Positions 1-64,000 of a stretch of 64,000 bases of DNA are shown here, piece after piece. The DNA lies in the NCBI GenBank assembly GCA_001657385.1, contig LYSZ01000002.1:124001-188000 (forward strand), read 5' to 3'. A program made the translations under genes and the position numbers. The DNA is from Parvularcula sp. BBD 1991-13. GTDB taxonomy: Bacteria; Pseudomonadota; Alphaproteobacteria; Caulobacterales; Parvularculaceae. The notes under the pieces are model-generated. The model was given only the letters and a program-made list of their open reading frames with translations. It did not search any database and was not told the origin of the DNA. Position 1 is the stretch's first letter. Each line of letters starts with the position of its first letter.

Positions 1-69
1 CCACAAGGCGTCACGATGAATGTTTGCGCGCCTGCGTTTCGGCGCCCGGCCCTGTCGAAGGAGCTTCCC

Positions 70-597
70 ATGCGAGGAGACATCATCGCCGCAGCCGTGA
101 TTGTCGCCGGCGCGGTTTTCACGGCGCGCCATCTCGACGAGGCGGGCGAGGCCCGCCCCGCCCCCGCGCCTGGTTTCGCCATGAGCGCAAGCCCCGCCGC
201 GCCGGTCCCGCCGGCGTCCGCATGGGGCCGGGAGGTGCGCATCAAGGCCGCCCTCGACAACCAGTTTTACGTGGACGCCGCCGTCAACCGGCGCGACGCG
301 CGCTTCCTGGTGGACACCGGCGCCACCTATGTCGCCCTGCGCGAGAGCGACGCCCGCGAGGCCGGCGTCTACACATCCCATACGGATTATACGTACCCGG
401 TGAAAACCGCCAATGGCGAGACCAGGGCCGCGTTCGTCACCCTGGAGGAAATCGAGATCAACGGCCTGCGCGTTGACGACGTCAAGGCGTTCATCCTGCG
501 CGACGAACAGCTCGCGGTGAACCTTCTCGGCATGAGCTTCCTGTCGCGTCTTGAAAGCGTCGAGGCGCGGCGCGGCGAGATGGTGCTGCGGGGCTGA
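70..597 (+). CDS. Secreted/anchored retroviral-type aspartic protease
   Basis: Encodes about 175 residues with one hydrophobic N-terminal segment (about residues 5-18), a proline/alanine-rich linker and a single aspartic-protease domain. The active-site motif FLVDTGATYVAL has its DTG at residues 82-84, and a later NLLGMSFL matches the second conserved part of the clan AA (TIGR02281-like) family. Such proteins are single-domain, probably dimeric and membrane-anchored, facing the periplasm. The start at 70 is chosen because GAAGGAG lies 7 bases upstream; an in-frame ATG at 16 lacks such a site. Substrate unknown. The family call rests on the DTG context and is fairly safe. Confidence 0.8.
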   Translation: MRGDIIAAAVIVAGAVFTARHLDEAGEARPAPAPGFAMSASPAAPVPPASAWGREVRIKAALDNQFYVDAAVNRRDARFLVDTGATYVALRESDAREAGVYTSHTDYTYPVKTANGETRAAFVTLEEIEINGLRVDDVKAFILRDEQLAVNLLGMSFLSRLESVEARRGEMVLRG

Positions 598-762
598 CAG
601 GCCGCCGCGCCGGAGCATTTCGCACCCCTACGGATACGCTCAATTCATCCAGATCTTACTCTGCCGCGCTTCGTTCGCGGATAACCGCATATGCTCGCAG
701 GCGAAGCGCTGTCAGATATTGCGACCCGCAAAACCGCCGATCCGCTTTTGCTGCGACGCGCT

Positions 763-2025
763 CTAGCCTTCCGCCATCATCAGGCTCGGCAGGCTTCCCA
801 TATCCGCGCCGGCTTCGCGCATCAGGAAATTGCGCAAGGGGCCGACCCGGCCGACGGCGGACATGCCGAGATCGCGCGCCAGGCGCAACGGACCGAGATC
901 GTTTGAGAACAGACGATTGAGGAAATCCATGCCGAGCGCAAGCGCCATGGAATCGAACCGCCGCCAGCGCTGATACTCTTGCAGGACCGTCAGCGACCCG
1001 ATATCGAGGCCCACATCGCGCCCCTCGCGCAGGACGTCCGCCAGCGCGGCGATATCCTTGACGCCGAGATTGAACCCCTGCCCGGCGATGGGATGCACCG
1101 CGCGGGCCGCGTCGCCGATCAGGGCCAGCCGCGGCGCGGCGTAACGCTGCGCCAGCGTGAAGGCGAACGGGTAGGACCAGCGCGGGCCGGCGAGCCGAAG
1201 TTCGCCGAGATGCGCGCCGAAACGCTGGCGGAGGGCGCCGAGAAACGCGGCGTCGTCCAGCGCCATATAGGCGGGGGCGGCCTCCTCGCGCTCGGTCCAG
1301 ACGATCGAGGATCGGTTTTGCGTCATCGGCAGGATCGCGAACGGACCCGAGGGCAGGAAAAACTCCTGCGCAACGCCCCGGTGCGGGCGCTCATGGGCGA
1401 CCGTCGCGACGATGCCTGTCTGTCCGCATCCCCAGTGGTGGGTCTTGATTTTCGCCTCCGCGCGCAGCGGGGACGACCGCCCGTCCGCCGCAATGATCAG
1501 CGACGCGACGATGTCGCGGCCGTTGTCGAGGCGCATAACGGCCGCGCCCCTGTCAAAGCGGGTCGCGACGCGCCGGGCCGGCGCGACCATCGTCACGCCG
1601 GGCGCCGTGTCGACGGCGTCGAACATCACGTCGCGCAGGCGCCGGTTCTCGACGATAAACCCCAAGGGCTGGTCCTCGCCAAGCTCGCGGCTGTCGAAAT
1701 GAAGGAAGAACGGCGACGCCCCGCCCCGGTCGAAACGGCTGTTCGCGCGCCCGTCGGTTACGAGAATGTCGCGTATGGGTTCGGCGTCCGGCTCGCCGCC
1801 GGCGCCGCATATCGCTTCCCACAGGCCGAGGCGCCTGAAGACCCGCGCCGATGCGTAGGAAATCGCCGAGGTTCGCCCGTCGAAGCCGGCGCCGCGCATC
1901 GTCGCGGGGTCCGTCGCGTCGATCAGGGCGCAGGAAAAGCCGCTGTCGGCCAGCGCCAGGGCGGCGAGCGATCCGGCAAGGCCGCCGCCTACAATTGCGA
2001 TGTCGAAATGAAAGGTCCTGGTCAT
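763..2025 (-). CDS. UbiH/UbiF/COQ6-family FAD-dependent hydroxylase
   Basis: A 420-residue FAD monooxygenase of the ubiquinone-biosynthesis hydroxylase family, which hydroxylates the ring of the ubiquinone precursor. The N-terminus carries the dinucleotide-binding GGGLAGSLAALALADSG, and near the C-terminus LIGDAARAVHPIAGQGFNLG is the second FAD (GD) motif with the family's HPxxGQGxN signature. The start at 2025 gives an N-terminus (MTRTFHFDIAIVGGG) of normal length for the family. It is divergent from the ammonium transporter across about 150 bp. Which ring position it hydroxylates cannot be told from sequence, so no symbol is given. Confidence 0.88.
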   Translation of the reverse strand: MTRTFHFDIAIVGGGLAGSLAALALADSGFSCALIDATDPATMRGAGFDGRTSAISYASARVFRRLGLWEAICGAGGEPDAEPIRDILVTDGRANSRFDRGGASPFFLHFDSRELGEDQPLGFIVENRRLRDVMFDAVDTAPGVTMVAPARRVATRFDRGAAVMRLDNGRDIVASLIIAADGRSSPLRAEAKIKTHHWGCGQTGIVATVAHERPHRGVAQEFFLPSGPFAILPMTQNRSSIVWTEREEAAPAYMALDDAAFLGALRQRFGAHLGELRLAGPRWSYPFAFTLAQRYAAPRLALIGDAARAVHPIAGQGFNLGVKDIAALADVLREGRDVGLDIGSLTVLQEYQRWRRFDSMALALGMDFLNRLFSNDLGPLRLARDLGMSAVGRVGPLRNFLMREAGADMGSLPSLMMAEG

Positions 2026-2178
2026 GATTGAAAGAGTATAGGCGTAAAGATGCGCCGCCTGAACTCGTCGTCCGGGTTTGGCGGCGGTTGCGGGAGAGGT
2101 ATTCGGTCGCACCGGCGGCGAACTCGTGCATATAGGAGCCGCGTGTAAGGGCGGCGCCCTGCCGGGAAGGAGAGCGCG

Positions 2179-3492
2179 ATGCGGAGAGGCTTCACCATGG
2201 TTGCGGCGGCGGGCGTCCTGGCCTGGCCGGCGTCGGCGCTGGCCCAGGGCGGGCTGGAGAACGCGGCCGGGGACATGGCCCCGGCCGGGGATACGGTTCG
2301 CTACATTCTCGACAGCGCGCTTCTTGTCATGGGCGGCGTTGGCGCGCTGGTCGCGCTGGCCGGACTTTGCATGCGCGAGGCGGGGCTCGCCCGTCCGCAG
2401 CACACGCCCGCCGCCTGTCTTCGCGTTCTTGCGGGGTTCGGCGTCGCCGCGCTCGCATTCTGGCTGGTCGGTTACAACCTCATTTACACGGTCGAAGAGG
2501 GCGGGCTCCTCGGCGAGTTCCGTCCCTGGACGCCGCTTGACGCGGCGGCGCCGGCCGCGGCTTCAGGCGTGGCGGCGACCGCACGGGCCCCTGCGGCGGC
2601 GTGGTTTTTCCAGGCGAGCCTTGCCGGCCTTGCGGTCGCGGCGGTGTCCGGCGCCGTGTCGGAGCGGGCCCGACTGTGGCCGTTCCTGGTTTTTTCGGCG
2701 CTGCTGGCCGGCCTGGTCTACCCGGTCGCCGCCGGCTGGACCCGGGGCCAGGGCTACTTCGCGGAAACATGGGGCTTTTACGACTTCGGCGGCGCCGTCC
2801 TGCATATCGCCGGCGGCGCGGCGGCGCTGGCCGGCGCAATCGTGGTCGGCCCGCGGCCGGGCCGCTACGCCGGCGGCGTGGTGCGGCCGGCGGCCAAGAC
2901 GGCGCTGTCCCTGTCCGCCCTCGGCGCGTTGCTGTTCGTTCCCGGATGGACCCTGGCGCTGATCGCCATGAACGGCTCCGTTTCCTCCGCGCCGGCGGCG
3001 AACACGGTTGCGCTGATCGCCGCCAATGCCTGCCTTGCGGCGGGGGGCGGCGTCGTCACCGCGCTCGTCATCACCAAGGCGGTCTATCGCCGGGCGGGGG
3101 TGGTCAGCTCCATTGCCGGCGCCGTCGGCGGGCTTGTCGCCATCGCCGCCGATCCGGCGCACCCGGCGGCCTGGCAGGCGGCGATGATCGGCGGGGTCGG
3201 CGGGATGATCGTGACCATCGCGCCGCCCTTTCTCGACCGCTTTCGCATTGACGACGCCGGGTTCTGCATCGCCCCGCATCTGTTATGCGGCCTGTGGGGC
3301 GCGGCGATCGCGCCGTGGAGCAATCCCGACATCCGGGTGCTCGGCCAGTTCGTCGGCCTCGCCGCCGTCGCGGCCTTCGTCTTTTTCATGAGCCTTTTGC
3401 TTTGGACGTCGCTGAAATACTTCGCCGGCGTGCGCTCGACGTCCGCGGACGACGCCGCGCCGGCCCCGGCGCCCAGCGAAGCCAATGCGTGA
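2179..3492 (+). CDS. amtB: Ammonium transporter (Amt family)
   Basis: A 437-residue polytopic membrane protein with a cleavable-looking N-terminal signal (residues 1-23, ending ALAQG) followed by about eleven hydrophobic helices. The pore's twin histidines are present: His209 in GGAVLHIAGG and His367 in CIAPHLLCGLWG, both in the expected family context. It conducts ammonium/ammonia across the inner membrane. AAGGAGAG precedes the ATG. No glnK is adjacent, which is unusual because many bacteria carry glnK-amtB. The central region is alanine-rich and somewhat divergent from classic AmtB, so substrate range could differ. The ammonia-releasing pathway further downstream is not obviously linked to it. 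Confidence 0.85.
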   Translation: MRRGFTMVAAAGVLAWPASALAQGGLENAAGDMAPAGDTVRYILDSALLVMGGVGALVALAGLCMREAGLARPQHTPAACLRVLAGFGVAALAFWLVGYNLIYTVEEGGLLGEFRPWTPLDAAAPAAASGVAATARAPAAAWFFQASLAGLAVAAVSGAVSERARLWPFLVFSALLAGLVYPVAAGWTRGQGYFAETWGFYDFGGAVLHIAGGAAALAGAIVVGPRPGRYAGGVVRPAAKTALSLSALGALLFVPGWTLALIAMNGSVSSAPAANTVALIAANACLAAGGGVVTALVITKAVYRRAGVVSSIAGAVGGLVAIAADPAHPAAWQAAMIGGVGGMIVTIAPPFLDRFRIDDAGFCIAPHLLCGLWGAAIAPWSNPDIRVLGQFVGLAAVAAFVFFMSLLLWTSLKYFAGVRSTSADDAAPAPAPSEANA

Positions 3493-3508
3493 GGCTTTTT
3501 GCAAATAG

Positions 3509-3522
3509 TTAACCGGCGTTAA
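3509..3522. promoter_or_regulatory. CtrA-like box with short spacer upstream of ftsK
   Basis: TTAACCGGCGTTAA is two TTAA half-sites with a 6-base spacer, 68 bp before the ftsK start. The CtrA consensus in Alphaproteobacteria is TTAA-N7-TTAA, so this is one base short and is only a candidate for cell-cycle control. Confidence 0.25.
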
Positions 3523-3589
3523 CCCATTTCCCGTTCGCCCGTGCCAGACTTGCGCGGGTCGAGACAGCATCACCGCCAGCGTTTGTCCT

Positions 3590-6037
3590 ATGCCGCGTTC
3601 CGCAAGAGCCTACAGCCGCCGCGCCGCCCGCCGTGAACAGTTCGCCGCCCTCGCCGCGCGGGCGCGCGCTTTCGCGCGCAACGTGCTGATGCGTCTCGGC
3701 GGGCTGGCGCTGATCGTCCTCGCGGGCTGGCTGGCGCTCGCGCTTTCGAGTTTTTCCATCAGCGATCCGAGCTTCAACACCGCGACGCCCGCGCCGGTCG
3801 CCAACGCGGCCGGGCGCGCCGGCGCAGCCGCGGCGGATCTGTTGCTGCAGCTTTTCGGCGGCGCGGCCTTCGTCATCGTTCCGCCGCTGGCCCTTTGGGG
3901 CGGCGTCGCCCTGTTCCGGGGCGCCCCGCTGGAAACGCCGCCGGTGTTCTGGCGCCGGGCGGCGCTCGCGCCCGCAGCGGTCTTGTGCGCGGCCGCGTTC
4001 GCGGCGGTCCTGCCGACGCCGGCGGGCTGGCCTTTCGCCGTCGGGCCGGGGGGCGTTCTGGGCGAGGCACTTTTCGGCGCGGCGGCGGGCATGCCGGCGG
4101 CCCTCGGCGTTCCCGTCCCGGCGTGGCCGTTCGCAACGCTCTTCGCCGCGATCGCGCTCGCCGCCTATCTCAGCCTGTGCGGGCTGACCGCGGCGCGCGC
4201 CCGGCAGGCGCTGTGGGCGGTCGAGGACCTTTACGACGCCGCGCGCGACGTGATCGACGAACGCATCGCCGCGTTTCAAGACCGCGCCGGCGACACAGCG
4301 CCGGCGGCGGACGAAGACGAAGAAAACGGCGAGGAATGGACGTATGAGGACGACGGGGAAGACGGGGCGGACGCGGATGAGGACGACGCCGGCGGCGCGC
4401 CGCCCCTGGCCGCGCCGGCGCGCGAGTCCGCCCGGCGCCGCCGCAAGATCATCCGAAAAAAGAACAGAGAAGCGGAGAGCCGGCGCGAGCGCCGCGAGAT
4501 CCAGCCCGCCCTGCCGGTGTTCTCCGCCGGCGATTACGAACTGCCGCCGCTCAACCTGCTCGCCAAACCCAAGGCCGGCGCCCGCGCCGTCATTTCCGAC
4601 GACGCGCTGGAGCAGAACGCGCGCATGCTGGAGACCGTGCTTTCCGATTTCGGCGTGCGCGGCGAAATCATCAATGTGCGCCCCGGCCCGGTCGTCACCC
4701 TGTACGAGCTGGAGCCGGCCGCCGGGGTGAAGTCCTCCCGCGTCATCGGCCTGGCTGACGACATCGCCCGCTCCATGAGCGCGGTCGCCTGCCGCGTCGC
4801 GCTGGTGCCGGGCCGCAACGTCATCGGCATCGAGCTGCCGAACCAGGACCGGGAAATGGTTTACCTGCGCGAGCTTCTGGGTGCGGAAGACTACGAGCAG
4901 TCCGGCGGCGACCTCACCCTCGCCCTCGGCAAGGGGATCGGCGGCGAGCCGACCTTCGCCGATCTCGCGCGGATGCCGCACCTGCTGATCGCCGGAACCA
5001 CGGGGTCGGGCAAGTCGGTGGGGATCAACACCATGATCCTGTCGCTGCTGTACCGCCTGCCGCCGGATCAGTGCAAGCTGATCCTGATCGACCCGAAAAT
5101 GCTGGAGCTGTCGGTTTACGAGGGCGTGCCGCATCTTCTCGCGCCGGTGGTGACCGACCCCAACAAGGCGGTGGTGGCGCTGAAATGGACGGTGCGCGAA
5201 ATGGAAGAGCGCTACCGCAAGATGTCCAAGGTCGGCGTACGGAACATAGAGGGGTTCAACGCGCGCATCGCGGAGGCAGAGGAAAACGGCGAAACCCTGA
5301 CGCGCACGGTGCATACCGGCTATGACGAGGAAACGGGCGAGCCGGTCTACGAGACCGAGGATCTGGAATATGAAGCGATGCCCTTCATCGTCGTCGTCAT
5401 CGACGAGGTCGCCGACCTGATGATGGTCGCCGGCAAGGACATCGAGGGCATGGTCCAGCGCCTCGCGCAGATGGCGCGCGCCGCCGGCATCCACATGATC
5501 ATGGCGACGCAGCGCCCGTCCGTTGACGTGATCACGGGTACGATCAAGGCGAACTTCCCGACCCGGATTTCCTTTCAGGTCACGTCCAAGATCGACAGCC
5601 GCACGATCCTCGGCGAGCAGGGCGCCGAACAGTTGCTCGGCCAGGGGGACATGCTGCACATGGCGGGCGGGGGACGGCTGCGCCGGGTGCATGGCGCGTT
5701 CGTGTCCGACGACGAGGTCGAGAAGATCGTCAAGTTCCTGAAGAAACAGGGCGCCCCCGACTATGTGCAGGAAGTGACCGAGATGCGCGACGAGGACGGG
5801 GGCGAGGGCGGTTTCGACGTCGGTGGCAACACCTCCTCCGGGGACGCCCTTTACGACAAGGCGGTGGCGGTGGTGCTGCGCGATCGCAAGGCGTCGATTT
5901 CCTATGTGCAGAGACGGTTGCAGATCGGCTACAACCGGGCCGCAACGCTGATCGAACGCATGGAGGAGGACGGGGTCATTTCGGCGCCGAACCATGCGGG
6001 CAAGCGGGACGTGCTGGCCGGCGAAGACGCCGCGTAG
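3590..6037 (+). CDS. ftsK: DNA translocase FtsK
   Basis: An 815-residue FtsK/SpoIIIE translocase. The first ~200 residues hold the membrane helices that anchor it at the division septum; residues ~235-310 are an acidic then basic linker; the RecA-like motor follows with Walker [12 protein letters not shown] (about residue 468-478) and Walker [15 protein letters not shown] (about 598-611). The C-terminal gamma winged helix (about 755-805, with [18 protein letters not shown]) reads KOPS sites and contacts XerCD. It segregates and resolves chromosome dimers at division. The linker is short compared with E. coli FtsK and similar to alphaproteobacterial versions. Upstream of the ATG the ribosome site is weak. 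Confidence 0.96.
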
Positions 6038-6147
6038 CGCCGCTTAATGCTGTGTAAGTTGCTGATCGTTTTGTGGAAAATTATTCTTCAGGACTGCAAC
6101 AGTTCCTCTCCGGCTTTCGGTTTTGTACAACTGAGGCGAGTAACCGC

Positions 6148-6206
6148 CTGATTTCTCGTAAAAAATCAGAATAGTGGATTGATCTTTACGTTTTGTTAGG
6201 CATATT
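6148..6206 (+). promoter_or_regulatory. Putative promoter and inverted repeat before the PhcB-like gene
   Basis: The 200-bp AT-richer gap 6038-6238 holds an inverted repeat CTGATTT-N8-AAATCAG (6148-6169) followed by TTGATC (6179-6184), 16 bases, then CATATT (6201-6206), a plausible sigma-70-type promoter for the gene starting at 6239. The repeat would sit just upstream of the -35. No terminator for ftsK is visible in this gap. Confidence 0.35.
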
Positions 6207-6238
6207 GAGCATGTGCAAAATCCAAAGATCTGATCGCC

Positions 6239-7699
6239 ATGTCTCAGTCCTATGAAAATTTGCGCGGCGCGGCCGGTCGCGAACGGTTGTTCCGACCGCG
6301 TCGTTATAAGGCCGCCGAACTTTTCGCGGGCGCGCCGCCGAAGCTCTGGTTTGATGAAGAGGAATTTGCACTTCAGGACATCAGCGTGCAGGGCGCGGGA
6401 TGTATAGAGCGAGGCCCGCAAACCGCTGACGCGGTTTCCGAACCCGGCGCGACCGGACTGTTGCGGCTGACCCAGCACGGGCGCGATCTGTTCCGCGCGG
6501 CGGCGCGCAAGGCGCGCGTCACGCCGACCCGCGGCGGCGCCGTCGCCGGCTTCGAACTGACCTGCGATCATTTCGATCTCCACCGCATCGTGCGCGACAA
6601 CGCGCGCGCGCTGGCGATCTCCGGCGCCGCGGACGCGGACAACGGCGTTACGGCGCCGCGCGAGTACCGGGCGTTCTGCGCGGACGCCGCCGCTTTCGTC
6701 GGCGATTATCTTCAGCGTATTGATCGCTTCATCGGGCCGATCGAGGCGAAGCTCAGCCCTGAGGAGCGCGACGACATTGCGCGCAGCCTCAGCGAGGACG
6801 CCAAGGACGGCTGGGTCGCCGTTTTGCATGAAGGCAACCGGCTCGCGGCGGCGAGTTTTCACAACAAGGCTCAGCGCATCGCCATGAAGGCTTTCACCGA
6901 GCGGGTCGTGACCCAGATGCTCGTTGAAGGACCCGGCTGGGCGCGCTGCTATTACAAGCCCGCCGGCTATCCGGGCGACTTCAAGATCATGAACTACGGC
7001 TATGAGCGCCGGCCGGAAGGCAAGACCGTGCGCGAGAAGTTTCTCCACCTTCTCGGTATGATCGCCTCGGACGCGATCGTCTCGCGCATGGAAACCCTGG
7101 CCGGCCTGATCTCAGATTACGCCCTCTCGCGCGGCGCCCTCGCCGACGCGACGAAAGGCGTGCGCTACGCCATCACCAGCGTCGGCGCCGGTCCGGCGCG
7201 CGAGCTTGACGATATTCTCGCCGCGACCCCTTCGCATATTTCCTGGGACGCGACCTTGATCGATCAGGAGCCGGCGGCGCTCGACTACGTGTACGAACGG
7301 ATCGCCGGGATGGAGGGGCGCGAGCGGCTTCGCCTCAGCGCTCTCAACATCTCCTTCCGCGATATGCTCACGCCCTCGCGCGACGCGGAATCCTTCATGG
7401 ACAATGACATCATTTATTCGTCGGGGCTGGTGGACTATCTCAATCCGCTTCTCGCCCAGCGTTTCGTCAAGCGCCTGTACGAATATGTGAAGCCCGGCGG
7501 ACAGGTGATCATCGGCAATGTCAACGAAGCGCCGACCGGCATGATCTGGCCGCTTGAGTTCGTCACCGACTGGAGCCTTTATTTCCGTACGGAAGACGAA
7601 ATGCGTGCGATCGCGCGCGACATCCCCGGCGCCGTCGTCTCGGTCATTTCCGATCCCATGAAGGCGATCCATTTCCTGATCGTCGAAAAACCCGCCTAG
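6239..7699 (+). CDS. SAM-dependent methyltransferase, 3-OH-PAME (PhcB-like) family with N-terminal PilZ-like region
   Basis: A 486-residue protein. The first ~90 residues resemble a PilZ-like beta domain (…ALQDISVQGAGC). The central stretch CYYKPAGYPGDFKIMNYGYE (about residue 240-260) is the hallmark of proteins annotated as extracellular-factor 3-hydroxypalmitate methyl ester synthases. The C-terminal half is a class I methyltransferase domain (around residues 310-450: SVGAGPARELDDIL, LIDQEPAALDYVYERI, SSGLVDYLNP). In Ralstonia the PhcB methyltransferase makes a fatty-acid methyl ester quorum signal read by the kinase PhcS; here a sensor kinase and a fatty-acid desaturase follow directly. 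Substrate and signalling role are inference from family and neighbours. Confidence 0.72.
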   Translation: MSQSYENLRGAAGRERLFRPRRYKAAELFAGAPPKLWFDEEEFALQDISVQGAGCIERGPQTADAVSEPGATGLLRLTQHGRDLFRAAARKARVTPTRGGAVAGFELTCDHFDLHRIVRDNARALAISGAADADNGVTAPREYRAFCADAAAFVGDYLQRIDRFIGPIEAKLSPEERDDIARSLSEDAKDGWVAVLHEGNRLAAASFHNKAQRIAMKAFTERVVTQMLVEGPGWARCYYKPAGYPGDFKIMNYGYERRPEGKTVREKFLHLLGMIASDAIVSRMETLAGLISDYALSRGALADATKGVRYAITSVGAGPARELDDILAATPSHISWDATLIDQEPAALDYVYERIAGMEGRERLRLSALNISFRDMLTPSRDAESFMDNDIIYSSGLVDYLNPLLAQRFVKRLYEYVKPGGQVIIGNVNEAPTGMIWPLEFVTDWSLYFRTEDEMRAIARDIPGAVVSVISDPMKAIHFLIVEKPA

Positions 7700-7725
7700 C
7701 GCCGGGTCGGCCCCGTCGGCTTCCC

Positions 7726-9153
7726 TCAGCGGGGGCTCGCGATTTTTTTTCGCGCGGGTTCGGCTTCGCGGAAGACGATCGAGACAGAGACCCCTTCGCC
7801 TTCCTTGCTTTCCAGCGACAGCGCGGCGTTCTGATCGGAGAAGATTCGATTGGCGATGGTCAATCCAAGGCCGAGCCCCTCGTTCTTTCGCACCAGCACG
7901 TGATCGCTCTGCGCGAAGGGTTGCAGGACCCGCTCAAGCTGTTCGGCGGTCATGCCCGGCCCTTCGTCGCGGATGGTCAGGCGGTAGGCGTTGTCCTCCC
8001 CCAGCGATCCGGTGATCCAGATCTTGCCGCCGACGGACGACGCCTCCAGGGCGTTTTCCATGATGTTGTTGATGGCGTAGCAGGTATGGAAGATGTCGAC
8101 GCGCACTTTCGCGTCCGCCACCTCGCTCATGTCGATGCTCAGCGATTTTTTCTGCAACCCGTTCAGCATCTGCTCGACCGAGGCGTCGATGATCTCGCTG
8201 ATTTTCGTCGGCGCGATGTCGTATTCGATCTTGCCCGCCGTCGCATCCGCGTAGCGCAGCATTTTCTGGATGCGCTCCAGGAGAATGTGCGCCGCGCTCA
8301 GGATCTGGTCGTGCGGGCCGTCATCATTCTGCGGGATGTCGTCATTGGCGCTTTCCAGGGTGGTTTTCGCAATTTCCGTGTAGCCGATAATCTGGTGCAG
8401 CGGGGTGCGCAGCTCGTGGCTCATCATCGACAGGAAATTGATCTTGGACCGGTCCGCGGCCGTCGCCTCGATCAGCAATTGTTCGATGTAGGCCGCGTCC
8501 GCGGCGCGCTGCTGGTCGCGCTTCCAGATCATCCGTGAACGAATTTCCTGCGCATAGATCGTCGCCACGGCGACGATGGCGATGCTGATCATGAAGAAAT
8601 GGCCGGACGCGATGTCGACCTGGCTGAAATCAGGATCGACATTGAGAATGACGAGATAGAGCCCCGAGGCGGCGATATAGACGCTGGACGCCACGAGGAA
8701 ATGGATGCGCATCAGGCAGGATGAGGCGATGAAGGTGACGAGCACGCCGATGATGTAGGGCGGGGCGCCCTGGGGCGGGATGATCGAGATCATCCAGATG
8801 ATCGAGATCGCGAAGACCACCATGCCGAGCGCGCTCATATAGCCGAAATAGGGCTTGAGCCGCTCGATATAGGAAAAAGGCACCATGGCGACCACGAGGA
8901 GGCCGGTGGCCGCGCGCAGGATCAACACCTCCTTGAGGTTTTCCTTGATCGTGAAAACGTCGAGCAGGGCGTACATGAAGAAGGTGACGATCGTGGCCCA
9001 CCAGAACAGCCGCTCATAGGTCAGCTGGGTGTCGACCAGATATTTGATGTAGGCCCGCTCGGTCGCCTTGTCCTTGAAGCTCGCCGTCGCCGCGGACAGG
9101 CCGTCGCGCTCAAGGGTCGACAAGAAACCGGTGACAGCTCCCTTGCCGAACAT
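7726..9153 (-). CDS. Membrane sensor histidine kinase
   Basis: A hybrid-free sensor kinase. Several hydrophobic helices in the first ~220 residues (e.g. FWWATIVTFFMYALLDVF, GYMSALGMVVFAISIIWMIS, HFFMISIAIVAVATIY) form a membrane sensor without a periplasmic domain, as in PhcS/LqsS-type or MASE-type kinases. The HisKA box is FLSMMSHELRTPLHQIIGY with the phospho-acceptor His; the ATPase domain shows the N box (INNIMENALEAS), G1 (IRDEGPGMT) and G2 (NEGLGLGLTIANRIF). The start at 9153 is preferred because AGGGA lies 7 bases upstream; an in-frame ATG at 9264 would add 37 residues but has no ribosome site. No response regulator is adjacent. It converges with the PhcB-like gene. Confidence 0.8.
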   Translation of the reverse strand: MFGKGAVTGFLSTLERDGLSAATASFKDKATERAYIKYLVDTQLTYERLFWWATIVTFFMYALLDVFTIKENLKEVLILRAATGLLVVAMVPFSYIERLKPYFGYMSALGMVVFAISIIWMISIIPPQGAPPYIIGVLVTFIASSCLMRIHFLVASSVYIAASGLYLVILNVDPDFSQVDIASGHFFMISIAIVAVATIYAQEIRSRMIWKRDQQRAADAAYIEQLLIEATAADRSKINFLSMMSHELRTPLHQIIGYTEIAKTTLESANDDIPQNDDGPHDQILSAAHILLERIQKMLRYADATAGKIEYDIAPTKISEIIDASVEQMLNGLQKKSLSIDMSEVADAKVRVDIFHTCYAINNIMENALEASSVGGKIWITGSLGEDNAYRLTIRDEGPGMTAEQLERVLQPFAQSDHVLVRKNEGLGLGLTIANRIFSDQNAALSLESKEGEGVSVSIVFREAEPARKKIASPR

Positions 9154-9310
9154 TGCTTGATCCCTGTCTTTGCGGGGCGACATCATCATCGCCAAGCTGT
9201 AGCCGAACAAGGTTAACGTCGCGTTCGCGGCGAAAAGGGCCGGCGCGGCACGAAAAACATCCATATCGGCAGCGTTCTGCTTGAATTATCAATCCTGTGG
9301 CGATAAATAT

Positions 9311-9325
9311 TTAACGATTTATTAA
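9311..9325. promoter_or_regulatory. CtrA-type box (TTAA-N7-TTAA)
   Basis: TTAACGATTTATTAA matches the full alphaproteobacterial CtrA recognition pattern with the correct 7-base spacer. It lies in the AT-rich gap between the divergent histidine kinase and desaturase genes, 17 bp from the desaturase start. Confidence 0.5.
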
Positions 9326-9341
9326 GGCTGTAGAAAAGTTC

Positions 9342-10202
9342 ATGTCGCAAACGCTCGTCACCTCGCCGTCAGGCATGATGCGCATCAGGGCCGCCGCCTT
9401 TGACGCGTCCTGGGTCAGCGTCGGCTTGTTCGTCGCGGCCTTCGCCGGGATCGGCGGCGTCTCATACGCCGCTTACTCCGGCTTGATCCCCTACTGGGCC
9501 GCCTTCGCCCTCAACACCGTGCTGTTCTATTACGTGGCGCATGTGAACCACGAGGCGTTCCACCGCAATATCAGCGGGCGCAACAGCGACCTGAAATGGC
9601 TCAATGACGGCATCGGGCGCATCATCAGCTTCAGCTTTTTCTTTTCGTTTCCGGCGTTCCAGGCGGTGCACCACGCGCATCACCGCTTCACCAACGATCC
9701 GGCGCTGGACAGCGACATGTGGGTCGCGCGCCGGCATCCGCTCGCCGTCGCCCTGTCCTGCCTGACGTTGCTCAACAAATACGAGTTCCAGATGTGGCGC
9801 CTGCTCAAGCTCGGCCATATCCCGGCGCGCATGGTGGTCGTTTTCTACCTGGAACGGCTGCTCGGCGCCGCGATCGTGTTCTGGCTGGCGTCGGTCGGCC
9901 TCGGTCTTGAGGCTGTCGTATTCTGGCTCGGGCCCGCCTTTCTGACCATTCCGTTCCTGTCCCTGTTCTTCGCTTACATCGTGCACCATCCCCACTCCAG
10001 CACCGAAACAAACCAGGCGAGCAATATCATCCTGGCGCCGGCGTGGCTCCAGCCGCTGATCACGGCGGTGTTCGTGTTCCAGAATTACCATCTGGTGCAC
10101 CACCTCAATCCGCGCATCCCTTTCTACCGCTATGGCGAGGTGTTTCGGCGGTTGCGCCCGCAGCTGGAACAGCGCGGCGCGGCGATCAAGCGCATTTTAT
10201 AG
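9342..10202 (+). CDS. Membrane fatty-acid desaturase
   Basis: A 286-residue integral membrane di-iron desaturase/hydroxylase. Three histidine boxes are visible: HEAFH (residues 70-74), HHAHH (110-114) and HLVHH near residue 248, spaced by hydrophobic helices as in the FA_desaturase family. It would introduce a double bond or hydroxyl into an acyl chain at the membrane. The location beside a 3-OH-PAME-type methyltransferase and a kinase suggests acyl-signal or membrane-lipid modification, but a carotenoid or general lipid substrate is equally possible. It reads divergently from the kinase with a CtrA-type box in between. Confidence 0.82.
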   Translation: MSQTLVTSPSGMMRIRAAAFDASWVSVGLFVAAFAGIGGVSYAAYSGLIPYWAAFALNTVLFYYVAHVNHEAFHRNISGRNSDLKWLNDGIGRIISFSFFFSFPAFQAVHHAHHRFTNDPALDSDMWVARRHPLAVALSCLTLLNKYEFQMWRLLKLGHIPARMVVVFYLERLLGAAIVFWLASVGLGLEAVVFWLGPAFLTIPFLSLFFAYIVHHPHSSTETNQASNIILAPAWLQPLITAVFVFQNYHLVHHLNPRIPFYRYGEVFRRLRPQLEQRGAAIKRIL

Positions 10203-10351
10203 CCCTTTCGATTTCGAAACGGATCCTTTCCGGCAATGGCGACGCCCCGCGCCGGCGCGCCCGTCGCCAAAAGCCAGACGTCCCGGCCGAGGGCCAGGAG
10301 GCCTCGAATCCAAGCCCGTGAGGGGCGCCGGTGACAAGCGCGGTTCGGCGC

Positions 10352-11311
10352 TTATTGATCCCGCTCCCCGGCCATGGCGAAGGCGTAGGCAAACGGCCTC
10401 GGGTCGAAATACTCCCGGTAGAGGGTGATCTTTGTGTTCTCCACATGGAAGAGACCGCCATAGCGCTGCTCATAGAGCCGGCCCGTGGCGACAACCTCGG
10501 CGCGCCCGTTCCATTCCGCAAAGACGATTTGCGGATCAGCGCCCGGATAGAGGACGAGGGTTTCGGTTAAGCTGGGATTGCGGACCGCGTCGGGCCAGGT
10601 TTCGTAAAGCGCAACGATGTTGTCGCGCCCGACGATCCGGCCCGGGAAGCCCGCCGGCGTGTAGGGCATGTCCTGGACGGCGTCCTGCGCCCAGACGGCG
10701 TTGACCCGGTCCATGTCGAAGGTCTCCAGGCCTTCGAGGAAGTCGCGAACCGCCTTTTCGGTCTGTTGGCGGACGATGTAGCCGGGCGGCGCCTCGGCGG
10801 CGTTCGTCGCCGCCGGCCCGATAATGTCGCGCGCGCCTTTTTCGTCCTCAAGCAAAAAGGTCATCGCGGTAATGCGCCAGGCGCCGTTGTCTTTTTCAAG
10901 CCGGTAATCGTACCGGCCGGACGCCTCCCAGTAGGACCCGCCCAGCCAGTGACCCGCCGTGACGTCCGCCGACGCGGTCGCTGACGCGCCTTCCACCGAC
11001 GCCGTTACGTTGGCAAGGTCGTGACGGGTGCGGTCGAAGCCGGGCAGGACGCCGGCCCACTCGGTCATCAGCCCGCGCGGGCTCCTCAGTTCGGCGGCGT
11101 GCCCGTTGAGGGCGCTGTAGTCCAGCAGGAATTCATCAGCATAGAGTGTTTCCAGGTCTTCGAAGTTTCGCATATCGGCGAGAACGGCGACGCTTTCAAC
11201 GATGGTTTTTACCGCGGCGATGTCCGCCTCCTCGGCGCTCGCCGCGGTCAGGCCCATGTTCATGGCCATGATCAATCCTCCGATTTTCATTGCGCCGGCT
11301 TTGTCGGTCAT
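10352..11311 (-). CDS. Tandem SnoaL-like (NTF2-fold) protein, probably exported
   Basis: About 319 residues with two NTF2/SnoaL-type domains: roughly residues 30-150 (VAVLADMRNFEDLETLYADEFLLDYSALNG…) and 175-300 (VRDFLEGLETFDMDRVNAVWAQDAV…). The N-terminus is signal-peptide-like (hydrophobic, ending TAASAEEAD). The ATG at 11311 overlaps the stop of a 30-codon reading frame (ATGA), arguing for translational coupling; an inner ATG at 11269 has a good GGAGGA and is an alternative start. SnoaL folds serve as cyclases, isomerases or binding proteins; no reaction can be assigned. Confidence 0.7.
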   Translation of the reverse strand: MTDKAGAMKIGGLIMAMNMGLTAASAEEADIAAVKTIVESVAVLADMRNFEDLETLYADEFLLDYSALNGHAAELRSPRGLMTEWAGVLPGFDRTRHDLANVTASVEGASATASADVTAGHWLGGSYWEASGRYDYRLEKDNGAWRITAMTFLLEDEKGARDIIGPAATNAAEAPPGYIVRQQTEKAVRDFLEGLETFDMDRVNAVWAQDAVQDMPYTPAGFPGRIVGRDNIVALYETWPDAVRNPSLTETLVLYPGADPQIVFAEWNGRAEVVATGRLYEQRYGGLFHVENTKITLYREYFDPRPFAYAFAMAGERDQ

Positions 11312-11400
11312 TTTTTCAGCGTCTTGCGGAAATGTTCGGCTCCGGCGCCGAACAGCATCGCGGTCGCCAGAACGCTTGTGAGACTGGAAAACATGCTCAT
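11308..11400 (-). CDS. Small membrane peptide coupled to the SnoaL-like gene
   Basis: A 30-codon frame with a strong ribosome site (AAAGGAGAT, about 5 bases before ATG). The peptide starts MSMFSSLTSVLATAMLFGAG, a single hydrophobic helix, and ends with a basic tail (FRKTLKK). Its TGA overlaps the ATG of the next gene (ATGA). The combination of strong site, membrane-like composition and coupling suggests a real small protein; alternatively it is a leader controlling translation of the SnoaL-like gene. Function unknown. Confidence 0.48.
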   Translation of the reverse strand: MSMFSSLTSVLATAMLFGAGAEHFRKTLKK

Positions 11401-11570
11401 GGGGATCTCCTTTCCGATGTCGGGGTTTGAGGCTCTCCTCGGCGACCATAGCCGCGGCGCGGGGCCGGGTTTTGAGCATCCCGCCGTAATTTTGGTACGA
11501 TCCCGCCGGCGCGGGGCGGATGATGCAGGAAAGCCGCGCCGCGCCGCGTGGGGGGCTTCTTGCCGCGCCC

Positions 11571-12461
11571 CTAGCCTCGAAGCTGGTCGCGCCAGGCTTT
11601 CGGGGTCTGTCCGGTGAACTTTTTGAACACCCGGCCGAGATGCGGCTGGTCGGCGAAGCCGCAGGCGAGCGCCACGTCGATCAGCGGCCGGGAAAGGTCG
11701 CGCATCATCGCCTGCGCCTGTTCGACACGGTAGCGAGAAAGGAATTGGTGCGGGGTGTCGCCGATCGCCGCCTTGAAGACCCGCGCGAACGCCGAGGCGC
11801 TCATCCCCGCCGCCGCGGCCATGTCTTCGACGGTGATCGGCCGCGCCATATTGTCTTCGACGAAGTCAAGCACGCGCCGATACCGTTCGGCGCTGAACTC
11901 CGCCGTCGGATTTTCCATGACACCGCGCCGTTCCGCATACGTACGAAGCAGTTTGACCACGAAGACGCGGGCGAGCGCCTCGTACACGACGGCCGAGCCG
12001 CTGTCTTTTGAGGCGAGCGCCTGATAAAGCTGTTCCGCCGCCATGGTCAGGTCTTCGTCGAGGCGCTGAGGCTCGTCGACGAGCTGGCGCGCCGTCAGGA
12101 CAAGGCCAAGCTCGCGTCCGGCGAAGCGGGCCAGCGGCTCGGGATCGAGCGTGATCACGATGCAGCGCGACCGGCCGCGCCAGCGCCATCCGGCGGGCAT
12201 GCCCGCCGGCGTGACCACCACCTCGTTGCGGGCGTAGGTGAACGCCCGCCGCGTTCCGCCGCGCCAGTTTTCGACCTGTTGCGGTTCGTCGCGCAGGTTG
12301 AACAGGACGTGATGCTGACTGAAAACTGCCGTCGGCATGCTGTCTTCGTCGGCTTCGAAATAGTCGAGGTGAACGAGGTCCGATGCGCGCGGCGGCAACT
12401 CGTCCGCGCTGCGTATCAATGGCGGCGACGGGTAAACGTCCTGATAGCGGTGCGGCGCCAT
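11571..12461 (-). CDS. AraC-family transcriptional regulator
   Basis: About 297 residues. The C-terminal ~100 residues are a standard AraC DNA-binding domain with two helix-turn-helices (ITVEDMAAAAGMSASAFARVFKAAIGDTPHQFL and PLIDVALACGFADQPHLGRVFKKFTGQTPKAWR). The N-terminal part resembles a cupin-like AraC ligand domain. Start 12461 is preferred over 12533 because it removes a basic, low-complexity extension. It lies upstream of, and in the same direction as, the small peptide and SnoaL-like genes, which may be its targets. Ligand unknown. Confidence 0.85.
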   Translation of the reverse strand: MAPHRYQDVYPSPPLIRSADELPPRASDLVHLDYFEADEDSMPTAVFSQHHVLFNLRDEPQQVENWRGGTRRAFTYARNEVVVTPAGMPAGWRWRGRSRCIVITLDPEPLARFAGRELGLVLTARQLVDEPQRLDEDLTMAAEQLYQALASKDSGSAVVYEALARVFVVKLLRTYAERRGVMENPTAEFSAERYRRVLDFVEDNMARPITVEDMAAAAGMSASAFARVFKAAIGDTPHQFLSRYRVEQAQAMMRDLSRPLIDVALACGFADQPHLGRVFKKFTGQTPKAWRDQLRG

Positions 12462-12675
12462 GGGAACGGCTCTCTCGCGCCGTTGGGAGGCGCTTTTTTT
12501 GGTGCTTCGGGGCGGGCCCCGGTTCTGCGACAACGCGGTTCAGCTGAAAATAGCACTGTCCGCCCGGGGCGTCCCCGTAAAGATCGCGTCGTAGTCTTGC
12601 AGAATTCGCGCAATCGCCCCGTCCAGGCGCGGCGCGCCCAAGGCGCTCAGGCGTCGAGGCTGGCGGCGCTGGCGG

Positions 12676-13086
12676 TCAGGCCAGTCCCGTCGACGGGTCG
12701 CCGGGCGGTCCGCCGGCGGCGCGGTGGCGGATGGCGTCGCTGTTCGCCCAGATCTTGCCGCCCAGGAACAGTCCGATCGAATTGGTGAACGCCTTGTACT
12801 CGATGGTCTCGTACATGCCGCAGGCGATATAGGGATCGCCTTTCATCAGCGCTTCGGCGTCCTCAAGGGAGTCGGCGAGGACCAGGAAAACCGATCCGAC
12901 GATCATCTCCCCGCCGGGCTCGCGCATGGGGCCGGCCGTCACATATCGCCGCCAGTGATCCTCAACATGCTGAAGATGACCGTCTAGATGTTCCTTACGC
13001 AAAGCGCTTGCGCCGGGGCCGTCCCTGCAAATCACCAGAAAACAGGACTGATCCGTTTTCGGAACATGGGGCGGGAGAGACGTCAT
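12676..13086 (-). CDS. YciI-like domain protein
   Basis: About 136 residues with a ferredoxin-like YCII fold: CFLVICRDGPGASALRKEHLDGHLQHVEDHW…, then IVGSVFLVLADSLEDAEALMKGDPYIACGMYETIEYKAF, which carries the family's H…D…GDPY pattern. YciI proteins are small putative dehydratase/lyase-like enzymes often found with catabolic genes. It is divergent from the first TonB receptor; the 16-bp operator in that gap could serve both. The start at 13086 is chosen because translation there begins at MTSLPPHVPKTDQSCF without the extra nine residues upstream. Confidence 0.72.
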   Translation of the reverse strand: MTSLPPHVPKTDQSCFLVICRDGPGASALRKEHLDGHLQHVEDHWRRYVTAGPMREPGGEMIVGSVFLVLADSLEDAEALMKGDPYIACGMYETIEYKAFTNSIGLFLGGKIWANSDAIRHRAAGGPPGDPSTGLA

Positions 13087-13257
13087 GAGCGGGGCTCCAA
13101 AACGAACGTGCACGATTCGGCCGGCGGGAAATGCAGGGGTTCCGCGCCGCCCAGAGTTGTTTCGGGGACGTCGCCGCTCGTGACCAAATAGTCACACTTT
13201 GTCCGTCATCCCACATTTTAGCCGTTGACATTCTAAACCAGAGCGGTGTTTCATTGC

Positions 13258-13273
13258 AAATGGTATATCATTT
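13258..13273. promoter_or_regulatory. Catabolic operator copy 1 (AAATGGTATATCATTT)
   Basis: Exact match to the 16-bp repeated near-palindrome, ending 33 bp before the first TonB receptor start and in the gap shared with the YciI-like gene. The site is followed by a similar AT-rich TTGATATGACAAAT stretch. Confidence 0.8.
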
Positions 13274-13306
13274 ATTGATATGACAAATGCTCAGGGAGGG
13301 CGGCAA

Positions 13307-15790
13307 ATGAAGAAATCTATATGGTTCGGCGGTGCGGCGTCGCTGGCCCTGGCCGGGTTCGGCGCGTCTCCGGCGCTGTCGCAGGACGAAGAGGCGGCCG
13401 ATAATCGCGACATCATCACCGTCACGGCGCGCAAGCGCGAGGAAAACATCCAGGACGTGCCGGTCGCGGTCAGCGCCTTCACGTCGGAAGACCTGTTCGA
13501 ACAGGGCATTCAGAATATCGAGGACCTGTCGCGGCGCACGCCCGGCTTTGTCTTCGATACCCCGTTCGGGCGCCAGTTCGACCGGCCGATCATCCGCGGT
13601 CAGGCCAACATCCTCGGCGATTCCGGGGTCTCGGTCTTTATCGACGGCGTGAACGTGACCCAGTCGATCCGGTCCCTGAATTTCGGCGATATCGACCGTA
13701 TTGAGATCATCAAGGGACCGCAAAGCGCGCTGTTCGGCCGGAACACCTATTCCGGCGCGATCAATATCACGACGCGCCAGCCGACCAACGAATTCGACGG
13801 CGATCTCAGCTTTGAGGCGGGCGCGGACGGCCTTTACCAGTTTCTCGGGAATGTGCGCGGACCGATTATCGAGGACAAGCTGTTCTTCTCCCTGGCCGGA
13901 CGGGTCTATGACTTCGACAGCGAATTCGACGTTCCGGAGAACAAAAACCCTTCCGTCGGCAACGAGTCGTCGAGAAGCGTTTCCGGCGTTCTGAGATTTC
14001 TGCCCACCGACAACTGGGAAATCGTTTTCCGCGGCGCCTACAACGAAGACGACGACGGTCATTTTCCCATCAGCCTGCTGGGCTTCGAGGATCTCAACGT
14101 CAATGTGCCGGGCGGCGCGCAGCTCGGCGGCACGCAGCCTTTCTTCCAGGGGGAGGTGCCGGCGCTGTTTCCCTCGCCCAGCGGCTCCAGCCAGCTTTCC
14201 GATACGCTGGGCGAGGGCGGCGGCCTTGAGCGCGAGGAGCAGTTCTACGCCATCAACACCAATTACGAGTTCGGCGACGGCTATAACCTTTTCGCCACGC
14301 TCGGCTACACGAAGGAAAACTTCCGCGACGAGATCGATTCCGATGGTCAGCTGACGTCCTTCGCCACGGCGCGAATCTTTGGTCCTTTTCCGCTTTCGTT
14401 TGACAGCGGGGGGCAGCCGACGGCGTTCGGCGTCGGTCTGACGCCGTTTGACTTCACGACGACCGATGACGACGTACAGGAAACGTTCGTTGCGGAGATG
14501 CGTATAGACTCGCCTCAGGACCGCCGGTTTCGCTGGCGGCTGGGCGGCTATTTCTTCAGGAATGACCGCAGCGACCGGGATCTGCTGGGCCGTTTCAGGG
14601 ACCCCCGTTTCGAACAGGCCGCACTCGAATCTTTCGAGCAGGCCGAAGCGGAGATCGCGTCCGCCCTTGGGCAGTTCTTCGTCGTTCGGCTTTCGCCTTT
14701 CGATTACGGGCCCGTCGACCCGACAGACACCATCAACCGAAATGTTTCCGTGTTCGGTTCGGTCTATTATGACATTACGGACCGGTTGACGGCGACGGCC
14801 GAGTTGCGCTGGGCCGAGGAGGAAATCCGCCAGCAGGTTGTCGATTTCGACACCGGCGAGATCATCCAGCTCGACGGCGAGTCCGACGAGGTCAGCGCAA
14901 CATTTACCGCGCTTACGCCCCGCTTCATCCTTAATTGGCAGGCCACGGACGACAGCCTCCTTTACGCCTCCGCCGCGCGGGGCACCAAGCCGGGCGGCTT
15001 CAACGGCGCGCAAGGGTTTGAATTCGGCTTCGGCACCTTCGACGAGGAGACCAACTGGCAATTCGAGATCGGATCGAAAAACCTTTTCTTTGACAATCAG
15101 TTCCTGGTCAATGCGGCGTTCTTTTACTCCAGCCTCAGGGATTATCAGCTAACGGAAAACCTTGCCGCGCTTGGCGCCAACACCACCGTCGGCTCGGTCA
15201 CCGCCAATGTGGGCGACGCCGACATTTTCGGCCTGGAGCTTGAAACGTCCTATACGCCGAATATCCTCCCAGAGCTGACCATTGGCGGCACATACGCCTG
15301 GACCGATACGGAGTTTACCGCCGGAACGGAAGCGACCCAGGGCGCGGTCTTCGGCGACAGCTCCATTGTCGGACAGGAAATTCCCCGACAGGCGCGGCAC
15401 CAGGCGTCTTTCTTCGCCGATTACGACTACCAGATCAGCGAGCGGGTGGGCGCGCTGTTCTCGATCAACGGCAACTACCTGTCCAGTCGCTTCGCGCAGG
15501 TGCAGAACCTCGCTGAAACGGGCGAAGCCTTCGAGCTGGATGCGCGCATTACATTCGACCTCGACGACAAATACAGCCTGTCCTTTTACGGTAAAAACCT
15601 CACCAACGAGGATGCGCCGCTGGGCGTGCTGCGCTTCATCGACCCGAGCCCCGGAAACGGCAGCTTCGTCGTCAATGGACAAATTCCGTCTACCGCATTT
15701 AACCTTGCATCCGACGGTCAGTCGCGCGGGTTCCAGTACAACAACAGGCTTGGCGCGCGGTGGGGCGTGGTCGCCCGCGTCAGGTTTTGA
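13307..15790 (+). CDS. TonB-dependent outer-membrane receptor
   Basis: About 827 residues. A signal peptide (MKKSIWFGGAASLALAG… to about residue 25) precedes a TonB box (DIITVTARKRE), a plug domain (VPVAVSAFTSEDL … IRGQANILGDSGVSVFIDGV … IEIIKGPQSALFGRNTYSGAINI) and a 22-strand-type barrel ending in an aromatic residue (VVARVRF). AGGGAGGG lies just before the ATG at 13307; an in-frame ATG at 13280 is closer to the operator and has no ribosome site. It imports a large or scarce ligand using TonB energy. The catabolic operator lies 33 bp upstream, so the ligand is probably the substrate of this cluster; it is not identifiable from sequence. Confidence 0.93.
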   Translation: MKKSIWFGGAASLALAGFGASPALSQDEEAADNRDIITVTARKREENIQDVPVAVSAFTSEDLFEQGIQNIEDLSRRTPGFVFDTPFGRQFDRPIIRGQANILGDSGVSVFIDGVNVTQSIRSLNFGDIDRIEIIKGPQSALFGRNTYSGAINITTRQPTNEFDGDLSFEAGADGLYQFLGNVRGPIIEDKLFFSLAGRVYDFDSEFDVPENKNPSVGNESSRSVSGVLRFLPTDNWEIVFRGAYNEDDDGHFPISLLGFEDLNVNVPGGAQLGGTQPFFQGEVPALFPSPSGSSQLSDTLGEGGGLEREEQFYAINTNYEFGDGYNLFATLGYTKENFRDEIDSDGQLTSFATARIFGPFPLSFDSGGQPTAFGVGLTPFDFTTTDDDVQETFVAEMRIDSPQDRRFRWRLGGYFFRNDRSDRDLLGRFRDPRFEQAALESFEQAEAEIASALGQFFVVRLSPFDYGPVDPTDTINRNVSVFGSVYYDITDRLTATAELRWAEEEIRQQVVDFDTGEIIQLDGESDEVSATFTALTPRFILNWQATDDSLLYASAARGTKPGGFNGAQGFEFGFGTFDEETNWQFEIGSKNLFFDNQFLVNAAFFYSSLRDYQLTENLAALGANTTVGSVTANVGDADIFGLELETSYTPNILPELTIGGTYAWTDTEFTAGTEATQGAVFGDSSIVGQEIPRQARHQASFFADYDYQISERVGALFSINGNYLSSRFAQVQNLAETGEAFELDARITFDLDDKYSLSFYGKNLTNEDAPLGVLRFIDPSPGNGSFVVNGQIPSTAFNLASDGQSRGFQYNNRLGARWGVVARVRF

Positions 15791-15844
15791 CGGCGTTCCG
15801 GCCCGGCCGGCCCAGTTCCGGTTGCGGCCGACTCGCATAAAGAT

Positions 15845-15870
15845 CGCCCTGCCGCCTGGCGCGCAGGGCG
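15845..15870 (+). other. GC-rich hairpin after the TonB receptor
   Basis: CGCCCTG, a 12-base loop and CAGGGCG form a 7-bp stem 55 bp after the receptor stop, in the 149-bp gap before the VOC gene. There is no U-tract, so it may be an attenuating or RNA-stabilising structure rather than a terminator. Confidence 0.28.
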
Positions 15871-15939
15871 ACGGATCAACCGATCACGGGCGACCATCCG
15901 GGCCGGTCGCCCTTGGTCTTTTTCTACGCGGTTCTTCCT

Positions 15940-16419
15940 GTGACGGATGAAATCAAACGGACAACCCTGATCGTGCGCGACGCGGAAGAGGCCGCTGCGT
16001 GGTACGAAGCGGTTTTTGGAATGACCCGCTGGATGGACACGCCCTTCACCCTTTCCGGGACCCAGCTCGCGGCGGGTCAAAAGGGCGACAAGACCCGCCT
16101 CGTCATCATGAAATGCCGGCACGAGACGATCGGCATGATCGGCCTTCTGCAATGGCTGGCGCCGGAACGCAGCGACGCGCCGCCGCAGCGGCCGCGCGAA
16201 ATCGCTTTCGGGGCGCCGATTTTCGTGGTCGCCGCGGACGACGCGCATGCGACCGCCGAGCGCGCGCGCCGGCTCGGTTCGACCATTCATTGCGAGCCCC
16301 GCCAATGGACCGTGACCGGCGCCGACGGCGCCGAGCGCGACATGATCGGATGTTCGTTCTGGGACCCGGACGGCTATTTTTTCGAAGTGAACCAGCTTGT
16401 GCGCATCCGCGAGCGTTGA
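15940..16419 (+). CDS. VOC (glyoxalase/dioxygenase) family protein
   Basis: About 159 residues with the paired beta-alpha-beta-beta-beta modules of the vicinal-oxygen-chelate fold: RTTLIVRDAEEAAAWYEAVFGM at the N-terminus and SFWDPDGYFFEVNQLVRI at the C-terminus, where the last Glu is the usual metal ligand position. VOC enzymes include ring-cleaving dioxygenases, lyases and isomerases. The GTG at 15940 is the likely start, as the protein then begins right before the domain; a TTG at 15913 is an alternative and neither has a clear ribosome site. It is probably co-transcribed with the next VOC gene and an MFS carrier behind the TonB receptor. Confidence 0.72.
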   Translation: MTDEIKRTTLIVRDAEEAAAWYEAVFGMTRWMDTPFTLSGTQLAAGQKGDKTRLVIMKCRHETIGMIGLLQWLAPERSDAPPQRPREIAFGAPIFVVAADDAHATAERARRLGSTIHCEPRQWTVTGADGAERDMIGCSFWDPDGYFFEVNQLVRIRER

Positions 16420-16480
16420 CGGCGCCGGCGTCGCGCCATTCGATCCGCGTGCGTCGATCGCATGGAGAACAGGGACCGAG

Positions 16481-16933
16481 ATGAGCGAAAAACCACAACT
16501 GCGTTTCCAGCGGGCCAACTTTGTCGTCGCGGATATAGAGCGTTCACTGACTTTTTATCGCGGCGTCCTGGGCTTTGAAGTAGCTTTTCGGCAGGGTCCC
16601 AATCCAGACAGCTATTCCTACCCTGTGTTCGACATACCCCCCGAGGCGACGCTCGGGTTTTGCGTGCTGTCGGCGCCGGACCAGCCGCGGGTGATGGCGC
16701 TCAGCGAGATCGCGGGTGTCCCGCTTGCGCCTGTCCCGCATCCGCGTCGCAGCGCCATCGTTCTCGACATGGCGGATCCGGACGCCGTTGTTCAGGGCGC
16801 CCGCGATCTCGATCTCAAGGTTTATCCGGAAGGCGCGCTCGTCACCCATGATGGCCGCAAGGGTCGGGAAATCGGCATCGCCGATTTTGACGACAACCTC
16901 GTCGTCATCTACCGCCTCGACGAGGGCGCGTGA
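16481..16933 (+). CDS. VOC family protein
   Basis: About 150 residues: RFQRANFVVADIERSLTFYRGVLGFEVAF opens the fold and the C-terminal module ends GIADFDDNLVVIYRLD, where the usual D-P-x-G-N motif is changed (DFDDN). The reaction is unknown. Its TGA overlaps the ATG of the following MFS gene (TGATG), which indicates translational coupling and suggests that the carrier's substrate or product is handled by this protein. It shares the upstream operon with another VOC gene. Confidence 0.75.
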   Translation: MSEKPQLRFQRANFVVADIERSLTFYRGVLGFEVAFRQGPNPDSYSYPVFDIPPEATLGFCVLSAPDQPRVMALSEIAGVPLAPVPHPRRSAIVLDMADPDAVVQGARDLDLKVYPEGALVTHDGRKGREIGIADFDDNLVVIYRLDEGA

Positions 16934-18303
16934 TGTCCGACGCTCCGGCGGCGCCGCGGGCGGGCCCGGCGCCTTACCCCGGTTCCGGGGCCTCGTGGTT
17001 CCTGGTGGCGATGCTCACCATCGCCTATGTGTTCAGTTTCGTCGACCGGTATATTCTCGGCCTGCTGATTGAACCGATCAAGGCTGATCTCGGTCTCAGC
17101 GACGAACAGATCGGCCTTGTCCTCGGTCCGGCCTTCGGTCTCATCTATGCGTTCAGCGGGCTCTTTATCGGCTGGTTCGTCGACAACTGGCGGCGCGCCT
17201 GGATTGTCGGCATCGGGATGACCGTGTGGTCTCTGGCGACGGCGTTTTCCGGACTTGCCGCGAATTTCTGGCAATTGTTCCTGGCCCGCATGACCATCGG
17301 CGCCGGCGAGTCGGTCCTCAGCCCTTCGGCGTTTTCCATGATCGCCGACAGTTTTCCGGAGCATCGGCGCGGCAAGCCGATTGCGTTCTACACCGCCGCC
17401 CTGACGCTCGGCGCCGGCATCGCCTCCCTGATCGGCGGCGGCGTCCTGTTATGGGCGAAAACGACCGACGGCGTGAGCCTGCCGTTTTTGGGCCTGCTCG
17501 CGCCGTGGCAGCTGGTTTTCATGACCGTGGGAACGCCGGGGCTCCTTCTGGCGGTCTATTTTTTTGTCGTCCGCGAGCCGGCGCGCCGCCCGACTGTCGG
17601 CGGCGACGCGGCGCTCCAGGGCGCCAGCGTCTTTCAAGCCTGGAGCTATGTGGCGAAGAACGGCGCGACCTATTTCACCTTTGCGTCGCTTGTCATGGTC
17701 ATGACCATTATCGCCTACAGTCAGGGATATCTGCCCTCCACCTTTGAGCGGGTCTGGGGCTGGGAGCGCGAACTTTACGCTTTCGCCAACGGGGCTGCGC
17801 TTCTCGTCATCGGTCCGGCGACCATTTTTTTCACCGGCTGTCTTTCTGATCGCTGGATGCAGGCGGGCGTGCGCGATGCGCCGTTCAGGCTGCTGGTCGC
17901 CGGCTATCTGGTCATGGCGCCCACGGGCGTCCTCGCCATGGTCATGCCGACGGGCGTGCTGGCCTTTGCGGTGCTGGGCCTGAACACGATCGGCATCGGG
18001 ATGATCAGCGCTGTGGGCGTAACGGCGCTCTTGCTGATCACGCCGTCGCAGATCCGCGGGCAGGCGCTCGCCCTTTACTACATGACGATCAGCCTTTCCG
18101 GCCTTTTCCTGGGGCCGACGACCGTGGGCGTTCTGTCCACGCGGGTTTTCGGCGAAGAGAACCTGAACCTCGCGGTGGGCGCGGCGCCGCTGATCTACGG
18201 CGTCGGCCCGCTTGTGCTGATCCCCGTAACGCGCCGGCTGTACCTGAAACAGATGGAACGGTTGCGCGCTGCCGACAGTGACGCAACGGCGGCGGCGACG
18301 TAA
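16933..18303 (+). CDS. Major facilitator superfamily transporter
   Basis: About 456 residues with twelve predicted membrane helices. It starts AYVFSFVDRYILGLLIEPIKADLGLSDEQIGLVLGPAF, the signature of the hexuronate/aromatic-acid-type MFS proteins common in Sphingomonadales and Parvularculales; the loop-2/3 motif is GWFVDNWRRAWIVGIGM. The start at 16933 overlaps the stop of the preceding VOC gene. It should import the cluster's substrate or an intermediate over the inner membrane. The substrate cannot be read from sequence. Confidence 0.88.
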   Translation: MSDAPAAPRAGPAPYPGSGASWFLVAMLTIAYVFSFVDRYILGLLIEPIKADLGLSDEQIGLVLGPAFGLIYAFSGLFIGWFVDNWRRAWIVGIGMTVWSLATAFSGLAANFWQLFLARMTIGAGESVLSPSAFSMIADSFPEHRRGKPIAFYTAALTLGAGIASLIGGGVLLWAKTTDGVSLPFLGLLAPWQLVFMTVGTPGLLLAVYFFVVREPARRPTVGGDAALQGASVFQAWSYVAKNGATYFTFASLVMVMTIIAYSQGYLPSTFERVWGWERELYAFANGAALLVIGPATIFFTGCLSDRWMQAGVRDAPFRLLVAGYLVMAPTGVLAMVMPTGVLAFAVLGLNTIGIGMISAVGVTALLLITPSQIRGQALALYYMTISLSGLFLGPTTVGVLSTRVFGEENLNLAVGAAPLIYGVGPLVLIPVTRRLYLKQMERLRAADSDATAAAT

Positions 18304-18402
18304 TCGCCCGCCCGCCGTCCGGCGTTTCCAGAAAACATCGCATCCCGGCCGCGACACGGTGTCTTCGGGGGGGGGCGGCGCCGCCTTTGGACCCTTGAGC
18401 CT

Positions 18403-18418
18403 AAATGGTATATCATTT
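18403..18418. promoter_or_regulatory. Catabolic operator copy 2 (AAATGGTATATCATTT)
   Basis: Exact copy of the 16-bp operator, 57 bp upstream of the LeuC-type gene start, in the 172-bp gap after the MFS gene. Confidence 0.8.
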
Positions 18419-18475
18419 AAAACGGGCGGGTATCAGGCGGCGACGCGCGCCGGCTTGTACCGTGAAAGAGGAAAT

Positions 18476-19897
18476 GTGGGCCGCACCCTGTTCGACAAGC
18501 TCTGGGACATTCACCGCGTCGCCGTCGACGACGACGGCGCGGCCTATATCGCCGTCGACCGCGTCTTCCTGCACGAACGCACCGGCGGCGTGGCGCTGAA
18601 ATCCCTGCTGGAAGCCGGGCGCCAGGTTAAAGCGCCGGACCGGGTGTTCTGCGTCATGGACCATATCGTCTCCTTCGCGGCCGGACGGGGGCGCAACGAC
18701 GCGCGTTCTCCCGGCGGCGAGACCTTCATTACGCAGACCCGGGCGATGGCGGAGAAAACCGGGATCGCGCTCATCGATACCGACGACCCGCGTCAGGGCA
18801 TCGTGCACGTCATCGCGCCGGAACTGGGCGTTGTCGCGCCCGGCGTTTCCATCGTCTGTCCGGACAGCCACACCTGCAGTCTCGGCGCGTTCGGCGCGCT
18901 CGCCATGGGCATCGGCTCCAGCGAGGCCGAGCATATCATGGCGACCGGCGTCATGCGCATTCACAAACCCGAACAGTTGCGTGTACGAATTGACGGCGTT
19001 TTGCCGGATGGCGTGTCCGCGAAGGATCTTGCGCTTCATCTTATCTCGGCTTACGGCGCGGACGGGGGCAAGCGGCGGGCGATTGAATTCTGCGGCGCCG
19101 CCGTGTCGGCGATGGACCCGGAGGCGCGCTTGACCCTGTGCAATCTCGCCGTCGAATTCGCGGCGTTCACGGCGCTGATCGCGCCGGATGAAAAGATACG
19201 CAATTATCTGCGCGGCCGCCCCCATGCTCCCTCCGGCAACCTTCTGGCCGCGGCTGAAGAACACTGGGCGGAGCTTTATACCGACCGGGACGCGGTTTTC
19301 GACGAAGAAATCCGGATCAATGCGGACCATATGGCGCCATTTGTCAGTTGGGGGACGAGCCCGGACCAGTGCGCGCCCGTGACCGGCGGCGCCCCGGATC
19401 TCGATGCGCTGGGGCCCGGGCGCGTCGACCGGGCGAGACAGGCGATGGCCTATATGGGATTCGCGCCGGGGACGCGGTTTGCCGACCTGCCGATCGACGG
19501 CGCCTTTATCGGTTCGTGCACCAATGGCCGTCTGTCCGACCTGCGTGCGGCGGGGGCCGTGCTCAAGGGGCGCACGGTCGTCGACGGCGTGCGCGCGGTC
19601 TGCGTTCCCGGCTCCCAGCGAGTGCGGGCCGAGGCCGAGGCCGAAGGGCTCGACGAGATTTTCAAAACCGCCGGTTTTGAATGGGGCGCGCCCGGCTGCG
19701 CCATGTGCTTCTATGCGGGCGGCGAGACTTTCGCCCCGAAAGCGCGTGTGGTCTCGTCCACCAACCGGAATTTCGAAGGCCGCCAGGGGCCGGGCGTGCG
19801 CACTCATCTCGCCAGCCCCGCCACGGTCGCGGCGAGCGCCGTCGCCGGACGGATCGTCGGGGCGTCGTCGTTAGGCGCGGCGGCGGGGGCGGCATGA
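18476..19897 (+). CDS. LeuC-type hydro-lyase large subunit (aconitase superfamily)
   Basis: About 473 residues from a GTG start preceded by GAAAGAGGAA, giving VGRTLFDKLWDIH as in LeuC N-termini. The three cluster cysteines are present: Cys348 in GSCTNGR and Cys408/Cys411 in PGCAMC, ligands of a [4Fe-4S] cluster. The family hydrates/dehydrates malate-type acids: isopropylmalate, citraconate/citramalate, maleate, dimethylmaleate. Leucine biosynthesis is unlikely here: no leuA/leuB is adjacent, the catabolic operator is upstream, and CoA-transferase and HMG-CoA-lyase-type genes follow. An alkyl-maleate hydratase is my inference. Its stop overlaps the small subunit start (ATGA). Confidence 0.85.
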   Translation: MGRTLFDKLWDIHRVAVDDDGAAYIAVDRVFLHERTGGVALKSLLEAGRQVKAPDRVFCVMDHIVSFAAGRGRNDARSPGGETFITQTRAMAEKTGIALIDTDDPRQGIVHVIAPELGVVAPGVSIVCPDSHTCSLGAFGALAMGIGSSEAEHIMATGVMRIHKPEQLRVRIDGVLPDGVSAKDLALHLISAYGADGGKRRAIEFCGAAVSAMDPEARLTLCNLAVEFAAFTALIAPDEKIRNYLRGRPHAPSGNLLAAAEEHWAELYTDRDAVFDEEIRINADHMAPFVSWGTSPDQCAPVTGGAPDLDALGPGRVDRARQAMAYMGFAPGTRFADLPIDGAFIGSCTNGRLSDLRAAGAVLKGRTVVDGVRAVCVPGSQRVRAEAEAEGLDEIFKTAGFEWGAPGCAMCFYAGGETFAPKARVVSSTNRNFEGRQGPGVRTHLASPATVAASAVAGRIVGASSLGAAAGAA

Positions 19898-20544
19898 CCG
19901 GACGGCTCCCTTTCCTGCGCCACCGCGGCGTCGCGGCGCCGTTGCTGGCCGATAATATCGATACGGATCAGATTATCCCCTCGCGGGAGATGAAAGCGGT
20001 CAGCCGCGAAGGTCTGGGCGGCGCCCTGTTCGCCGGATGGCGCTATCTGAGCCCCGGCGGGCGCGAGGAAAATCCCGATTTCATTTTGAACCGGCCAGCC
20101 TACCGCCAGGCGGCTTTTTTGCTGGGCGGGCGGAATTTCGGCTGCGGATCTTCCCGGGAGCATGCCGTCTGGGCGCTGAAGGATTACGGCGTCCTGGCGA
20201 TCATTGCGCCGTCCTTCGGCGAGATTTTTCTGGCGAATTGTATTCGCAACGGTCTTCTGCCCGTCGTCGCCGACGCGGATCTCGTCGCTCGCCTGGCGCG
20301 CTTGGTCGCAGAAGACCCCCGGGAACGCCTCCTTACCGTCGACCTGCCGGCGCAACGGGTTTCCATCGCCGGCGGGTCCGGTCTGGAATTCAGCTTCGAC
20401 ATTGACGCTTATTCAAAACGTCTGTTGACGGAAGGGCTCGACCCGATCGGGCTGACCCTTTCACGCCGCGCGGAGATCGACGCATTCCTGGCGGCCGATG
20501 CGGCGGAACGGCCCTGGATCTACGGCTCGGGAGAGGGCGGCTAG
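19894..20544 (+). CDS. LeuD-type hydro-lyase small subunit
   Basis: About 216 residues of the swivelling aconitase domain: ADNIDTDQIIPSREMK at the N-terminus and the substrate loop GRNFGCGSSREHAVWALKDYG, both diagnostic of LeuD. It completes the heterodimeric hydro-lyase with the preceding gene, whose stop it overlaps. The catalytic Ser-Arg in GCGSSREHA is intact. It is convergent with the CaiB gene, only 3 bp apart. Paired with CaiB and lyase genes it fits a (substituted maleate to malate) hydration step in a degradative path. Confidence 0.86.
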   Translation: MTGRLPFLRHRGVAAPLLADNIDTDQIIPSREMKAVSREGLGGALFAGWRYLSPGGREENPDFILNRPAYRQAAFLLGGRNFGCGSSREHAVWALKDYGVLAIIAPSFGEIFLANCIRNGLLPVVADADLVARLARLVAEDPRERLLTVDLPAQRVSIAGGSGLEFSFDIDAYSKRLLTEGLDPIGLTLSRRAEIDAFLAADAAERPWIYGSGEGG

Positions 20545-20547
20545 ACT

Positions 20548-21768
20548 CTACTCCGCCGCTTCGCAGGAAGATTTCCGGTTGTGCGGATCGCAAATGATGT
20601 TGCTCTTGTCGAGGGCGTTGATCCTGTCGTCGGAAAGACCGAGCCCGCGCAGGATCTCGCGGCTGTGTTCGCCCGCCATGGGCGGATCGAAGCGCTTGCC
20701 GAGGCGCTCCCCGGACAGGCTCACGGGCAGCGCCGGCAGGGCGATATCGTCGCCATTCGGAATTTTCATGTCCAGAAGCCCGCCGCTCGCTATGAGATGC
20801 GGATCGTGCAGCAGGTCCTCCGGTTTCGTGATCGGCGCGAAAGGCAGTCCGATGTCCTCAAGCCTGTCCATCAACTCGCCTTGCGCATAGCCGCTGAACA
20901 GCGTGCGCAGCCGCGGCAACAGGGTGTCGCGTTTCGCGACGCGCTCATTATTCGTTGACAGCGTTTCATCGGCGGCGAGATCGTCAAGGCCAAAAGCGTC
21001 GCAGAACTTTTTCCACTGGGTGTCCGTCACGACGCCAATGAAGACCTTATCGTCATTTTTCACGTCAAAGACGTCATAAACCGCCCAAGCGGAAACCCGC
21101 GCCGGCATGGGCGCCGCCGGCGCGCCGGTAACGGCCAGTTGCGCGATATGCTGCCCCACCAGGAAGACCGTCGTTTCGAACAGCGACGCGGTGACGTGGC
21201 TTCCCTTGCCCGTGCGGTCCCGTTCCCGCAGGGCGGCGAGCGCTGCAATGGCGCCGAACATGCCGCCGGTAACGTCGATCACGGACGATCCCGCGCGCAG
21301 CGGCCGCCCCGGCGGACCCGTCATATAGGCGAGCCCGCCCATCATCTGCGCCACTTCGTCGAGCGCCGTGCGGTGGGCGTAGGGGCCGTCGAGAAAGCCC
21401 TTTTCCGAGCAATAGACAAGACGGGGGTTGCGTACGGACAAAGCCTCGTAGCCGAAACCGAGTTTGTCGAGCGCGCCGGGACGAAAGTTTTCGATGAAGA
21501 CGTCGGCCTTGTCGATCAGGTCGTGGGCGATCTTTGCGCCTTCTTCGGACTTCAGGTCGATGGCGAGGCTTTTCTTGTTGCGGTTATACATCGAAAAGTA
21601 GCCCGCGCCGGACCCGCGCAGCCGTCGCGTCTTGTCGCCGTCCACCGGCTCGATCTTCAGGACGTCGGCGCCGAGGTCGGCGAAGATCAACCCGGCGGCA
21701 GGGCCCATCACCATGTGCGTGAATTCTACGACTCGCAGGCCGTCGAGCGGTTTTGGGGCGCTTGTCAT
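20548..21768 (-). CDS. CaiB/BaiF family CoA-transferase (III)
   Basis: About 406 residues of the class III CoA-transferase family, which moves CoA between carboxylates through an aspartyl-CoA ester. The catalytic Asp is at residue 137 (TALDEVAQMMGG). N-terminal LDGLRVVEFTHMVMGPAAGLIFADLGADVLKIEP is typical. The start at 21768 has GGAcGGAAT just upstream; longer frames run through the operator and are rejected. It is divergent from the HMG-CoA-lyase-type gene, with the catalytic operator between, so CoA activation of a hydroxy-dicarboxylate followed by cleavage of the CoA ester is a sensible pair (compare citramalate CoA-transferase and citramalyl-CoA lyase). Confidence 0.86.
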   Translation of the reverse strand: MTSAPKPLDGLRVVEFTHMVMGPAAGLIFADLGADVLKIEPVDGDKTRRLRGSGAGYFSMYNRNKKSLAIDLKSEEGAKIAHDLIDKADVFIENFRPGALDKLGFGYEALSVRNPRLVYCSEKGFLDGPYAHRTALDEVAQMMGGLAYMTGPPGRPLRAGSSVIDVTGGMFGAIAALAALRERDRTGKGSHVTASLFETTVFLVGQHIAQLAVTGAPAAPMPARVSAWAVYDVFDVKNDDKVFIGVVTDTQWKKFCDAFGLDDLAADETLSTNNERVAKRDTLLPRLRTLFSGYAQGELMDRLEDIGLPFAPITKPEDLLHDPHLIASGGLLDMKIPNGDDIALPALPVSLSGERLGKRFDPPMAGEHSREILRGLGLSDDRINALDKSNIICDPHNRKSSCEAAE

Positions 21769-21799
21769 GGATTCCGTCCGGTTGAATTCGATCTCGTCT

Positions 21800-21815
21800 A
21801 TTTGGTATATCATTT
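21800..21815. promoter_or_regulatory. Catabolic operator copy 3 (ATTTGGTATATCATTT)
   Basis: Matches the repeated operator at 14 of 16 positions; the right half is perfect. It lies in the 99-bp gap between the divergent CaiB (start 21768) and HMG-CoA-lyase-type (start 21868) genes and could control both. Confidence 0.75.
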
Positions 21816-21867
21816 CACAGAACGGGCGTTGAGCGCAAGCGCCAAAACGCAGAAGAAAGCACGGTTG

Positions 21868-22827
21868 ATGTCTGAAAAATCCATTGAAATCAGCGAGGTA
21901 GGCCCCCGCGACGGGTTGCAGAATTGCGCCGCCATCATGCCGCTGGCGCACAAGCGGCGATGGATCGACGCGGAGGCGGCCGCCGGGGTGAGGGAAATCG
22001 AGGTCGGCTCGTTCGTGTCTAAAAAGCTGCTGCCGCAGATGGCCGACACCGCCGAGGTGGTTGCTCACGCACTGACGATCCCTGGACTGACGGTTGCGGT
22101 TCTCGTGCCCAATCTGCGCGGCGCCGAAGCGGCGGTCGAGGCCGGCGCCCACAAGATCACTCTTCCCCTGTCGGCCAGCGAGACCCATTCGATACGCAAT
22201 ATCCGCCGCACGCACGCGCAGGTAATCGACGAGGCGCGGGCGATTTCGGCATTGCTCGAAACGCTTCCCGCCGACAGGCGGCCTCACTTCGAGGGATCGT
22301 TGTCGACGGCGTTCGGCTGTACCCTCGAAGGGCCGATTGAGGAAGCGACGATCCTGCGGCTGGCCGAGCGGTTGATGGAAGCCGGATGCGACGAGGTCGG
22401 TCTTTCCGATACGACGGGTTACGGCGACCCGTCGTCCATGCGCCGTCTCATTCGCGCCGTTCGCGGCGTCGTCGGCGCGGACAGGCTGACGGGGGTTCAC
22501 CTGCACAATACGCGCGGGCTCGGGCTCGCCAACGCGCTCGCCGCTTATGAGGAAGGAATAACGACGTTCGACGCTTCCCTCGGCGGGCTGGGCGGGTGCC
22601 CCACCGCGCCGGGCGCAAGCGGCAATATCGTCACTGAGGATCTGGTCTTCATGTTCGAAGCCATGGGCGTTGCAACCGGCGTTGACCTTGAGGCGCTCAT
22701 CAAATGCCGGGAAATCGTTCGCGACGCCCTGCCGGATGAGGCGCTTTACGGCTTCACGCCGCGCGCCGGCCTGCCGCTCGGGTTCCGACGCGCCGCGCAG
22801 GCCGCCGGCTCCGGGTCAGGGGCCTGA
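21868..22827 (+). CDS. HMG-CoA lyase family protein
   Basis: About 319 residues of the HMGL-like TIM-barrel family: EISEVGPRDGLQN at the N-terminus (catalytic Arg-Asp), metal-binding HLHN at 211-214, and the C-terminal GGCPTAPGASGNIVTEDLV with the active-site Cys244. True HMG-CoA lyases read GCPYAPGASGN, so a Tyr to Thr change next to the Cys may reflect a different acyl group. It would split a 3-hydroxyacyl-CoA such as a citramalyl- or alkyl-malyl-CoA analogue into acyl-CoA plus a keto acid or acetoacetate. Position opposite the CaiB transferase and next to the LeuCD-type hydratase supports that. Confidence 0.85.
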   Translation: MSEKSIEISEVGPRDGLQNCAAIMPLAHKRRWIDAEAAAGVREIEVGSFVSKKLLPQMADTAEVVAHALTIPGLTVAVLVPNLRGAEAAVEAGAHKITLPLSASETHSIRNIRRTHAQVIDEARAISALLETLPADRRPHFEGSLSTAFGCTLEGPIEEATILRLAERLMEAGCDEVGLSDTTGYGDPSSMRRLIRAVRGVVGADRLTGVHLHNTRGLGLANALAAYEEGITTFDASLGGLGGCPTAPGASGNIVTEDLVFMFEAMGVATGVDLEALIKCREIVRDALPDEALYGFTPRAGLPLGFRRAAQAAGSGSGA

Positions 22828-22854
22828 TCCAGCCGACGGCGTCATTTCGCCCGT

Positions 22855-23373
22855 TCAGCTTGTATAGCTGAAGTCCTCGCCCTCATAGGCGCGCCAGTCG
22901 TCGCTGACGCGGGTTTCGTCGACCAGCGTGCGTTGAAAAAGCCGGTCCGCCTTGAACCATTGCCAGACGCGGGCGCGCGATTGTCCGTCATCGGAAAGCT
23001 GGATCATCTCGTAAAGATAAAGATCCGGCTCGCCCGTGCGCACCCAGTTCAGCATGGTGGTGCGCGAAAACGTATCGTAGGAAACATCCGCCGCCCACCC
23101 CTTGATGAAGTCGTTGTCCCACCAGAGCCGCCCGTCGCGGACGGCGGCGGGAAAATCGCGCGTCTCGGTCCTGCCGTCGGCCCAGGCGTAATGGTTGGTC
23201 TGGTGATAGGGGCGGCCGCTTTCGGGAAAACGGCACAACAGCCGCGAGCGGTGTTCGTCGGTCTTGGCGCCGTTGACGTCGAAATATCGGTAATACCCTT
23301 CCCACACGCCTTCATGGCGTGCCAGCAACGGCATGAGTTTCTTGAGATCGTTTGCGGTGACGGTTTGTGACAT
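22855..23373 (-). CDS. DUF3598-like (lipocalin-type) protein, copy A
   Basis: A 172-residue protein with the repeated strand pattern HEGVWEGYYRYFDVNGAKTDEH … HQTNHYAWADGRTETRDF … DGRLWWDNDFIKGW …, which resembles the DUF3598/calycin barrel known mainly from cyanobacteria and some proteobacteria. A second copy lies at 30656-31126. No signal peptide is seen, so it is cytoplasmic. A hydrophobic-ligand-binding or isomerase role is possible. It is the last gene of a four-gene leftward operon (VOC, oxidoreductase, hydrolase, this). AAAGG precedes the ATG. The family name is from memory of the pattern and not verified. Confidence 0.6.
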   Translation of the reverse strand: MSQTVTANDLKKLMPLLARHEGVWEGYYRYFDVNGAKTDEHRSRLLCRFPESGRPYHQTNHYAWADGRTETRDFPAAVRDGRLWWDNDFIKGWAADVSYDTFSRTTMLNWVRTGEPDLYLYEMIQLSDDGQSRARVWQWFKADRLFQRTLVDETRVSDDWRAYEGEDFSYTS

Positions 23374-23410
23374 GGAATGCCTTTCTCAACTGCATGTCGG
23401 ACGGAAAAAC

Positions 23411-24214
23411 CTATCGAAGCGCGGCCTTCACGGCCCTGACGGCGTCTTCGGTGAAAACATCGAGAAATCCGTGGCCCCACTCGGGATAGTCGATGATCTC
23501 CCCGTTTCTCAACAGCGGACGCGCCCGTTTCGTGTGTTCGTGGAGTTCGTCTTTCGGGTTGAGGATGGTGATCCGGTGCGGGAGCATGCGGATGATATCG
23601 TCGAAACGGGTTCCATAGACGAAGGCGGCCCGGTGGCCCCATTCGTAATTCTCCCCGCCGCGCAGGTTTTCCGCCATGGATTCGGCCATCATCTCCAGCG
23701 TCATGCCGGGTCCTTTGAAATGGATGATCCGCTCCCACATCACTTTAAAGCGGGTGCCTTCCTCGTCCAGCGGGATGGGTGAGAAATAGGCGTTGAAGGC
23801 GGCGCGTTCCTCGTCCGTCAGCATCGCCGCGGACACCATGACGATCCTGTTGACGCGCTCCGGCGCGATATACGTCATTTCCGCCGCGACTTTCGATCCG
23901 GTATGGTGGCCGAACAGGTCGACCTTCGTGTGACCCAGCGCGTCCGCGACCCGCCATACGCTGCGGGCGTAGTCGGCGACGCAGACATGGGGCTCGGCCG
24001 GCGGCGGCGCGGACTCGCCGTAGCCCGGATAATCCGAGGCCACCACAATCCGGTCGTCGCTCGCCGCCCGCATGAAACGCTCGAACTGCCGTCCGGACTT
24101 CGGACTCATATGGAGACAGTAAAGCGGCGGGGCGGTCGGTTTTTCCGGGGCCGCCATGCGAAGATGAATCTGGCCGTACTCGCCGTCGATAAACCGCCTT
24201 TTCGGTTCAGCCAT
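23411..24214 (-). CDS. Alpha/beta hydrolase with unusual nucleophile elbow
   Basis: A 267-residue alpha/beta-hydrolase fold protein. The oxyanion-side segment LYCLHMSP and SDYPGYGES are standard, and a C-terminal EWGHGFLDVF supplies the general-base His. The nucleophile elbow, normally G-x-S-x-G, reads GHHTG (residues 102-106), so the nucleophile position (104) is His. Such substitutions occur in some subfamilies and suggest either a non-hydrolytic (lyase, oxygenase or binding) role or loss of activity. It sits in the operon with a VOC protein and an MDR oxidoreductase, start at 24214 with AGGGG upstream. Confidence 0.78.
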   Translation of the reverse strand: MAEPKRRFIDGEYGQIHLRMAAPEKPTAPPLYCLHMSPKSGRQFERFMRAASDDRIVVASDYPGYGESAPPPAEPHVCVADYARSVWRVADALGHTKVDLFGHHTGSKVAAEMTYIAPERVNRIVMVSAAMLTDEERAAFNAYFSPIPLDEEGTRFKVMWERIIHFKGPGMTLEMMAESMAENLRGGENYEWGHRAAFVYGTRFDDIIRMLPHRITILNPKDELHEHTKRARPLLRNGEIIDYPEWGHGFLDVFTEDAVRAVKAALR

Positions 24215-24247
24215 GGCGCTTTTCCCCTGATCGTGACAAAGACTGTT

Positions 24248-25261
24248 TCACGCGGTCAGCGGCGAAACGCGAACCAGGCATTTGCCGATGTTCCGTCCGT
24301 CCATCAGCCGTTCGAACAACGCCGGCGCGTTTTCGAGGCCGTCGACCGCGTCTTCCGCCACCACGAGGGCGCCCTCGCGCACCCATTCGGCGGCGGTGCG
24401 CATATAATCGTCCCATTGCGGATAATAGTCGTAGACGACGAGCCCCATCAGCCGCGCACGCCTGGCGATGATGACGCCCGCGTTCAGCGGATGCAGGCTC
24501 TGCTGATCCGTATGGTATGCATCGACCAGCCCGCACAGAACCCCGCGTGCATAGGGGCGCGCATGGGAGAGGGCGACCATGGCCATGTCCGCCGACACAT
24601 TCTCGAAAAAAACGGTGAGCCCGTCCGGCAGGGCTTCGGCGAGGGCGTCGCGCCACCCCTCTTTTTTGTAATCGACGCAGGCGTCGAAGCCGTATCGCTC
24701 CGTCACCAGCGCGCATTTCTCGACACCGCCGGCGACGCCGACGACGCGGGCGGCGCCGTTGAGTTTCGCGATCTGTCCGGCGACGCCGCCGACCGGGCCG
24801 GCCGCCGCATCGACGAGAACGACGTCGCCGTTCCCGACCTCCGCGAGCCGCGTTATCCCGGCCCAGCCGGTCAGGCCCGGCATGCCCAGCGCGCCGAGAT
24901 GGGCGTCGAGCGGCGCCAGCGCGGGGTCGAGCTTGCGGCACGCCGCGCCGGGAAGCGCTGCGATGTCGCACCAGCCGCCATCCATGGAATGCACCCAGTC
25001 GCCGGGCGTCAGGCCGTCGCAGCGGCTTTCGGCCACCTCGCCGACAACGGCGCCGGGAACGGCGTCCTTCATCGGCGCCGGCGGCGCCTCGCCCATATGA
25101 CGCCCCCGCAGGCGGCTGCCCACATAAGGATCGAGGGAAAGGCGCGCGACGCGCACAAGGACGCCCCCCTCGGGGCAGGAAGGCGGCGCCGCCTCGATCA
25201 GCGCGAAATCATCCGCACGCGGCTTACGGTCGACGGGCGCTTTGAGGGCGACAAGCTTCAT
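24248..25261 (-). CDS. Medium-chain NADP-dependent oxidoreductase (CurA/LTB4-DH type)
   Basis: A 337-residue zinc-independent medium-chain reductase: the N-terminal catalytic part contains LSLDPYVGSRLRG, and the nucleotide-binding part has VLVDAAAGPVGGVAGQIAKLNGAARVVGVAG (GxxGxxG-like). The family (curcumin reductase, leukotriene B4 12-dehydrogenase, 2-alkenal reductase) reduces double bonds conjugated to a carbonyl. A role in saturating an unsaturated or vinyl side chain would fit a pigment-type substrate, but this is inference. Its ATG overlaps the stop of the upstream VOC gene (ATGA). Confidence 0.83.
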   Translation of the reverse strand: MKLVALKAPVDRKPRADDFALIEAAPPSCPEGGVLVRVARLSLDPYVGSRLRGRHMGEAPPAPMKDAVPGAVVGEVAESRCDGLTPGDWVHSMDGGWCDIAALPGAACRKLDPALAPLDAHLGALGMPGLTGWAGITRLAEVGNGDVVLVDAAAGPVGGVAGQIAKLNGAARVVGVAGGVEKCALVTERYGFDACVDYKKEGWRDALAEALPDGLTVFFENVSADMAMVALSHARPYARGVLCGLVDAYHTDQQSLHPLNAGVIIARRARLMGLVVYDYYPQWDDYMRTAAEWVREGALVVAEDAVDGLENAPALFERLMDGRNIGKCLVRVSPLTA

Positions 25262-26154
25262 GACGGCGGCGCCTCGCTTTCGACAATCTCAATCAGCGCG
25301 CCGTCAAGGTCTTTGACGACGCCGACGCGCCCGCCCTTGTAGACCGGTCCGTCGCGGCGCGCCGGCGGGACGACCCACGGTCCGGGCAGCGCGTCGAAAT
25401 CCGGCGTCCAGAACGTGCCGATCGCGCAGCCGGGCGCGAGCATCCCCTCGTGTTTCGGCCGTAAGTTCGCCGCGTCCGGGTACTGATCGAGTTCCAGGAA
25501 CACGTCCCGGCCATGGATCATGGTGGCGATGCGGTGAAGCTCGTCAAGCGGCGCGTCGAAAGCGTTGGCGAGCATGGTGTAGACGATTTCCATGTCGCGG
25601 CCTTTTTCAACCCCTGCGTGTCGTTCCATCCAGTCAAGGGAGGCGTCGAGGTCGGAACAGGCCATGACGAGAATGAACAGCTTGTCGATCGGGCTCGCTG
25701 CGCGGGGCAGGTCGTAAGCGGGCAGATCGTCCCGGATCTGCGTCAGGTACACGATCTCGCCGTCCGGTCCCTTGACCTGCATCGGATAGATGGCGGGAAG
25801 TCCGTCGATTTCCCTCGGGGGACCGATGATTTCGAACGGCGAGTCTTCCATGCGCGCGTTGGCCGCGAGGACGTCTTCAACGCAGATTTCGATGGCCGCC
25901 CAGCCGTAACTGCGCAAGGGGACGAAATCGGGATGCGGCGGTTGCTCTACGAGGCGCAGATAGATCTCAGCGCCGGACGCGGGCTGCATGATCGCGTAAG
26001 GCCGTCCGGCGGTTTCCGGCGCATCCCAGCTTGCCGCAAGATCCTGCGCGACCGCGCCCTCGTCCACGACGGCGTAGTCGAGATAGCGCGCGTAATTTCC
26101 CGCGGATGTTTTCAGATCGGCGACGGTCAGCGTGGCGGCGCGCAGCAGTTTCAT
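25258..26154 (-). CDS. Two-domain VOC family protein
   Basis: A 298-residue protein with two VOC modules: residues ~5-140 (AATLTVADLKTSAGNYARYLDYAVVDEGAVAQDLAASW … VKGPDGEIVYLTQI) and ~155-295 (LFILVMACSDLDASLDWMERHAGVEKGRDME … VKDLDGALIEIVES). Two-domain architecture is that of type I extradiol ring-cleavage dioxygenases and related lyases. The metal ligands cannot be confirmed by eye. It heads a four-gene leftward operon; operator copy 4 lies 57 bp upstream and is shared with the divergent DUF1330 gene. Confidence 0.75.
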   Translation of the reverse strand: MKLLRAATLTVADLKTSAGNYARYLDYAVVDEGAVAQDLAASWDAPETAGRPYAIMQPASGAEIYLRLVEQPPHPDFVPLRSYGWAAIEICVEDVLAANARMEDSPFEIIGPPREIDGLPAIYPMQVKGPDGEIVYLTQIRDDLPAYDLPRAASPIDKLFILVMACSDLDASLDWMERHAGVEKGRDMEIVYTMLANAFDAPLDELHRIATMIHGRDVFLELDQYPDAANLRPKHEGMLAPGCAIGTFWTPDFDALPGPWVVPPARRDGPVYKGGRVGVVKDLDGALIEIVESEAPPS

Positions 26155-26211
26155 GAAACGGGGCCTTTCCTGAATTGTCCGCCTTTGATTTTTCTGGGCG
26201 GTGGACTGCTC

Positions 26212-26227
26212 AAATGGTATATCATTT
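26212..26227. promoter_or_regulatory. Catabolic operator copy 4 (AAATGGTATATCATTT)
   Basis: Exact copy of the operator between the divergent VOC operon (start 26154) and DUF1330 gene (start 26274). Confidence 0.8.
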
Positions 26228-26273
26228 ATGGGGCCGGCGCCATAAGGCCGGACGGAGAAAAGAAGGAGAAAAC

Positions 26274-26567
26274 ATGGCCGCCTACATGATCGTCTTCGCC
26301 GACATTCACGACCGGGACCGGTTCATCGCTGAATACGGCGCGCCCGCCGGCGCCCTCGTCAAGGAATATGGCGGCGAATACGTGGTGCGCGCCCCCGGCG
26401 TGACGACGCTTGAAGGGGCGTTGTTCGAGGGGGCGTCGGCCGTCATCTCCAGATGGCCGGACCGCGCCGCCATCGAGGCGTTCTGGAATTCCGACGCCTA
26501 TCGGAAGTTGAAAGCGGCCCGCGCGCCGCTCGCCGATTGTCACGTAATGGTGGTCGAGGCGCCGTAA
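26274..26567 (+). CDS. DUF1330 family small protein
   Basis: A 97-residue dimeric alpha-beta-barrel protein: YMIVFADIHDRDRFIAEYGAPAGALVKEYGGEYVVRAPG … ISRWPDRAAIEAFWNSDAYRKLKAARAPLADCHVMVVEA is the DUF1330 pattern. Such small proteins occur in catabolic clusters as putative oxygenase or isomerase-like enzymes. AAGGAG lies right before the ATG. The operator is 46 bp upstream and the gene faces the oxidase/dehydrogenase fusion gene, ending 3 bp from its stop. Single-gene transcript likely. Reaction unknown. Confidence 0.82.
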   Translation: MAAYMIVFADIHDRDRFIAEYGAPAGALVKEYGGEYVVRAPGVTTLEGALFEGASAVISRWPDRAAIEAFWNSDAYRKLKAARAPLADCHVMVVEAP

Positions 26568-26570
26568 TCC

Positions 26571-29500
26571 TTATGATGCGTCTTCCGCGAACGCGCCGAG
26601 CGGCGCCGGCGTTCCGGTATTGGCGATCAGCGCCTTGCGCCGCAGGAAGCGCTGAAACCCCGCCGGCCCCATGCGCGACGCGCCGAGCCCGGAACATTTG
26701 AAAGCGTGCTTTTCGGCTTCGTGGAAGAGCGCCGTCAGCGCGGCGTCGTTCAGGCTGACGGCGCCGGCGTCGATGCGCCGCGCGATCGCTTCGGCCTCGT
26801 CCAGCGAACCGGCGAAGACCGCCGCTGACAATCCGTACTCGGTGTCGTTGGCGAGAGCGACGGCCTCTTCCGCGTTCGCATAGGCCATGACCGGCATAAT
26901 CGGGCCGAAGGTTTCGTCGCGCATGACCGCCATGTCGTGATTGACGTCGGCGAGAACGGTCGGACGAAGCCACAGGCCGCCGCCGTGACGCTCGATCTCG
27001 CCGCCGCAGAGCAGGCGCGCGCCCCGGGCGAGGGCGTCGTCGATATGCGCTTTGAGAATATCCGCCTGGCGGTCGAAGATGATCGGGCCGATCTCGCCGC
27101 TGGCGATGTCCGGCCAGTTGAGGCGGGCGGCGCGGGCCTTTTCCGTCAGCATTTCCGTAAACGGATCATAAACGGCGCGGTCGACATAGATCCGCTCGAT
27201 CGACTGGCACGCCTGGCCCGTGGATAGCGCCGATCCGCGCAGAGCGGCGTCCGTCGCCGTGTTAAGATCCGCGCTTGCCGTGACGATCATGGGGTCCTTG
27301 CCGCCAAGCTCCAGAAAGGCCGGGATCAGGCGCGCGGCGCAGGCTGCCGCGACCTTGCGGCCCGTGGCGACGGAGCCGGTGAAACACACCGCGTCGACGG
27401 CGCCAATGAGCGCCGCGCCCGTCGCGCCGTCGCCGGGGACGATGGCGAGAACGGCGTCGAGCCCGGACGCCGCGATCGCCTTTTCGAGGGGCGCGATGAA
27501 GCGCGGGGTTGCTTCCGAGGGCTTCAGCATTACGGCGCAGCCCGCCAGCAGGGCCGGAACGGTGTCGATCATCGACAGGGTCAAGGGAAAGTTCCAGGGC
27601 GAGATGACGCCCGTCAGTCCGTATGGGACGAATTGCGGAGCGTGGCGGATAGCCGGGTTGGCCTTCCCTTGCGTCCACTCGTCAGGGAGGAGGTCCGGCG
27701 CCTGCGCCAGCCAGCCGTCGATGGAGGCGGCGACGCCGTCGACTTCCAGCCGGGCGATGCGCCGCCGGCCCGTATCGGCCTCCAGGGCGCCGGCGATGGC
27801 GTCCCTGTGTTCGCGCAGGGCGGCGGCGAAGGCGCGCAGCCGCGCCGAGCGCTCGTCGAGCGACGCCGCCGCCCAGCCGACTTGCGCCGCGCGCAGGCCC
27901 GCCGCCAGCGCCTTGATATCGTCCGCGCCGGCGGGCGAAAACCGGAAGTCGGTCTCGCCCGTTCGCGGATTGCGCGCGGCGATGACCCGGCCGGGCGGCG
28001 GCGAAACGTCAAGGCCGAGAACGCCCGGATTGATTCGCCCCTCGGGGTCGGCGGCGCGCTTGACGGCTTCAAGGAGGCGCCACGCTTCCGGCTCCCGGTT
28101 TTCCTTATACGGATAGGTTCGGCCGATCTGGAAATGGACGGCCTTGTGCGTCGCGAACACGTCGAGAACGGCCTGGCGCGCTTTTTCCACGACCGCCGTC
28201 GCCCGGGGGTTGGGCTGATGGCGAGGCAGCCTGGCGAGAAAGTCCGCCTCCACGGTTTTTTCGTGAATGGGATAAAGCGCTTCCGGCCAGATGAACACCG
28301 GTTCGATCAGGTAGCCGGCGGCGCCGAGGGTGGTGACGAGAAAACCCGTCAGGATATCATGGGCGTCCAATTCCTCGCGCATGGCGTCGAAACAGCGTTC
28401 GATATCGGCCCAGGCGGCGGGGCCTTCCGAGGCGGGGACGATGCCGTGGATCGGCGCCCAGCGTTCTCCTTCCGGACCGAGAATGTTGTTGAGCGGCGTG
28501 AAGGGATTGGCGCGGATGATTTTCGGGATCGAGTTTTCCGTCGCCTCGCCCGCATGCGCCTCGCACAGGCCGGCAAGGCGGGCCATGCCGTCGGCGACGG
28601 TGGCCGCGGACCGGCCCTCGACCACGAAATGAAGCGAATAGGCCGCTTCGTCAGCGAAATTGCGGCCGGCGAGCGCGATGCGCGCGCCTTCCTTCAGTCC
28701 TTTCAGAAGCGAAGTCTGGGCCTTGACGACCTTGCCGAGGGTCCTGACGTCGGCGGCGATGGAGGCGCGTTTCATCCGCACCCGTTGCAGATTGGGATCG
28801 AATCCGAAAACCTCGCAGGCGATGTTTTCCTTCATCACCGCCCGCATGGCCTCGGCGCAGGCGTCGCGTGAGGCGAACTGGAAACTCGCCCAGTCTTCAT
28901 GCGCCGGCGCCGGCGTCAGGCGCAGCGTGATCTCCGCCTTGTGCCCGAGGGCGCCGCAATCGCCGCAGAACAGGCCCGTCAGGTCCGGGCCGTAGTAACG
29001 GAAAAACGGTTTCCCGCCTCTTGTTCCCGCCGACCCGGTGCGCAGGACGGCGCCGTCCGCAAGAACGACCGTCAGCGCCAAGACGCTCTCGCCGGTCGTG
29101 CCATGGAGGCCGCCGCCGAAAAAGGCGTTGTTCTGCGACACGCCGCCGCCGATGGTCGAGGTCAGGCCCGATAACGGGCCCCAGAAAGGCGTGCGCAGGC
29201 CCCTGGGCTTCAGCGCGCGGTATAGCGCGTCCCATGTGCAGCCCGCCTCCACCGTGACGTACATATCGTCTTCGTTGATCTCGACGATGCGGTTCATTCT
29301 CGACAGATCGAGGACGCCGACATTCTCCCTGTCGGGAATATAGCCCTTCGTATAGGACATGCCCGCGCCGCGCGGATTGAGCGCGACGCCCCGGCGGCTC
29401 GCTGCGGCGACCGTCGCGGACAGTTCCTGAACGGAGGACGGCGCGGCGACGAAGGCCGCATGGACGCCCGTCGCCCAGATATCCTGGCTCATCAACGCGA

Positions 29501-29597
29501 TGTCGTCGAGCCGGTCGCTGACGCCCGCCTCGCCGAGGATGGACCTCAGATCGGCCAGGAGCGCGTTTCGGTCGGCGGGCGCGAAGGGCTTGTTCAT
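26571..29597 (-). CDS. Fusion of VAO-type FAD oxidase/dehydrogenase with aldehyde dehydrogenase
   Basis: A 1008-residue single frame. Residues ~1-480 are an FAD-linked oxidase of the vanillyl-alcohol-oxidase/GlcD type (NPRGAGMSYTKGYIPDRENVGVLDLSRMNRI, GGGVSQNNAFFGGGLHGTTGESV, GDCGALGHKAEITLRL). Residues ~530-1000 are an NAD(P) aldehyde dehydrogenase (PWNFPLTLSMIDTVPALLAGCAVMLKPSE, FTGSVATGRKVA, ELGGKDPMIV, catalytic Cys about 796 in GQACQ). One chain could oxidise an alcohol (or methyl/hydroxymethyl) to an aldehyde and pass it to the ALDH to yield a carboxylate. No frameshift or internal stop separates the halves. GGGAGAC precedes the ATG; operator copy 5 is 71 bp upstream. Confidence 0.88.
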   Translation of the reverse strand: MNKPFAPADRNALLADLRSILGEAGVSDRLDDIALMSQDIWATGVHAAFVAAPSSVQELSATVAAASRRGVALNPRGAGMSYTKGYIPDRENVGVLDLSRMNRIVEINEDDMYVTVEAGCTWDALYRALKPRGLRTPFWGPLSGLTSTIGGGVSQNNAFFGGGLHGTTGESVLALTVVLADGAVLRTGSAGTRGGKPFFRYYGPDLTGLFCGDCGALGHKAEITLRLTPAPAHEDWASFQFASRDACAEAMRAVMKENIACEVFGFDPNLQRVRMKRASIAADVRTLGKVVKAQTSLLKGLKEGARIALAGRNFADEAAYSLHFVVEGRSAATVADGMARLAGLCEAHAGEATENSIPKIIRANPFTPLNNILGPEGERWAPIHGIVPASEGPAAWADIERCFDAMREELDAHDILTGFLVTTLGAAGYLIEPVFIWPEALYPIHEKTVEADFLARLPRHQPNPRATAVVEKARQAVLDVFATHKAVHFQIGRTYPYKENREPEAWRLLEAVKRAADPEGRINPGVLGLDVSPPPGRVIAARNPRTGETDFRFSPAGADDIKALAAGLRAAQVGWAAASLDERSARLRAFAAALREHRDAIAGALEADTGRRRIARLEVDGVAASIDGWLAQAPDLLPDEWTQGKANPAIRHAPQFVPYGLTGVISPWNFPLTLSMIDTVPALLAGCAVMLKPSEATPRFIAPLEKAIAASGLDAVLAIVPGDGATGAALIGAVDAVCFTGSVATGRKVAAACAARLIPAFLELGGKDPMIVTASADLNTATDAALRGSALSTGQACQSIERIYVDRAVYDPFTEMLTEKARAARLNWPDIASGEIGPIIFDRQADILKAHIDDALARGARLLCGGEIERHGGGLWLRPTVLADVNHDMAVMRDETFGPIMPVMAYANAEEAVALANDTEYGLSAAVFAGSLDEAEAIARRIDAGAVSLNDAALTALFHEAEKHAFKCSGLGASRMGPAGFQRFLRRKALIANTGTPAPLGAFAEDAS

Positions 29598-29668
29598 GGG
29601 CGTCTCCCGGGTTCGTCTGTCGGCGATGGCGCGCGCGAAGCGTTTCGGGCCGCGTCGCTCGACGCCTT

Positions 29669-29684
29669 AAATGGTATATCATTT
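29669..29684. promoter_or_regulatory. Catabolic operator copy 5 (AAATGGTATATCATTT)
   Basis: Exact copy of the operator, 71 bp upstream of the fusion gene start at 29597 and 56 bp beyond the end of the GntR regulator gene. Confidence 0.8.
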
Positions 29685-29740
29685 AGGGGAGGGTGCAAAG
29701 TGCGTCGTCGCGACGCCTCGCCGGCCCGGGCCTTCGGCGC

Positions 29741-30532
29741 TTATTCGTCCGCAGTCCAATCGGCGTCGCCCTGTCGCGCGAGGCTCATCTGGTACTGAAA
29801 GCGGTCCGCGCGGTAGTGCGCGGTGATTTCCTGCACCACGTTGTCGTCCTTGTCGCGCATCAGCCGGTGAATGCGCAGGAGCGGCATGCCGACGCTGACC
29901 TGGAGGGCGTTGGCGATGTCCTCGTCGGCGCTGACGGCGGTGATCGTCTGCGTCGCCGCGCAGGGACGGTGTCCGGCGGCGTCGAGCAGTTCGATCAGGG
30001 ACGCTGAGGCGAGCGCCTTGCAGTCATAGGACGAGGCCACGTATTCCGGGACGTGCGTGATGAGATAGGAAAACGGCTCGCCCTGCATCGTTCGCAGGCG
30101 CACAATGCGCTGGACCTTTTCCCCCGCGGGCAGTTCCATCATCGACGCCAGCGCGCGCGACGGCTTGATGATCTTGCTTTTCAGGAGGCGCACTTCGGTT
30201 TCCACCCCCATGCGCGTCAGGCCCTCGATGAGGTTTTCAAAGCTCGCCTTCACCGTCGGCGCGGCGGCGTTGAACGTGACCACCGTGCCGCGCCCGCGCT
30301 GGCGCTTGACGAGGCCGGAGGCGGCAAGTTCGTTCAGCGCGCGCCGGACCGTGATCCGCGAGACGCCAAGCGCTTCGATGATCTCCTGTTCCGATGGAAG
30401 ATGCGCGTTTTTCGCAACGCGGCCGGAGACGATCTGCTGCTGAAACATATCGTAGATCTGGCGATAGAGCGGGGCGTCCGCGTTTTCGTTCAGTCTTTTC
30501 CTGCCGAGTTTGAAAGCCGTCGAGCCCGTCAT
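29741..30532 (-). CDS. GntR family (HutC/UTRA) transcriptional regulator 1
   Basis: About 263 residues: a GntR winged helix (residues ~20-90: PLYRQIYDMFQQQIVSGRVAKNAHLPSEQEIIEALGVSRITVRRALNELAASGLVKRQRGRGTVV) and a C-terminal UTRA ligand-binding domain (…SSYDCKALASASLIELLDAAGHRPCAATQTITAVSADEDIANALQVSVGMPLLRIHRLMRD). HutC-type repressors bind palindromes with a GGTATA-like core and release on ligand. It lies in the middle of the operator-bearing cluster, next to copy 5, so it is the best candidate reader of AAATGRTATAYCATTT. Start at 30532 is chosen because upstream residues are non-conserved; 30613 is possible. Confidence 0.88.
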   Translation of the reverse strand: MTGSTAFKLGRKRLNENADAPLYRQIYDMFQQQIVSGRVAKNAHLPSEQEIIEALGVSRITVRRALNELAASGLVKRQRGRGTVVTFNAAAPTVKASFENLIEGLTRMGVETEVRLLKSKIIKPSRALASMMELPAGEKVQRIVRLRTMQGEPFSYLITHVPEYVASSYDCKALASASLIELLDAAGHRPCAATQTITAVSADEDIANALQVSVGMPLLRIHRLMRDKDDNVVQEITAHYRADRFQYQMSLARQGDADWTADE

Positions 30533-30584
30533 GCGCGTCCCCAGTCCCTTTGGCGCCTCGCCTTCGATGCAGGCGGCGTTGTTT

Positions 30585-30599
30585 GGTCTTCTTAAAGAC
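30585..30599. promoter_or_regulatory. Inverted repeat upstream of GntR regulator 1
   Basis: GTCTTCTTAAAGAC (arms GTCTT/AAGAC) lies 53 bp upstream of the chosen GntR start in the 123-bp gap. It differs from the catabolic operator. It could be an own-promoter element or chance. Confidence 0.22.
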
Positions 30600-30655
30600 A
30601 AGCGGCCTTTCATTTAGCGGCTGTCTCGCCCGCGTTCAAATCACGCCTCGCCGCC

Positions 30656-31126
30656 TCAGCCAATGCGCTTTTCATCGCAAAGCGTGCGCTTGTAAAGCTT
30701 GCCGTTCCGGAACCACTGCCAGGTGCGGGCGCGATGATCGGCGCCGTCGCCTAGGGCGATGATCTCGTAAAAGCGGGCGCCGGGTTCGTCTTTCCGTTCC
30801 AGATTCAGCAGGATAAGCCCGAAATCGGTCTGCCAGGCGCACCCTTTGAACGTCTCGACATCCCACCACAGCCTGCCCTCGCGCAACACCCCGGGCAATT
30901 TGACGCGCGCTTCGCGGCCGTCCTCCCAGGTGAAATGATTGTGCTGAACATAGGCGTAAGGGCCGTGTGCCGGAAATTCGCAGCGCACGCGCGCCCGGTG
31001 CCGGTCGATCACCGCCCCCGCCGCGTCGAGATGGGTGTAGATCCCTTCCCACACCCCGGCATGCCGCAGCAGCGCCGGCATGGCGTCGCGGATCGCGGCT
31101 GTGTTGTCGGGCGTGGACACAGGCAT
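30656..31126 (-). CDS. DUF3598-like (lipocalin-type) protein, copy B
   Basis: A 156-residue paralogue of the protein at 22855-23373: HAGVWEGIYTHLDAAGAVIDRH … VQHNHFTWEDGREARVKL … EGRLWWDVETFKGCAWQTD … RARTWQWFRNGKLYKRTLCDE aligns with copy A along its length (shared GVWEG, H-x-x-WxDGR, GRLWWD, ARxWQWF). No signal peptide. It is transcribed away from the LysR gene and towards the GntR gene, and may be cotranscribed with the latter. Function unknown; a ligand-binding barrel is plausible. Confidence 0.6.
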   Translation of the reverse strand: MPVSTPDNTAAIRDAMPALLRHAGVWEGIYTHLDAAGAVIDRHRARVRCEFPAHGPYAYVQHNHFTWEDGREARVKLPGVLREGRLWWDVETFKGCAWQTDFGLILLNLERKDEPGARFYEIIALGDGADHRARTWQWFRNGKLYKRTLCDEKRIG

Positions 31127-31196
31127 GAAACCGGCGCTTCCGTGAAAGGGGGCGAGACGGAAAGGATTTGACTTTACACAACCTTGTTTGTCTAAT

Positions 31197-31214
31197 CCAA
31201 CAACCTGTCGTTGG
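31197..31214. promoter_or_regulatory. Candidate LysR site A (CCAACAACCTGTCGTTGG)
   Basis: An interrupted palindrome with CCAAC/GTTGG arms in the divergent gap between the DUF3598-like gene and the LysR gene. It shares CAACAACC…GTTG (13 of 16 bases) with the site at 32377-32392, which lies beyond the LysR gene and before the second TonB receptor. Confidence 0.4.
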
Positions 31215-31303
31215 TGCGTGCATTCTCTCCAGGGCCCGCCACAAGCCTCGCATGAGCCCCCGTCATGAACGATGAGCGGCTGCCGTCAGCGTCGAGACTT
31301 CTC

Positions 31304-32209
31304 ATGGACCCGCAGAAACTGCAGCAGTTTCTCGCGGTGTTCGAGCATCGCAATTTCGCGCGCGCGGCGGAGGCCTGCGGCGTGACGCAGCAGGCGGTGT
31401 CCAAGAGCATCGCCAGGATTGAAGACTCCATCGGCGTGAAACTGTTCGAGCGCGGCGCGTTCGGCGCGGAACCGACGGCGTATGGCCGCGCGCTGGCGAA
31501 GCGGGCCAATATCATCATGACGGAAACCCGGCTCGCCGCGGCCGAGTTGAACGCGCTGAAAGGGGCGACCGACGGGTTCGTCAAGGTCGGGTTCGGCTGG
31601 TCGTTTTTGCCTCGGATCGCGCCGCAGGTGGTCAACCGGTTTCGCCGTCGCCGCCCGGGGGTGACCGTCAGCGTGGTGACGGGGCCGTCCGTCAGCCTTT
31701 TCAACAAGCTCCTGGCGGGGGAAATCGAGTTTGTCGCAAGCGCGCCGGCTGCGGGCGTCAAAATCGACGACGCGCTCGATTCCGCCCCGCTGTTCACCGA
31801 CTGGGACGTCGTCGTCATGCGCGCGGGTCATCCGCTGGCCAAAAAATCCGTCGTTACGCTTGAGGAGTTGTCCGTACAGACATGGATCATCTCGCTTGCG
31901 CTGCACGAACACTGGCGCATGATATCCGAAGCCTTCGTGTCCAACGGCCTGTCGCCCCCGTCTCAAATCGTCGATCTCGACTCCCTGATCCTCGCCAAGG
32001 CGCTCCTGGAACAAAGCAATTGCATCGCGCTCCTGGCCCGCGAGCAGGTGGCGCCGGAGCTGGAGCGCGGCGACTTCAAGGCGCTGGAGCGCCCGGAGTT
32101 TCCGCATATGCGCGAGGCCTATTTCACGGCGCGGCGCGGGGCGGTGTTGCAGCCCGCGGCCAAGGCGCTGAAAAGCGATCTCATTCACGTGTGCAACGCG
32201 CTTTATTAG
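31304..32209 (+). CDS. LysR family transcriptional regulator
   Basis: About 301 residues: the N-terminal helix-turn-helix is LQQFLAVFEHRNFARAAEACGVTQQAVSKSIARIEDSIGVKLFER, followed by a periplasmic-binding-protein-like effector domain. The start at 31304 (MDPQKLQQF) is standard for the family; an ATG at 31265 would add 13 residues. LysR proteins usually regulate a divergent neighbour and themselves: here the DUF3598-like gene is divergent. A matching motif also occurs in front of the second TonB receptor. The inducer is likely a pathway intermediate. Confidence 0.88.
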   Translation: MDPQKLQQFLAVFEHRNFARAAEACGVTQQAVSKSIARIEDSIGVKLFERGAFGAEPTAYGRALAKRANIIMTETRLAAAELNALKGATDGFVKVGFGWSFLPRIAPQVVNRFRRRRPGVTVSVVTGPSVSLFNKLLAGEIEFVASAPAAGVKIDDALDSAPLFTDWDVVVMRAGHPLAKKSVVTLEELSVQTWIISLALHEHWRMISEAFVSNGLSPPSQIVDLDSLILAKALLEQSNCIALLAREQVAPELERGDFKALERPEFPHMREAYFTARRGAVLQPAAKALKSDLIHVCNALY

Positions 32210-32465
32210 CGCGAAACGGATCCGCCGAGGAGGGCCGGCGCCGCGGGGCCGTCGAACGCTGTGGGGGCTGCATGGGGCTGTCTGCGTCCCCCTCTGAGCG
32301 GTCGATTCCGGGCGTGCGCGCGCGCGTCTGACAGGCGGGACGCGGGACGTCTCAACGGATCGTCTCATAATTGCCGCAACAACCAATTGTTGTTCCAATG
32401 GTTCGGAAAATAGTTGGCTTGGCAAAAATGCGCGTCCTTAACGTGGTCGGCGCAGCTTTGCGCTG
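32210..32465. other. Non-coding gap between LysR and TonB receptor 2
   Basis: Part of a 331-bp stretch without a gene. GC-rich up to about 32365, then AT-richer with candidate LysR site B (32377-32392) and the modified catabolic operator (32466-32489). No terminator with a U-tract after the LysR gene was seen. Confidence 0.4.
32377..32392. promoter_or_regulatory. Candidate LysR site B (CAACAACCAATTGTTG)
   Basis: Inverted repeat CAACAA-N4-TTGTTG, similar in 13 of 16 bases to the LysR-promoter site at 31198-31213. It sits 149 bp upstream of the second TonB receptor start, in a position typical of activator sites. Confidence 0.4.
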
Positions 32466-32489
32466 AAATGATATAATGTCATATCATTT
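32466..32489. promoter_or_regulatory. Catabolic operator copy 6, expanded form
   Basis: AAATGATAT and ATATCATTT, the two half-sites of the operator, are separated by six bases (AATGTC) instead of directly abutting, forming a 24-bp perfect inverted repeat. It is 51 bp before the GTG of the second TonB receptor. Confidence 0.65.
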
Positions 32490-32540
32490 AAAATTCACCG
32501 GGCGCAAAGGCGAACCACTGACGTTCTGGAGGAGAATGAC

Positions 32541-34766
32541 GTGCGAAACAGATCGATCAAGACAGCCGGCGCATCCTTTGCAGCCATGGCGGCCATGCTG
32601 GGCGCGCCGCTCGGGCCGGCGCTTGCGCAAGTCGCTGACGGCGAGGAAGCCGACGCCCCCGGCCGCGACACCATCATGGTCACGGCGCAGCGGCGCGAGG
32701 AAAGCCTTCAGGACGTGCCGGTTGCGATCACGGCATTCGGGTCCGACGATCTGGAGAAGCGCCAGATCAGACAGGTTCTCGACCTCCAGGGCAAAATTCC
32801 CAACGCCTTCATCACGAACGGCACGGGGACGGCGAATTCGGCGCGGATCTTTTTCCGGGGCGTCGGCGAGGACGAATCCCGCGGCGCCATCGATCCGGCG
32901 GTGGGCATTTATGTGGACGGCGTTTATCTCGGCCGCACGGTCGGCTCCCTTCTCGACGTCGTCGACCTTGAGCGCATCGAGGTTTTGCGCGGCCCCCAGG
33001 GCACGCTTTACGGACGCAACACCAATGGCGGCGCCATCAAGCTGATCAGCAAACGGCCGCAATCGGAAAACACTCTTGATCTCGGCGCCGGTTTCGGCAG
33101 CGACGACCGCCTTGAGTTCCGGGGCGTCGGCAATTTGGCGTTTACGGATCAAACCGCCGCGCGTTTCGCCTTTACGTACAGGGAGCGGGACGGCTTTCAC
33201 GAACTCATTCCCAATGGCGACCTCGCCGGAACCGGCGGCGAGGTCGGGCGGCAGGAGGTGTTGTCCCTGCGCGGCAGCCTGCGCCATGATTTTACGGAAG
33301 ACTGGTCGGCCATGGTGGCGGTCGATTACACCAACGACAACTCCGACCCGACGCCAAGCAGCATTATCGCCGAAAGCGACCATCCGAGCGTCGTCACCGA
33401 CGCCGACGGCGACATCTTCACCATCGAACCGCAGCCGGGCGTTGTCTGTTCCTCGGCGACGCCGGGGATTTTCCAGCCGGTCGGCTGCTTCACCGACTTC
33501 AGCAGCGAAATCGACATTTTCGGCGTCGCGCTGAACATCGACGGCAAGCTCGGCGACTTCGACGTGGCGTCGATCACGTCTTACCGCTCGCTGGAGGACG
33601 ACCTTTCCTCGCATATCAACTTCCCGTTTTTCCAGAATACGGATCAAACCCAGTTCAGTCAGGAAGTCACCCTGTCCTCGAATTTCGAAGGACCGCTCAA
33701 TTTCGTCACCGGACTTTATTACTACACGGAAGATGCGGGGCTTGAATCGACGTTCATTTCGGACTTCGCAATGAACGTCGAAACCCAGTCCTTTGCTATT
33801 TTCACGCAGGGCGATCTTGACCTCACCGACAGCCTGACCCTGACGGCGGGCATGCGATATACGTCGGAGGAGCGCGATTTCTTCGGCGAAAACGTCAGCA
33901 ACGCGGCCTCGCCGACGCCGTTCTCGCCGAACAGCCGCAGCGAAACCATCGAGTCCGACAACGTCAATTTCACGGTGAAGCTGAATTACGCCTTCACCGA
34001 AGATGTGTCCGTATACGCATCTTTTGCCAATGGATTCAAAACCGCCGGGTTCTCGCCGGACTGTTTCGGTCCGACCGCCTGTTTCCTGCCGGTGAACGAG
34101 GAACAGCTCGATTCGTTCGAGGTCGGGCTGCGCTCGGAGTTTTTCGATAATCGCGTGCGGTTCAACGCAACCTATTTCTACAACGACTATCAGGATCTTC
34201 AGATTTCGGCGACGGTGCCGGATCTCGGCTTCACCCGCATCAACGCCGACAAGGCGGTCATCCAGGGCGTTGAAATCGAGGCCAATGTCTATCCGACGGA
34301 ATATCTCGAACTGTTCGGCAATTTCGGGTTTCTGGATGCGGAATATGACAGCCTTACCGAGCAACAGGCCGCCGGCGTCACCAATAACGGCGCGCCGTGC
34401 CCCGGCGGCGTTCCCTCGGTTGAATGCGCCCTCGGGCTGGAGCTGAAAAACGCGCCGGAATTCAAGGTCAATGCCGGCTTCCTCGCCACCTTGCCCGCCC
34501 TTGCCGGCGAGTTCACGCTGGGCGGCGACATGGCGTATGAGGACGAATCCTTCGCCCTGATCGCGAACAATCCGGGATCGCTGGTCGATCCGGGCGTGAC
34601 GTTCAATGCGCGGCTGTCCTATCAGCCCGATCGCGGGCCGTGGCGGGTCGCCCTGTGGGGGCAGAATCTCGGCGACCGGGAATTCTTCCGGGCGACGACG
34701 GCCCTCAACAACGTGTTCGCCATGCCGCCGCGCACCTGGGGCGTGGAGGTCAATGTCAGCTTCTGA
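32541..34766 (+). CDS. TonB-dependent outer-membrane receptor 2
   Basis: About 741 residues from a GTG with GGAGGAG 7 bases upstream. It has a signal peptide (to about residue 30), a TonB box (DTIMVTAQRRE), a plug (VPVAITAFGSDDL … FRGVGEDESRGAIDPAVGIYVDGVYLGRTVGSLLDVVDLERIEVLRGPQGTLYGRNTNGGAI) and a barrel ending in Phe (WGVEVNVSF). The plug sequence resembles receptors for hydrophobic or plant/algal molecules rather than classical siderophores, but the ligand cannot be assigned. It is fronted by a modified catabolic operator and a LysR-like site, and followed by a strong terminator, so probably monocistronic. Confidence 0.93.
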   Translation: MRNRSIKTAGASFAAMAAMLGAPLGPALAQVADGEEADAPGRDTIMVTAQRREESLQDVPVAITAFGSDDLEKRQIRQVLDLQGKIPNAFITNGTGTANSARIFFRGVGEDESRGAIDPAVGIYVDGVYLGRTVGSLLDVVDLERIEVLRGPQGTLYGRNTNGGAIKLISKRPQSENTLDLGAGFGSDDRLEFRGVGNLAFTDQTAARFAFTYRERDGFHELIPNGDLAGTGGEVGRQEVLSLRGSLRHDFTEDWSAMVAVDYTNDNSDPTPSSIIAESDHPSVVTDADGDIFTIEPQPGVVCSSATPGIFQPVGCFTDFSSEIDIFGVALNIDGKLGDFDVASITSYRSLEDDLSSHINFPFFQNTDQTQFSQEVTLSSNFEGPLNFVTGLYYYTEDAGLESTFISDFAMNVETQSFAIFTQGDLDLTDSLTLTAGMRYTSEERDFFGENVSNAASPTPFSPNSRSETIESDNVNFTVKLNYAFTEDVSVYASFANGFKTAGFSPDCFGPTACFLPVNEEQLDSFEVGLRSEFFDNRVRFNATYFYNDYQDLQISATVPDLGFTRINADKAVIQGVEIEANVYPTEYLELFGNFGFLDAEYDSLTEQQAAGVTNNGAPCPGGVPSVECALGLELKNAPEFKVNAGFLATLPALAGEFTLGGDMAYEDESFALIANNPGSLVDPGVTFNARLSYQPDRGPWRVALWGQNLGDREFFRATTALNNVFAMPPRTWGVEVNVSF

Positions 34767-34792
34767 CCCGGCGGCGCCGGCGGTCTTGTTTC

Positions 34793-34830
34793 CCCTTGCG
34801 AGGGCCGAACGTCCTCGCAAGGGTTTTTTT
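34793..34830 (+). terminator. Rho-independent terminator after TonB receptor 2
   Basis: CCCTTGCGAGG, a 9-base loop and CCTCGCAAGGG make a perfect 11-bp stem followed by seven T. It lies 27 bp after the receptor stop. Confidence 0.92.
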
Positions 34831-34923
34831 GCCGGACAACGCGCATCCGCCGCCGCGGACCGTCCGTGGCCTGTTTCGGGCCTGTTTGTTTCCGCCATCG
34901 CCTGCGCTCTTGCCTATCCTGCG

Positions 34924-34939
34924 AAATGATATACCATTT
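34924..34939. promoter_or_regulatory. Catabolic operator copy 7 (AAATGATATACCATTT)
   Basis: The reverse complement of the standard operator (perfect match), 27 bp upstream of the DUF1838 start and after the receptor terminator. Confidence 0.8.
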
Positions 34940-34966
34940 CAAGGCGAGGTTAAGGGAGACCGGGTA

Positions 34967-35860
34967 ATGACAAATTCAATGACAGCGATGGCCGCTTGCG
35001 CGGCGGCGCTTTGGGGCGCGGCGACAATCGGTAGCGCGGCGGCGCAGCCGCTCGATCCGACGAACACGGAAGACGCGCTGACGATATCGCGCAAGATCGC
35101 CTGTTCCACTGAGGACGGGGCGCCGTCGACCTACTGGTGGCATGGCGCGGCGTATTCGCGCCGCCAGGGCGAGCGTGACAAGCATCTCTTCGACGTGGAG
35201 GGCATGAATGTGCGCGCCTGCGTTTCCGCGCCGGAAGGCGGTTTCAACCTCGTCTCGCGGGAACTCTTGTTGTACAAGGATAAAAATACGGGCGAGGTTC
35301 TGAAGACCTGGGACAATCCATGGACGGACGAAACGGTTGACGTGCTGCATGTCGCCAACGATCCGGTCAACGGCAAGTATCGGCCGAAAACCCGGACGGG
35401 CGAAGACTATACATGGAACGGCACGATCAAGGGCGACGTCTGGTGGCAGACCGTGACGGTCCCGCTCTACTATGACAATGTTCTCGGTTCGGAATACCAG
35501 GATGAGGTCGGTCCCTATTATCACGCAACGGAGATGTTCAACTTCCTCGGCGAAACGGCGTCCCTCCTCGACCGGGAGGCGACGACGGCGGGCGCGGTGA
35601 AAGTCGGCTGGGTGCGCATGTCCGACTGGCTGCCCTGGATGAAAATGGCCGGGCGCGAGGGCGTGATATACATGCATACGGCGGGCCGCAAGCTGGAGTC
35701 CTGGGACGATCTGCCTGCATCGATGAAACAGGAAATCAGGACGTACTATCCGGAATATGACGCGCCGCCGCCGACCGACGACGACCGGGCGAACATCACC
35801 AGTTGGAAGTATTACGACCAGGTGAAGAAAGGCGAGGTCAAGGCGCCGAAGCGCAAGTAA
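34967..35860 (+). CDS. DUF1838 family secreted protein
   Basis: About 297 residues with a signal peptide (MTNSMTAMAACAAALWGAAT… ending SAAAQP, about residue 24). The mature part (DNPWTDETVDVLHVANDPVNG, WWQTVTVPLYYDNVLG, WVRMSDWLPWMKMAGREGVIYMHTAGRKL) matches the DUF1838 family, found in bacteria including cyanobacteria; some members act with heme or pigment-like substrates but the function is not established. TAAGGGAG precedes the ATG at 34967; a longer frame lacking a ribosome site is rejected. It is monocistronic, between operator copy 7 and a terminator. Confidence 0.75.
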   Translation: MTNSMTAMAACAAALWGAATIGSAAAQPLDPTNTEDALTISRKIACSTEDGAPSTYWWHGAAYSRRQGERDKHLFDVEGMNVRACVSAPEGGFNLVSRELLLYKDKNTGEVLKTWDNPWTDETVDVLHVANDPVNGKYRPKTRTGEDYTWNGTIKGDVWWQTVTVPLYYDNVLGSEYQDEVGPYYHATEMFNFLGETASLLDREATTAGAVKVGWVRMSDWLPWMKMAGREGVIYMHTAGRKLESWDDLPASMKQEIRTYYPEYDAPPPTDDDRANITSWKYYDQVKKGEVKAPKRK

Positions 35861-35880
35861 CGATGCCGGTACAGACGGAA

Positions 35881-35914
35881 AACGGCGGGGGCGCGCGCGG
35901 CCCCGCCGTTTTTT
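35881..35914. terminator. Bidirectional terminator between DUF1838 and amine oxidase genes
   Basis: AACGGCGGGG, a GC-rich loop and CCCCGCCGTT followed by TTTT on the + strand; the complementary strand also ends in a T-run. It overlaps the stop of the leftward amine oxidase, serving both convergent genes. Confidence 0.85.
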
Positions 35915-37349
35915 ATCGGCTGAGACCCATGATCGCTTCCGCCGCGTTCTGGCCGGATTCCATCGCGCCCTCCATACCGGTGTGGAGATAGGATAGGTGT
36001 TCCCCCGCGAAATGGACCCGTCCCAGGGGGGCGCCCATGACCGTCGCCCATCGTTCCGCCTGGCCGGGCGCCCAGTGCATGTAGGCGCCGCCCGCATAGC
36101 TCGCCCCTTGCGTCCAGCGCATCGTCCGGCGCAGGCGAACCGCGCCCCTGCTGGCGGGCCGAAGCCGTTTCAGCTCCTTCGCGGCGAGGGCGGAAAGCGC
36201 CCCGTCGTCGAGCGTTGCAAGGGCGCGCGCGCCTTCGCCGTTGATCCAGGCGACAAGTCCCAGCGGCGCGCCGCTTTCCCGGTCGCGCGTGACGAAAAGA
36301 CGTTCCAGGGGGCCGTCCGTCCACATCGCAAGGGGCAGGCCGTCATCTTCCCAGAACGCCGTTTCCGGCTCCAGGTGCAGTTGCAGGATTTGCGTGTAGG
36401 GCAGCGACGCGATCGCCCGCGCTTGCGCGCCCGTCGGCGCGGGATCGATTTCGATTGCGTTCAGCGCGGGAAAGGGAAGGGCGAGGACGCAATAATCCGC
36501 CCGGAATGTCCGTACGCCATCGGTAATGGCGACGCCGTCGCCGTCGGGCCGAACCTGCCTCGCCCTGAAGCGCGTCACGACCGCGTCCCCGAGCGCGGCG
36601 GCCATGGCTTCCGGGATCCGCTGCGCGCCGCCCTTCGCCGCCCCGGCGGGGCCGATCTCCGCGTCCTGCTGAAAAATCTGTAGCGACCGCCACACATTCA
36701 AGATTGAGTATTCGTCGAGCGCGTTGGCGTTCAGCGATATCTCCGCCAGGGCGCGCGCCTCGGGAGAAAAGCCGAGCCTGTCGAGAAAGGCGCCGGCCGA
36801 TACATCTCGCGCAAAGGCGGTCTTGGTGCGCCAGTCGCCGGCCCAGGCGAACGGGTTGTCCCGCGCCGCGGCGGCGAAAAGCGCCGCTCCGGGCGGCGTG
36901 GATTTGAATTCGTCCGGCATCGGATTGCCTGGCGCCGCGGCCCAGTCGCGCGAGTTGATGACCCTGTCGCCGCAGGCGATCAGGGTTTCCTCGCGCCGAG
37001 CGGGCGCATCGACAATGCGGACCCCGAAACGTTCCGCAACGTAACGAATGCGCGCATAGCTCTGGCCGATCTGTGCGCCGCCGGCTTCAGGCGCGCCGGG
37101 CAGGCGGTCCAGCGTCCACAGCCGCCCGCCGATGCGCTCGCCCGCTTCCAGAACCTTGACGCGATAGCCCGCATCCGTCAGCCAGGTTGCGCAAAAGAGC
37201 CCGGCAAGCCCGGCGCCGACGACAATCACGTCGGCGTCTTTTCCCGCCACCGGACGCCGCGGCCAGGCGGCGAGCGCGCCGGCGCCCATGGCGAGGCCGA
37301 GCGCCGCCGTCGCCGACCTTCTGGTGATGCGAAACACGCCGTTCGCCAT
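35913..37349 (-). CDS. Flavin amine oxidase, exported (Tat-like)
   Basis: A 478-residue FAD amine oxidase of the MAO/lysine-specific-oxidase family. The N-terminus has RITRRSATAALGLAMGAGALAAWP, a twin-arginine-type signal, then VIVVGAGLAGLFCATWLTDAGYRVKVLEAGERIGGRLWTL, the ADP-binding and Arg-rich motif; the C-terminal GRVHFAGEHLSYLHTGMEGAMESGQNAAEAI completes FAD binding. It probably acts in the periplasm on an amine or a reduced ring, giving an imine plus H2O2. GGGAGGG precedes the ATG; the operator lies 113 bp upstream in the gap shared with the divergent MFS gene. Confidence 0.88.
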   Translation of the reverse strand: MANGVFRITRRSATAALGLAMGAGALAAWPRRPVAGKDADVIVVGAGLAGLFCATWLTDAGYRVKVLEAGERIGGRLWTLDRLPGAPEAGGAQIGQSYARIRYVAERFGVRIVDAPARREETLIACGDRVINSRDWAAAPGNPMPDEFKSTPPGAALFAAAARDNPFAWAGDWRTKTAFARDVSAGAFLDRLGFSPEARALAEISLNANALDEYSILNVWRSLQIFQQDAEIGPAGAAKGGAQRIPEAMAAALGDAVVTRFRARQVRPDGDGVAITDGVRTFRADYCVLALPFPALNAIEIDPAPTGAQARAIASLPYTQILQLHLEPETAFWEDDGLPLAMWTDGPLERLFVTRDRESGAPLGLVAWINGEGARALATLDDGALSALAAKELKRLRPASRGAVRLRRTMRWTQGASYAGGAYMHWAPGQAERWATVMGAPLGRVHFAGEHLSYLHTGMEGAMESGQNAAEAIMGLSR

Positions 37350-37462
37350 CGCATTTCCCTCCCTGCGTGATTCTCTTTTTGTGTTGTCGCCTTCTTGCGC
37401 GGTTCCCTCGCGGCGCCGACTTTTTCGCCCTTACGCCTTGCGTCTGCGGGGCTGTCGGGGTG

Positions 37463-37478
37463 AAATGATATATCAATT
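37463..37478. promoter_or_regulatory. Catabolic operator copy 8 (AAATGATATATCAATT)
   Basis: Near match to the operator (15/16 to AAATGATATATCATTT) between the divergent amine oxidase (start 37349) and MFS (start 37541) genes. Confidence 0.72.
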
Positions 37479-37540
37479 AAAAGCCTTGCCAAGGCCGTCG
37501 CCGCCGCGACAACCTGAAACCGCGCCATAAAGGGTGGGAC

Positions 37541-38995
37541 ATGAACAAAGCTGAGTTTAACCAAGGGTGGCCGGTTGTCGCCGCCGCCGCCATCGGCATC
37601 GGCCTCGGCCTGTCGCCGCTGCCGTTCTACACCATCGACGTGATGGTGGGCCCGCTTGGCGAGGAGTTCGGCTGGTCCCGCGGCGACGTTTATTCCTCGC
37701 TCGCCATCTACACCTTCAGCGCCCTGTTAATGTCGCCGATTATCGGCGTCCTGACCGAACGGTTCGGCGCGCGCCGCGTGGCGCTGATTTCCATCGTGAC
37801 CTTCAGTCTGTCAATGATGGCGCTGTCGCTGAATACCGGCGACAAGGCGCTGTATTTCCTGTTGTGGTTCCTGCTCGCGGTGGGCGGCGCGGGCACGCTG
37901 CCGATTTCGTTCACCCGACCGATCAACAACTGGTTCGACAAGTCCCGCGGCCTCGCCCTCGGCGTCGCGCTGATCGCGACCGGCGTTTTCGGCGCCCTCG
38001 CCAAGTCCTATGCGCAGTTCATGGTCGACTGGGTCGGCTGGCGCGGCGCTTACGTGGCGCTTGGCCTGCTGCCGCTCACCATCGCCCTGCCGGTGGGCCT
38101 TGTCGCCCTGCGCGACATCAATGACAAGCCGTTGAGCGAGGCGCTCTTAGTGCGCTTCAAGATCCCGCTTCTGGCGATTTCCCTTCTCGGCGCGGCGGCG
38201 CTGGTCGCGTTCTCCTTCAGCTTCATCTGGCCGCAGTTGCAGGGGCGGGGGCTGCGGCTCGAATACGCCATGGCCTTTGTCTTCATGGCGTTCGTCCTGG
38301 CGGCGCCGCTGATGATGATGCTGTTCGACATCCGCAAAACGCCGCCGCAGCGTCAGGAGGCCGGCCGCAAGGTCGAACTGCCCGGCCTCAGCCTCGGCGA
38401 GGCGGTGAAAACCTGGCGCTTCTGGCTGCTGGCGGCTTGCTTCGTGCCGATTTCCTATGCGCTGGGCGCGATCATTCCGAGCCTCGTGCCGCTGCTGATG
38501 AGCAAGGGCTATCCGGTGGCGGAGGCGGTCTCGCTGGCGACGCTGACCGGCCTTGCCGTGTTGGGCGGACGATTGATCGGCGGGTTGCTGATCGACCGGT
38601 TCTGGGCGCCGGGGGTCGCGTTCGTCTTCCTGGCCTCGCCTTCGCTCGCGCTTCTCCTCCTGATGGGGGACATCAGTCCGAACGTCGCCACCCTCGCGAT
38701 CCTGATGATCGGCTTCGGCGCGGGGGTCGAGTATGATTTCATGGCCTATCTCGTATCGAAATATTTCGGCATGCGCCGCTATTCCGCGATTTACGGCGCC
38801 CTGTACGGATTTTTCGCCGCCGGCGCCGGGTTCGGCCCGACGATCATGAACAATCTCGCCGATGCGAACGGGTGGGATACGACGCTTCAAAACGCGGCGA
38901 TCCTGCTGTTCGTCTTTACCATTCCCTTGCTGGCCCTGGGCCGGTACCGGACTTTCCCCGCGGCCCCCGATGAGGCCCGCGCGGGTGATAACTGA
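37541..38995 (+). CDS. MFS transporter 2 (monocarboxylate/oxalate-type)
   Basis: A 484-residue twelve-helix carrier with features of the OFA/monocarboxylate-type MFS proteins: DVMVGPLGEEFGWSRGDVYSSLAIYTFSALLMSPIIGVLTERFGARRVALISI and a central loop near residue 260-280. It would move a carboxylate or the cluster substrate over the inner membrane. AAGGGTGGGAC precedes the start. Its promoter region carries an operator shared with the amine oxidase. It is followed after 13 bp by a secreted protein gene, so the two may form an operon. Confidence 0.87.
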   Translation: MNKAEFNQGWPVVAAAAIGIGLGLSPLPFYTIDVMVGPLGEEFGWSRGDVYSSLAIYTFSALLMSPIIGVLTERFGARRVALISIVTFSLSMMALSLNTGDKALYFLLWFLLAVGGAGTLPISFTRPINNWFDKSRGLALGVALIATGVFGALAKSYAQFMVDWVGWRGAYVALGLLPLTIALPVGLVALRDINDKPLSEALLVRFKIPLLAISLLGAAALVAFSFSFIWPQLQGRGLRLEYAMAFVFMAFVLAAPLMMMLFDIRKTPPQRQEAGRKVELPGLSLGEAVKTWRFWLLAACFVPISYALGAIIPSLVPLLMSKGYPVAEAVSLATLTGLAVLGGRLIGGLLIDRFWAPGVAFVFLASPSLALLLLMGDISPNVATLAILMIGFGAGVEYDFMAYLVSKYFGMRRYSAIYGALYGFFAAGAGFGPTIMNNLADANGWDTTLQNAAILLFVFTIPLLALGRYRTFPAAPDEARAGDN

Positions 38996-39008
38996 AGGAG
39001 CGCTGATA

Positions 39009-39809
39009 ATGTCGTTACGGATCATTCTGGCGGTCGCCGCAGCCTGTTGCGTCTTCTCGGCTGTCGCCGCTGCAACGGCGGCGGACCGCGCCGGCCTCTC
39101 CGCGCTTCCCGGTCTTTATCCGCGAGACGAGACCCTTCCGGCCGCCGAGATCATCGCGCGCGCCCATGCGGCGGCCGGCGGGGAGACATGGGCGCGCCCC
39201 GCGTCGCTGTTCATGAGCGGCTATTCGGTAATGTATCGCGACGGCGCGGCGGCGACCTATGACCGTTATGAAATGTCGCGGGTCTATCCCGCGCGGAAGG
39301 GCGACGCCCACAAGGCCGACGGCAAGGTGCGCATCGAGGCCTGGCGGGACGGGGAGCGCGCATTCGTCATCGCCTATGACGGCGAGCGCACCTATGACGC
39401 CAACGGCCCTGTCACGGATCAAAGCGCCAATGCGCGCTGGGCGTCGAATTTCGGCTTCGGCGCGATCCGCCACGCCCTCGACGAGGGGTGGTCGCAACGC
39501 CGTCTTCCCGACGATCTCGTAGACGGACGTCTTGCTCATGTCGTCGAGTTGACGGACCCGTCCGGCGGGACGACCCGATTCGCCATCGCCGCGGACGATT
39601 ACGCCATCCTTTATGTGGGTTTCGATACGCCCCGCGGCTGGCATGAGCGGCGGTACTCTGAGTTTTTCACCAGGCCCGGCCGTTCCTGGGTCCAGCCGGG
39701 GCGCGTGCGTCTATATTACGACGGGGTCAAGCAGAACGAAGTGATCTGGGAGGACTTCGATCTCGACGTCGACTTTTCCGACGACCGGTTCAGGGTCGCC
39801 GCCCCTTGA
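39009..39809 (+). CDS. Secreted protein, LolA-like / outer-membrane-lipoprotein-sorting type fold
   Basis: About 266 residues with a signal peptide (MSLRIILAVAAACCVFSAVAAATA). The mature part starts LPAAEIIARAHAAAGGETWARPASLFMSGYSVMYRDG, the layout of LolA/LppX-like concave-sheet domains (helix, then long strands). These sheets bind lipids or hydrophobic molecules. It follows the MFS gene after 13 bp with AAGGAG before the ATG. A periplasmic carrier of a hydrophobic substrate between outer and inner membrane is an attractive guess, but the fold assignment is by pattern only. Confidence 0.65.
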   Translation: MSLRIILAVAAACCVFSAVAAATAADRAGLSALPGLYPRDETLPAAEIIARAHAAAGGETWARPASLFMSGYSVMYRDGAAATYDRYEMSRVYPARKGDAHKADGKVRIEAWRDGERAFVIAYDGERTYDANGPVTDQSANARWASNFGFGAIRHALDEGWSQRRLPDDLVDGRLAHVVELTDPSGGTTRFAIAADDYAILYVGFDTPRGWHERRYSEFFTRPGRSWVQPGRVRLYYDGVKQNEVIWEDFDLDVDFSDDRFRVAAP

Positions 39810-39823
39810 CGCGGGGCTGCGGT

Positions 39824-40180
39824 TTAGTCTCTCGCCAGTTCCTCGGCGACGTCCTCGGACGTCTTTTCGTCGGCGCCCATCGCTTCGCGGTCCTGTTGCA
39901 GCACGCGCAGGACGCGGGCGATGTATTCCTGCGTCCAGGCGCCGCGTTCGTCAGCTTCGGCTTTGGCGGGTTCGAAGGTTTCAATGTCGTCCCGGCTGAT
40001 CGTTCCTTTGCGTTCCAGAAGCCGCTCGACGGTGTCGAGGCGCTCGCGCATCACGGACAATTCCTGCGCGAGAGTCATGACGATTGCGGCGAGACGCTCC
40101 ACGTCCTGATCCGCCAGAAAATACGGGCGCTTGCCTCTGGCCTTGGCGCCGGCGAGCGATAACGGGTCCAGAGCGGTCAT
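39824..40180 (-). CDS. Small helical protein of unknown function
   Basis: A 118-residue hydrophilic protein: about residues 25-60 form a coiled coil (DQDVERLAAIVMTLAQELSVMRERLDTVERLL), then a charged acidic C-terminus. No signal peptide or recognisable domain. Its ATG directly follows the stop of the upstream methyltransferase (TAAATG), so it is made from the same transcript, controlled by operator copy 9. It may be a partner of that methyltransferase. Confidence 0.68.
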   Translation of the reverse strand: MTALDPLSLAGAKARGKRPYFLADQDVERLAAIVMTLAQELSVMRERLDTVERLLERKGTISRDDIETFEPAKAEADERGAWTQEYIARVLRVLQQDREAMGADEKTSEDVAEELARD

Positions 40181-41413
40181 TTACGCGGCCTCCGCGTTGG
40201 GTTTGCGCGCGCCGATCACATGCCACGCGGCCTTTCGTCCGTAGTCTTCCTGTTTTTCGTCCTTGGCCGCTTCCGGGAACACCGCGGGATCGACAACCGC
40301 CGCCACGCCGCCATGGAGAAGGGCGTCCTGCGAAAAACCGGCCTGCGCCATGAAGGCGTCCAGGTCGATTTCGTGCATCTTGGTCCAGAACGGCTCGTTG
40401 TTGTAAAAAGCGTCCCAGTCGCGCATCGCCTGTTCGAAAAGCGGCATCCCCTCCGCGTATTGCGGCTGCTCCACATGCAGGACCACGCCGCCCGGCTTCA
40501 GGAGCCGCTGCGTTTCGCGGAAGATCTCCTGCATCGCGCGGTAGCTCGTTTCATGCAGGAACATGGTCGACTGGATCCAGTCGAAGCTTTCATCCTCGAA
40601 GTCGGCGAGTTTCGAGACGTCGCCCTGCACGAACGTCACATTCTCCACGCCCATGGACTTGGCGCGGGCAAGGCCGTAGCGCAGCATCGGCGCGCCGGCG
40701 TCGACGGCGACAATTTCCGCATCCGGAAAAGCCTCGGCGATCGGCAGAACGTTATGACCGAGGCCGCAGCCGATATCGAGGATGCGTTTCGGCTTGAAGG
40801 CCGGCAGGTTTTCCTTGACCCATTTCGCGACGGCGACGCCGCCCCCGTCGTTGAACCTGCCGAGCATGCCGCCGGTGGTGGCGAACAGGCCGATGTCGTA
40901 ATTCGCCGCGCCGGTGACGTCCCCCCGCACAAGCTCCGTATGGTAACTGCCGGGCATGCAGTGATGATCCACCGCCGCAAGATAGCGGGGCGTTTCAAGA
41001 TCCGGATCGAGCGAAAGCCGATTGTCGCCCGCGGTCAGCGCGTCGGCGCGGCGGTTCAGCGCCTCGCCCTGGCGCAGGACGACCCAGCGGCCTGCTTGCT
41101 GGCGCTGCTCCATGGTGGCGCGGCGCAGGGCCGACCACCACTGGAACATCGGGTCTTTCAGGAGGGCTTTCCTGACCTCGTGACGGTTGTCGAAATCGCG
41201 GCCTTCCTGTTTCCTGAACTGCGGTTCGACCCGCGCCTCGAAGGCGTCCCGGACCCCCGGCATCACCTGCGTCGACAGGTGGCGGTTCATGTGCGCCAGG
41301 AAATTGAACCGGGCGATTTCGTCATGGCTCACCTCCGGAAACATGCCGTGTCTGCCGACGACGCGATAATCGGGGGGGCCGTCATAGGCGGCGTCTGATT
41401 TGGGCTGGGGCAT
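40181..41413 (-). CDS. SAM-dependent methyltransferase with large N-terminal region
   Basis: About 410 residues. The C-terminal half holds a class I methyltransferase domain: RILDIGCGLGHNVLPIAEAFPDAEIVAVDAG (motif I plus acidic loop), QGDVSKLADFEDESFDWIQSTMFLHE, and RLLKPGGVVLHVEQP. The N-terminal ~200 residues (…FLAHMNRHLSTQVMPGVRDAFEARVEPQF…) is a partner domain I do not recognise. AGGAGGAAC precedes the start at 41413, which is chosen over 41467. It heads a leftward two-gene unit, with operator copy 9 in the 138-bp divergent gap. Substrate unknown. Confidence 0.82.
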   Translation of the reverse strand: MPQPKSDAAYDGPPDYRVVGRHGMFPEVSHDEIARFNFLAHMNRHLSTQVMPGVRDAFEARVEPQFRKQEGRDFDNRHEVRKALLKDPMFQWWSALRRATMEQRQQAGRWVVLRQGEALNRRADALTAGDNRLSLDPDLETPRYLAAVDHHCMPGSYHTELVRGDVTGAANYDIGLFATTGGMLGRFNDGGGVAVAKWVKENLPAFKPKRILDIGCGLGHNVLPIAEAFPDAEIVAVDAGAPMLRYGLARAKSMGVENVTFVQGDVSKLADFEDESFDWIQSTMFLHETSYRAMQEIFRETQRLLKPGGVVLHVEQPQYAEGMPLFEQAMRDWDAFYNNEPFWTKMHEIDLDAFMAQAGFSQDALLHGGVAAVVDPAVFPEAAKDEKQEDYGRKAAWHVIGARKPNAEAA

Positions 41414-41472
41414 GATGTTCCTCCTGCGTCGGCGCAAAAGTATGGCGCGCGCGGCGATGCGGCGCAAATTTC

Positions 41473-41503
41473 AATTGGTATATCATTTCATTTTTTCTAT
41501 AAT
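41473..41503 (+). promoter_or_regulatory. Catabolic operator copy 9 overlapping a sigma-70 promoter
   Basis: The operator AATTGGTATATCATTT occupies 41473-41488. Its TTGGTA (41475-41480) is a good -35 hexamer, 17 bases from a perfect TATAAT (41498-41503), which would start transcription near 41510 and give a 42-base leader to the gene at 41552. A repressor on this operator would block the -35. Confidence 0.75.
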
Positions 41504-41551
41504 ACCGCCAGCCCGTTGATCGAAAAAACGGCCGGCATAAGGGAGCGACAT

Positions 41552-41866
41552 ATGAGCACGCGCATTCTGGCGCTATTCAACTTGAAACCCGGCGTCAGCG
41601 TCGAGGATTACGAACGCTGGTCCAGAACCGTCGACATCCCCGCCGTGAACGGTCTCGGGTCCATTGAAAAGTTTGAGGTTTTCATGGCGACGGGGCTGCT
41701 GGGGGCGGACGGGGCGCCGCCCTATGCGTATTACGAAATCATCGACGTTGCGGATATGGAGCAATTCGGCAGGGACGTTGCGGGCGAGACGATGCAGAAG
41801 GTCGCCGGCGAATTTCAGGCGATGACGGACGATCTCGTCTTCATCCTGAGCGACAGGCTGGTCTGA
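41552..41866 (+). CDS. Small dimeric alpha-beta-barrel protein (RedY/HapK-like)
   Basis: A 104-residue protein: TRILALFNLKPGVSVEDYERWSRTVDIPAVNGLGSIEKFEVFMATGL … YYEIIDVADMEQFGRDVAGETMQKVAGEF resembles RedY/HapK-like proteins first noted in prodiginine pigment biosynthesis and kin. These small barrels act on or bind pyrrole-type or other ring intermediates, but the biochemical role is not settled. GGGAG precedes the ATG. It is the first gene of a tightly coupled six-gene operon (41552-45314). Confidence 0.6.
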   Translation: MSTRILALFNLKPGVSVEDYERWSRTVDIPAVNGLGSIEKFEVFMATGLLGADGAPPYAYYEIIDVADMEQFGRDVAGETMQKVAGEFQAMTDDLVFILSDRLV

Positions 41867-41869
41867 GGC

Positions 41870-42706
41870 ATGGCGCGGTTTTCAGGAAAAACGGCCGTCA
41901 TTACCGGCTCGGGCCGCAAAAAAGGACTGGGTGAGGCGATCGCGAAGCGCCTCGCCGCTGAGGGCGCCGCGGTGGTCGTCTCCGACATCGGCAAGCCGCG
42001 CGACGCGGCCACGGAGGCGGCGCATATCGGCGCGAGCGACGAGATGGAAGCGATCGCGCACGCCATCCGCGAGGCTGGCGGCGCGGCCTCCACATGCGTC
42101 GCCGATGTGCGAAACCTCGCGGAGATGGAGGCGCTCGCCGCCCATGCGGCGGCGACCCACGGCTCCCTCGACATCTGGGTCAACAACGCCGGCATCGGCT
42201 ACATCATGAAACCGCTGATGGAGGTGACGGAGGAAGACTGGCGCGCGGTCATCGACGTCAACCTGACGGGCGCGTTTTTCGGCCTCAAGGCCGCCGCCGG
42301 GGCGATGCTGGCGCAGAACAAAGGCGGGCGCATCGTCAATATCGCGAGCCAGGCGGCGAAGTCCGGCTTTCCCCACGCGCAGGCCTATACCTCGTCCAAG
42401 CACGGCCTTGTCGGGCTTGTGCGGTCCGCCGCGATCGAGCTGGGCCCGGAAGGGATCACGGTCAATAATGTGTGTCCGAACCATGTGACGACGGGGCTCG
42501 GCGCCTGGCAGAACGAGTATTTCGCCAGGGTGGTCGGCGCCGATACCGTCGAGGATTATCTGGAGGCCATGAAAAACCGCATTCCCATGCGCCGGCCCGG
42601 CTTGCCGGAGGACACCGCCGCGGCGGTGGCTTTCCTGTGTTCCGACGACGCCCGCTACATTACCGGCGAGAGCATGAACGTCTCCGGCGGAGAGGAGCCC
42701 CATTGA
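41870..42706 (+). CDS. Short-chain dehydrogenase/reductase
   Basis: A 278-residue classical SDR: the NAD(P)-binding Rossmann motif is TGSGRKKGLGEA (residues 12-23), NNAG is at 105-108, and the catalytic Ser160-Tyr173-Lys177 triad is in NIASQAAKSGFPHAQAYTSSKHG. Acts as an alcohol/ketone or diol dehydrogenase. It starts 3 bp after the previous stop and its own TGA overlaps the next ATG (TGATG), so it is coupled in the operon. Substrate unknown. Confidence 0.9.
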   Translation: MARFSGKTAVITGSGRKKGLGEAIAKRLAAEGAAVVVSDIGKPRDAATEAAHIGASDEMEAIAHAIREAGGAASTCVADVRNLAEMEALAAHAAATHGSLDIWVNNAGIGYIMKPLMEVTEEDWRAVIDVNLTGAFFGLKAAAGAMLAQNKGGRIVNIASQAAKSGFPHAQAYTSSKHGLVGLVRSAAIELGPEGITVNNVCPNHVTTGLGAWQNEYFARVVGADTVEDYLEAMKNRIPMRRPGLPEDTAAAVAFLCSDDARYITGESMNVSGGEEPH

Positions 42707-43590
42707 TGAACAGGCGAGACTTTACCTGGCCGAACGGCGCGACATTCGCCCTCTCCGTCGTCGTCAACGTGGAAGAAGGCGCGGAGCAGAACATCCGCGA
42801 CGGCGACAAGGGGCCGGAGCCGGTGGACGAGCTTGGCGTGACGCTGGCGAAACCGATCCGTATGCACGGCAACGAGTCCAATTATCGGTACGGGATCAAG
42901 GAAGGGTTTCCGCGCGTCCTCAAGCTGCTCGACGAGTACGAGATCCGCGCAACCTGGACGGCGGCGGCCCTGGCGCTGGAGCGCGCGCCGCACATCGCCG
43001 AGGCGATCGTTGCCCGCGGCGACGAGGTTTGCTGCCACGGACACCGGTGGGCGCACCAGTTCTGGATGAAGGAAGACAAGGAGCGCGCGTTTATCCGCGA
43101 GGGCTGGCGGTCGATCGAACGGACATGCGGCCGGCGCCCCGTCGGCTGGCTGTCGCGTTATCTCCATACGGAGGAAACCCGGCGCCTCCTGGCGGAAGAG
43201 GGCTTTTTCTACCACATGGACGATTACTCGGGCGATTTTCCGTTCTGGGACCGGGTGAAGACCGCCGACGGCGAAACGCCGATGCTGATCATGCCTTATG
43301 CGCTCGATTCCAACGACATGAAGTTCTGGCTCGCCCCGTCCCTCGCCGCGCGGGACTGGCTGCAATATGCGACGGACAGCTTCGACTGGCTCCGCGCCGA
43401 GGCGCGCGAAGAGGGTGCGCGCTACATGTCCCTCGGCCTGCACCTGCGCATTATCGGAAGGCCGGGCCGCATCGGCGCGCTCAAGGGCTTTTTCGACCAT
43501 GTCCGGGCGCGCGACGATGTCTGGATCGCGACGCGCGAGGAGATCGCTCGCGCTTATGCGGACGCTTTCCCGGCGCCGGGCGCGTCATGA
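42706..43590 (+). CDS. Polysaccharide-deacetylase/PuuE-type hydrolase (imidase-like), copy A
   Basis: About 294 residues of the NodB-fold deacetylase superfamily, subgroup of PuuE allantoinase and cyclic-imide hydrolases: …LSVVVNVEEGAEQNIRDGDKGPEP…, MHGNESNYRYGIKEGFPRVLKLLDEYEIRATWTAAALALERAPHIAEAIVARGDEVCCHGHRWAHQFW (metal-site His-Gly-His), GWLSRYLHTEE. PuuE-type enzymes open ring amides or imides rather than deacetylate sugars. Coupled on both sides (TGATG at its start, ATGA at its end) in an operon with an SDR, VOC, CMD and CpcT/CpeT-like gene. Ring opening of a lactam or imide is inference. Confidence 0.72.
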   Translation: MNRRDFTWPNGATFALSVVVNVEEGAEQNIRDGDKGPEPVDELGVTLAKPIRMHGNESNYRYGIKEGFPRVLKLLDEYEIRATWTAAALALERAPHIAEAIVARGDEVCCHGHRWAHQFWMKEDKERAFIREGWRSIERTCGRRPVGWLSRYLHTEETRRLLAEEGFFYHMDDYSGDFPFWDRVKTADGETPMLIMPYALDSNDMKFWLAPSLAARDWLQYATDSFDWLRAEAREEGARYMSLGLHLRIIGRPGRIGALKGFFDHVRARDDVWIATREEIARAYADAFPAPGAS

Positions 43591-44087
43591 CCCGCCGTTC
43601 CGTCAGTCCGCTGATCCGCGCGGCGCTGTTCGTGCGCGATCTCGACAGGGCTTCGTCGTTTTATCGAGACGTGCTCGGATTAACGGTCGTTTACTACGAA
43701 GGCGAACTGGCTCACCCGGCGGCGGCGCGCCTCGTCGGCGCCGGCGCGGATGCGGTCGTCTCCTGCCGCATTCTCCGCGGAGAGGGGCCGAATTTCGGCA
43801 TGGTGGGCCTGTTCGAGGTGAAAAACCCCGATCCGCCGTCCCTGCGGCGCAGCCATCGCGGCGCCTCGCTGAGCGAGGCGGTGCTGGTGTTTTACTGCGC
43901 GGAGGTCGCAAAAACCGTCGCCCTCGCTCGGCGGCGCGGGGCGAGCGTGATCGCCGGCCCCGAAGAGATCGCCATGCCCCACGCGGCGCAGGTGGAAGCG
44001 ACCATCCGCGATCCGGAGGGGATCATGATCAATCTTGTCGAGCGCGATCCCGATCTCGCCTTTTCGACGCACACGGTAAGTCCGTGA
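43587..44087 (+). CDS. VOC family protein in the CpcT-containing operon
   Basis: About 166 residues: RAALFVRDLDRASSFYRDVLGLTVVYYEGEL opens the fold and the C-terminal EATIRDPEGIMINLVERDP is the second metal-binding module (the Glu/Asp position is present). It starts at ATGA inside the stop of the imidase-like gene and ends in the GTGA of the CMD gene, so is translated with them. Reaction is unknown. Confidence 0.75.
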   Translation: MTRRSVSPLIRAALFVRDLDRASSFYRDVLGLTVVYYEGELAHPAAARLVGAGADAVVSCRILRGEGPNFGMVGLFEVKNPDPPSLRRSHRGASLSEAVLVFYCAEVAKTVALARRRGASVIAGPEEIAMPHAAQVEATIRDPEGIMINLVERDPDLAFSTHTVSP

Positions 44088-44647
44088 GCCGCGTCGCCCC
44101 CCTCGACATCGACGCGCTGGACCCGCAAAGCCGCGCCCGGCTTGACGAGGCCGAAGCCCTGATGGGTTTCCGGCCCAACGACGCGCTGGTGATGGCGCGT
44201 CGCCCCGCGCTCCTGCGGGCGATGGGCGCGCTGGTCGCCGCCGCCTATGGCGAGGGGCGGGTCGACGCCGGGCTGAAGCGTCTTGTCGGCGAGGCGGCGT
44301 CGAAGGCGGCCGGCTGCTTTTACTGTTCCGCCCACGCTGCAAAAGGCGCGCAGACGCAGGGCGTCGATCCCGCGCGGATCGAGGCGGTGTGGCGGTTTGA
44401 GGAAAGCCCGCTGTTCGACGAGGCGGAGCGTGCGGCGATCCGTGTCGCAATGAAAGCGGGCATGTCCCCCAATGAAACGACCGACGAGGATTTCAACGCC
44501 CTGAGGGCGCATTTCGACGACGATCAGATTATCGAGATCGTCTCCGTGATCGCCATGTTCGGTTTCCTCAATCGCTGGAATTCGACCCTGAAAACGGCGC
44601 TGGAGCCCGCCCCGGGCAAGGCGCTCGACGATCTGGGATTGCGATAG
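44084..44647 (+). CDS. Carboxymuconolactone-decarboxylase/AhpD-like protein
   Basis: About 187 residues starting at a GTG that overlaps the previous stop (GTGA). The active-site pattern GCFYCSAHAA contains Cys78 and Cys81 with His84, the CxxC…H of AhpD/CMD proteins, in an all-alpha fold. Members are alkylhydroperoxide reductase partners or decarboxylases; here it may deal with peroxide produced by the oxidases or act on a lactone intermediate. It is 13 bp from the CpcT/CpeT-like gene. Confidence 0.8.
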   Translation: MSRVAPLDIDALDPQSRARLDEAEALMGFRPNDALVMARRPALLRAMGALVAAAYGEGRVDAGLKRLVGEAASKAAGCFYCSAHAAKGAQTQGVDPARIEAVWRFEESPLFDEAERAAIRVAMKAGMSPNETTDEDFNALRAHFDDDQIIEIVSVIAMFGFLNRWNSTLKTALEPAPGKALDDLGLR

Positions 44648-44660
44648 AAAGGAAAAACCG

Positions 44661-45314
44661 ATGCCTTATCGCCGGACCGCCGCTGCGCTTTGGGTTGCCG
44701 TCGCGGGTTTTGGCTCGCCGGCGTCCGCGCAAACGTCGTCCGAAAGCGGCTTCCACGCGGAATTGCTCGCCCTCAGCCTCGGCTCCTTCACAAGCCTTGA
44801 ACACGCCCGCCGCGACGCCCGATATGGCGTCGTCGAAGCGGAGGCCGTGCGTATCTGGCCGGACCGGCGCGACGGCTACTGGCTCTACCAGGAGCAGGCT
44901 TTTCTCGGCGAGCGTCCGGATGCGGTTGATCGCGCCGCAAAGGGCGCGCCTTATCTGGCGCGGGTCATTCACAGCGTTGAAGTCGAACCGGGCGTCGTGC
45001 GCCGCACGCCCTATCGCCTGCGCGATCCCGATGCGGCTCTCGGCGCATGGCGCGAGGACGAGCCTCTCGCCGGTTTGTCCCCTGACGACCTGGCGGCGGT
45101 CGGGTGCGAGATCGTGCTTACCCGGATTGCCGAGAACTACTGGACCGGCCGGTCGGCGCGGTGTCCGAACGCCTATAAGGGCGCCGCCTATGCGATCAGC
45201 CTCGGCGTCGTTCATGAAGGCGGCTACGCCAACTGGGACCGCGGCTTCGCCGAAGACGGAACCCGCATCTGGGGCCCGGCGGGCGGCGGCTATGTTTTTC
45301 AGCGCAAGGAATAA
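44661..45314 (+). CDS. Secreted CpcT/CpeT-like (bilin-lyase family) protein
   Basis: A 217-residue protein with a Sec signal peptide (MPYRRTAAALWVAVAGFGSPASAQ). The mature domain follows the CpcT/CpeT pattern: LSLGSFTSLEHARRD, AVRIWPDRRDGYWLYQEQAFL, RTPYRLRDPDAAL, VGCEIVLTRIAENYWTGRSARCPNAYKGAAY, NWDRGFAEDGTRIWGPAGGGYVF. In cyanobacteria CpcT/CpeT attach phycobilins to phycobiliproteins; no phycobiliprotein gene exists here, and export to the periplasm is atypical of the photosynthetic enzyme. It may bind or process a linear tetrapyrrole or other ligand. AAAGGAAA precedes the ATG; it is the last gene of the operon from 41552. Confidence 0.8.
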   Translation: MPYRRTAAALWVAVAGFGSPASAQTSSESGFHAELLALSLGSFTSLEHARRDARYGVVEAEAVRIWPDRRDGYWLYQEQAFLGERPDAVDRAAKGAPYLARVIHSVEVEPGVVRRTPYRLRDPDAALGAWREDEPLAGLSPDDLAAVGCEIVLTRIAENYWTGRSARCPNAYKGAAYAISLGVVHEGGYANWDRGFAEDGTRIWGPAGGGYVFQRKE

Positions 45315-45394
45315 GCCATCCCCGGCGCGCCCCATGCGATCATGCGGGCGGCGCGGGCGGCTAGATTGTCGCAGCCTATGCAAGCCGACCCGTT

Positions 45395-45410
45395 AAATGA
45401 TATACCATTT
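45395..45410. promoter_or_regulatory. Catabolic operator copy 10 (AAATGATATACCATTT)
   Basis: Reverse-complement orientation, perfect match, 58 bp upstream of the six-helix membrane protein gene and 80 bp after the CpcT/CpeT-like gene. Confidence 0.8.
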
Positions 45411-45468
45411 GAGCGGCGTATCCGGCGGGGGCGCCGGATCGGCGAAAGAAACCACCGGGAGGGCCGCC

Positions 45469-46161
45469 ATGGTCGACTTTATCGCAACCCATGAACTCGC
45501 GATCCTGCGCTGGCTGCATATCATCGCCATGGTCTATTGGCTGGGCGGGGAATGGGGCGTTTTTCAGACCTCGTACAAAGTCGTCAACCCCGCCCTGTCG
45601 CTGGAAGAGCGCAGCCGCCATATGGATACGGCGTACCGCATCGACATTCTTGCCCGCACGGGCATCATTTCGCTCCTTCCGCTCGGTCTCCATATGGGCC
45701 ATCTCTGGGGCGTCCAGCCTTATGGCGGCGCCTGGCTCGTCGCCATGTGGGGGGTGTGGGCCTTTTGGATGGCGCTTACCTGGGGCGCGTTTTCGTTGCG
45801 CGGCCGGCCGCTCGGCAAGCGCCTGTCCGACATTGAGGATTGGACGCGCTACCTTCTCATCCCGACGCTGATCATTCTCGCTCTTAGCTCCCTCGCCGGT
45901 TTCGGGCCGTTCGAGGCCGGGCCGGGCCAGAAATGGTTTTCCGCCAAAATGCTTACTTACGGGTCTTTGCTGATCATCGGCGTCATTCTCCGCCTTATCA
46001 TGCATGAATGGCGGGCGATGTTTCCGGTCCTGGCCCAGGGGCCGAACCCCGACGTCGAGGCGAAGCTGAAGAGATCGATCAATCTCGGCCGCGGCGTCGC
46101 CTATCTCTACTGGTTCGGCATCATGCTGACCGCCTTTTTCGGCGCCGTGAAGCCGTTCTAG
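45469..46161 (+). CDS. Six-helix membrane protein (CopD/HemJ superfamily-like)
   Basis: About 230 residues with six hydrophobic segments. The first contains LAILRWLHIIAMVYWLGGEWGVF, with a His in the helix as in CopD, HemJ or urate-oxidase-type membrane proteins that bind heme or metal. Other His occur in helices 2 and 5 (LGLHMGHLWGV, LIMHEWRAMF), compatible with heme coordination. GGGAGGG precedes the start. Resemblance is remote; electron transfer or a redox role for the pathway's oxidases is possible. Confidence 0.55.
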   Translation: MVDFIATHELAILRWLHIIAMVYWLGGEWGVFQTSYKVVNPALSLEERSRHMDTAYRIDILARTGIISLLPLGLHMGHLWGVQPYGGAWLVAMWGVWAFWMALTWGAFSLRGRPLGKRLSDIEDWTRYLLIPTLIILALSSLAGFGPFEAGPGQKWFSAKMLTYGSLLIIGVILRLIMHEWRAMFPVLAQGPNPDVEAKLKRSINLGRGVAYLYWFGIMLTAFFGAVKPF

Positions 46162-46196
46162 CCGGCGAAAGCATTTGACCGCCGGGAAAGGGGAGG

Positions 46197-46218
46197 GTAC
46201 TTTGTCCGGACAAAGTAC
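46197..46218. promoter_or_regulatory. Second operator, copy A (TTTGTCCGGACAAA core)
   Basis: A perfect 22-bp palindrome: GTAC, then TTTGTCCGGACAAA with one more C on the left and G on the right overlapping into GTAC at the far end. It ends 16 bp before the CitE-type gene start. The same core occurs at 53156-53171 at the head of the divergent operons with GntR regulator 2. Confidence 0.7.
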
Positions 46219-46234
46219 CTGTCAGAGGCTCTCC

Positions 46235-47077
46235 ATGACCTATCGCTCCCTGCTGTTCGTTCCCGGCGCGCGCCCCGACCGTTTCGAAAAGGCGGTCGCC
46301 TCGGGCGCCGACGCGGTGTGCATCGATCTCGAAGACGCGGTCGCGCCGCATCTGAAGGATGAAGCGCGCGCGCATGCGCTGCATTTTCTGGAGCGCGCCC
46401 ATGACGGTGCGGCGGTCGGCTTGCGTCTCAACGCGCTCGGCGGGGCCGAGGCCGAAGCCGACATCGCCGCCTTCGGGCGAAGCCGGGCGAAGCCTGCATT
46501 CGTCATGATCCCCAAGGCGGTCGGCGCCGGCGATATTGACGTTGTGCGCAGCGCCCTCGGCGCGGATTGCCCGCCCTTGTGGCCGCTTGTCGAAACGCCG
46601 GAAGGATTGCTGGCGGCGGCGGACATCGCGCGCGCCGTCGGGGGCGCCAGGACTTCCAAGGGCTCCTCCAGCGGCGGGGTGATGTTCGGCGGCGCGGATT
46701 ATGCCGCATCCATCGGGTCCGACATGAGCTGGGATGCGCTTGCCTATGCGCGCGGCGCGCTGGTCAATGCGGCGGCGATCGGCGCGTGCGGTCTGATCGA
46801 TGTTCCGTATCTCGACGTCAGGGACGAGGCGGGGCTGCGCGCGGAAACGGCGCGCGTCAAGGCCATGGGATTTACCGGCCGCGCATGCATTCACCCGGCG
46901 CAGATCGATGCGGTGAACGAGATTTTTACACCGTCTACGGAGGAAACGGCCAGGGCGGAACGGGTTGTCGCCGCCTATGAGGCGGCGGAAGGCGGGGTCG
47001 CCCTGCTCGACGGCAAGCTGATCGAGAAACCGGTGCTGCGCGCGGCGGAGCGCGTGCTCGCCCGCAGGAAGGACTGA
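46235..47077 (+). CDS. HpcH/HpaI-CitE family CoA-ester lyase
   Basis: About 280 residues of the citrate-lyase-beta-like family: SLLFVPGARPDRFEKAVASGADAVCIDLEDAVAPHLKDEAR (substrate-binding Arg and the Glu-Asp metal pair), GVMFGGADYAASIGSD, ACIHPAQIDAVNEIFTPS. Family members cleave malyl-, citramalyl- or 3-hydroxy-3-methylglutaryl-type CoA esters. The following MaoC hydratase and acyl-CoA dehydrogenase echo the known Rv2498c-Rv2499c-Rv2500c-type arrangement for branched C5/C6 dicarboxyl-CoA metabolism. It is the first gene of the second regulon. Confidence 0.88.
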   Translation: MTYRSLLFVPGARPDRFEKAVASGADAVCIDLEDAVAPHLKDEARAHALHFLERAHDGAAVGLRLNALGGAEAEADIAAFGRSRAKPAFVMIPKAVGAGDIDVVRSALGADCPPLWPLVETPEGLLAAADIARAVGGARTSKGSSSGGVMFGGADYAASIGSDMSWDALAYARGALVNAAAIGACGLIDVPYLDVRDEAGLRAETARVKAMGFTGRACIHPAQIDAVNEIFTPSTEETARAERVVAAYEAAEGGVALLDGKLIEKPVLRAAERVLARRKD

Positions 47078-47082
47078 CCGGC

Positions 47083-47604
47083 ATGGTTCAAAACTGGAAG
47101 GAAGTCGGACCGAACCGCTATCGCGAGACATTCGGCCGGTATTTCGAGGACTTCAGGCAAGGCGATGTCTATGAACATCGCCCCGGCAAGACGGTGACGG
47201 AATACGACAACCACCTCTTTACCCTGATGACCATGAACACCCATCCGATGCATTTCGACGCCGAATTCGCGAAGGCGTCGGAGTTCAAGCGCAATCTGGT
47301 GGTCAGCCCCTATACGCTGGCGCTGCTGATCGGCATGAGCGTCACCGACTGCTCGCAGAAAGCCATCGCCAATCTCGGCATGGACGAGGTGAAGTTCACC
47401 GCGCCCGTATTCGCCGGCGACACGATTTACGGCGAGAGCGAAGTCCTGGGCAAGCGCGAGAGCAAGTCCCGCCCCGGTCAGGGCGTCGTGACCATCGTCA
47501 CCCGCGGCCACAACCAGGACGGGGTGATGGTCTGCACGTTCAGGCGCAACATGCTGATCCCGTCGCGCGGCGCCGCCGTTGAAGACAAGATCGACACCTA
47601 TTGA
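47083..47604 (+). CDS. MaoC-type hydratase
   Basis: A 173-residue hot-dog-fold hydratase: EDFRQGDVYEHRPGKTVTEYDNHLFTLMTMNTHPMHFDAEFAKASEFKRNLVVSPYTLALLIG, with an N-x-H-P-x-H motif where many (R)-hydratases have D-x-N-P-x-H. This variant occurs in the mesaconyl-CoA/itaconyl-CoA-type hydratases. It would hydrate an enoyl-CoA such as a mesaconyl analogue to the substrate of the CitE-type lyase. Start 5 bp after the previous stop. Confidence 0.86.
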   Translation: MVQNWKEVGPNRYRETFGRYFEDFRQGDVYEHRPGKTVTEYDNHLFTLMTMNTHPMHFDAEFAKASEFKRNLVVSPYTLALLIGMSVTDCSQKAIANLGMDEVKFTAPVFAGDTIYGESEVLGKRESKSRPGQGVVTIVTRGHNQDGVMVCTFRRNMLIPSRGAAVEDKIDTY

Positions 47605-47616
47605 GAGGAGAACCGC

Positions 47617-48798
47617 ATGGCCCATACGGACGAAAGTGAAGAGGGGTTGATCCTCGACGCCATCGACAAGTGGGTGGCGCGCAAAGTTGCGCCCGTCGCC
47701 ATGGAGCTGGAGCATGGCGACGTTTATCCCGCCGACCTTGTCGAGGACATGAAGGAACTCGGGCTGTTCGGCGCCCTGATCGATCCCGCCTATGGCGGGC
47801 TCGGCCTGTCGGCGACCACCTACAGCCGCATCGTTACGCGCATCGCCCGGGAATGGATGTCGCTTACCGGCATTTTCAACTCGCACCTGATGATGGCGCA
47901 GATCGTTCAGCGGTTCGGGACCGACAGGCAAAAGGAATACTGGCTGCCGAAATTCGCGACCGGAGCGTTGCGCGGCGGTCTCGGCCTGACCGAGCCGGAC
48001 GCCGGCACCGATCTCCAGGCGATCCGTACGACGGCGACCCGAAAAGGCGACAAATACGTCATCAACGGCGCCAAGACCTGGATTTCCAACGCCATCGAGG
48101 GCGACGCCAACGCGCTTCTGGTCAAGACCGACCCCAGCGCCGAACCGCGCTACAAGGGCATGTCGATGATGATCGTCACCAAGATCGATCCGGAAACGAA
48201 GGCGCCGTTGCCCGGCGTCAAGAACGGCAAGAAGCTCGAAAAGCTCGGCTACAAGGGCATCGATTCCGGGGAGTTCATTTTCGAGGACTACGAATGCGAC
48301 GCGGACCTGGCGTTGGTCGGCGGCGAGGAAGGCAGGGGTTTTTTCATGGCCACCGGCGGTCTCGAAATCGGCCGCATCAATATCGCCGCGCGGTCCGTCG
48401 GCATCGCCCAGCGCGCGCTGGCCGAAAGCGTCGCCTACGCACAGACGCGCAAGACCATGGGCAAGCCGATTTGCGAGCACCAGGCGATCCAGTTGAAGCT
48501 CGGCGAGATGGCGGCGAAGACGCGCGCGGCCGAGCTTCTGGTCGAGGACGCCGCGCGCATGTACGACACCGGAGAGCGGGTCGACATGGAGGCGGGCATG
48601 GCGAAATACTTCGCTTCCGAGACCGCCGTCGACGTCGCGACGCAAGCCATGCGCATTCATGGCGGGTACGGATATTCCAAGGAGTATCCGATCGAGCGGC
48701 TTTACCGCGACGCGCCGCTGATGTGCATCGGCGAGGGAACGAACGAGATGCAGCGCATCATCATCGCCAAGCAGCTTGTCAAAAGGAACCCGGTCTGA
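47617..48798 (+). CDS. Acyl-CoA dehydrogenase
   Basis: A 393-residue flavin acyl-CoA dehydrogenase: GRGGLTEPDAGTDLQAI-like segment (RGGLGLTEPDAGTDLQ), GAKTWISNAIEGD (FAD-binding), and GGYGYSKEYPIERLYRDAPLMCIGEGTNEMQRIIIA, where IGEGTNE contains the usual catalytic Glu of the glutaryl/isovaleryl-type group. It introduces the double bond later hydrated by the MaoC protein. GAGAGGAG precedes the ATG; its TGA overlaps the next ATG (TGATG). Confidence 0.92.
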   Translation: MAHTDESEEGLILDAIDKWVARKVAPVAMELEHGDVYPADLVEDMKELGLFGALIDPAYGGLGLSATTYSRIVTRIAREWMSLTGIFNSHLMMAQIVQRFGTDRQKEYWLPKFATGALRGGLGLTEPDAGTDLQAIRTTATRKGDKYVINGAKTWISNAIEGDANALLVKTDPSAEPRYKGMSMMIVTKIDPETKAPLPGVKNGKKLEKLGYKGIDSGEFIFEDYECDADLALVGGEEGRGFFMATGGLEIGRINIAARSVGIAQRALAESVAYAQTRKTMGKPICEHQAIQLKLGEMAAKTRAAELLVEDAARMYDTGERVDMEAGMAKYFASETAVDVATQAMRIHGGYGYSKEYPIERLYRDAPLMCIGEGTNEMQRIIIAKQLVKRNPV

Positions 48799-49949
48799 TG
48801 ATCGGCCTTCTGGACGGGGTGCGCATCCTCGCCGTGGAGCAGTACGGCGCGGGGCCGTACGGCACGATGCTGCTCGCCGAGCTTGGGGCCGAGGTGATCA
48901 AGATCGAGGCGCCGTCCATGGGCGGGGATGTCTCGCGAAGCGTCGGCCCCCACATGCTGGGCGAGGGCGACAGCCAGTTCTATCAGACCTTTTCCCGCGC
49001 CAAGAAATCCGTTGCGCTGGAGCTGAAAACCGCCGAAGGCCGCGCCGATTTCGAACGCCTTGTGAAAACCGCCGACGCGGTGGTCAACAATCTGCGCGGC
49101 GATCAGCCGGCGAAGCTGAAGATTGCGTATGATGACCTGAAAGGCGTCAAGCCGGCGATCGTCTGCGCGCATCTTTCCGCTTACGGACGGGACAACGAAC
49201 GCGCTGCATGGCCGGGTTACGACTACCTGATGCAGGCCGAAGCGGGCTTCATGTCGCTTACCGGTGAGCCGGACGCGCCGCCGACGCGCTTTGGCCTCTC
49301 CATGGTCGATTTCATGACCGGCGCGCAAATGGCGCTCGGCTGCGTGTCCGCCATCCTGCGCGCGCGCGCAAGCGGCGAGGGATGCGACGTGGACGTATCG
49401 CTGTTCGACGTCGCCCTGCACCAGCTCAGCTATCCCGGTGTCTGGGCCATGAATGGCGGGGACGTGGTCGCCCGCCTGCCGCGCGGGGCGCATCCGTCGA
49501 TCGCGCCCTCGCAAACTGTAAAAACCAAGGACGGCTGGGGCCTTCTCATGTGCCAGACGCCGAAATTCTGGAACGCCTTCTGCACGCTCGCCGGCTGCGA
49601 GGCGCTGAACGAAGATGAGCGGTTTTCCTCCATCCGCGCCCGCCGTGAGAATCTTGCGGCGCTTACGGATGAAATCGATCGGGTTTGCAAGGGTCGGACC
49701 ACGGCGGAATGGATGGCTCTGCTCGGGGGGAAAGTCCCGTTCGCCCCTGTCTATGATCTGAAACAGGCGCTCGACAATCCGTATGTGCGCTCGGTCGCCA
49801 TGCGCGATTCGGTCGACCATCCGGATGCGCATGGCGGCAAGCTTGACATGCTGGCCTCTCCCCTGAAGGTTAACGGCGCGCGAAGCGCCGGGCGCCGGGC
49901 GCCGAAACTGGGCGAGCACACGGATGAAATCTTGGGCGCCGGCTCATGA
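48798..49949 (+). CDS. CaiB/BaiF family CoA-transferase, copy 2
   Basis: About 383 residues with LLDGVRILAVEQYGAGPYGTMLLAELGAEVIKIEAP, and the aspartyl nucleophile at Asp142 (WPGYDYLMQAEAG). Class III CoA-transferases pair with lyases and dehydrogenases to activate dicarboxylates. Coupled (TGATG) to the acyl-CoA dehydrogenase and followed by another CaiB gene by ATGA. Two adjacent CaiB genes may form a heteromer (as in some succinyl-CoA transferases of the Bbs type) or act on two substrates. Confidence 0.87.
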   Translation: MIGLLDGVRILAVEQYGAGPYGTMLLAELGAEVIKIEAPSMGGDVSRSVGPHMLGEGDSQFYQTFSRAKKSVALELKTAEGRADFERLVKTADAVVNNLRGDQPAKLKIAYDDLKGVKPAIVCAHLSAYGRDNERAAWPGYDYLMQAEAGFMSLTGEPDAPPTRFGLSMVDFMTGAQMALGCVSAILRARASGEGCDVDVSLFDVALHQLSYPGVWAMNGGDVVARLPRGAHPSIAPSQTVKTKDGWGLLMCQTPKFWNAFCTLAGCEALNEDERFSSIRARRENLAALTDEIDRVCKGRTTAEWMALLGGKVPFAPVYDLKQALDNPYVRSVAMRDSVDHPDAHGGKLDMLASPLKVNGARSAGRRAPKLGEHTDEILGAGS

Positions 49950-51106
49950 AGCTCGACGGCGTCAAGGTTCTGGATCTGTCGCTTTTCCTGCCCGGGCCGA
50001 TGCTGACCCTGATGATGGCGGATCACGGCGCGGAGGTGATCAAAATCGAGCCGCGGGGCGCCGGCGAGCCGACCCGCGACATTGGCTACAGGAAAAACGG
50101 CGAAAGCGTCTGGTTCCGCAATACCCATCGCGGCAAGAAAAGCCTCCAGCTCGATCTGAAGACGGATGAAGGCAGGGAGATTTTCTTTCGGCTGGCGGAG
50201 GCGGCGGACGTGGTGGTGGAGGCGTTCAGGCCTGGCGTCGTGGAACGGCTCGGCGTTCACTACGACGCCGTGAAGGCGGTTAATCCGAAAACGGTCTATT
50301 GTTCTATCTCCGCATTCGGCCAGACCGGGGCGTATGTGAAAAAACCCGCTCACGACCTGGCGGTGCAGGCGCTTGCGGGTGTTGTCGCGCTGAATGAGGG
50401 GCGCGACGGCGAACCGGCGATGCCGCATATGCCGGTCGCCGATGCGCTCGCCTCCCTGACCGCGCTTTCCGGCGTGCTGATGGCGCTTCTAAGGGCGCGG
50501 GAGACGGGCCGGGGCGACTATCTTGACGTCGCCATGCTCGACAGCGTCCTTGCCTGGACCCCGAACGTCACGGGGCGGATCTTTGCCACCGGCGAACCCC
50601 ATGTGGTGAAGAACGAGCGCTCCTGGGGCGGCAACGCCATGTATAACCTTTACCAGTGCGCGGATGGCGCATGGATCGCGCTTGGCGGCGCGGAGCCGAA
50701 ATTCGCCAGAAACCTGCTGGAGCCGCTGGGGCGCATGGATCTTTTCGACTGCGCGATGCAGCTGCCGGGAGAGGCTCAGGCGCCGCTGCGCGCTTTCCTG
50801 CATGAGACGTTCAAAACCAGGCCGCGCGCGGCGTGGATCGACTGGTTCGCCGACAAGGATATCGCCTTCGCGCCTGTGCTGAACTTGAAAGAGGCGTTCG
50901 ATGACCCCAATACGGTCGAAAGGGAGATGCTTTCCTTTGACGGCGCCGGCAACGAGATCGTTGGCGCCCCGATGAAATTCAAGGACGAACCGGCTTCGAT
51001 CGACCCCGCGCTCCCCGGCAAAGGCGCCGATACGGACGACATCCTTGCGGCGCTCGGTTACGACGCGGCGGCGGTCGCGCGCCTGCGCGCGTGCGGCGCA
51101 ATCTGA
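49946..51106 (+). CDS. CaiB/BaiF family CoA-transferase, copy 3
   Basis: A 386-residue class III CoA-transferase: KLDGVKVLDLSLFLPGPMLTLMMADHGAEVIKIEPRGAGEPTR, active-site Asp137 in KPAHDLAVQALAG. Starts by ATGA inside the stop of copy 2. It is the last gene of the rightward operon from 46235 and converges with the GntR regulator 2 gene 2 bp away. Probable role: CoA transfer to or from the cluster's dicarboxylate. Confidence 0.88.
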   Translation: MKLDGVKVLDLSLFLPGPMLTLMMADHGAEVIKIEPRGAGEPTRDIGYRKNGESVWFRNTHRGKKSLQLDLKTDEGREIFFRLAEAADVVVEAFRPGVVERLGVHYDAVKAVNPKTVYCSISAFGQTGAYVKKPAHDLAVQALAGVVALNEGRDGEPAMPHMPVADALASLTALSGVLMALLRARETGRGDYLDVAMLDSVLAWTPNVTGRIFATGEPHVVKNERSWGGNAMYNLYQCADGAWIALGGAEPKFARNLLEPLGRMDLFDCAMQLPGEAQAPLRAFLHETFKTRPRAAWIDWFADKDIAFAPVLNLKEAFDDPNTVEREMLSFDGAGNEIVGAPMKFKDEPASIDPALPGKGADTDDILAALGYDAAAVARLRACGAI

Positions 51107-51108
51107 GC

Positions 51109-51825
51109 CTATGTGCGTTTGTAGGACAGTTCGTAGGCGAAGCGGTCCGACGGATGGCGTGTGTCGGAAATGACAAAAAGCCTGTCCGCCGCATCGAAAT
51201 ACCGCCGGATGGTGCGCAGGGCGGCCTGGCCCGCAACCGCATGAAGCGCCGCCGCGTCGTCCGGGTTCAGGAGTTCCGCGCGGATGGTCTGCGTAATGCC
51301 GGCGACGCTGACGCCGTATTTCCTGTCGATATGTTCGGTGACGGCTTTGCTTGAATCCCTGAAGTCGCCCGGTTTTGCGCCGATCGCCTCGGCGATGTAG
51401 ATCGTCGTCGCGGCGATGGCCCGCTCGCCCGCGCGCCGCACCCCGCGCAGGCGAAGCCACCGGGTTCCCCTGGACGCGCCGAGCAGGCCGGCGAGGGACG
51501 GCGTCAGCCTGCAATCGTCCGTAACGGTTATGTTCAGTTTTGCTTCGTGCGCGTATTGCAGGAGATCGTCGAGCCCCCCGAGCGGTTGAGAGAACGCCGC
51601 CGGCGCGCCCGTGGAGATGACGCTTGTCCCCAGGCCCGGACGGCGCTCGATCAGCCCTTCGTCTTCAAGCACCTGAAGGGCCGCGCGGGCCGTATGCCGC
51701 GATACGTCATGTCGCTCGCAAAGGGCGTGTTCGGTCGGCAGGTGCGCGCCGAGTTTGTACTTCCCCGCGACAATGGACTTGCGCAAGGTTGCGGCGAGGG
51801 CGATGTAGCGCGGCGTTCGCGGCAT
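51109..51825 (-). CDS. GntR family (HutC/UTRA) transcriptional regulator 2
   Basis: A 238-residue regulator: winged helix (residues ~5-70: YIALAATLRKSIVAGKYKLGAHLPTEHALCERHDVSRHTARAALQVLEDEGLIERRPGLGTSV), then a UTRA domain (TIYIAEAIGAKPGDFRDSSKAVTEHIDRKYGVSVAG). It starts 3 bp after the stop of the CoA-transferase gene (GGAGGAGAT before the ATG), in one operon with it. The palindrome TTTGTCCGGACAAA sits at the head of that operon and in front of the 46235 operon, so it is very likely this protein's operator and the gene is autoregulated. Confidence 0.88.
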   Translation of the reverse strand: MPRTPRYIALAATLRKSIVAGKYKLGAHLPTEHALCERHDVSRHTARAALQVLEDEGLIERRPGLGTSVISTGAPAAFSQPLGGLDDLLQYAHEAKLNITVTDDCRLTPSLAGLLGASRGTRWLRLRGVRRAGERAIAATTIYIAEAIGAKPGDFRDSSKAVTEHIDRKYGVSVAGITQTIRAELLNPDDAAALHAVAGQAALRTIRRYFDAADRLFVISDTRHPSDRFAYELSYKRT

Positions 51826-51828
51826 CGG

Positions 51829-53133
51829 TCAGATCTCCTCCCGGACGGCGCGCCACGCCTTGCGCAGGCTGGCCCTGTGATCGGGATGCGCAATCGCGAT
51901 CAGCGCCTTGGCCCGCTCCTCGACGGACAAATCGCGCAGATCCGCCGCCCCGTATTCCGTTACGACAAGTCCCATGTCCGCCCGCGCGACGGACACTGAC
52001 GCGGCGTTCAGCCTGGGGACGATGCGCGAGACGGCGCCGCCCTTCGCTGCCGAAGCCAGGGCGACGATCGGTTTCCCGCCCGGCGCGGCCGCCGCGCCGC
52101 GCAGGAAATCGACCAGTCCGCCGGCGCCGGAAACCTGCCGTCCGCCGATATATTCCGCGTTCGCCTGGCCGAAAAGATCGACCTCGATCACCGAGTTGAT
52201 CGCGGTGAAGTTTTCGACGCCGCTCAGGGTTTTCAGGGCGTGGGTATGGCCGACCGGCGCGAAGACCGTCCGGCGATCCGTCGCGGCGAAATCGTACAGC
52301 GCCCGCGAGCCGAGGGCGACGCCGGCGGTGATCGCCCCCTCCCCTTCGGCGATGACGCCGGCCCCGACCGCGTCGAGAACCGGATCGGAGATCATGCCGG
52401 AATGAATGCGCAACCGTCGCTTTCCTTTCAGCGCTTTCAGCACCGCAAGTTGAACATTGCCCAGGCCGAATTGCAAAACGTCCCCGTCGCTGATCCGCGC
52501 GGCGATGGTTTCGGCGATGGCGTCAAAAACCGGGGACAGTGCGGGCGGCGCGTATTCGAGCAGGGCATGCGCCGCTTCGACGACGATGTCGAACGTATCG
52601 ATAGAGAGCCGCGGCGACCGCGCCGGCGACGGCATCAGCGGGTTGATATGGGCGATCCGGATGATGTCCTCGCGCCCGTTCAGTGCGGGCGTGAAATCCG
52701 CGCTGACGCCGAGCGAACACCGCCCGTCCCGGTCCGGCGGCGAGACCTGAATGAAGGCGGCGTCAAGCGGGGTCCGGCCGAGCCATTCATAGGCCTGGGT
52801 ATAGGAAAGAGGCCGCAGCCGCGCCGCGCCGCGCTCGAAGCTGGCGCGAACGTCAGCGGAAAGAAAAATCAGCTCCGACCGTGCGCGCTCGTGCAATTGC
52901 GCGTAATCGACCCGGTTCACGCCCGGGATCCACACGCCCAGAAACGTCGCATTGTCGGCGAGGGCCGGTTCGGCCCGCATGGCTTCAACGAAGGCAAGCG
53001 CCTCGCCGGCGCAACCGGGCGCGTAAATCCGTCCGCCCTCGGGCAGGCGCCGGCGCAAGGCGCGCAACGCCGCCGGCGGGGTCGTCTCCCTGCGGTTTGT
53101 CCCCGCGCGCGGCGAAAGAGTGTTTGCGGTCAT
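51829..53133 (-). CDS. Acetyl-CoA hydrolase/4-hydroxybutyrate-type CoA-transferase
   Basis: A 434-residue class I CoA-transferase of the AcH1/4-hydroxybutyrate CoA-transferase family. Residue Glu317 in NSVIEVDLFGQANAEYIGG is the catalytic glutamate that forms the CoA thioester. N-terminal 20 residues are variable. It exchanges CoA between acetyl- or acyl-CoA and a dicarboxylate product. It is divergent from the MmgE/PrpD gene with starts only 24 bp apart, and leads the GntR regulator 2 gene by 3 bp. Confidence 0.87.
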   Translation of the reverse strand: MTANTLSPRAGTNRRETTPPAALRALRRRLPEGGRIYAPGCAGEALAFVEAMRAEPALADNATFLGVWIPGVNRVDYAQLHERARSELIFLSADVRASFERGAARLRPLSYTQAYEWLGRTPLDAAFIQVSPPDRDGRCSLGVSADFTPALNGREDIIRIAHINPLMPSPARSPRLSIDTFDIVVEAAHALLEYAPPALSPVFDAIAETIAARISDGDVLQFGLGNVQLAVLKALKGKRRLRIHSGMISDPVLDAVGAGVIAEGEGAITAGVALGSRALYDFAATDRRTVFAPVGHTHALKTLSGVENFTAINSVIEVDLFGQANAEYIGGRQVSGAGGLVDFLRGAAAAPGGKPIVALASAAKGGAVSRIVPRLNAASVSVARADMGLVVTEYGAADLRDLSVEERAKALIAIAHPDHRASLRKAWRAVREEI

Positions 53134-53155
53134 CGCTGTCTATGCTACACAATTC

Positions 53156-53171
53156 AAATGTCCGGACAAAG
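53156..53171. promoter_or_regulatory. Second operator, copy B (AATGTCCGGACAAAG)
   Basis: Core TGTCCGGACA (53159-53168) with right arm AAAG, 12 of 14 matches to the palindrome at 46197-46218. It overlaps the ATG (53158) of the first MmgE/PrpD gene and is 23 bp from the divergent CoA-transferase start. Confidence 0.6.
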
Positions 53172-54555
53172 CCAAAATCGCCCGACGGCTACGGAAATTC
53201 TCGCTGATCGCCTTGCCGGGCCCGTCACCGCAGCCGATCGCGAAAAAGCGGCGCTGTGCGTTCTGGACTGGGCGGGCTGCGCCGTCGCGGGCGCGGCCTC
53301 GCCGGCGGCGGCGGCGATGCGCGCGGGGCTCGCGGGCGCCGGCGAAGGAGCGGGCGCAGGAGCGGGTCGGAAAACCGATCCGCTGACGGATGTTCTGTAC
53401 TGGGGGGCGCTCGGCAATGTCCTTGAGATGGACGATGTAGACAAGCGCGCCCTGTTGCATCCGGGGCCTGTCGTCGTTCCCGCAGCGCTGGCGGCCGCCG
53501 CCGATACCGCCGCCGGTAGCGCCGATGATGCCGGCGCGGACGGGCGGCGGTTCCTCAACGGCGTCGTGCGCGGTTATGAGGCGGTCATCCGTATCGGACG
53601 CGCCGTCGGACCGGATCATTACCGGTTCTGGCACAATACGGGTACGTGCGGTCCTTTCGGCGCGGCCGCGGCGGCGGCGTCGATATTCGATCTGGACACG
53701 GAAAAAACCGTCTGGGCCCTGGGGCTTGCCGGCACGCAGGCGAGCGGGTTCTGGCAAACCCGCCATGAGCCGGCGTCGCAGGCAAAGCAACTGCACACCG
53801 CGCGCGCGGCTCATTCGGGATTGATGGCGGCGCGACTGGCGGCGAACGGTTTTGTCGGCGTAAAGGCGATCCTGGAAGGGCCGCAAGGGTTTTTCGCGGC
53901 GACCTGCGGCGACGCCGACCCGATGGCGGTTGTCGATTTTGACCGTGCGGGCTGGGCCGTTCACGATGTCAGCGTGAAGCCGTGGCCGGCCTGTCGCCAT
54001 GCCCATGCGGCGATCGACGCGGCGCTCGCCCTGCGCGCAGGGGGCGTTGACGCGGGCGATGTTGAACGCGCCGTTATCCGCACCTATGGTGACGCGCTGG
54101 TGTTCTGTGACAAGCCCTCACCGGAGGATGTTCTGAGCGCGAAGTTTTCCCTTCAGCATTCCGTGGCGGTCTCCCTGTTGAACGGACCCCCGCGCCTTGA
54201 CGATTTCGAGGGACCGGCGCTCGCCGATCCGGCGATCCGCGCCCTGCGCGGAAAGATCGCGGCGGCGGAGGACGAAGCCTATTCCCGCCGGTACCCTGCG
54301 CGGTTCGGCGCCGCGCTGGATATCGTTCTCGTCGGCGGCGGGCGCAGAACGGTCGAGATCCCGGACGCCCTTGGCGATCCTGAAAATCCGCCCCCGCGCG
54401 ATCTCGTCCTCGACAAGGCGCGAATGCTCATGGCGCATGGCGGTCTTGACACGGATAAAATGGAAAATCTGATTTCCTGCGCGCTTTCGCTGCCCGAACC
54501 GGATGGCTCGTTGAAGGCTTTCCTGGAGATGCTGAAATCGGGAGCGTTGCAGTGA
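53158..54555 (+). CDS. MmgE/PrpD family protein 1
   Basis: About 465 residues of the PrpD fold: ATEILADRLAGPVTAADREKAALCVLDWAGCAVAG at the N-terminus, VLEMDDVDKRALLHPGPVVVPAALAAA (with the D-D…H-P…V-V family motif), KPWPACRHAHAAIDAA in the middle. Members include 2-methylcitrate dehydratase, cis-aconitate decarboxylase and related lyases. No other start is convincing although the ATG overlaps the operator and has no ribosome site, which implies a leaderless or very short-leader mRNA. Its end overlaps the next gene's GTG (GTGA). Confidence 0.8.
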   Translation: MSGQSQNRPTATEILADRLAGPVTAADREKAALCVLDWAGCAVAGAASPAAAAMRAGLAGAGEGAGAGAGRKTDPLTDVLYWGALGNVLEMDDVDKRALLHPGPVVVPAALAAAADTAAGSADDAGADGRRFLNGVVRGYEAVIRIGRAVGPDHYRFWHNTGTCGPFGAAAAAASIFDLDTEKTVWALGLAGTQASGFWQTRHEPASQAKQLHTARAAHSGLMAARLAANGFVGVKAILEGPQGFFAATCGDADPMAVVDFDRAGWAVHDVSVKPWPACRHAHAAIDAALALRAGGVDAGDVERAVIRTYGDALVFCDKPSPEDVLSAKFSLQHSVAVSLLNGPPRLDDFEGPALADPAIRALRGKIAAAEDEAYSRRYPARFGAALDIVLVGGGRRTVEIPDALGDPENPPPRDLVLDKARMLMAHGGLDTDKMENLISCALSLPEPDGSLKAFLEMLKSGALQ

Positions 54556-55919
54556 CGTCTACGGAACGGTTCGCTCGTCATGCGCTTGAGACATCCTATG
54601 CGGATCTGCCGGGTGAAGCGGTGGATGCGGCGAAAATCTTCATTCTCGACACCATCGGCGTCGGCGTCGCCGGCGCCGCCGCGCCCCATGCGGACGCGGT
54701 GTTCGAAACGGTCAAGCGCTGGGGCGGCTGCGACGGGGCCGCGCCGGCGCATGTGCTGGGGCGCGGCGCCGCGCTGCCGGCGCCGTCGGCTGCTTTCGTC
54801 AATGGCTTCCAGATTCATTGCCAGGAATATGACTGCGTGCACGAGCCGGCGGTGGTTCATCCCATGGCGACCCTATTCGCTGCCCTGTCCGCGGAAACGC
54901 AACGCGCCGGACCGGTGGACGGGCGCTCGTTGATTGCGGCCGTCTGCACGGGCGTCGACGTCGCCGCGGGACTGGGCGTCGCGGCGAGATCGGCAATCCG
55001 GTTTTTCCGGCCCGCCAATGCCGGCATTTTCGGCGCGACCCTGGGCGTTGCGAGGCTGCGCGGATTTGACCTGCCCGCGGCGCTCGACGCCGCCGGTTAC
55101 GCCCTTGCTTTCTGTTCGGGAACCATGCAGGCGCATGTGGAGGGAAAGCCGGCGCTTCCCATACAGATCGGCAACGCCGCGCGTGGCGCCCTGATGGCGT
55201 GCGATCTTGCGGCCGGCGGATTGCCAGGACCGCATGACGTTATTGACGGTCCGTATGGATATCTTTCCCTGTTCGAGGAGGAAAGCGCCGTCGCGCCTGT
55301 TCTCGACAGTCTGGGCAAGGTCTGGCGCATGACAGAGGTTTCCCACAAGCCCTTCCCGACCGGGCGGGCGGCGCAGGGCGGGATTTCCGCGATTCAGCGA
55401 TTAAGGGAGAGCGGCGTTTCCGCCGATAATCTTGAGCGCCTGACGCTGACCGCGCCGCCCCTGATTCGAAGACTTGTCGGGCGTCCGTATAAGGATGAGA
55501 TGGACGTGAATTACGCCCGGCTGTGTTTCCCCTATCTCGGCGCCGTCGCGCTGCGTGACGGCGCCGTGGGGCTTGACGACTTCGACGCCGCACGCCGCCG
55601 GGATGGCGCGATTGCCCGCCTCGCCCGGCGCATGGAGGTGGTCGAGGCCGGGCCGGCCGACCCCGCCGCCTTTACGCCTCAGACCGCGTGCGCCGTCCTG
55701 AAGGACGGCCGCAGCATCGAAGCGCGCATCGGGGATCTCTACGGATCGCCGCAGGCCCCGATGGACCGCGCCGCCGCTCGGGAAAAATTCCGGCGCTGCA
55801 TGGATTATGGCTTCGGCCGAAACGTCAGCATCTGGGCGGATGAGTTGATTGCGCGCATCGAGCACCTTGAAGAAGAAAAGGATGCGGGACGTTTGATTCG
55901 CCTTGCTGCGGGCGTTTAA
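54552..55919 (+). CDS. MmgE/PrpD family protein 2
   Basis: A 455-residue PrpD-fold protein starting at a GTG inside the previous stop: TSTERFARHALETSYADLPGEAVDAAKIFILDTIGVGVAGAAAPHADA, QIHCQEYDCVHEPAVVHPMATLFAALSAE (with E-Y-D-C-V-H-E-P…H-P), KPFPTGRAAQGGISAIQRL. It could form a hetero-oligomer with the preceding paralogue or act on a different acid. The role of both is likely dehydration, decarboxylation or isomerisation of a branched tricarboxylate or dicarboxylate. Part of the rightward operon from 53158. Confidence 0.83.
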   Translation: MTSTERFARHALETSYADLPGEAVDAAKIFILDTIGVGVAGAAAPHADAVFETVKRWGGCDGAAPAHVLGRGAALPAPSAAFVNGFQIHCQEYDCVHEPAVVHPMATLFAALSAETQRAGPVDGRSLIAAVCTGVDVAAGLGVAARSAIRFFRPANAGIFGATLGVARLRGFDLPAALDAAGYALAFCSGTMQAHVEGKPALPIQIGNAARGALMACDLAAGGLPGPHDVIDGPYGYLSLFEEESAVAPVLDSLGKVWRMTEVSHKPFPTGRAAQGGISAIQRLRESGVSADNLERLTLTAPPLIRRLVGRPYKDEMDVNYARLCFPYLGAVALRDGAVGLDDFDAARRRDGAIARLARRMEVVEAGPADPAAFTPQTACAVLKDGRSIEARIGDLYGSPQAPMDRAAAREKFRRCMDYGFGRNVSIWADELIARIEHLEEEKDAGRLIRLAAGV

Positions 55920-55929
55920 GGAGAAGGGT

Positions 55930-57324
55930 ATGGACGGGCACAGAACATATTTCAACGCGGTCGACTGGGCGGCCATGCAGGCGGAACACCCGGTGGGCGA
56001 CGCATTTACGAAGATGGTGACCGGAATTTCCCGGGACGAGTTGCGCGCGCGTCAGGAAAAACTCTTTATGCGGTGTGTTGAGCGCGCCTGGGCGACGCCG
56101 TTCTACCAGCGCCTGTGGAGCGCAGCCGGCGCACAGAAGGGGGATATCGCCTCGCTTGACGATCTGCCGAAGCTGCCGGTCTTCGACAAGCAGGATATCA
56201 TGGACTCGATCGCCGCCGCGCCGCCGATCGGGGATTTCGCCGGCTTCGAGAGCTACGCTGCGGGGGACAAGCCGCCGGTGATCTTTCACACGACGTCGGG
56301 CACGACGGGGACGCCGCAGGTGCTCCTGTTCGGACCGAAAAGCCGGGAGGTGCAAAACCTCCTGCTTGGCAGGCTGTACCGGTTTCAGGGATTGCGGCCC
56401 GACGACGTCGTGCACTCCGTTTACGGGCACGGCATGATCAATGGCGGCCATTATGTGCGCGAGGCCGTGATTCACTGGACGAGTGCGATCTTCATGTCCG
56501 CGGGCACCGGCGTTGAGACGCGCTCCGCAAGGCAGGTGGAGCTGATGCGCGATTTCCGGGCGACGGCGATCGTCGGGTTCGCCGACTACATAAAGAAACT
56601 CGCCGTTGTCGCCAGGGAGGCCGGCATCGAACCCGGCCGGGATATCAACATACGGATGATTTCCGGCCATCTCGGGCGCGAGGACAAGGCGTCCCTGTCC
56701 GAGAGCTGGGGCGGTGCGAAGTGCTTCGACTGGTACGGCGTCGGCGACACCGGCGCCATCGCCGGCGAGGGGCCGGATCAGGACGGTCTCTATGTCATGG
56801 AAGACGCGCAATATCTTGAAGTTTGCGATATCGACAGCCATGCGCCCGTCGAGGACGGCGAGGACGGCGACATGGTCGTGACCTGTCTTTACAAGGATGA
56901 TATTTATCCTATTATCCGGTTCAACACCCACGACGTGACGCGGGTGAGAACCGATGCGTCGACCATCGGTGCGACGTTCAGGCGGATCGAGGGGTTTCTC
57001 GGGCGCTCCGACAACATGGTGAAGATCAGGGGCATCAATATTTTCCCGCAGGCGATCGGTCCGCTGCTGGAGGAGGCGCCGGCTTTCGCCGGCGAATTCA
57101 TCTGCAAGGCGGTGCGGGATGCGGCGGGCCGGGATGATTTTATCGTCATCGCCGAAGCGAAGGAAAAGTCTCCCGCGGTTGTCGAAGCCTTTCAGGATAT
57201 TCTGAAGCGCAAGATCGGCATTGCGCCCATGGTCGAACTGGCGGACCCGGGATCGCTCGCGCCGTTGACGCAGACGGAGGTTCGGCAAAAGCCGATCCGG
57301 CTGATCGACGAGCGTTTTTCATGA
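55930..57324 (+). CDS. Phenylacetate-CoA-ligase-type AMP-forming enzyme
   Basis: About 464 residues of the PaaK group of adenylate-forming ligases: P-loop HTTSGTTGTPQVLLFG (residues about 118-133), then WYGVGDTGAIAGEG and KDDIYPIIRFNTHDVTRVRTD … GRSDNMVKIRGINIFPQAI, the C-terminal domain hinge. It activates an aryl- or other carboxylic acid to a CoA ester. AAGGAGAAGGGT precedes the ATG at 55930. The amidase gene follows by ATGA, and the enzyme would activate the acid released by that amidase or a neighbouring step. Confidence 0.88.
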   Translation: MDGHRTYFNAVDWAAMQAEHPVGDAFTKMVTGISRDELRARQEKLFMRCVERAWATPFYQRLWSAAGAQKGDIASLDDLPKLPVFDKQDIMDSIAAAPPIGDFAGFESYAAGDKPPVIFHTTSGTTGTPQVLLFGPKSREVQNLLLGRLYRFQGLRPDDVVHSVYGHGMINGGHYVREAVIHWTSAIFMSAGTGVETRSARQVELMRDFRATAIVGFADYIKKLAVVAREAGIEPGRDINIRMISGHLGREDKASLSESWGGAKCFDWYGVGDTGAIAGEGPDQDGLYVMEDAQYLEVCDIDSHAPVEDGEDGDMVVTCLYKDDIYPIIRFNTHDVTRVRTDASTIGATFRRIEGFLGRSDNMVKIRGINIFPQAIGPLLEEAPAFAGEFICKAVRDAAGRDDFIVIAEAKEKSPAVVEAFQDILKRKIGIAPMVELADPGSLAPLTQTEVRQKPIRLIDERFS

Positions 57325-58721
57325 GCGATGAGGTCGTCGCCGCGCCCGGCGCCGCGGGGGCAGGCGCTGAAAGGCTGGATGTCGCGCGGCTGGACGTTAC
57401 GGGTTTGGGCGCCGCCTATGGCGCGGGGCGCCTGACGCCGCTCGACGCGGTCGAGGCCTTCCTTGAACGGATAGACCGTTTCAATCCGGCGCTGAACGCC
57501 TTCCTCGCGTTGCGCAGGGACGCCGCGCTGGAAGAGGCGCGGGCGTCGACGGAACGATGGCGGGCGGGCGCGCCTTTATCGTCGCTTGACGGCGTCCCTT
57601 ACGGGGTCAAGGCCAATATCGCCGTTGAGGATTTGCCCTGGCATGGGGGCGTCGCCGCATACCGGGACCGCGTGGCGGAAAAAGATGCGGCCTGCGTCTC
57701 CCTGTTGCGGAAAGGCGGCGCCATCGCGCTGGGGACCTTGAACATGCATGAGGGCGCCCTGGGCGCCGTCACCGACAACCCCCATTTCGGCAGATGCGGC
57801 AATCCGTGGAAAGAGGGCGCGACGCCCGGCGGCTCGTCCGGCGGGTCGGGCGCCGCGGTCGCCGCCGGGTTGTGCGCTTTCGCCCTGGGCACCGACACCA
57901 TGGGCAGCGTGCGCATCCCCTCGGCTTATTGCGGGATCGCGGCCCACAAGCCCAGCAAGGGGGCTGTCCCCGCCGAGGGGCTGATCGATCTTTCGCCGAC
58001 GCTGGATCATATCGGTCCGCATGCGCATACAATCGCCGATCTGATGGACATTCTTCCGGTGCTGACGGGCCGTCCGGCGGCGCCCGCATCTGCTGCGCCC
58101 GCGCCGATCGACCTGCGTATCGGGATCGCTTTCTGGGGCGGCGCCGTCGATGTCGACAGCGCCGTCGCGGAGGCTCACGAGGAAGCGAAGCGCATTGCGA
58201 AACGGATCGGGCCGACGGCGCGCGTCGATCTCTCCGGCATCGATTTCGGCGCCTTTCGCCGCAAGGGGCTGCTGGTCAGCGAAGTCGAGGGCTTTGCGGC
58301 GCATCAGCCCATGCTGGCGCGGCGCCCCGAGGGGTTCTCGCCGGCGTTTCGCGACCTACTGGAATGGGGCGCCCGCCAGCCGCCGGAGAAAATCGACGCC
58401 GCCTATGCCGGCATTCGCCTTGCCGGGGCGCGGCTCGCGGCGCTTTTCGCCGAGGAACGGGTTGACGTGATCATGACCCCGGCGACGCCCCAGGGGCCGT
58501 TCGATTTCGCCGATGCTGTTCCCGCCAATCAGGCCGACTTCACCGCGATGGCGAACTTTGCCGGCGCGCCGGCGACGGTCCTGCCGGCGTCGCGTCGCGG
58601 CGCGCCGCCGGCGTCTGTGCAATTCATCGCGCCGAAAGGCCGGGACGACATCGCCCTGGCGGCGGCGCGCGCATTCGAAGAGGCCCGGGGCGAGGCGCCG
58701 CGTCCGCCGGGATATTTCTGA
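57321..58721 (+). CDS. Amidase-signature family amidase
   Basis: A 466-residue amidase-signature enzyme: Lys97 in YGVKANI, the cis-Ser in GGSSGGSGAAVAAG (residues 170-183) and the nucleophile Ser196 in TDTMGSVRIPSAYCG. One conserved Gly of the GTDTGGS segment is Met194, a minor change. It hydrolyses a carboxamide to acid plus ammonia. The ATG overlaps the ligase stop (ATGA). Placed between a PaaK-like ligase and amide/imide hydrolases on the opposite strand, it fits half-amide hydrolysis. Confidence 0.9.
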   Translation: MSDEVVAAPGAAGAGAERLDVARLDVTGLGAAYGAGRLTPLDAVEAFLERIDRFNPALNAFLALRRDAALEEARASTERWRAGAPLSSLDGVPYGVKANIAVEDLPWHGGVAAYRDRVAEKDAACVSLLRKGGAIALGTLNMHEGALGAVTDNPHFGRCGNPWKEGATPGGSSGGSGAAVAAGLCAFALGTDTMGSVRIPSAYCGIAAHKPSKGAVPAEGLIDLSPTLDHIGPHAHTIADLMDILPVLTGRPAAPASAAPAPIDLRIGIAFWGGAVDVDSAVAEAHEEAKRIAKRIGPTARVDLSGIDFGAFRRKGLLVSEVEGFAAHQPMLARRPEGFSPAFRDLLEWGARQPPEKIDAAYAGIRLAGARLAALFAEERVDVIMTPATPQGPFDFADAVPANQADFTAMANFAGAPATVLPASRRGAPPASVQFIAPKGRDDIALAAARAFEEARGEAPRPPGYF

Positions 58722-58722
58722 C

Positions 58723-59505
58723 CTACCGCGTGGGAAAGTCGGCTTTGCGCTTTTCCAGGAACGCCTTGTAGCCTTCCCTGAAATCCTCGCCCTCGAACGC
58801 CTCCAGCATCAGCGCTATCGCTTCGGCAGCGTCGTCCGGAACGCCATCCTTCAGCATACGCAGGGTTTTTCGGGTCGCGCGGATGGACCATTGCGACAGG
58901 GCGGCGATTTGCGCAGCGAAGCCGGCGGTTTCCGCTTCCAGCGCGTCGTCGGAATAAAGGCGGTCGCAAAGCCCCATCCGCCGCGCTTCGTCCGCGTCGA
59001 TCAGGCGCGCGGTGAGCAACAGATCCCTGGCGCCGCTGACCCCCGCGGCGGCGGCGAGCCGGCGCGTATCGGCGAGGGAATAGACGAGGCCGAGCTTGCC
59101 GGGCGTTACGCCGAACCGGGCGGACGCGCCGGCAAAGCGAAAATCGCAGGCGAGCGCGATGGAGCACCCGCCGCCGACGCATGAGCCGGCGATCCTGGCG
59201 ATGGTCGGTTTTCCGCATGTCTCCAGCCGTTTCAGGCCGTCCAGCATGGTTTCGGTATAGCGCCGGGCCGTTTCCGCGGTTGCGTACACTTCGGCGAATT
59301 CGCTGATGTCGGCGCCGGCGGCGAAATGCCCGCCCTCGCCGCGCACGATGATGACGGTCGCGCCCTTGTCCGCTTCCGCCTCGGCGACGGCGCCGGCAAG
59401 GCTCGCCCACATAGCGGCGCTGACGGCGTTGCGCCGGTCCGGCTGGTTGAGAACGATCTCGCCGACCGGCGATCCGGAACGATAATGGAGGGAGGCCTCG
59501 GTCAT
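58723..59505 (-). CDS. Enoyl-CoA hydratase/isomerase family protein
   Basis: A 260-residue crotonase-fold protein: VIIVRGEGGHFAAGADISEFAEVYATAE (oxyanion-hole Ala-Gly-Ala-Asp), IARIAGSCVGGGCSIALACDFRFAGASARFGVTPGKLGLVYSLADTRRLAAAAGVSGARDLLLTARLIDADEARRMGLCDRLY. The GGGC segment replaces the more common GGGxE at the first catalytic position, so hydratase activity is uncertain and isomerase/hydrolase or other activity is possible. It ends 1 bp from the convergent amidase gene and starts 16 bp after the nitrilase-fold gene. Confidence 0.85.
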   Translation of the reverse strand: MTEASLHYRSGSPVGEIVLNQPDRRNAVSAAMWASLAGAVAEAEADKGATVIIVRGEGGHFAAGADISEFAEVYATAETARRYTETMLDGLKRLETCGKPTIARIAGSCVGGGCSIALACDFRFAGASARFGVTPGKLGLVYSLADTRRLAAAAGVSGARDLLLTARLIDADEARRMGLCDRLYSDDALEAETAGFAAQIAALSQWSIRATRKTLRMLKDGVPDDAAEAIALMLEAFEGEDFREGYKAFLEKRKADFPTR

Positions 59506-59521
59506 ATAATCTGCCTGCTGT

Positions 59522-60655
59522 CTATTTGATGACCCCGTCCCTGACGAGGCGGTCGATCACCGCCTGCTGCGCGGCGATGGCGTCGGCCCGTTCGACCATT
59601 TTGCCGTCGGGCGTGCGGTTCGCGGCCGCGACGATGCGCCCATAGCCTTCGCCGAACGCGCTCATGGGCAGGCGTGAGAGGAAATTCGACATGCCGGTCT
59701 TGCGGCGCGCTGCGCGCAGGCCGTCGAGGTCGATCACCGCGTTGGCGTTCATCGTCTCGCCGGGATAGGTTTGCGCGACGACGGCGCCTTTCCAGTCGAC
59801 GATTTTCGACATGCCGTCGGTGGAGGCCGCAGGCACCGCGGTTCCCGTGATGGCGGCGGAATTTGCCGAGACCACATACGCCATATTCTCCAGCGCCCGG
59901 GCGCGCTTGGCGATGTCCTTGGGCGTCAGGCCCGGCGCGCCGACCTCCGATGTCGGGTGGAGCAGGATTTCCGCCCCGTTCAGCGCATGCATGCGGGCGA
60001 TTTCCGGATACAGAATTTCCTCGCTGGCGATCGTGCCGAGAACGCCAAGCTCGGTTTCCACGGTGGGAAAAATCGCCTCGGCGCCATAGCGCTCAAGATA
60101 GGCGTCCCATACATCGTAGGGGCTGGGCGAGTAAAGCGAGATCATCCGGCGGTAGCGCAGCACCGCCTCGCCCGAGGGCGCGTAGATCACGTTCGCCTGG
60201 AAATAGAGGTCCGGAAACGCCGGATCGTTCTCGTAATGGTTCGAGCACAGATAGACGCCGAATTTCTTCGCCACCGCGCCGATCATGCCGGAGAACTCCC
60301 CGTCCATGTCGATGACGGCCTTGTCCTGCCATTCCTCGCGCGTCTCTCCCAGGGGGAAGCCGGTCATCCAGTATTCCGGCAGCACGACGAGTTTCAACTC
60401 GTAACCGTTGAAGCTTTTCAGGAACCCTTTCGAGGCGGCGATCTGGCCCGTCACGCGGCCGACCGCCGCGCGCATCCGGTCGCGCGCGCCCTCGCGGGTT
60501 GTGTCCTGGTTCACCGCCTCGCAGACGGTCTGCAGCGCAAGCGCCGAATAGCGTTCAAACGGGCCGGGTCCGGCGGTCGCGGCGGCGTTTGCGGCGGGCA
60601 GGGTCATAAAAGCTCCGAAGACGGCGGATGAAGCGAGAAACGAGCGGCGGTTCAT
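59522..60655 (-). CDS. Exported nitrilase-fold protein with altered catalytic triad
   Basis: A 377-residue carbon-nitrogen-hydrolase fold protein with a twin-arginine-type leader (NRRSFLASSAVFGAFMTLPAANA). The family triad Glu-Lys-Cys reads Glu94 (LPEYWM), Arg170 (RYRRMI) and Ser211 (TIASEEILYPEIAR): both the Lys and the nucleophilic Cys are replaced. It is therefore probably inactive as a classical nitrilase/amidase, or uses Ser, or serves as a binding protein. It is translationally coupled (ATGA at 60652-60655) to the upstream deacetylase-type gene. Confidence 0.8.
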   Translation of the reverse strand: MNRRSFLASSAVFGAFMTLPAANAAATAGPGPFERYSALALQTVCEAVNQDTTREGARDRMRAAVGRVTGQIAASKGFLKSFNGYELKLVVLPEYWMTGFPLGETREEWQDKAVIDMDGEFSGMIGAVAKKFGVYLCSNHYENDPAFPDLYFQANVIYAPSGEAVLRYRRMISLYSPSPYDVWDAYLERYGAEAIFPTVETELGVLGTIASEEILYPEIARMHALNGAEILLHPTSEVGAPGLTPKDIAKRARALENMAYVVSANSAAITGTAVPAASTDGMSKIVDWKGAVVAQTYPGETMNANAVIDLDGLRAARRKTGMSNFLSRLPMSAFGEGYGRIVAAANRTPDGKMVERADAIAAQQAVIDRLVRDGVIK

Positions 60656-61563
60656 TGGCAGGCGTCCGTGACGGCGGAAACCCTATCGAGCATGATGTCG
60701 CCGTCCCGCGCCAGCGCGCCGAGAATATCGCGCACCGCCCACAGGCGATAGGGAAGCCCGGCGACATAAGGCGTCATCGTAAAGCCGAAGGCGCCGGCGC
60801 CGTAGCGCGCCGCTTCGGCTTTCATCATCGCGGCGGCTTCCAGAACCTGGTCGCGCCAGAGATCCTCCGGGTGGCGCTTGGCGGTGAGGATAAACCGGTC
60901 GTCGAGTTCGTTCAGCACCGGAAAGGCCGTCACCGCGCCCGCGCCGGCGGTCATGGCGACCGGCGCCCGGTCCGGCTCCCAGTCAAGGCAGATATCGAAC
61001 CCGGCGTCGCGGATGAGGTCGAGGGTTGCGAAGCTCTGCTGGCGCGCCGGGCTCATCCATGCGCGCGGAGAAAGCCCCGCCTTGTCGAAGGCCGCCCGGG
61101 TCTCGGCGACATAGCGCTTTTCCGTGTCGGGATCGACGCCGCTCCAGTGGATGCTGTCCGTGTCGAGACCGTGCGCCGCGAATTCGTGCCCCGCCTCGGC
61201 GATGGCGTCGATAAGCGGCCGGACGCGGTCCAGCAAAACCGCGTTGACGACGAATGTCGCGCGGACGCCGGCGCCGGCGAACGCCTTGAGCAGGCGGAAG
61301 GCGCCGACGCGGTTGCCGTAGTCGCGGGTCGTGTAGTGGCGAAGATCCGGATAGGGCGTCGCCATCGCGCCCGGATGCTTGAACGGTTCGCCGCTGGGGT
61401 TCAGCATGAAGTATTCCAGGGGAACGACAATCGAAACGCCCAGCGCCTCGCCGCCCTTCAGCGCTGTTTTTTTTCTCTCGACGACAGGCCGCCATTGGTA
61501 TCGTTCGTGATCCATGCCGCGCCGGCGTTTCGGGTAGGACGTGTAATCGTCGGGCAGGGTCAT
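60652..61563 (-). CDS. Polysaccharide-deacetylase/PuuE-type hydrolase, copy B
   Basis: About 303 residues of the NodB-fold group: LGVSIVVPLEYFMLN, RDYGNRVGAFRLLKAFAGAGVRATFVVNAVLLDRVRPLIDAIAEAGHEFAAHGLDTDS, WMSPARQQSFATLDLIRDAGFDICLDWEPD. The His of EFAAHG is the metal-ligand position. It lies between a second PuuE-type paralogue and the nitrilase-fold gene, joined to both by ATGA overlaps, so all three come from one transcript. Opening of a cyclic imide or ureide is the likely class of reaction. Confidence 0.72.
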   Translation of the reverse strand: MTLPDDYTSYPKRRRGMDHERYQWRPVVERKKTALKGGEALGVSIVVPLEYFMLNPSGEPFKHPGAMATPYPDLRHYTTRDYGNRVGAFRLLKAFAGAGVRATFVVNAVLLDRVRPLIDAIAEAGHEFAAHGLDTDSIHWSGVDPDTEKRYVAETRAAFDKAGLSPRAWMSPARQQSFATLDLIRDAGFDICLDWEPDRAPVAMTAGAGAVTAFPVLNELDDRFILTAKRHPEDLWRDQVLEAAAMMKAEAARYGAGAFGFTMTPYVAGLPYRLWAVRDILGALARDGDIMLDRVSAVTDACQ

Positions 61564-62513
61564 GACGCCGCTCCATGTCCGGCGAACCCGGTTCCCGGCC
61601 GGGACTGGCCGCGCCGGTCGATGTCGGCGAGAGTCTGGTCCCAGTAATGCTCGCGGTAATGGCCGGCGATCTCCGCGCCGGTCGTGATCCACACATCCTC
61701 CCCGTGGGAAGCGATGTGTTTCAGCGCTTCCTCGAACGGGCGGATGCGGTGGGGCTGACTGACGAGATAGGCGTGCAGCGGAATGCACATGACCGTGCCG
61801 GAGGTCTCGCCTTCCGAGAGGAGTTCGTCGAAATGGCGTTTGAGGATGTCCGCATAGCGCCAGGGCGACATTGCTTGCGCGCCGTAGGTGATGACGTCGT
61901 TCACCTCAAGGGAGTAGGGCATGGAAATCAGTTTGCCGGTCCTCGTCTTGACGGGCTGGGGCTGATCGTCCTGGAACAAGTCGCAGGTATACCAGAAATC
62001 ATATTCGGCGATGAGGTCGAAGGTGCGCTCCGTATGCGTCAGGGCCGGCGCAAGATAGCCGCGAATCCGCTTTCCGGTCGCCTTTTCAACGGTGTTGATG
62101 GAGTCCTCCAGAACAGCGCGTTCCTGCGCCTCGCTCATGCCGTAAGAATAGCGCGTGTTGTAGACCCCATGGGAGAAAAACTCCCAGTCCCGCGCGGCGC
62201 ACGCCTCGATGATCTCCGGGTGGTGATCGCACAGGGCGACGTTGAGCGAAATCGATCCGCGCATGGCGTATTTGTCGAGCAGCTCCATCAGCCGCCAGTG
62301 GCCGACGCGATTGCCCCAATCGCGCTGGGAATACGCGGTCACGTCCGGCGCGGGCCGGGGCCAGCCGGGACGCGACGGATTGGCCGGCGGGTCGAACTCG
62401 TAGAACTCGATATTCGGCGCGATCCAGAAGGCGAGTTTCCCGCCGCCCGGCCATTCGATCCGGGGGCGGTCCTTGTAGGGCCAGTAGTCGTAGAGATTGG
62501 GATCGGCCTGCAT
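61560..62513 (-). CDS. Polysaccharide-deacetylase/PuuE-type hydrolase, copy C
   Basis: About 317 residues: FWIAPNIEFYEFDPPANPSRPGWPRPAPDVTAYSQRDWGNRVGHWRLMELLDKYAMRGSISLNVALCDHHPEIIEACAARDWEFFSHGVYNTRYSYGMSEAQERAVLEDS, YLAPALTHTERTFDLIAEYDFWYTCDLFQDDQP. This is a close match in layout to PuuE-type allantoinases and cyclic-imide hydrolases. Its start overlaps the stop of the isochorismatase-like gene (TGATG), and its stop overlaps copy B. It probably opens a ring amide/imide, giving a half-amide for the neighbouring amidase-type enzyme. Confidence 0.76.
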   Translation of the reverse strand: MQADPNLYDYWPYKDRPRIEWPGGGKLAFWIAPNIEFYEFDPPANPSRPGWPRPAPDVTAYSQRDWGNRVGHWRLMELLDKYAMRGSISLNVALCDHHPEIIEACAARDWEFFSHGVYNTRYSYGMSEAQERAVLEDSINTVEKATGKRIRGYLAPALTHTERTFDLIAEYDFWYTCDLFQDDQPQPVKTRTGKLISMPYSLEVNDVITYGAQAMSPWRYADILKRHFDELLSEGETSGTVMCIPLHAYLVSQPHRIRPFEEALKHIASHGEDVWITTGAEIAGHYREHYWDQTLADIDRRGQSRPGTGFAGHGAAS

Positions 62514-63202
62514 CACCGCGCCTCCAGCCTGTCCACAACCTCGCCCACCGGCGTCACGTCGGCGTATTTCAGTTGCAGGTCGGTGAGATTGGCGAAGTGA
62601 TAGCTTTCATGTTTGTCGGCGACGCATTCTTCCGGCACGATCGTCCGGTAGCCGTGGGACAGGCTGTCGACCGCGGTGGCGCGCACGCAGCCCGAGGTGG
62701 AGCCGCCGGTGACGACGAGCGTGTCCACTTTGTGCCAGGTGAGGTAGCTCGCCAGCGGGGTTTCGAAAAACGCGCTCGGCATCCGTTTCGTGTAGATCAT
62801 GTCCACATCCTCGTCGATCTCGCAGCGCGGATCGAAAGCGTGGCGCTCGGATGCGTATTTGATGTTTTGCAGGCTGTCCGGCGTATCCGTCCGCGTGCCC
62901 CACACGCCCGCGTCGCCGCCATCGGCCTTGTAGGCGACGCGCGACCAGATCACGGGCATGCCCCTGGCGCGGGCGAGCCGCGAGATGTCGTTGACGAAAC
63001 CGATCTGGTTCGGATGCGTTACATAAGCGGTCTTCGGAAACAGATCGGGCCGGGTGTAGGCCTGCTGGAAATCGACATTGACGATCGCCAGCTTCTCGCC
63101 GAACCCGAACCGGGCGCGCGCCGGGTTGGCCTTGACCTCCTCGTAGATTTCGCGGGCCGTCTTGCCCGGACAGGCCATGGTGGGCTCGAAGCTGAGACTC
63201 AT
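62513..63202 (-). CDS. Isochorismatase-fold amidohydrolase
   Basis: About 229 residues of the isochorismatase/cysteine-hydrolase family with the full triad: Asp44 (VNVDFQQAY), Lys139 (YTKRMPSAF) and Cys172 (TSGCVRATAVD). Related enzymes hydrolyse N-carbamoyl- or half-amides such as maleamate (NicF-type) and nicotinamide. The start at 63202 is chosen because GGAAGG lies 9 bases upstream; the ATG at 63211 touches the ribosome site. It is the first gene of a five-gene leftward operon under operator copy 11. Amide hydrolysis after ring opening by PuuE-type enzymes is a natural order. Confidence 0.86.
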   Translation of the reverse strand: MSLSFEPTMACPGKTAREIYEEVKANPARARFGFGEKLAIVNVDFQQAYTRPDLFPKTAYVTHPNQIGFVNDISRLARARGMPVIWSRVAYKADGGDAGVWGTRTDTPDSLQNIKYASERHAFDPRCEIDEDVDMIYTKRMPSAFFETPLASYLTWHKVDTLVVTGGSTSGCVRATAVDSLSHGYRTIVPEECVADKHESYHFANLTDLQLKYADVTPVGEVVDRLEAR

Positions 63203-63222
63203 CGCTGACATCCTTCCCGTTT

Positions 63223-63238
63223 AAATGGTATATCATTT
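63223..63238. promoter_or_regulatory. Catabolic operator copy 11 (AAATGGTATATCATTT)
   Basis: Exact copy of the operator in the 97-bp gap between the isochorismatase-like gene (start 63202) and the divergent Na+/solute symporter (start 63300). The ATG within it opens an in-frame reading frame into the symporter. Confidence 0.8.
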
Positions 63239-63299
63239 TGACGGTTTCTGCTTTCCCGGTCAAAGGCAAGCTGGTAAATTATTCGAAAAAGAGGGCGTT

Positions 63300-64000
63300 T
63301 TGGAACCGCAGAACGGCATCAGCGACCCGGATTTCCCGGCGCCTGGCTTTTCAGGGCCTGGCGTTTCGGCGTCGGGCGCGTCAGGATTTGGCGTTTCGCT
63401 CCCGGTCGAGCTCAATCCGAGCGCGCTGACCCTTGTCGTCTACATGCTGGCGCTGGCGGCGATCGGCTTCTGGGCGTCGCGCAAGGCGAATACGCAGGCG
63501 GAGTTTCTCCTCGGCGGGCGTGCGCTCGGTCCGGTGGTCGCCGGCCTCGCCTATGCGGCCTCGACGTCGTCCGCATGGGTTCTTCTGGGGTTCACCGGCT
63601 TTGTCGCCGCCGCCGGCGTTTCGGCCCTGTGGATGGTTCCTGGCATTCTCGCCGGCTATGCGGCGGTGTGGCTGTGGCTCGGGCCGTATCTCAACCGGGT
63701 CTCCCGGGAAGAAGGCCATCTGACGGTCCTCGACGTTATTTCCGCCGGCGCGACGGGACCGGCCGGCCGGTCGATCAAGATCGTCGCCGCGCTGATGATC
63801 CTGTTCTGTTTTTCGTTCTACATCGCCGCCCAGTTCCAGGGCGCCGGCGAAGCGCTGGGGGATGTCTTCGGCGTATCCAGGGCCGCCGCGATCGTCGCCG
63901 GGGCGGCGGTCATCCTTCTGTATACGTTTCTTGGCGGGTTCTGGGCGGTGAGCCTGACCGATACGCTGCAAGGGCTCGCCATCGCCGCGATCGCCCTCAT
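63300..64000 (+). CDS. Na+/solute symporter (SSS/PutP family), 5' part
   Basis: Runs off the right edge; 233 codons visible. The TTG start at 63300 has GAGGG upstream; an in-frame ATG at 63225 lies inside the operator. After a Gly/Pro-rich extension of ~40 residues come the SSS helices: ALTLVVYMLALAAIGFWASRKA, AEFLLGGRALGPVVAGLAYAASTSSAWVLLGFTGFVAAAG, KIVAALMILFCFSFYIAAQFQGAGEAL and YTFLGGFWAVSLTDTLQG (family signature). It imports a carboxylate, amino acid or nitrogenous substrate with Na+. Divergent from the amide-hydrolysis operon, sharing operator copy 11. Confidence 0.85.
   Translation, partial: MEPQNGISDPDFPAPGFSGPGVSASGASGFGVSLPVELNPSALTLVVYMLALAAIGFWASRKANTQAEFLLGGRALGPVVAGLAYAASTSSAWVLLGFTGFVAAAGVSALWMVPGILAGYAAVWLWLGPYLNRVSREEGHLTVLDVISAGATGPAGRSIKIVAALMILFCFSFYIAAQFQGAGEALGDVFGVSRAAAIVAGAAVILLYTFLGGFWAVSLTDTLQGLAIAAIAL

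Follow-up and report, generated by a model that had tools for sequence, protein, structure and literature searches.

NagR/YvoA of Bacillus subtilis, a regulator of the GntR/HutC type, acts at dre-sites in which, according to the parts of PMC4333415 considered here, the contacted guanines lie six nucleotides apart; its natural sites are described there as imperfectly symmetric, pairing a GG half with a weaker one. HutC-subfamily regulons, in the parts of PMC4494728 considered here, show palindromic sites as well as single sites inside divergent gaps, and the GTMTAKAC-type operator is usual for HutC but not obligatory, exceptions being given in the same account. The main text of PMC4494728 has 0 occurrences of "Caulobacter" or "Hyphomonas".

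The window, i.e. the whole analysed stretch of 64,000 nucleotides, holds sites that head almost every operon of a single large degradation pathway, so far uncharacterised, in a bacterium of marine type. Their candidate reader, GntR1, has the same domains as NagR (phmmer 1.6e-22), and the seven identical sites are asymmetric, as are the NagR sites in the parts of that study considered; unlike in NagR, about eleven sites are spread over an unrelated pathway. The locus also resembles the HutC regulons, as far as PMC4494728 was considered, in its palindromes and in single sites within divergent gaps. An earlier note on this DNA had likened the sites to palindromes bound by GntR/HutC proteins, which holds for the distance between the outer G and C, G(-4)/C(+4), but not throughout: the operator is a variant, GRTATAYC (G-R-TATA-Y-C), that lacks the T/A at -3/+3 of GTMTAKAC and differs from GT-N4-AC, the usual HutC form and that of most sites in the considered parts of PMC4494728.

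Judged mostly by titles and abstract openings, no paper among the matches listed deals with this cluster, with the operator, or with a comparable set of bacterial genes for bilin or maleimide catabolism. The present analysis gives a cluster of ~45 genes, recurrent in Hyphomonadaceae, Parvularculaceae and Caulobacteraceae, an operator and a probable regulator (Table 1).

Table 1. Features of the window. Fractions are genomes with a site, out of those scored for that gene.
Feature	Position	Strand	Remarks
Operator AAATGGTATATCATTT	13258..13273	.	33 bp upstream of TBDR1 (ATG 13307)
TonB-dependent receptor TBDR1	13307..15790	+
VOC1, VOC2, MFS1	15913..18303	+
Operator	18403..18418	.	upstream of LeuC-like hydratase gene (start ~18476); LeuC 5/9
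LeuC-like and LeuD-like hydratase subunits	18476..20544	+
CoA-transferase family III (CoAT3a)	20548..21768	-
Operator, 2 mismatches	21800..21815	.	CoA-transferase III/HMG-CoA lyase divergent gap; 9/9
HMG-CoA-lyase-like gene (HMGL)	21868..22827	+
DUF3598-like calycin protein (DUF3598a), alpha/beta hydrolase, zinc-type reductase, VOC3	22855..26154	-
Operator	26212..26227	.	heads VOC3-reductase-hydrolase-DUF3598a run; 10/12
FAD_binding_4 oxidase fused to aldehyde dehydrogenase (FAD_ALDH)	26571..29597	-
Operator	29669..29684	.	separates GntR1 from the fusion gene; FAD_ALDH site ≤200 bp: 4/15
GntR1, HutC-type regulator (GntR wHTH + UTRA), proposed repressor	29741..30532	-	open frame reaches 30613
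Second DUF3598-like protein (DUF3598b)	30656..31126	-
LysR regulator	31265..32209	+	no match in 14 relatives' fetched regions
Expanded operator AAATGATATAATGTCATATCATTT	32466..32489	.	upstream of TBDR2; outer halves perfect, 8 bp too far apart
TonB-dependent receptor TBDR2	32541..34766	+
Operator	34924..34939	.	upstream of DUF1838 gene (ATG 34967); 5/5
DUF1838 protein	34967..35860	+
FAD amine-oxidase-like (FADox, -), MFS2 (+), unknown-family protein with signal-like start (+)	35913..39809	.
Operator	37463..37478	.	FADox/MFS2 divergent gap; FADox 5/6, MFS2 8/10
Small conserved protein, methyltransferase (MTase)	39824..41413	-
Operator	41473..41488	.	MTase/HapK divergent gap; HapK 13/13, MTase 12/12
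HapK-like, SDR, CE4a (PuuE-like), VOC4, CMD, CpeT-like	41552..45314	+
Operator	45395..45410	.	upstream of membrane-protein gene (memb, ATG 45469), head of HpcH-MaoC-ACAD-CoA-transferase run; 7/9
Membrane protein, HpcH/RipC-like lyase, MaoC, ACAD, two CoA-transferases III	45469..51106	+
GntR2, second GntR/UTRA regulator	51109..51825	-	no site nearby
Acetyl-CoA hydrolase-type CoA-transferase (-), PrpD1, PrpD2, PaaK-like ligase, amidase (+)	51829..58721	.
Isochorismatase-family amidohydrolase, CE4c, CE4b, nitrilase-family, ECH	58723..63202	-
Operator	63223..63238	.	heads isochorismatase-CE4c-CE4b-nitrilase-ECH run; 12/13

Sites of the window and their placement

A pattern search of the window for AAATGRTATAYCATTT yielded 11 matches with at most three mismatches, located at the operator starts of Table 1 (at 32474 for the expanded site). 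Seven of these are exact, two have one mismatch, one has two and one has three, while 100 dinucleotide shuffles of the window gave a mean of 0.08 matches and never more than 1. The eleven near-identical 16-bp near-palindromes that had been reported earlier are hence all found in their places, as is the expanded site at 32466, which consists of two perfect outer halves set 8 bp too far apart; at TBDR2 in all 6 other genomes scored, by contrast, the site is free of mismatches. Position -4 is G and position -5 usually T/A, with some sites of relatives carrying G at -5 (AAAGGATATATCATTT).

According to the gene models, whose start codons were picked by the analyst from Shine-Dalgarno signals and alignments of relatives, all 11 sites are intergenic, as the earlier note had claimed, with an intergenic share of just 5.4% in 12,676-63,240, a result that is partly circular in that the longest open reading frames of LeuC, CoAT3a, HMGL, DUF1838 and memb would overrun their sites. 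The nearest start codon is 20-71 bp away, or 113 bp for FADox on the far side of its divergent pair, in agreement with the range of 20-115 bp given before. The earlier note counted five sites in divergent gaps; by the gene models four lie there (13258, 21800, 37463 and 41473), and the one at 63223 may be a fifth, depending on its right-hand neighbour. Ten of the 13 non-convergent gaps of at least 45 bp between listed genes hold a site, the site-free ones being TBDR1/VOC1, GntR1/DUF3598b and DUF3598b/LysR. At 41473..41488, the operator contains the -35-like TTGGTA of a promoter-like site of HapK, with TATAAT following 17 bp on.

Confinement to the cluster and conservation in relatives

Scanning the bacterium's own genome (4.24 Mb, 36 contigs) revealed 19 places with up to three mismatches. 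All 10 with at most two lie within the window, and the check for a motif scattered over the genome, as suggested in the earlier note, thus found none. Of the nine three-mismatch places, one is the 32474 match and 8 are on other contigs, which is about background, as the reversed-pattern control gives 7. Together with the shuffles, this confinement rules out a motif that arose by chance or a genome-wide repeat. The seven exact copies are the same asymmetric 16-mer, identical to the letter and present in either orientation, as might be expected of a repeated element such as a mobile palindrome, a REP-like repeat or a common promoter box; that the 16-mer is such an element and no operator is nevertheless extremely improbable, given that the flanks differ from copy to copy, that the copies in this genome are confined to promoter gaps of one cluster, that these gaps hold sites across genera as well, and that presence tracks GntR1.

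Across 15 genomes, sites sit at leader genes and rarely at internal ones (reversed control 0 throughout), for example at HapK (13/13), CoAT3a and HMGL (both 9/9) and the isochorismatase gene (12/13). An alignment of the HapK upstream regions from 19 genomes displays the operator as the conserved block. In one relative (G065), the cluster is broken up over three chromosomal places with operators at each; the sites mark pathway membership of genes even where the cluster is scattered and can hence guide experimenters. The genome of Hirschia maritima has 25 sites, 4 of which could be background (control 4); its extra sites adjoin a second DUF1838 gene, a 3-hydroxyacyl-CoA dehydrogenase gene and a PNPOx-like/amidohydrolase pair, others genes without evident link (HrpB helicase, prolyl oligopeptidase). 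That several genera carry one and the same site at matching leader genes, and that it tracks GntR1 and drifts with remoter orthologues, is the pattern of a regulon under one regulator, and comparative genomics therefore supports the multi-operon catabolic regulon proposed earlier.

GntR1 and other candidate readers

GntR1 combines an N-terminal GntR winged helix-turn-helix (PF00392, 74.5 bits, cut-off 27) with a C-terminal UTRA domain (PF07702, 111.3 bits, cut-off 23.8), but scores below the NCBIfam equivalog cut-offs for PhnF (115.9 vs 156.8) and HutC (113.7 vs 220). By hand-counted positions, it keeps the equivalents of NagR Arg48 and wing Gly69, residues with base-contact roles, like Arg38, in the parts of PMC4333415 considered. 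Unlike NagR, GntR1 has Gln for Arg38, and its presumptive operator T/A for G(-5) and a purine at -3; the exchange of Arg38 would match an operator with G at -4 and, for the most part, T/A at -5.

Among the 21 closest loci, the window's own counted, 19 have a site no more than 1.5 kb from GntR1 (reversed control 0; drawn from 30 fetched of 67 matches). Likewise, GntR1 reaches E≤1e-80 in 21 genomes including its own, 19 of which carry 7-25 sites, compared with 0-1 in 15 same-genus genomes without GntR1. Another sample comprised 45 genomes with a HapK match (of 46 available) from a MaoC-alignment search of named genomes, limited to the best 80 of 230 loci; CE4a is present as well in 44 of them. 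It leaves out a second Caulobacter endophyticus strain (L144) with no site at HapK and does not include L098, L104, L108 and L135, where a site is present and HapK is missing from the stretch. A named-genome search with GntR1 alone gave no matches. All 14 HapK genomes with a close GntR1 carry 7-25 sites and none of the 11 without GntR1 carries any, although the latter are 8 Caulobacter and 3 MAGs of 1.8-2.3 Mb, so that the counts lack independence, and assembly gaps may account for some absences. The 21-genome and 45-genome counts overlap, since several genomes occur in both sets. Where GntR1 has 46-51% identity (20 of the 45), the consensus is absent in 15, and some of them show just altered palindromes at HapK. 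Two genomes (G120, G031) have only 1 and 2 sites despite GntR1 matches at 59% and 54% identity; most of the cluster is missing from the stretches fetched. This co-occurrence favors the GntR protein that the earlier note had picked as the probable regulator.

The gap upstream of GntR1 itself contains no recognisable site in the window (best match 5 mismatches), two same-genus relatives have one on both sides of the gene, and a site within 200 bp of GntR1 was seen in just 3 of 15 genomes scored. A search for a common palindrome at nine more distant GntR1 loci returned weak, unlike candidates only.

It is unlikely that the sites are read by another regulator, namely GntR2, LysR or a factor encoded elsewhere. 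GntR2 is likewise of the UTRA type, resides inside the cluster in many genomes and is present in 17 of the 19 site-bearing HapK genomes; 9 of the 11 GntR1-free genomes also lack it. Yet two genomes (G415, G432) have 10 and 4 sites without GntR2 at E≤1e-25, 15 of 32 genomes with GntR2 are site-free, two of them having GntR2 but no GntR1, and none of nine genomes scored has a site within 200 bp of GntR2. Hence, GntR2 tracks the sites less well, and both it and LysR, which is missing from the fetched regions of 14 relatives, are disfavored; an elsewhere-encoded factor co-varying with GntR1 is a further possible candidate. UxuR-type operators of the FadR subfamily have the form AAATTGGTATACCAATTT. 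Their A-rich palindromic look around GGTATACC is shared here, but this reading was dropped because the regulator, unlike theirs, carries UTRA and because the outer guanines are six nucleotides apart as in NagR.

For GntR1, it is very probable from sequence comparison that AAATGRTATAYCATTT is its operator, through which it represses about eleven units until an intermediate binds UTRA. We infer binding by GntR1, repression rather than activation, and the nature of the inducer. Bound to the palindrome as a dimer, GntR1 would cover or adjoin the core promoter of some eleven transcription units, which it would repress. Binding of a pathway intermediate to UTRA could then release GntR1 from the DNA, which may jointly switch on import through two TonB receptors and two MFS carriers, ring hydrolysis, activation with CoA and the lyase reactions.

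Pathway and substrate

Regarding the substrate, which we infer from gene content, the presence of CE4 and amide hydrolases, of LeuCD, of HMGL and RipC-like lyases, and of calycin-type proteins suggests catabolism of disubstituted maleimides, perhaps of tetrapyrroles. Cyclic imides could be opened by the CE4/PuuE-like enzymes and amidohydrolases to branched unsaturated diacids, which could then be hydrated by LeuCD, receive CoA and be cleaved at a C-C bond by HMGL and the RipC-like HpcH. The enzyme set fits such a route and would be appropriate for disubstituted maleimides formed when pyrroles or tetrapyrroles are oxidised; the pathway may break down imides derived from pyrroles, with tetrapyrrole pigments as a conceivable source. 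In nicotinate fermentation, the 2,3-dimethylmaleate branch employs the hydratase DmdAB and dimethylmalate lyase. The cluster parallels this branch in its LeuCD-like hydratase and C-C lyase, and plasmid relatives of the CE4 module in having LeuCD-like genes and a PEP-mutase/isocitrate-lyase-family gene; it differs in that a CoA-transferase and an HMGL-type lyase stand beside LeuCD, together with imide/amide hydrolases.

Tentatively, the locus may be a single-repressor regulon for the aerobic breakdown, as a supply of carbon and nitrogen, of tetrapyrrole pigments or of maleimides derived from them (hematinic acid, methylvinyl- or ethylmethylmaleimide), common to Hyphomonadaceae, Parvularculaceae and, with drifted operator, Brevundimonas, which would use calycin-type bilin binders, PuuE-like imidases and a LeuCD/CoA-transferase/HMGL route for methyl-homoaconitate-like acids. 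With such a substrate, aerobic recycling of abundant pigment nitrogen and carbon would become testable. The chances are slightly better than even that the regulon is right and its substrate another, such as a nitrogen-containing natural product, a hydantoin, a ureide or an aromatic compound. The CE4 proteins resemble allantoinase PuuE and the isochorismatase-family protein N-carbamoylsarcosine amidohydrolase, both ureide-acting, and several VOC proteins, the PaaK-like ligase and the flavin oxidase-ALDH fusion could act in the breakdown of an aromatic compound; the CE4 scores are below the PuuE cut-off (TIGR03212, 424.6) for CE4a (239.9) and CE4c (119.5), with no match for CE4b at 1e-10. Moreover, no tetrapyrrole-cutting enzyme was identified, and the modelled DUF3598-like protein (22855-23373; pLDDT 92) appears closest in fold to BFA1 (5yvf), not to a bilin lyase, with further matches to DUF3598 (2o62), Ycf58 (3bdr) and nitrobindin.

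Against another substrate, the isochorismatase-CE4-CE4 module adjoins LeuCD-like hydratases and a PEP-mutase-family protein on the three plasmids opened (of 30 matched), two of which also carry CoA-transferase and HMGL. The two sphingomonad plasmids among them are near-identical in gene order and count as one case. These neighbors make substituted maleates fit better than ureides. Three cluster proteins of CpeT or DUF3598 type likewise speak for tetrapyrroles or maleimides: the CpeT-like protein (44661-45314) reaches 73.0 for PF06206 (cut-off 21), and the DUF3598-like proteins 22855-23373 and 30656-31126 score 19.3 and 22.9 for PF12204 (cut-off 22).

Operator distribution in the cluster and the host genome

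The eleven operator copies listed in the earlier note were all recovered when the window was scanned with AAATGRTATAYCATTT, the expanded copy being picked up through its right half, while shuffled window sequence gave 0.08 matches on average. Nor is the motif scattered through the 4.24 Mb host genome (36 contigs): a pattern search allowing up to two mismatches, used here in place of a matrix scan, found ten sites, all ten inside the window. At three mismatches, eight places appear on other contigs, compared with 7 places genome-wide for the reversed pattern that served as control. The expanded operator, which belongs to the TonB-dependent receptor gene TBDR2, has perfectly palindromic halves separated by 8 additional bases; the six other genomes scored carry an intact site there.

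According to Pfam and NCBIfam scans and frame analysis, about 45 genes lie between 13.3 and 63.2 kb. As had been claimed, the sites fall outside genes and near starts: 11/11 are intergenic by the chosen starts, compared with 5.4% of the region, a partly circular measure in that the longest open frame of five genes would cover the site. The nearest start is 20–71 bp away, and 10 of the 13 non-convergent gaps of at least 45 bp harbor a site. Upstream of HapK, a promoter-like TTGGTA-17-TATAAT (10/12 letters) has its −35 half within the operator, and upstream of TBDR1, TTGACA-18-TTTCAT (10/12 letters) finishes just ahead of it; the likeness is 7–9 of 12 letters in the remaining 12 of 14 upstream regions. 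That an operator-bound regulator would occlude RNA polymerase is therefore inferred.

Coordinates of features in the window
Feature	Position	Strand	Remark
HMG-CoA-lyase-like gene (HMGL)	21868-22827		site at head
DUF3598-like protein	22855-23373		
FAD_ALDH	26571-29597		FAD_binding_4 oxidase and aldehyde dehydrogenase in one 1008-aa protein
GntR1	29741-30532	-	GntR and UTRA domains
DUF3598-like protein	30656-31126		
LysR	31265-32209	+	
TBDR2 operator	32466-32489		expanded
DUF1838 gene	34967-35860		site at head
CpeT-family protein	44661-45314		
GntR2	51109-51825	-	GntR/UTRA protein

Conservation of the regulon and its probable regulator

Of 398 genomes from the order, 67 (its own included) have a match at E<=1e-40 to the proposed repressor, the HutC-type protein GntR1. 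Thirty of these loci were inspected for sites with up to two mismatches no more than 1.5 kb from GntR1: the 21 closest loci, with its own among them, yielded 19 with such a site and the 9 more distant ones yielded none; the reversed pattern occurs at none of the 30. A complete count in 49 genomes with AAAWGRTATAYCWTTT, one mismatch allowed, gave 7–25 sites in 19 of 21 genomes with GntR1 at E<=1e-80, the exceptions being G120 (1 site) and G031 (2 sites), where the stretches looked at show most of the cluster to be missing. Thirteen genomes with a distant GntR1 hold 0–7 sites, and among 15 same-genus genomes lacking GntR1, compared irrespective of cluster presence, 12 have no site and three have one. 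In the corresponding regions of 14 relatives, 13 share reordered gene blocks with sites heading gene runs; the other, G227, has only a nitrilase, GntR1 and FAD_ALDH, and no site. In an alignment of the sequence upstream of HapK from 19 genomes (row L114 being partial), the operator forms the conserved block, besides one G near the start codon.

Gene-by-gene scoring in 15 genomes including the window (up to two mismatches, up to 200 bp upstream; leaving out rows for genes undetected at 40% identity, missing their N-terminus or situated at a stretch edge) places a site before HapK (13/13), MTase (12/12), CoAT3a and HMGL (9/9 each), DUF1838 (5/5), isochorismatase (12/13), VOC3 (10/12), TBDR2 (6/7), MFS2 (8/10), the membrane-protein gene (7/9), FADox (5/6) and LeuC (5/9). 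FAD_ALDH (4/15) and GntR1 itself (3/15) have one less often, and otherwise internal genes only occasionally (PrpD1 3/14, DUF3598a 2/5, ADHred 1/12, HpcH 1/13, MaoC 1/14). None precedes SDR (0/13), CE4a, ACAD and CoAT3b (0/14 each), PaaK (0/15) or CE4c (0/13), and the reversed pattern scored 0 for every gene. On the single contig of G065, cluster genes occupy three places (about 0.28–0.30, 0.77–0.80 and 2.50 Mb) with operators at each, including a solitary membrane-protein gene; further sites lie at 1.53 Mb and, ahead of VOC-protein and thiolase genes, at 0.73 Mb. The FAD_ALDH halves match as separate stretches in G303, G165, G026, G279 and G065, which suggests separate genes.

A MaoC search of named genomes, from which the best 80 of 230 loci were taken, reached Henriciella, Hyphomonas, Hirschia, Marinicaulis, Parvularcula, Caulobacter, Brevundimonas, Phenylobacterium, Niveispirillum and other genera. 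GntR1 and sites were then sought in the whole genomes of 45 of the 46 loci with a HapK match. All 14 genomes with a close GntR1 (E<=1e-84) contain 7–25 sites, and sites occur in 0/11 without GntR1 (E<=1e-40), a class of 8 Caulobacter and three metagenome-assembled genomes (MAGs) of 1.8–2.3 Mb to which incompleteness contributes, since one of these MAGs (L106) retains the Brevundimonas-type HapK palindrome. Where GntR1 is 46–51% identical (20 genomes), four have 4–7 sites, a fifth has 1 and the other fifteen have none. Several of these carry related, altered palindromes at HapK, e.g. AAATGATATAGGATTA, AAATGGTCTATGTTTA and TAATGATATATCAATA, with one or two weak copies at other promoters, as would be expected if operator and regulator drifted together. 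The second GntR/UTRA protein, GntR2, could also read the sites, and of the 11 genomes in which GntR1 is missing, 9 lack GntR2 as well, but it tracks the sites less well: 15 of the 32 genomes (of 45) with GntR2 (E<=1e-25) are devoid of sites, and it is absent from two genomes that do carry them (10 and 4 sites). For the LysR gene, no match was found in the regions of 14 relatives. The earlier note's single regulon thus emerges stronger than first claimed, being conserved across relatives at the same leader genes, and comparative genomics provides good support for GntR1 as its probable regulator.

The HapK-MaoC-PaaK part is present, and GntR1 and operator absent, in the Caulobacter loci L090-L092, L095-L097, L103 and L113, where it is therefore served by another regulator or by none. 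A different palindrome, ATTTGACCGGACAAAT, lies close to GntR1 in two related genomes (L004:1450, L006:1452), and three genomes (G379/G424, G230/G413, G426) have one TGA within the GntR1 match, perhaps a natural stop inside the matched stretch.

Fit between GntR1 and the operator

The solved proteins closest to GntR1 are 2ra5, NagR/YvoA and DasR. In NagR (PMC4333415), Arg48 reads G(-4) and Arg38 reads G(-5), a spacing of six nucleotides separates the half-sites, and natural operators are asymmetric. Likewise, G(-4)/C(+4) of the present operator are six apart, and seven copies share one asymmetric GG/GA form. By alignment, with residues counted by hand, GntR1 keeps Arg48 and the wing Gly69, whereas Arg38 is replaced by Gln (Gln in 35 of 36 aligned rows, Ala in L019), and position −5 is mostly T or A instead of G, which some relatives' sites do have. 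In HutC sites, according to PMC4494728, G/C accompanies an Arg at position 28 of that study's own HTH numbering; the present core departs from the HutC consensus at −3/+3.

A putative imide-degrading pathway

A HutC-type regulator with palindromic operators is an ordinary kind of system, and the interest lies rather in the uncharacterised pathway that the regulon marks out. The isochorismatase-CE4-CE4 module also occurs on plasmids; in the three records examined out of 30, from Burkholderia plantarii, Sphingomonas JE1 and Sphingobium TomTYG65 (L169, L170, L171), it adjoins LeuCD-like hydratases and a PEP-mutase/isocitrate-lyase-family gene; on both sphingomonad plasmids, in nearly the same gene order, it also lies beside a CoA-transferase and HMGL. 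These plasmid genes, combining the module with LeuCD and a C–C lyase, hint at a mobile imide-degradation module. CE4a and CE4c are PuuE-like, under the PuuE cut-off, HpcH is RipC-like, also under cut-off (219.7 vs 375), HMGL is above the cut-off of a HMG-CoA-lyase subfamily, and the isochorismatase resembles N-carbamoylsarcosine amidohydrolase. Because of these likenesses together with the plasmid module, the pathway reads as a putative sequence in which imide and amide bonds would be hydrolysed to leave a branched unsaturated diacid, which would then undergo hydration, CoA transfer and cleavage.

Conceivably, the substrate could derive from a tetrapyrrole: hematinic acid is the imide of a methyl-homoaconitate-like acid and would fit a LeuCD-type hydratase. 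The main weakness of this reading is that no tetrapyrrole-cutting enzyme was identified. The cluster also holds a CpeT-family protein, whose best solved relative is the chromophore lyase CRL (E 2.6e-5 over 48 residues), and two DUF3598-like proteins. The model of one of the latter (pLDDT 92) best matches BFA1, then the DUF3598 protein 2o62, Ycf58 3bdr, which we take to be a member of a bilin-lyase family, and nitrobindin (TM 0.54–0.61 on query), with many general lipocalins next. HapK shows a weak likeness to 2jdj, a REDY-like protein.
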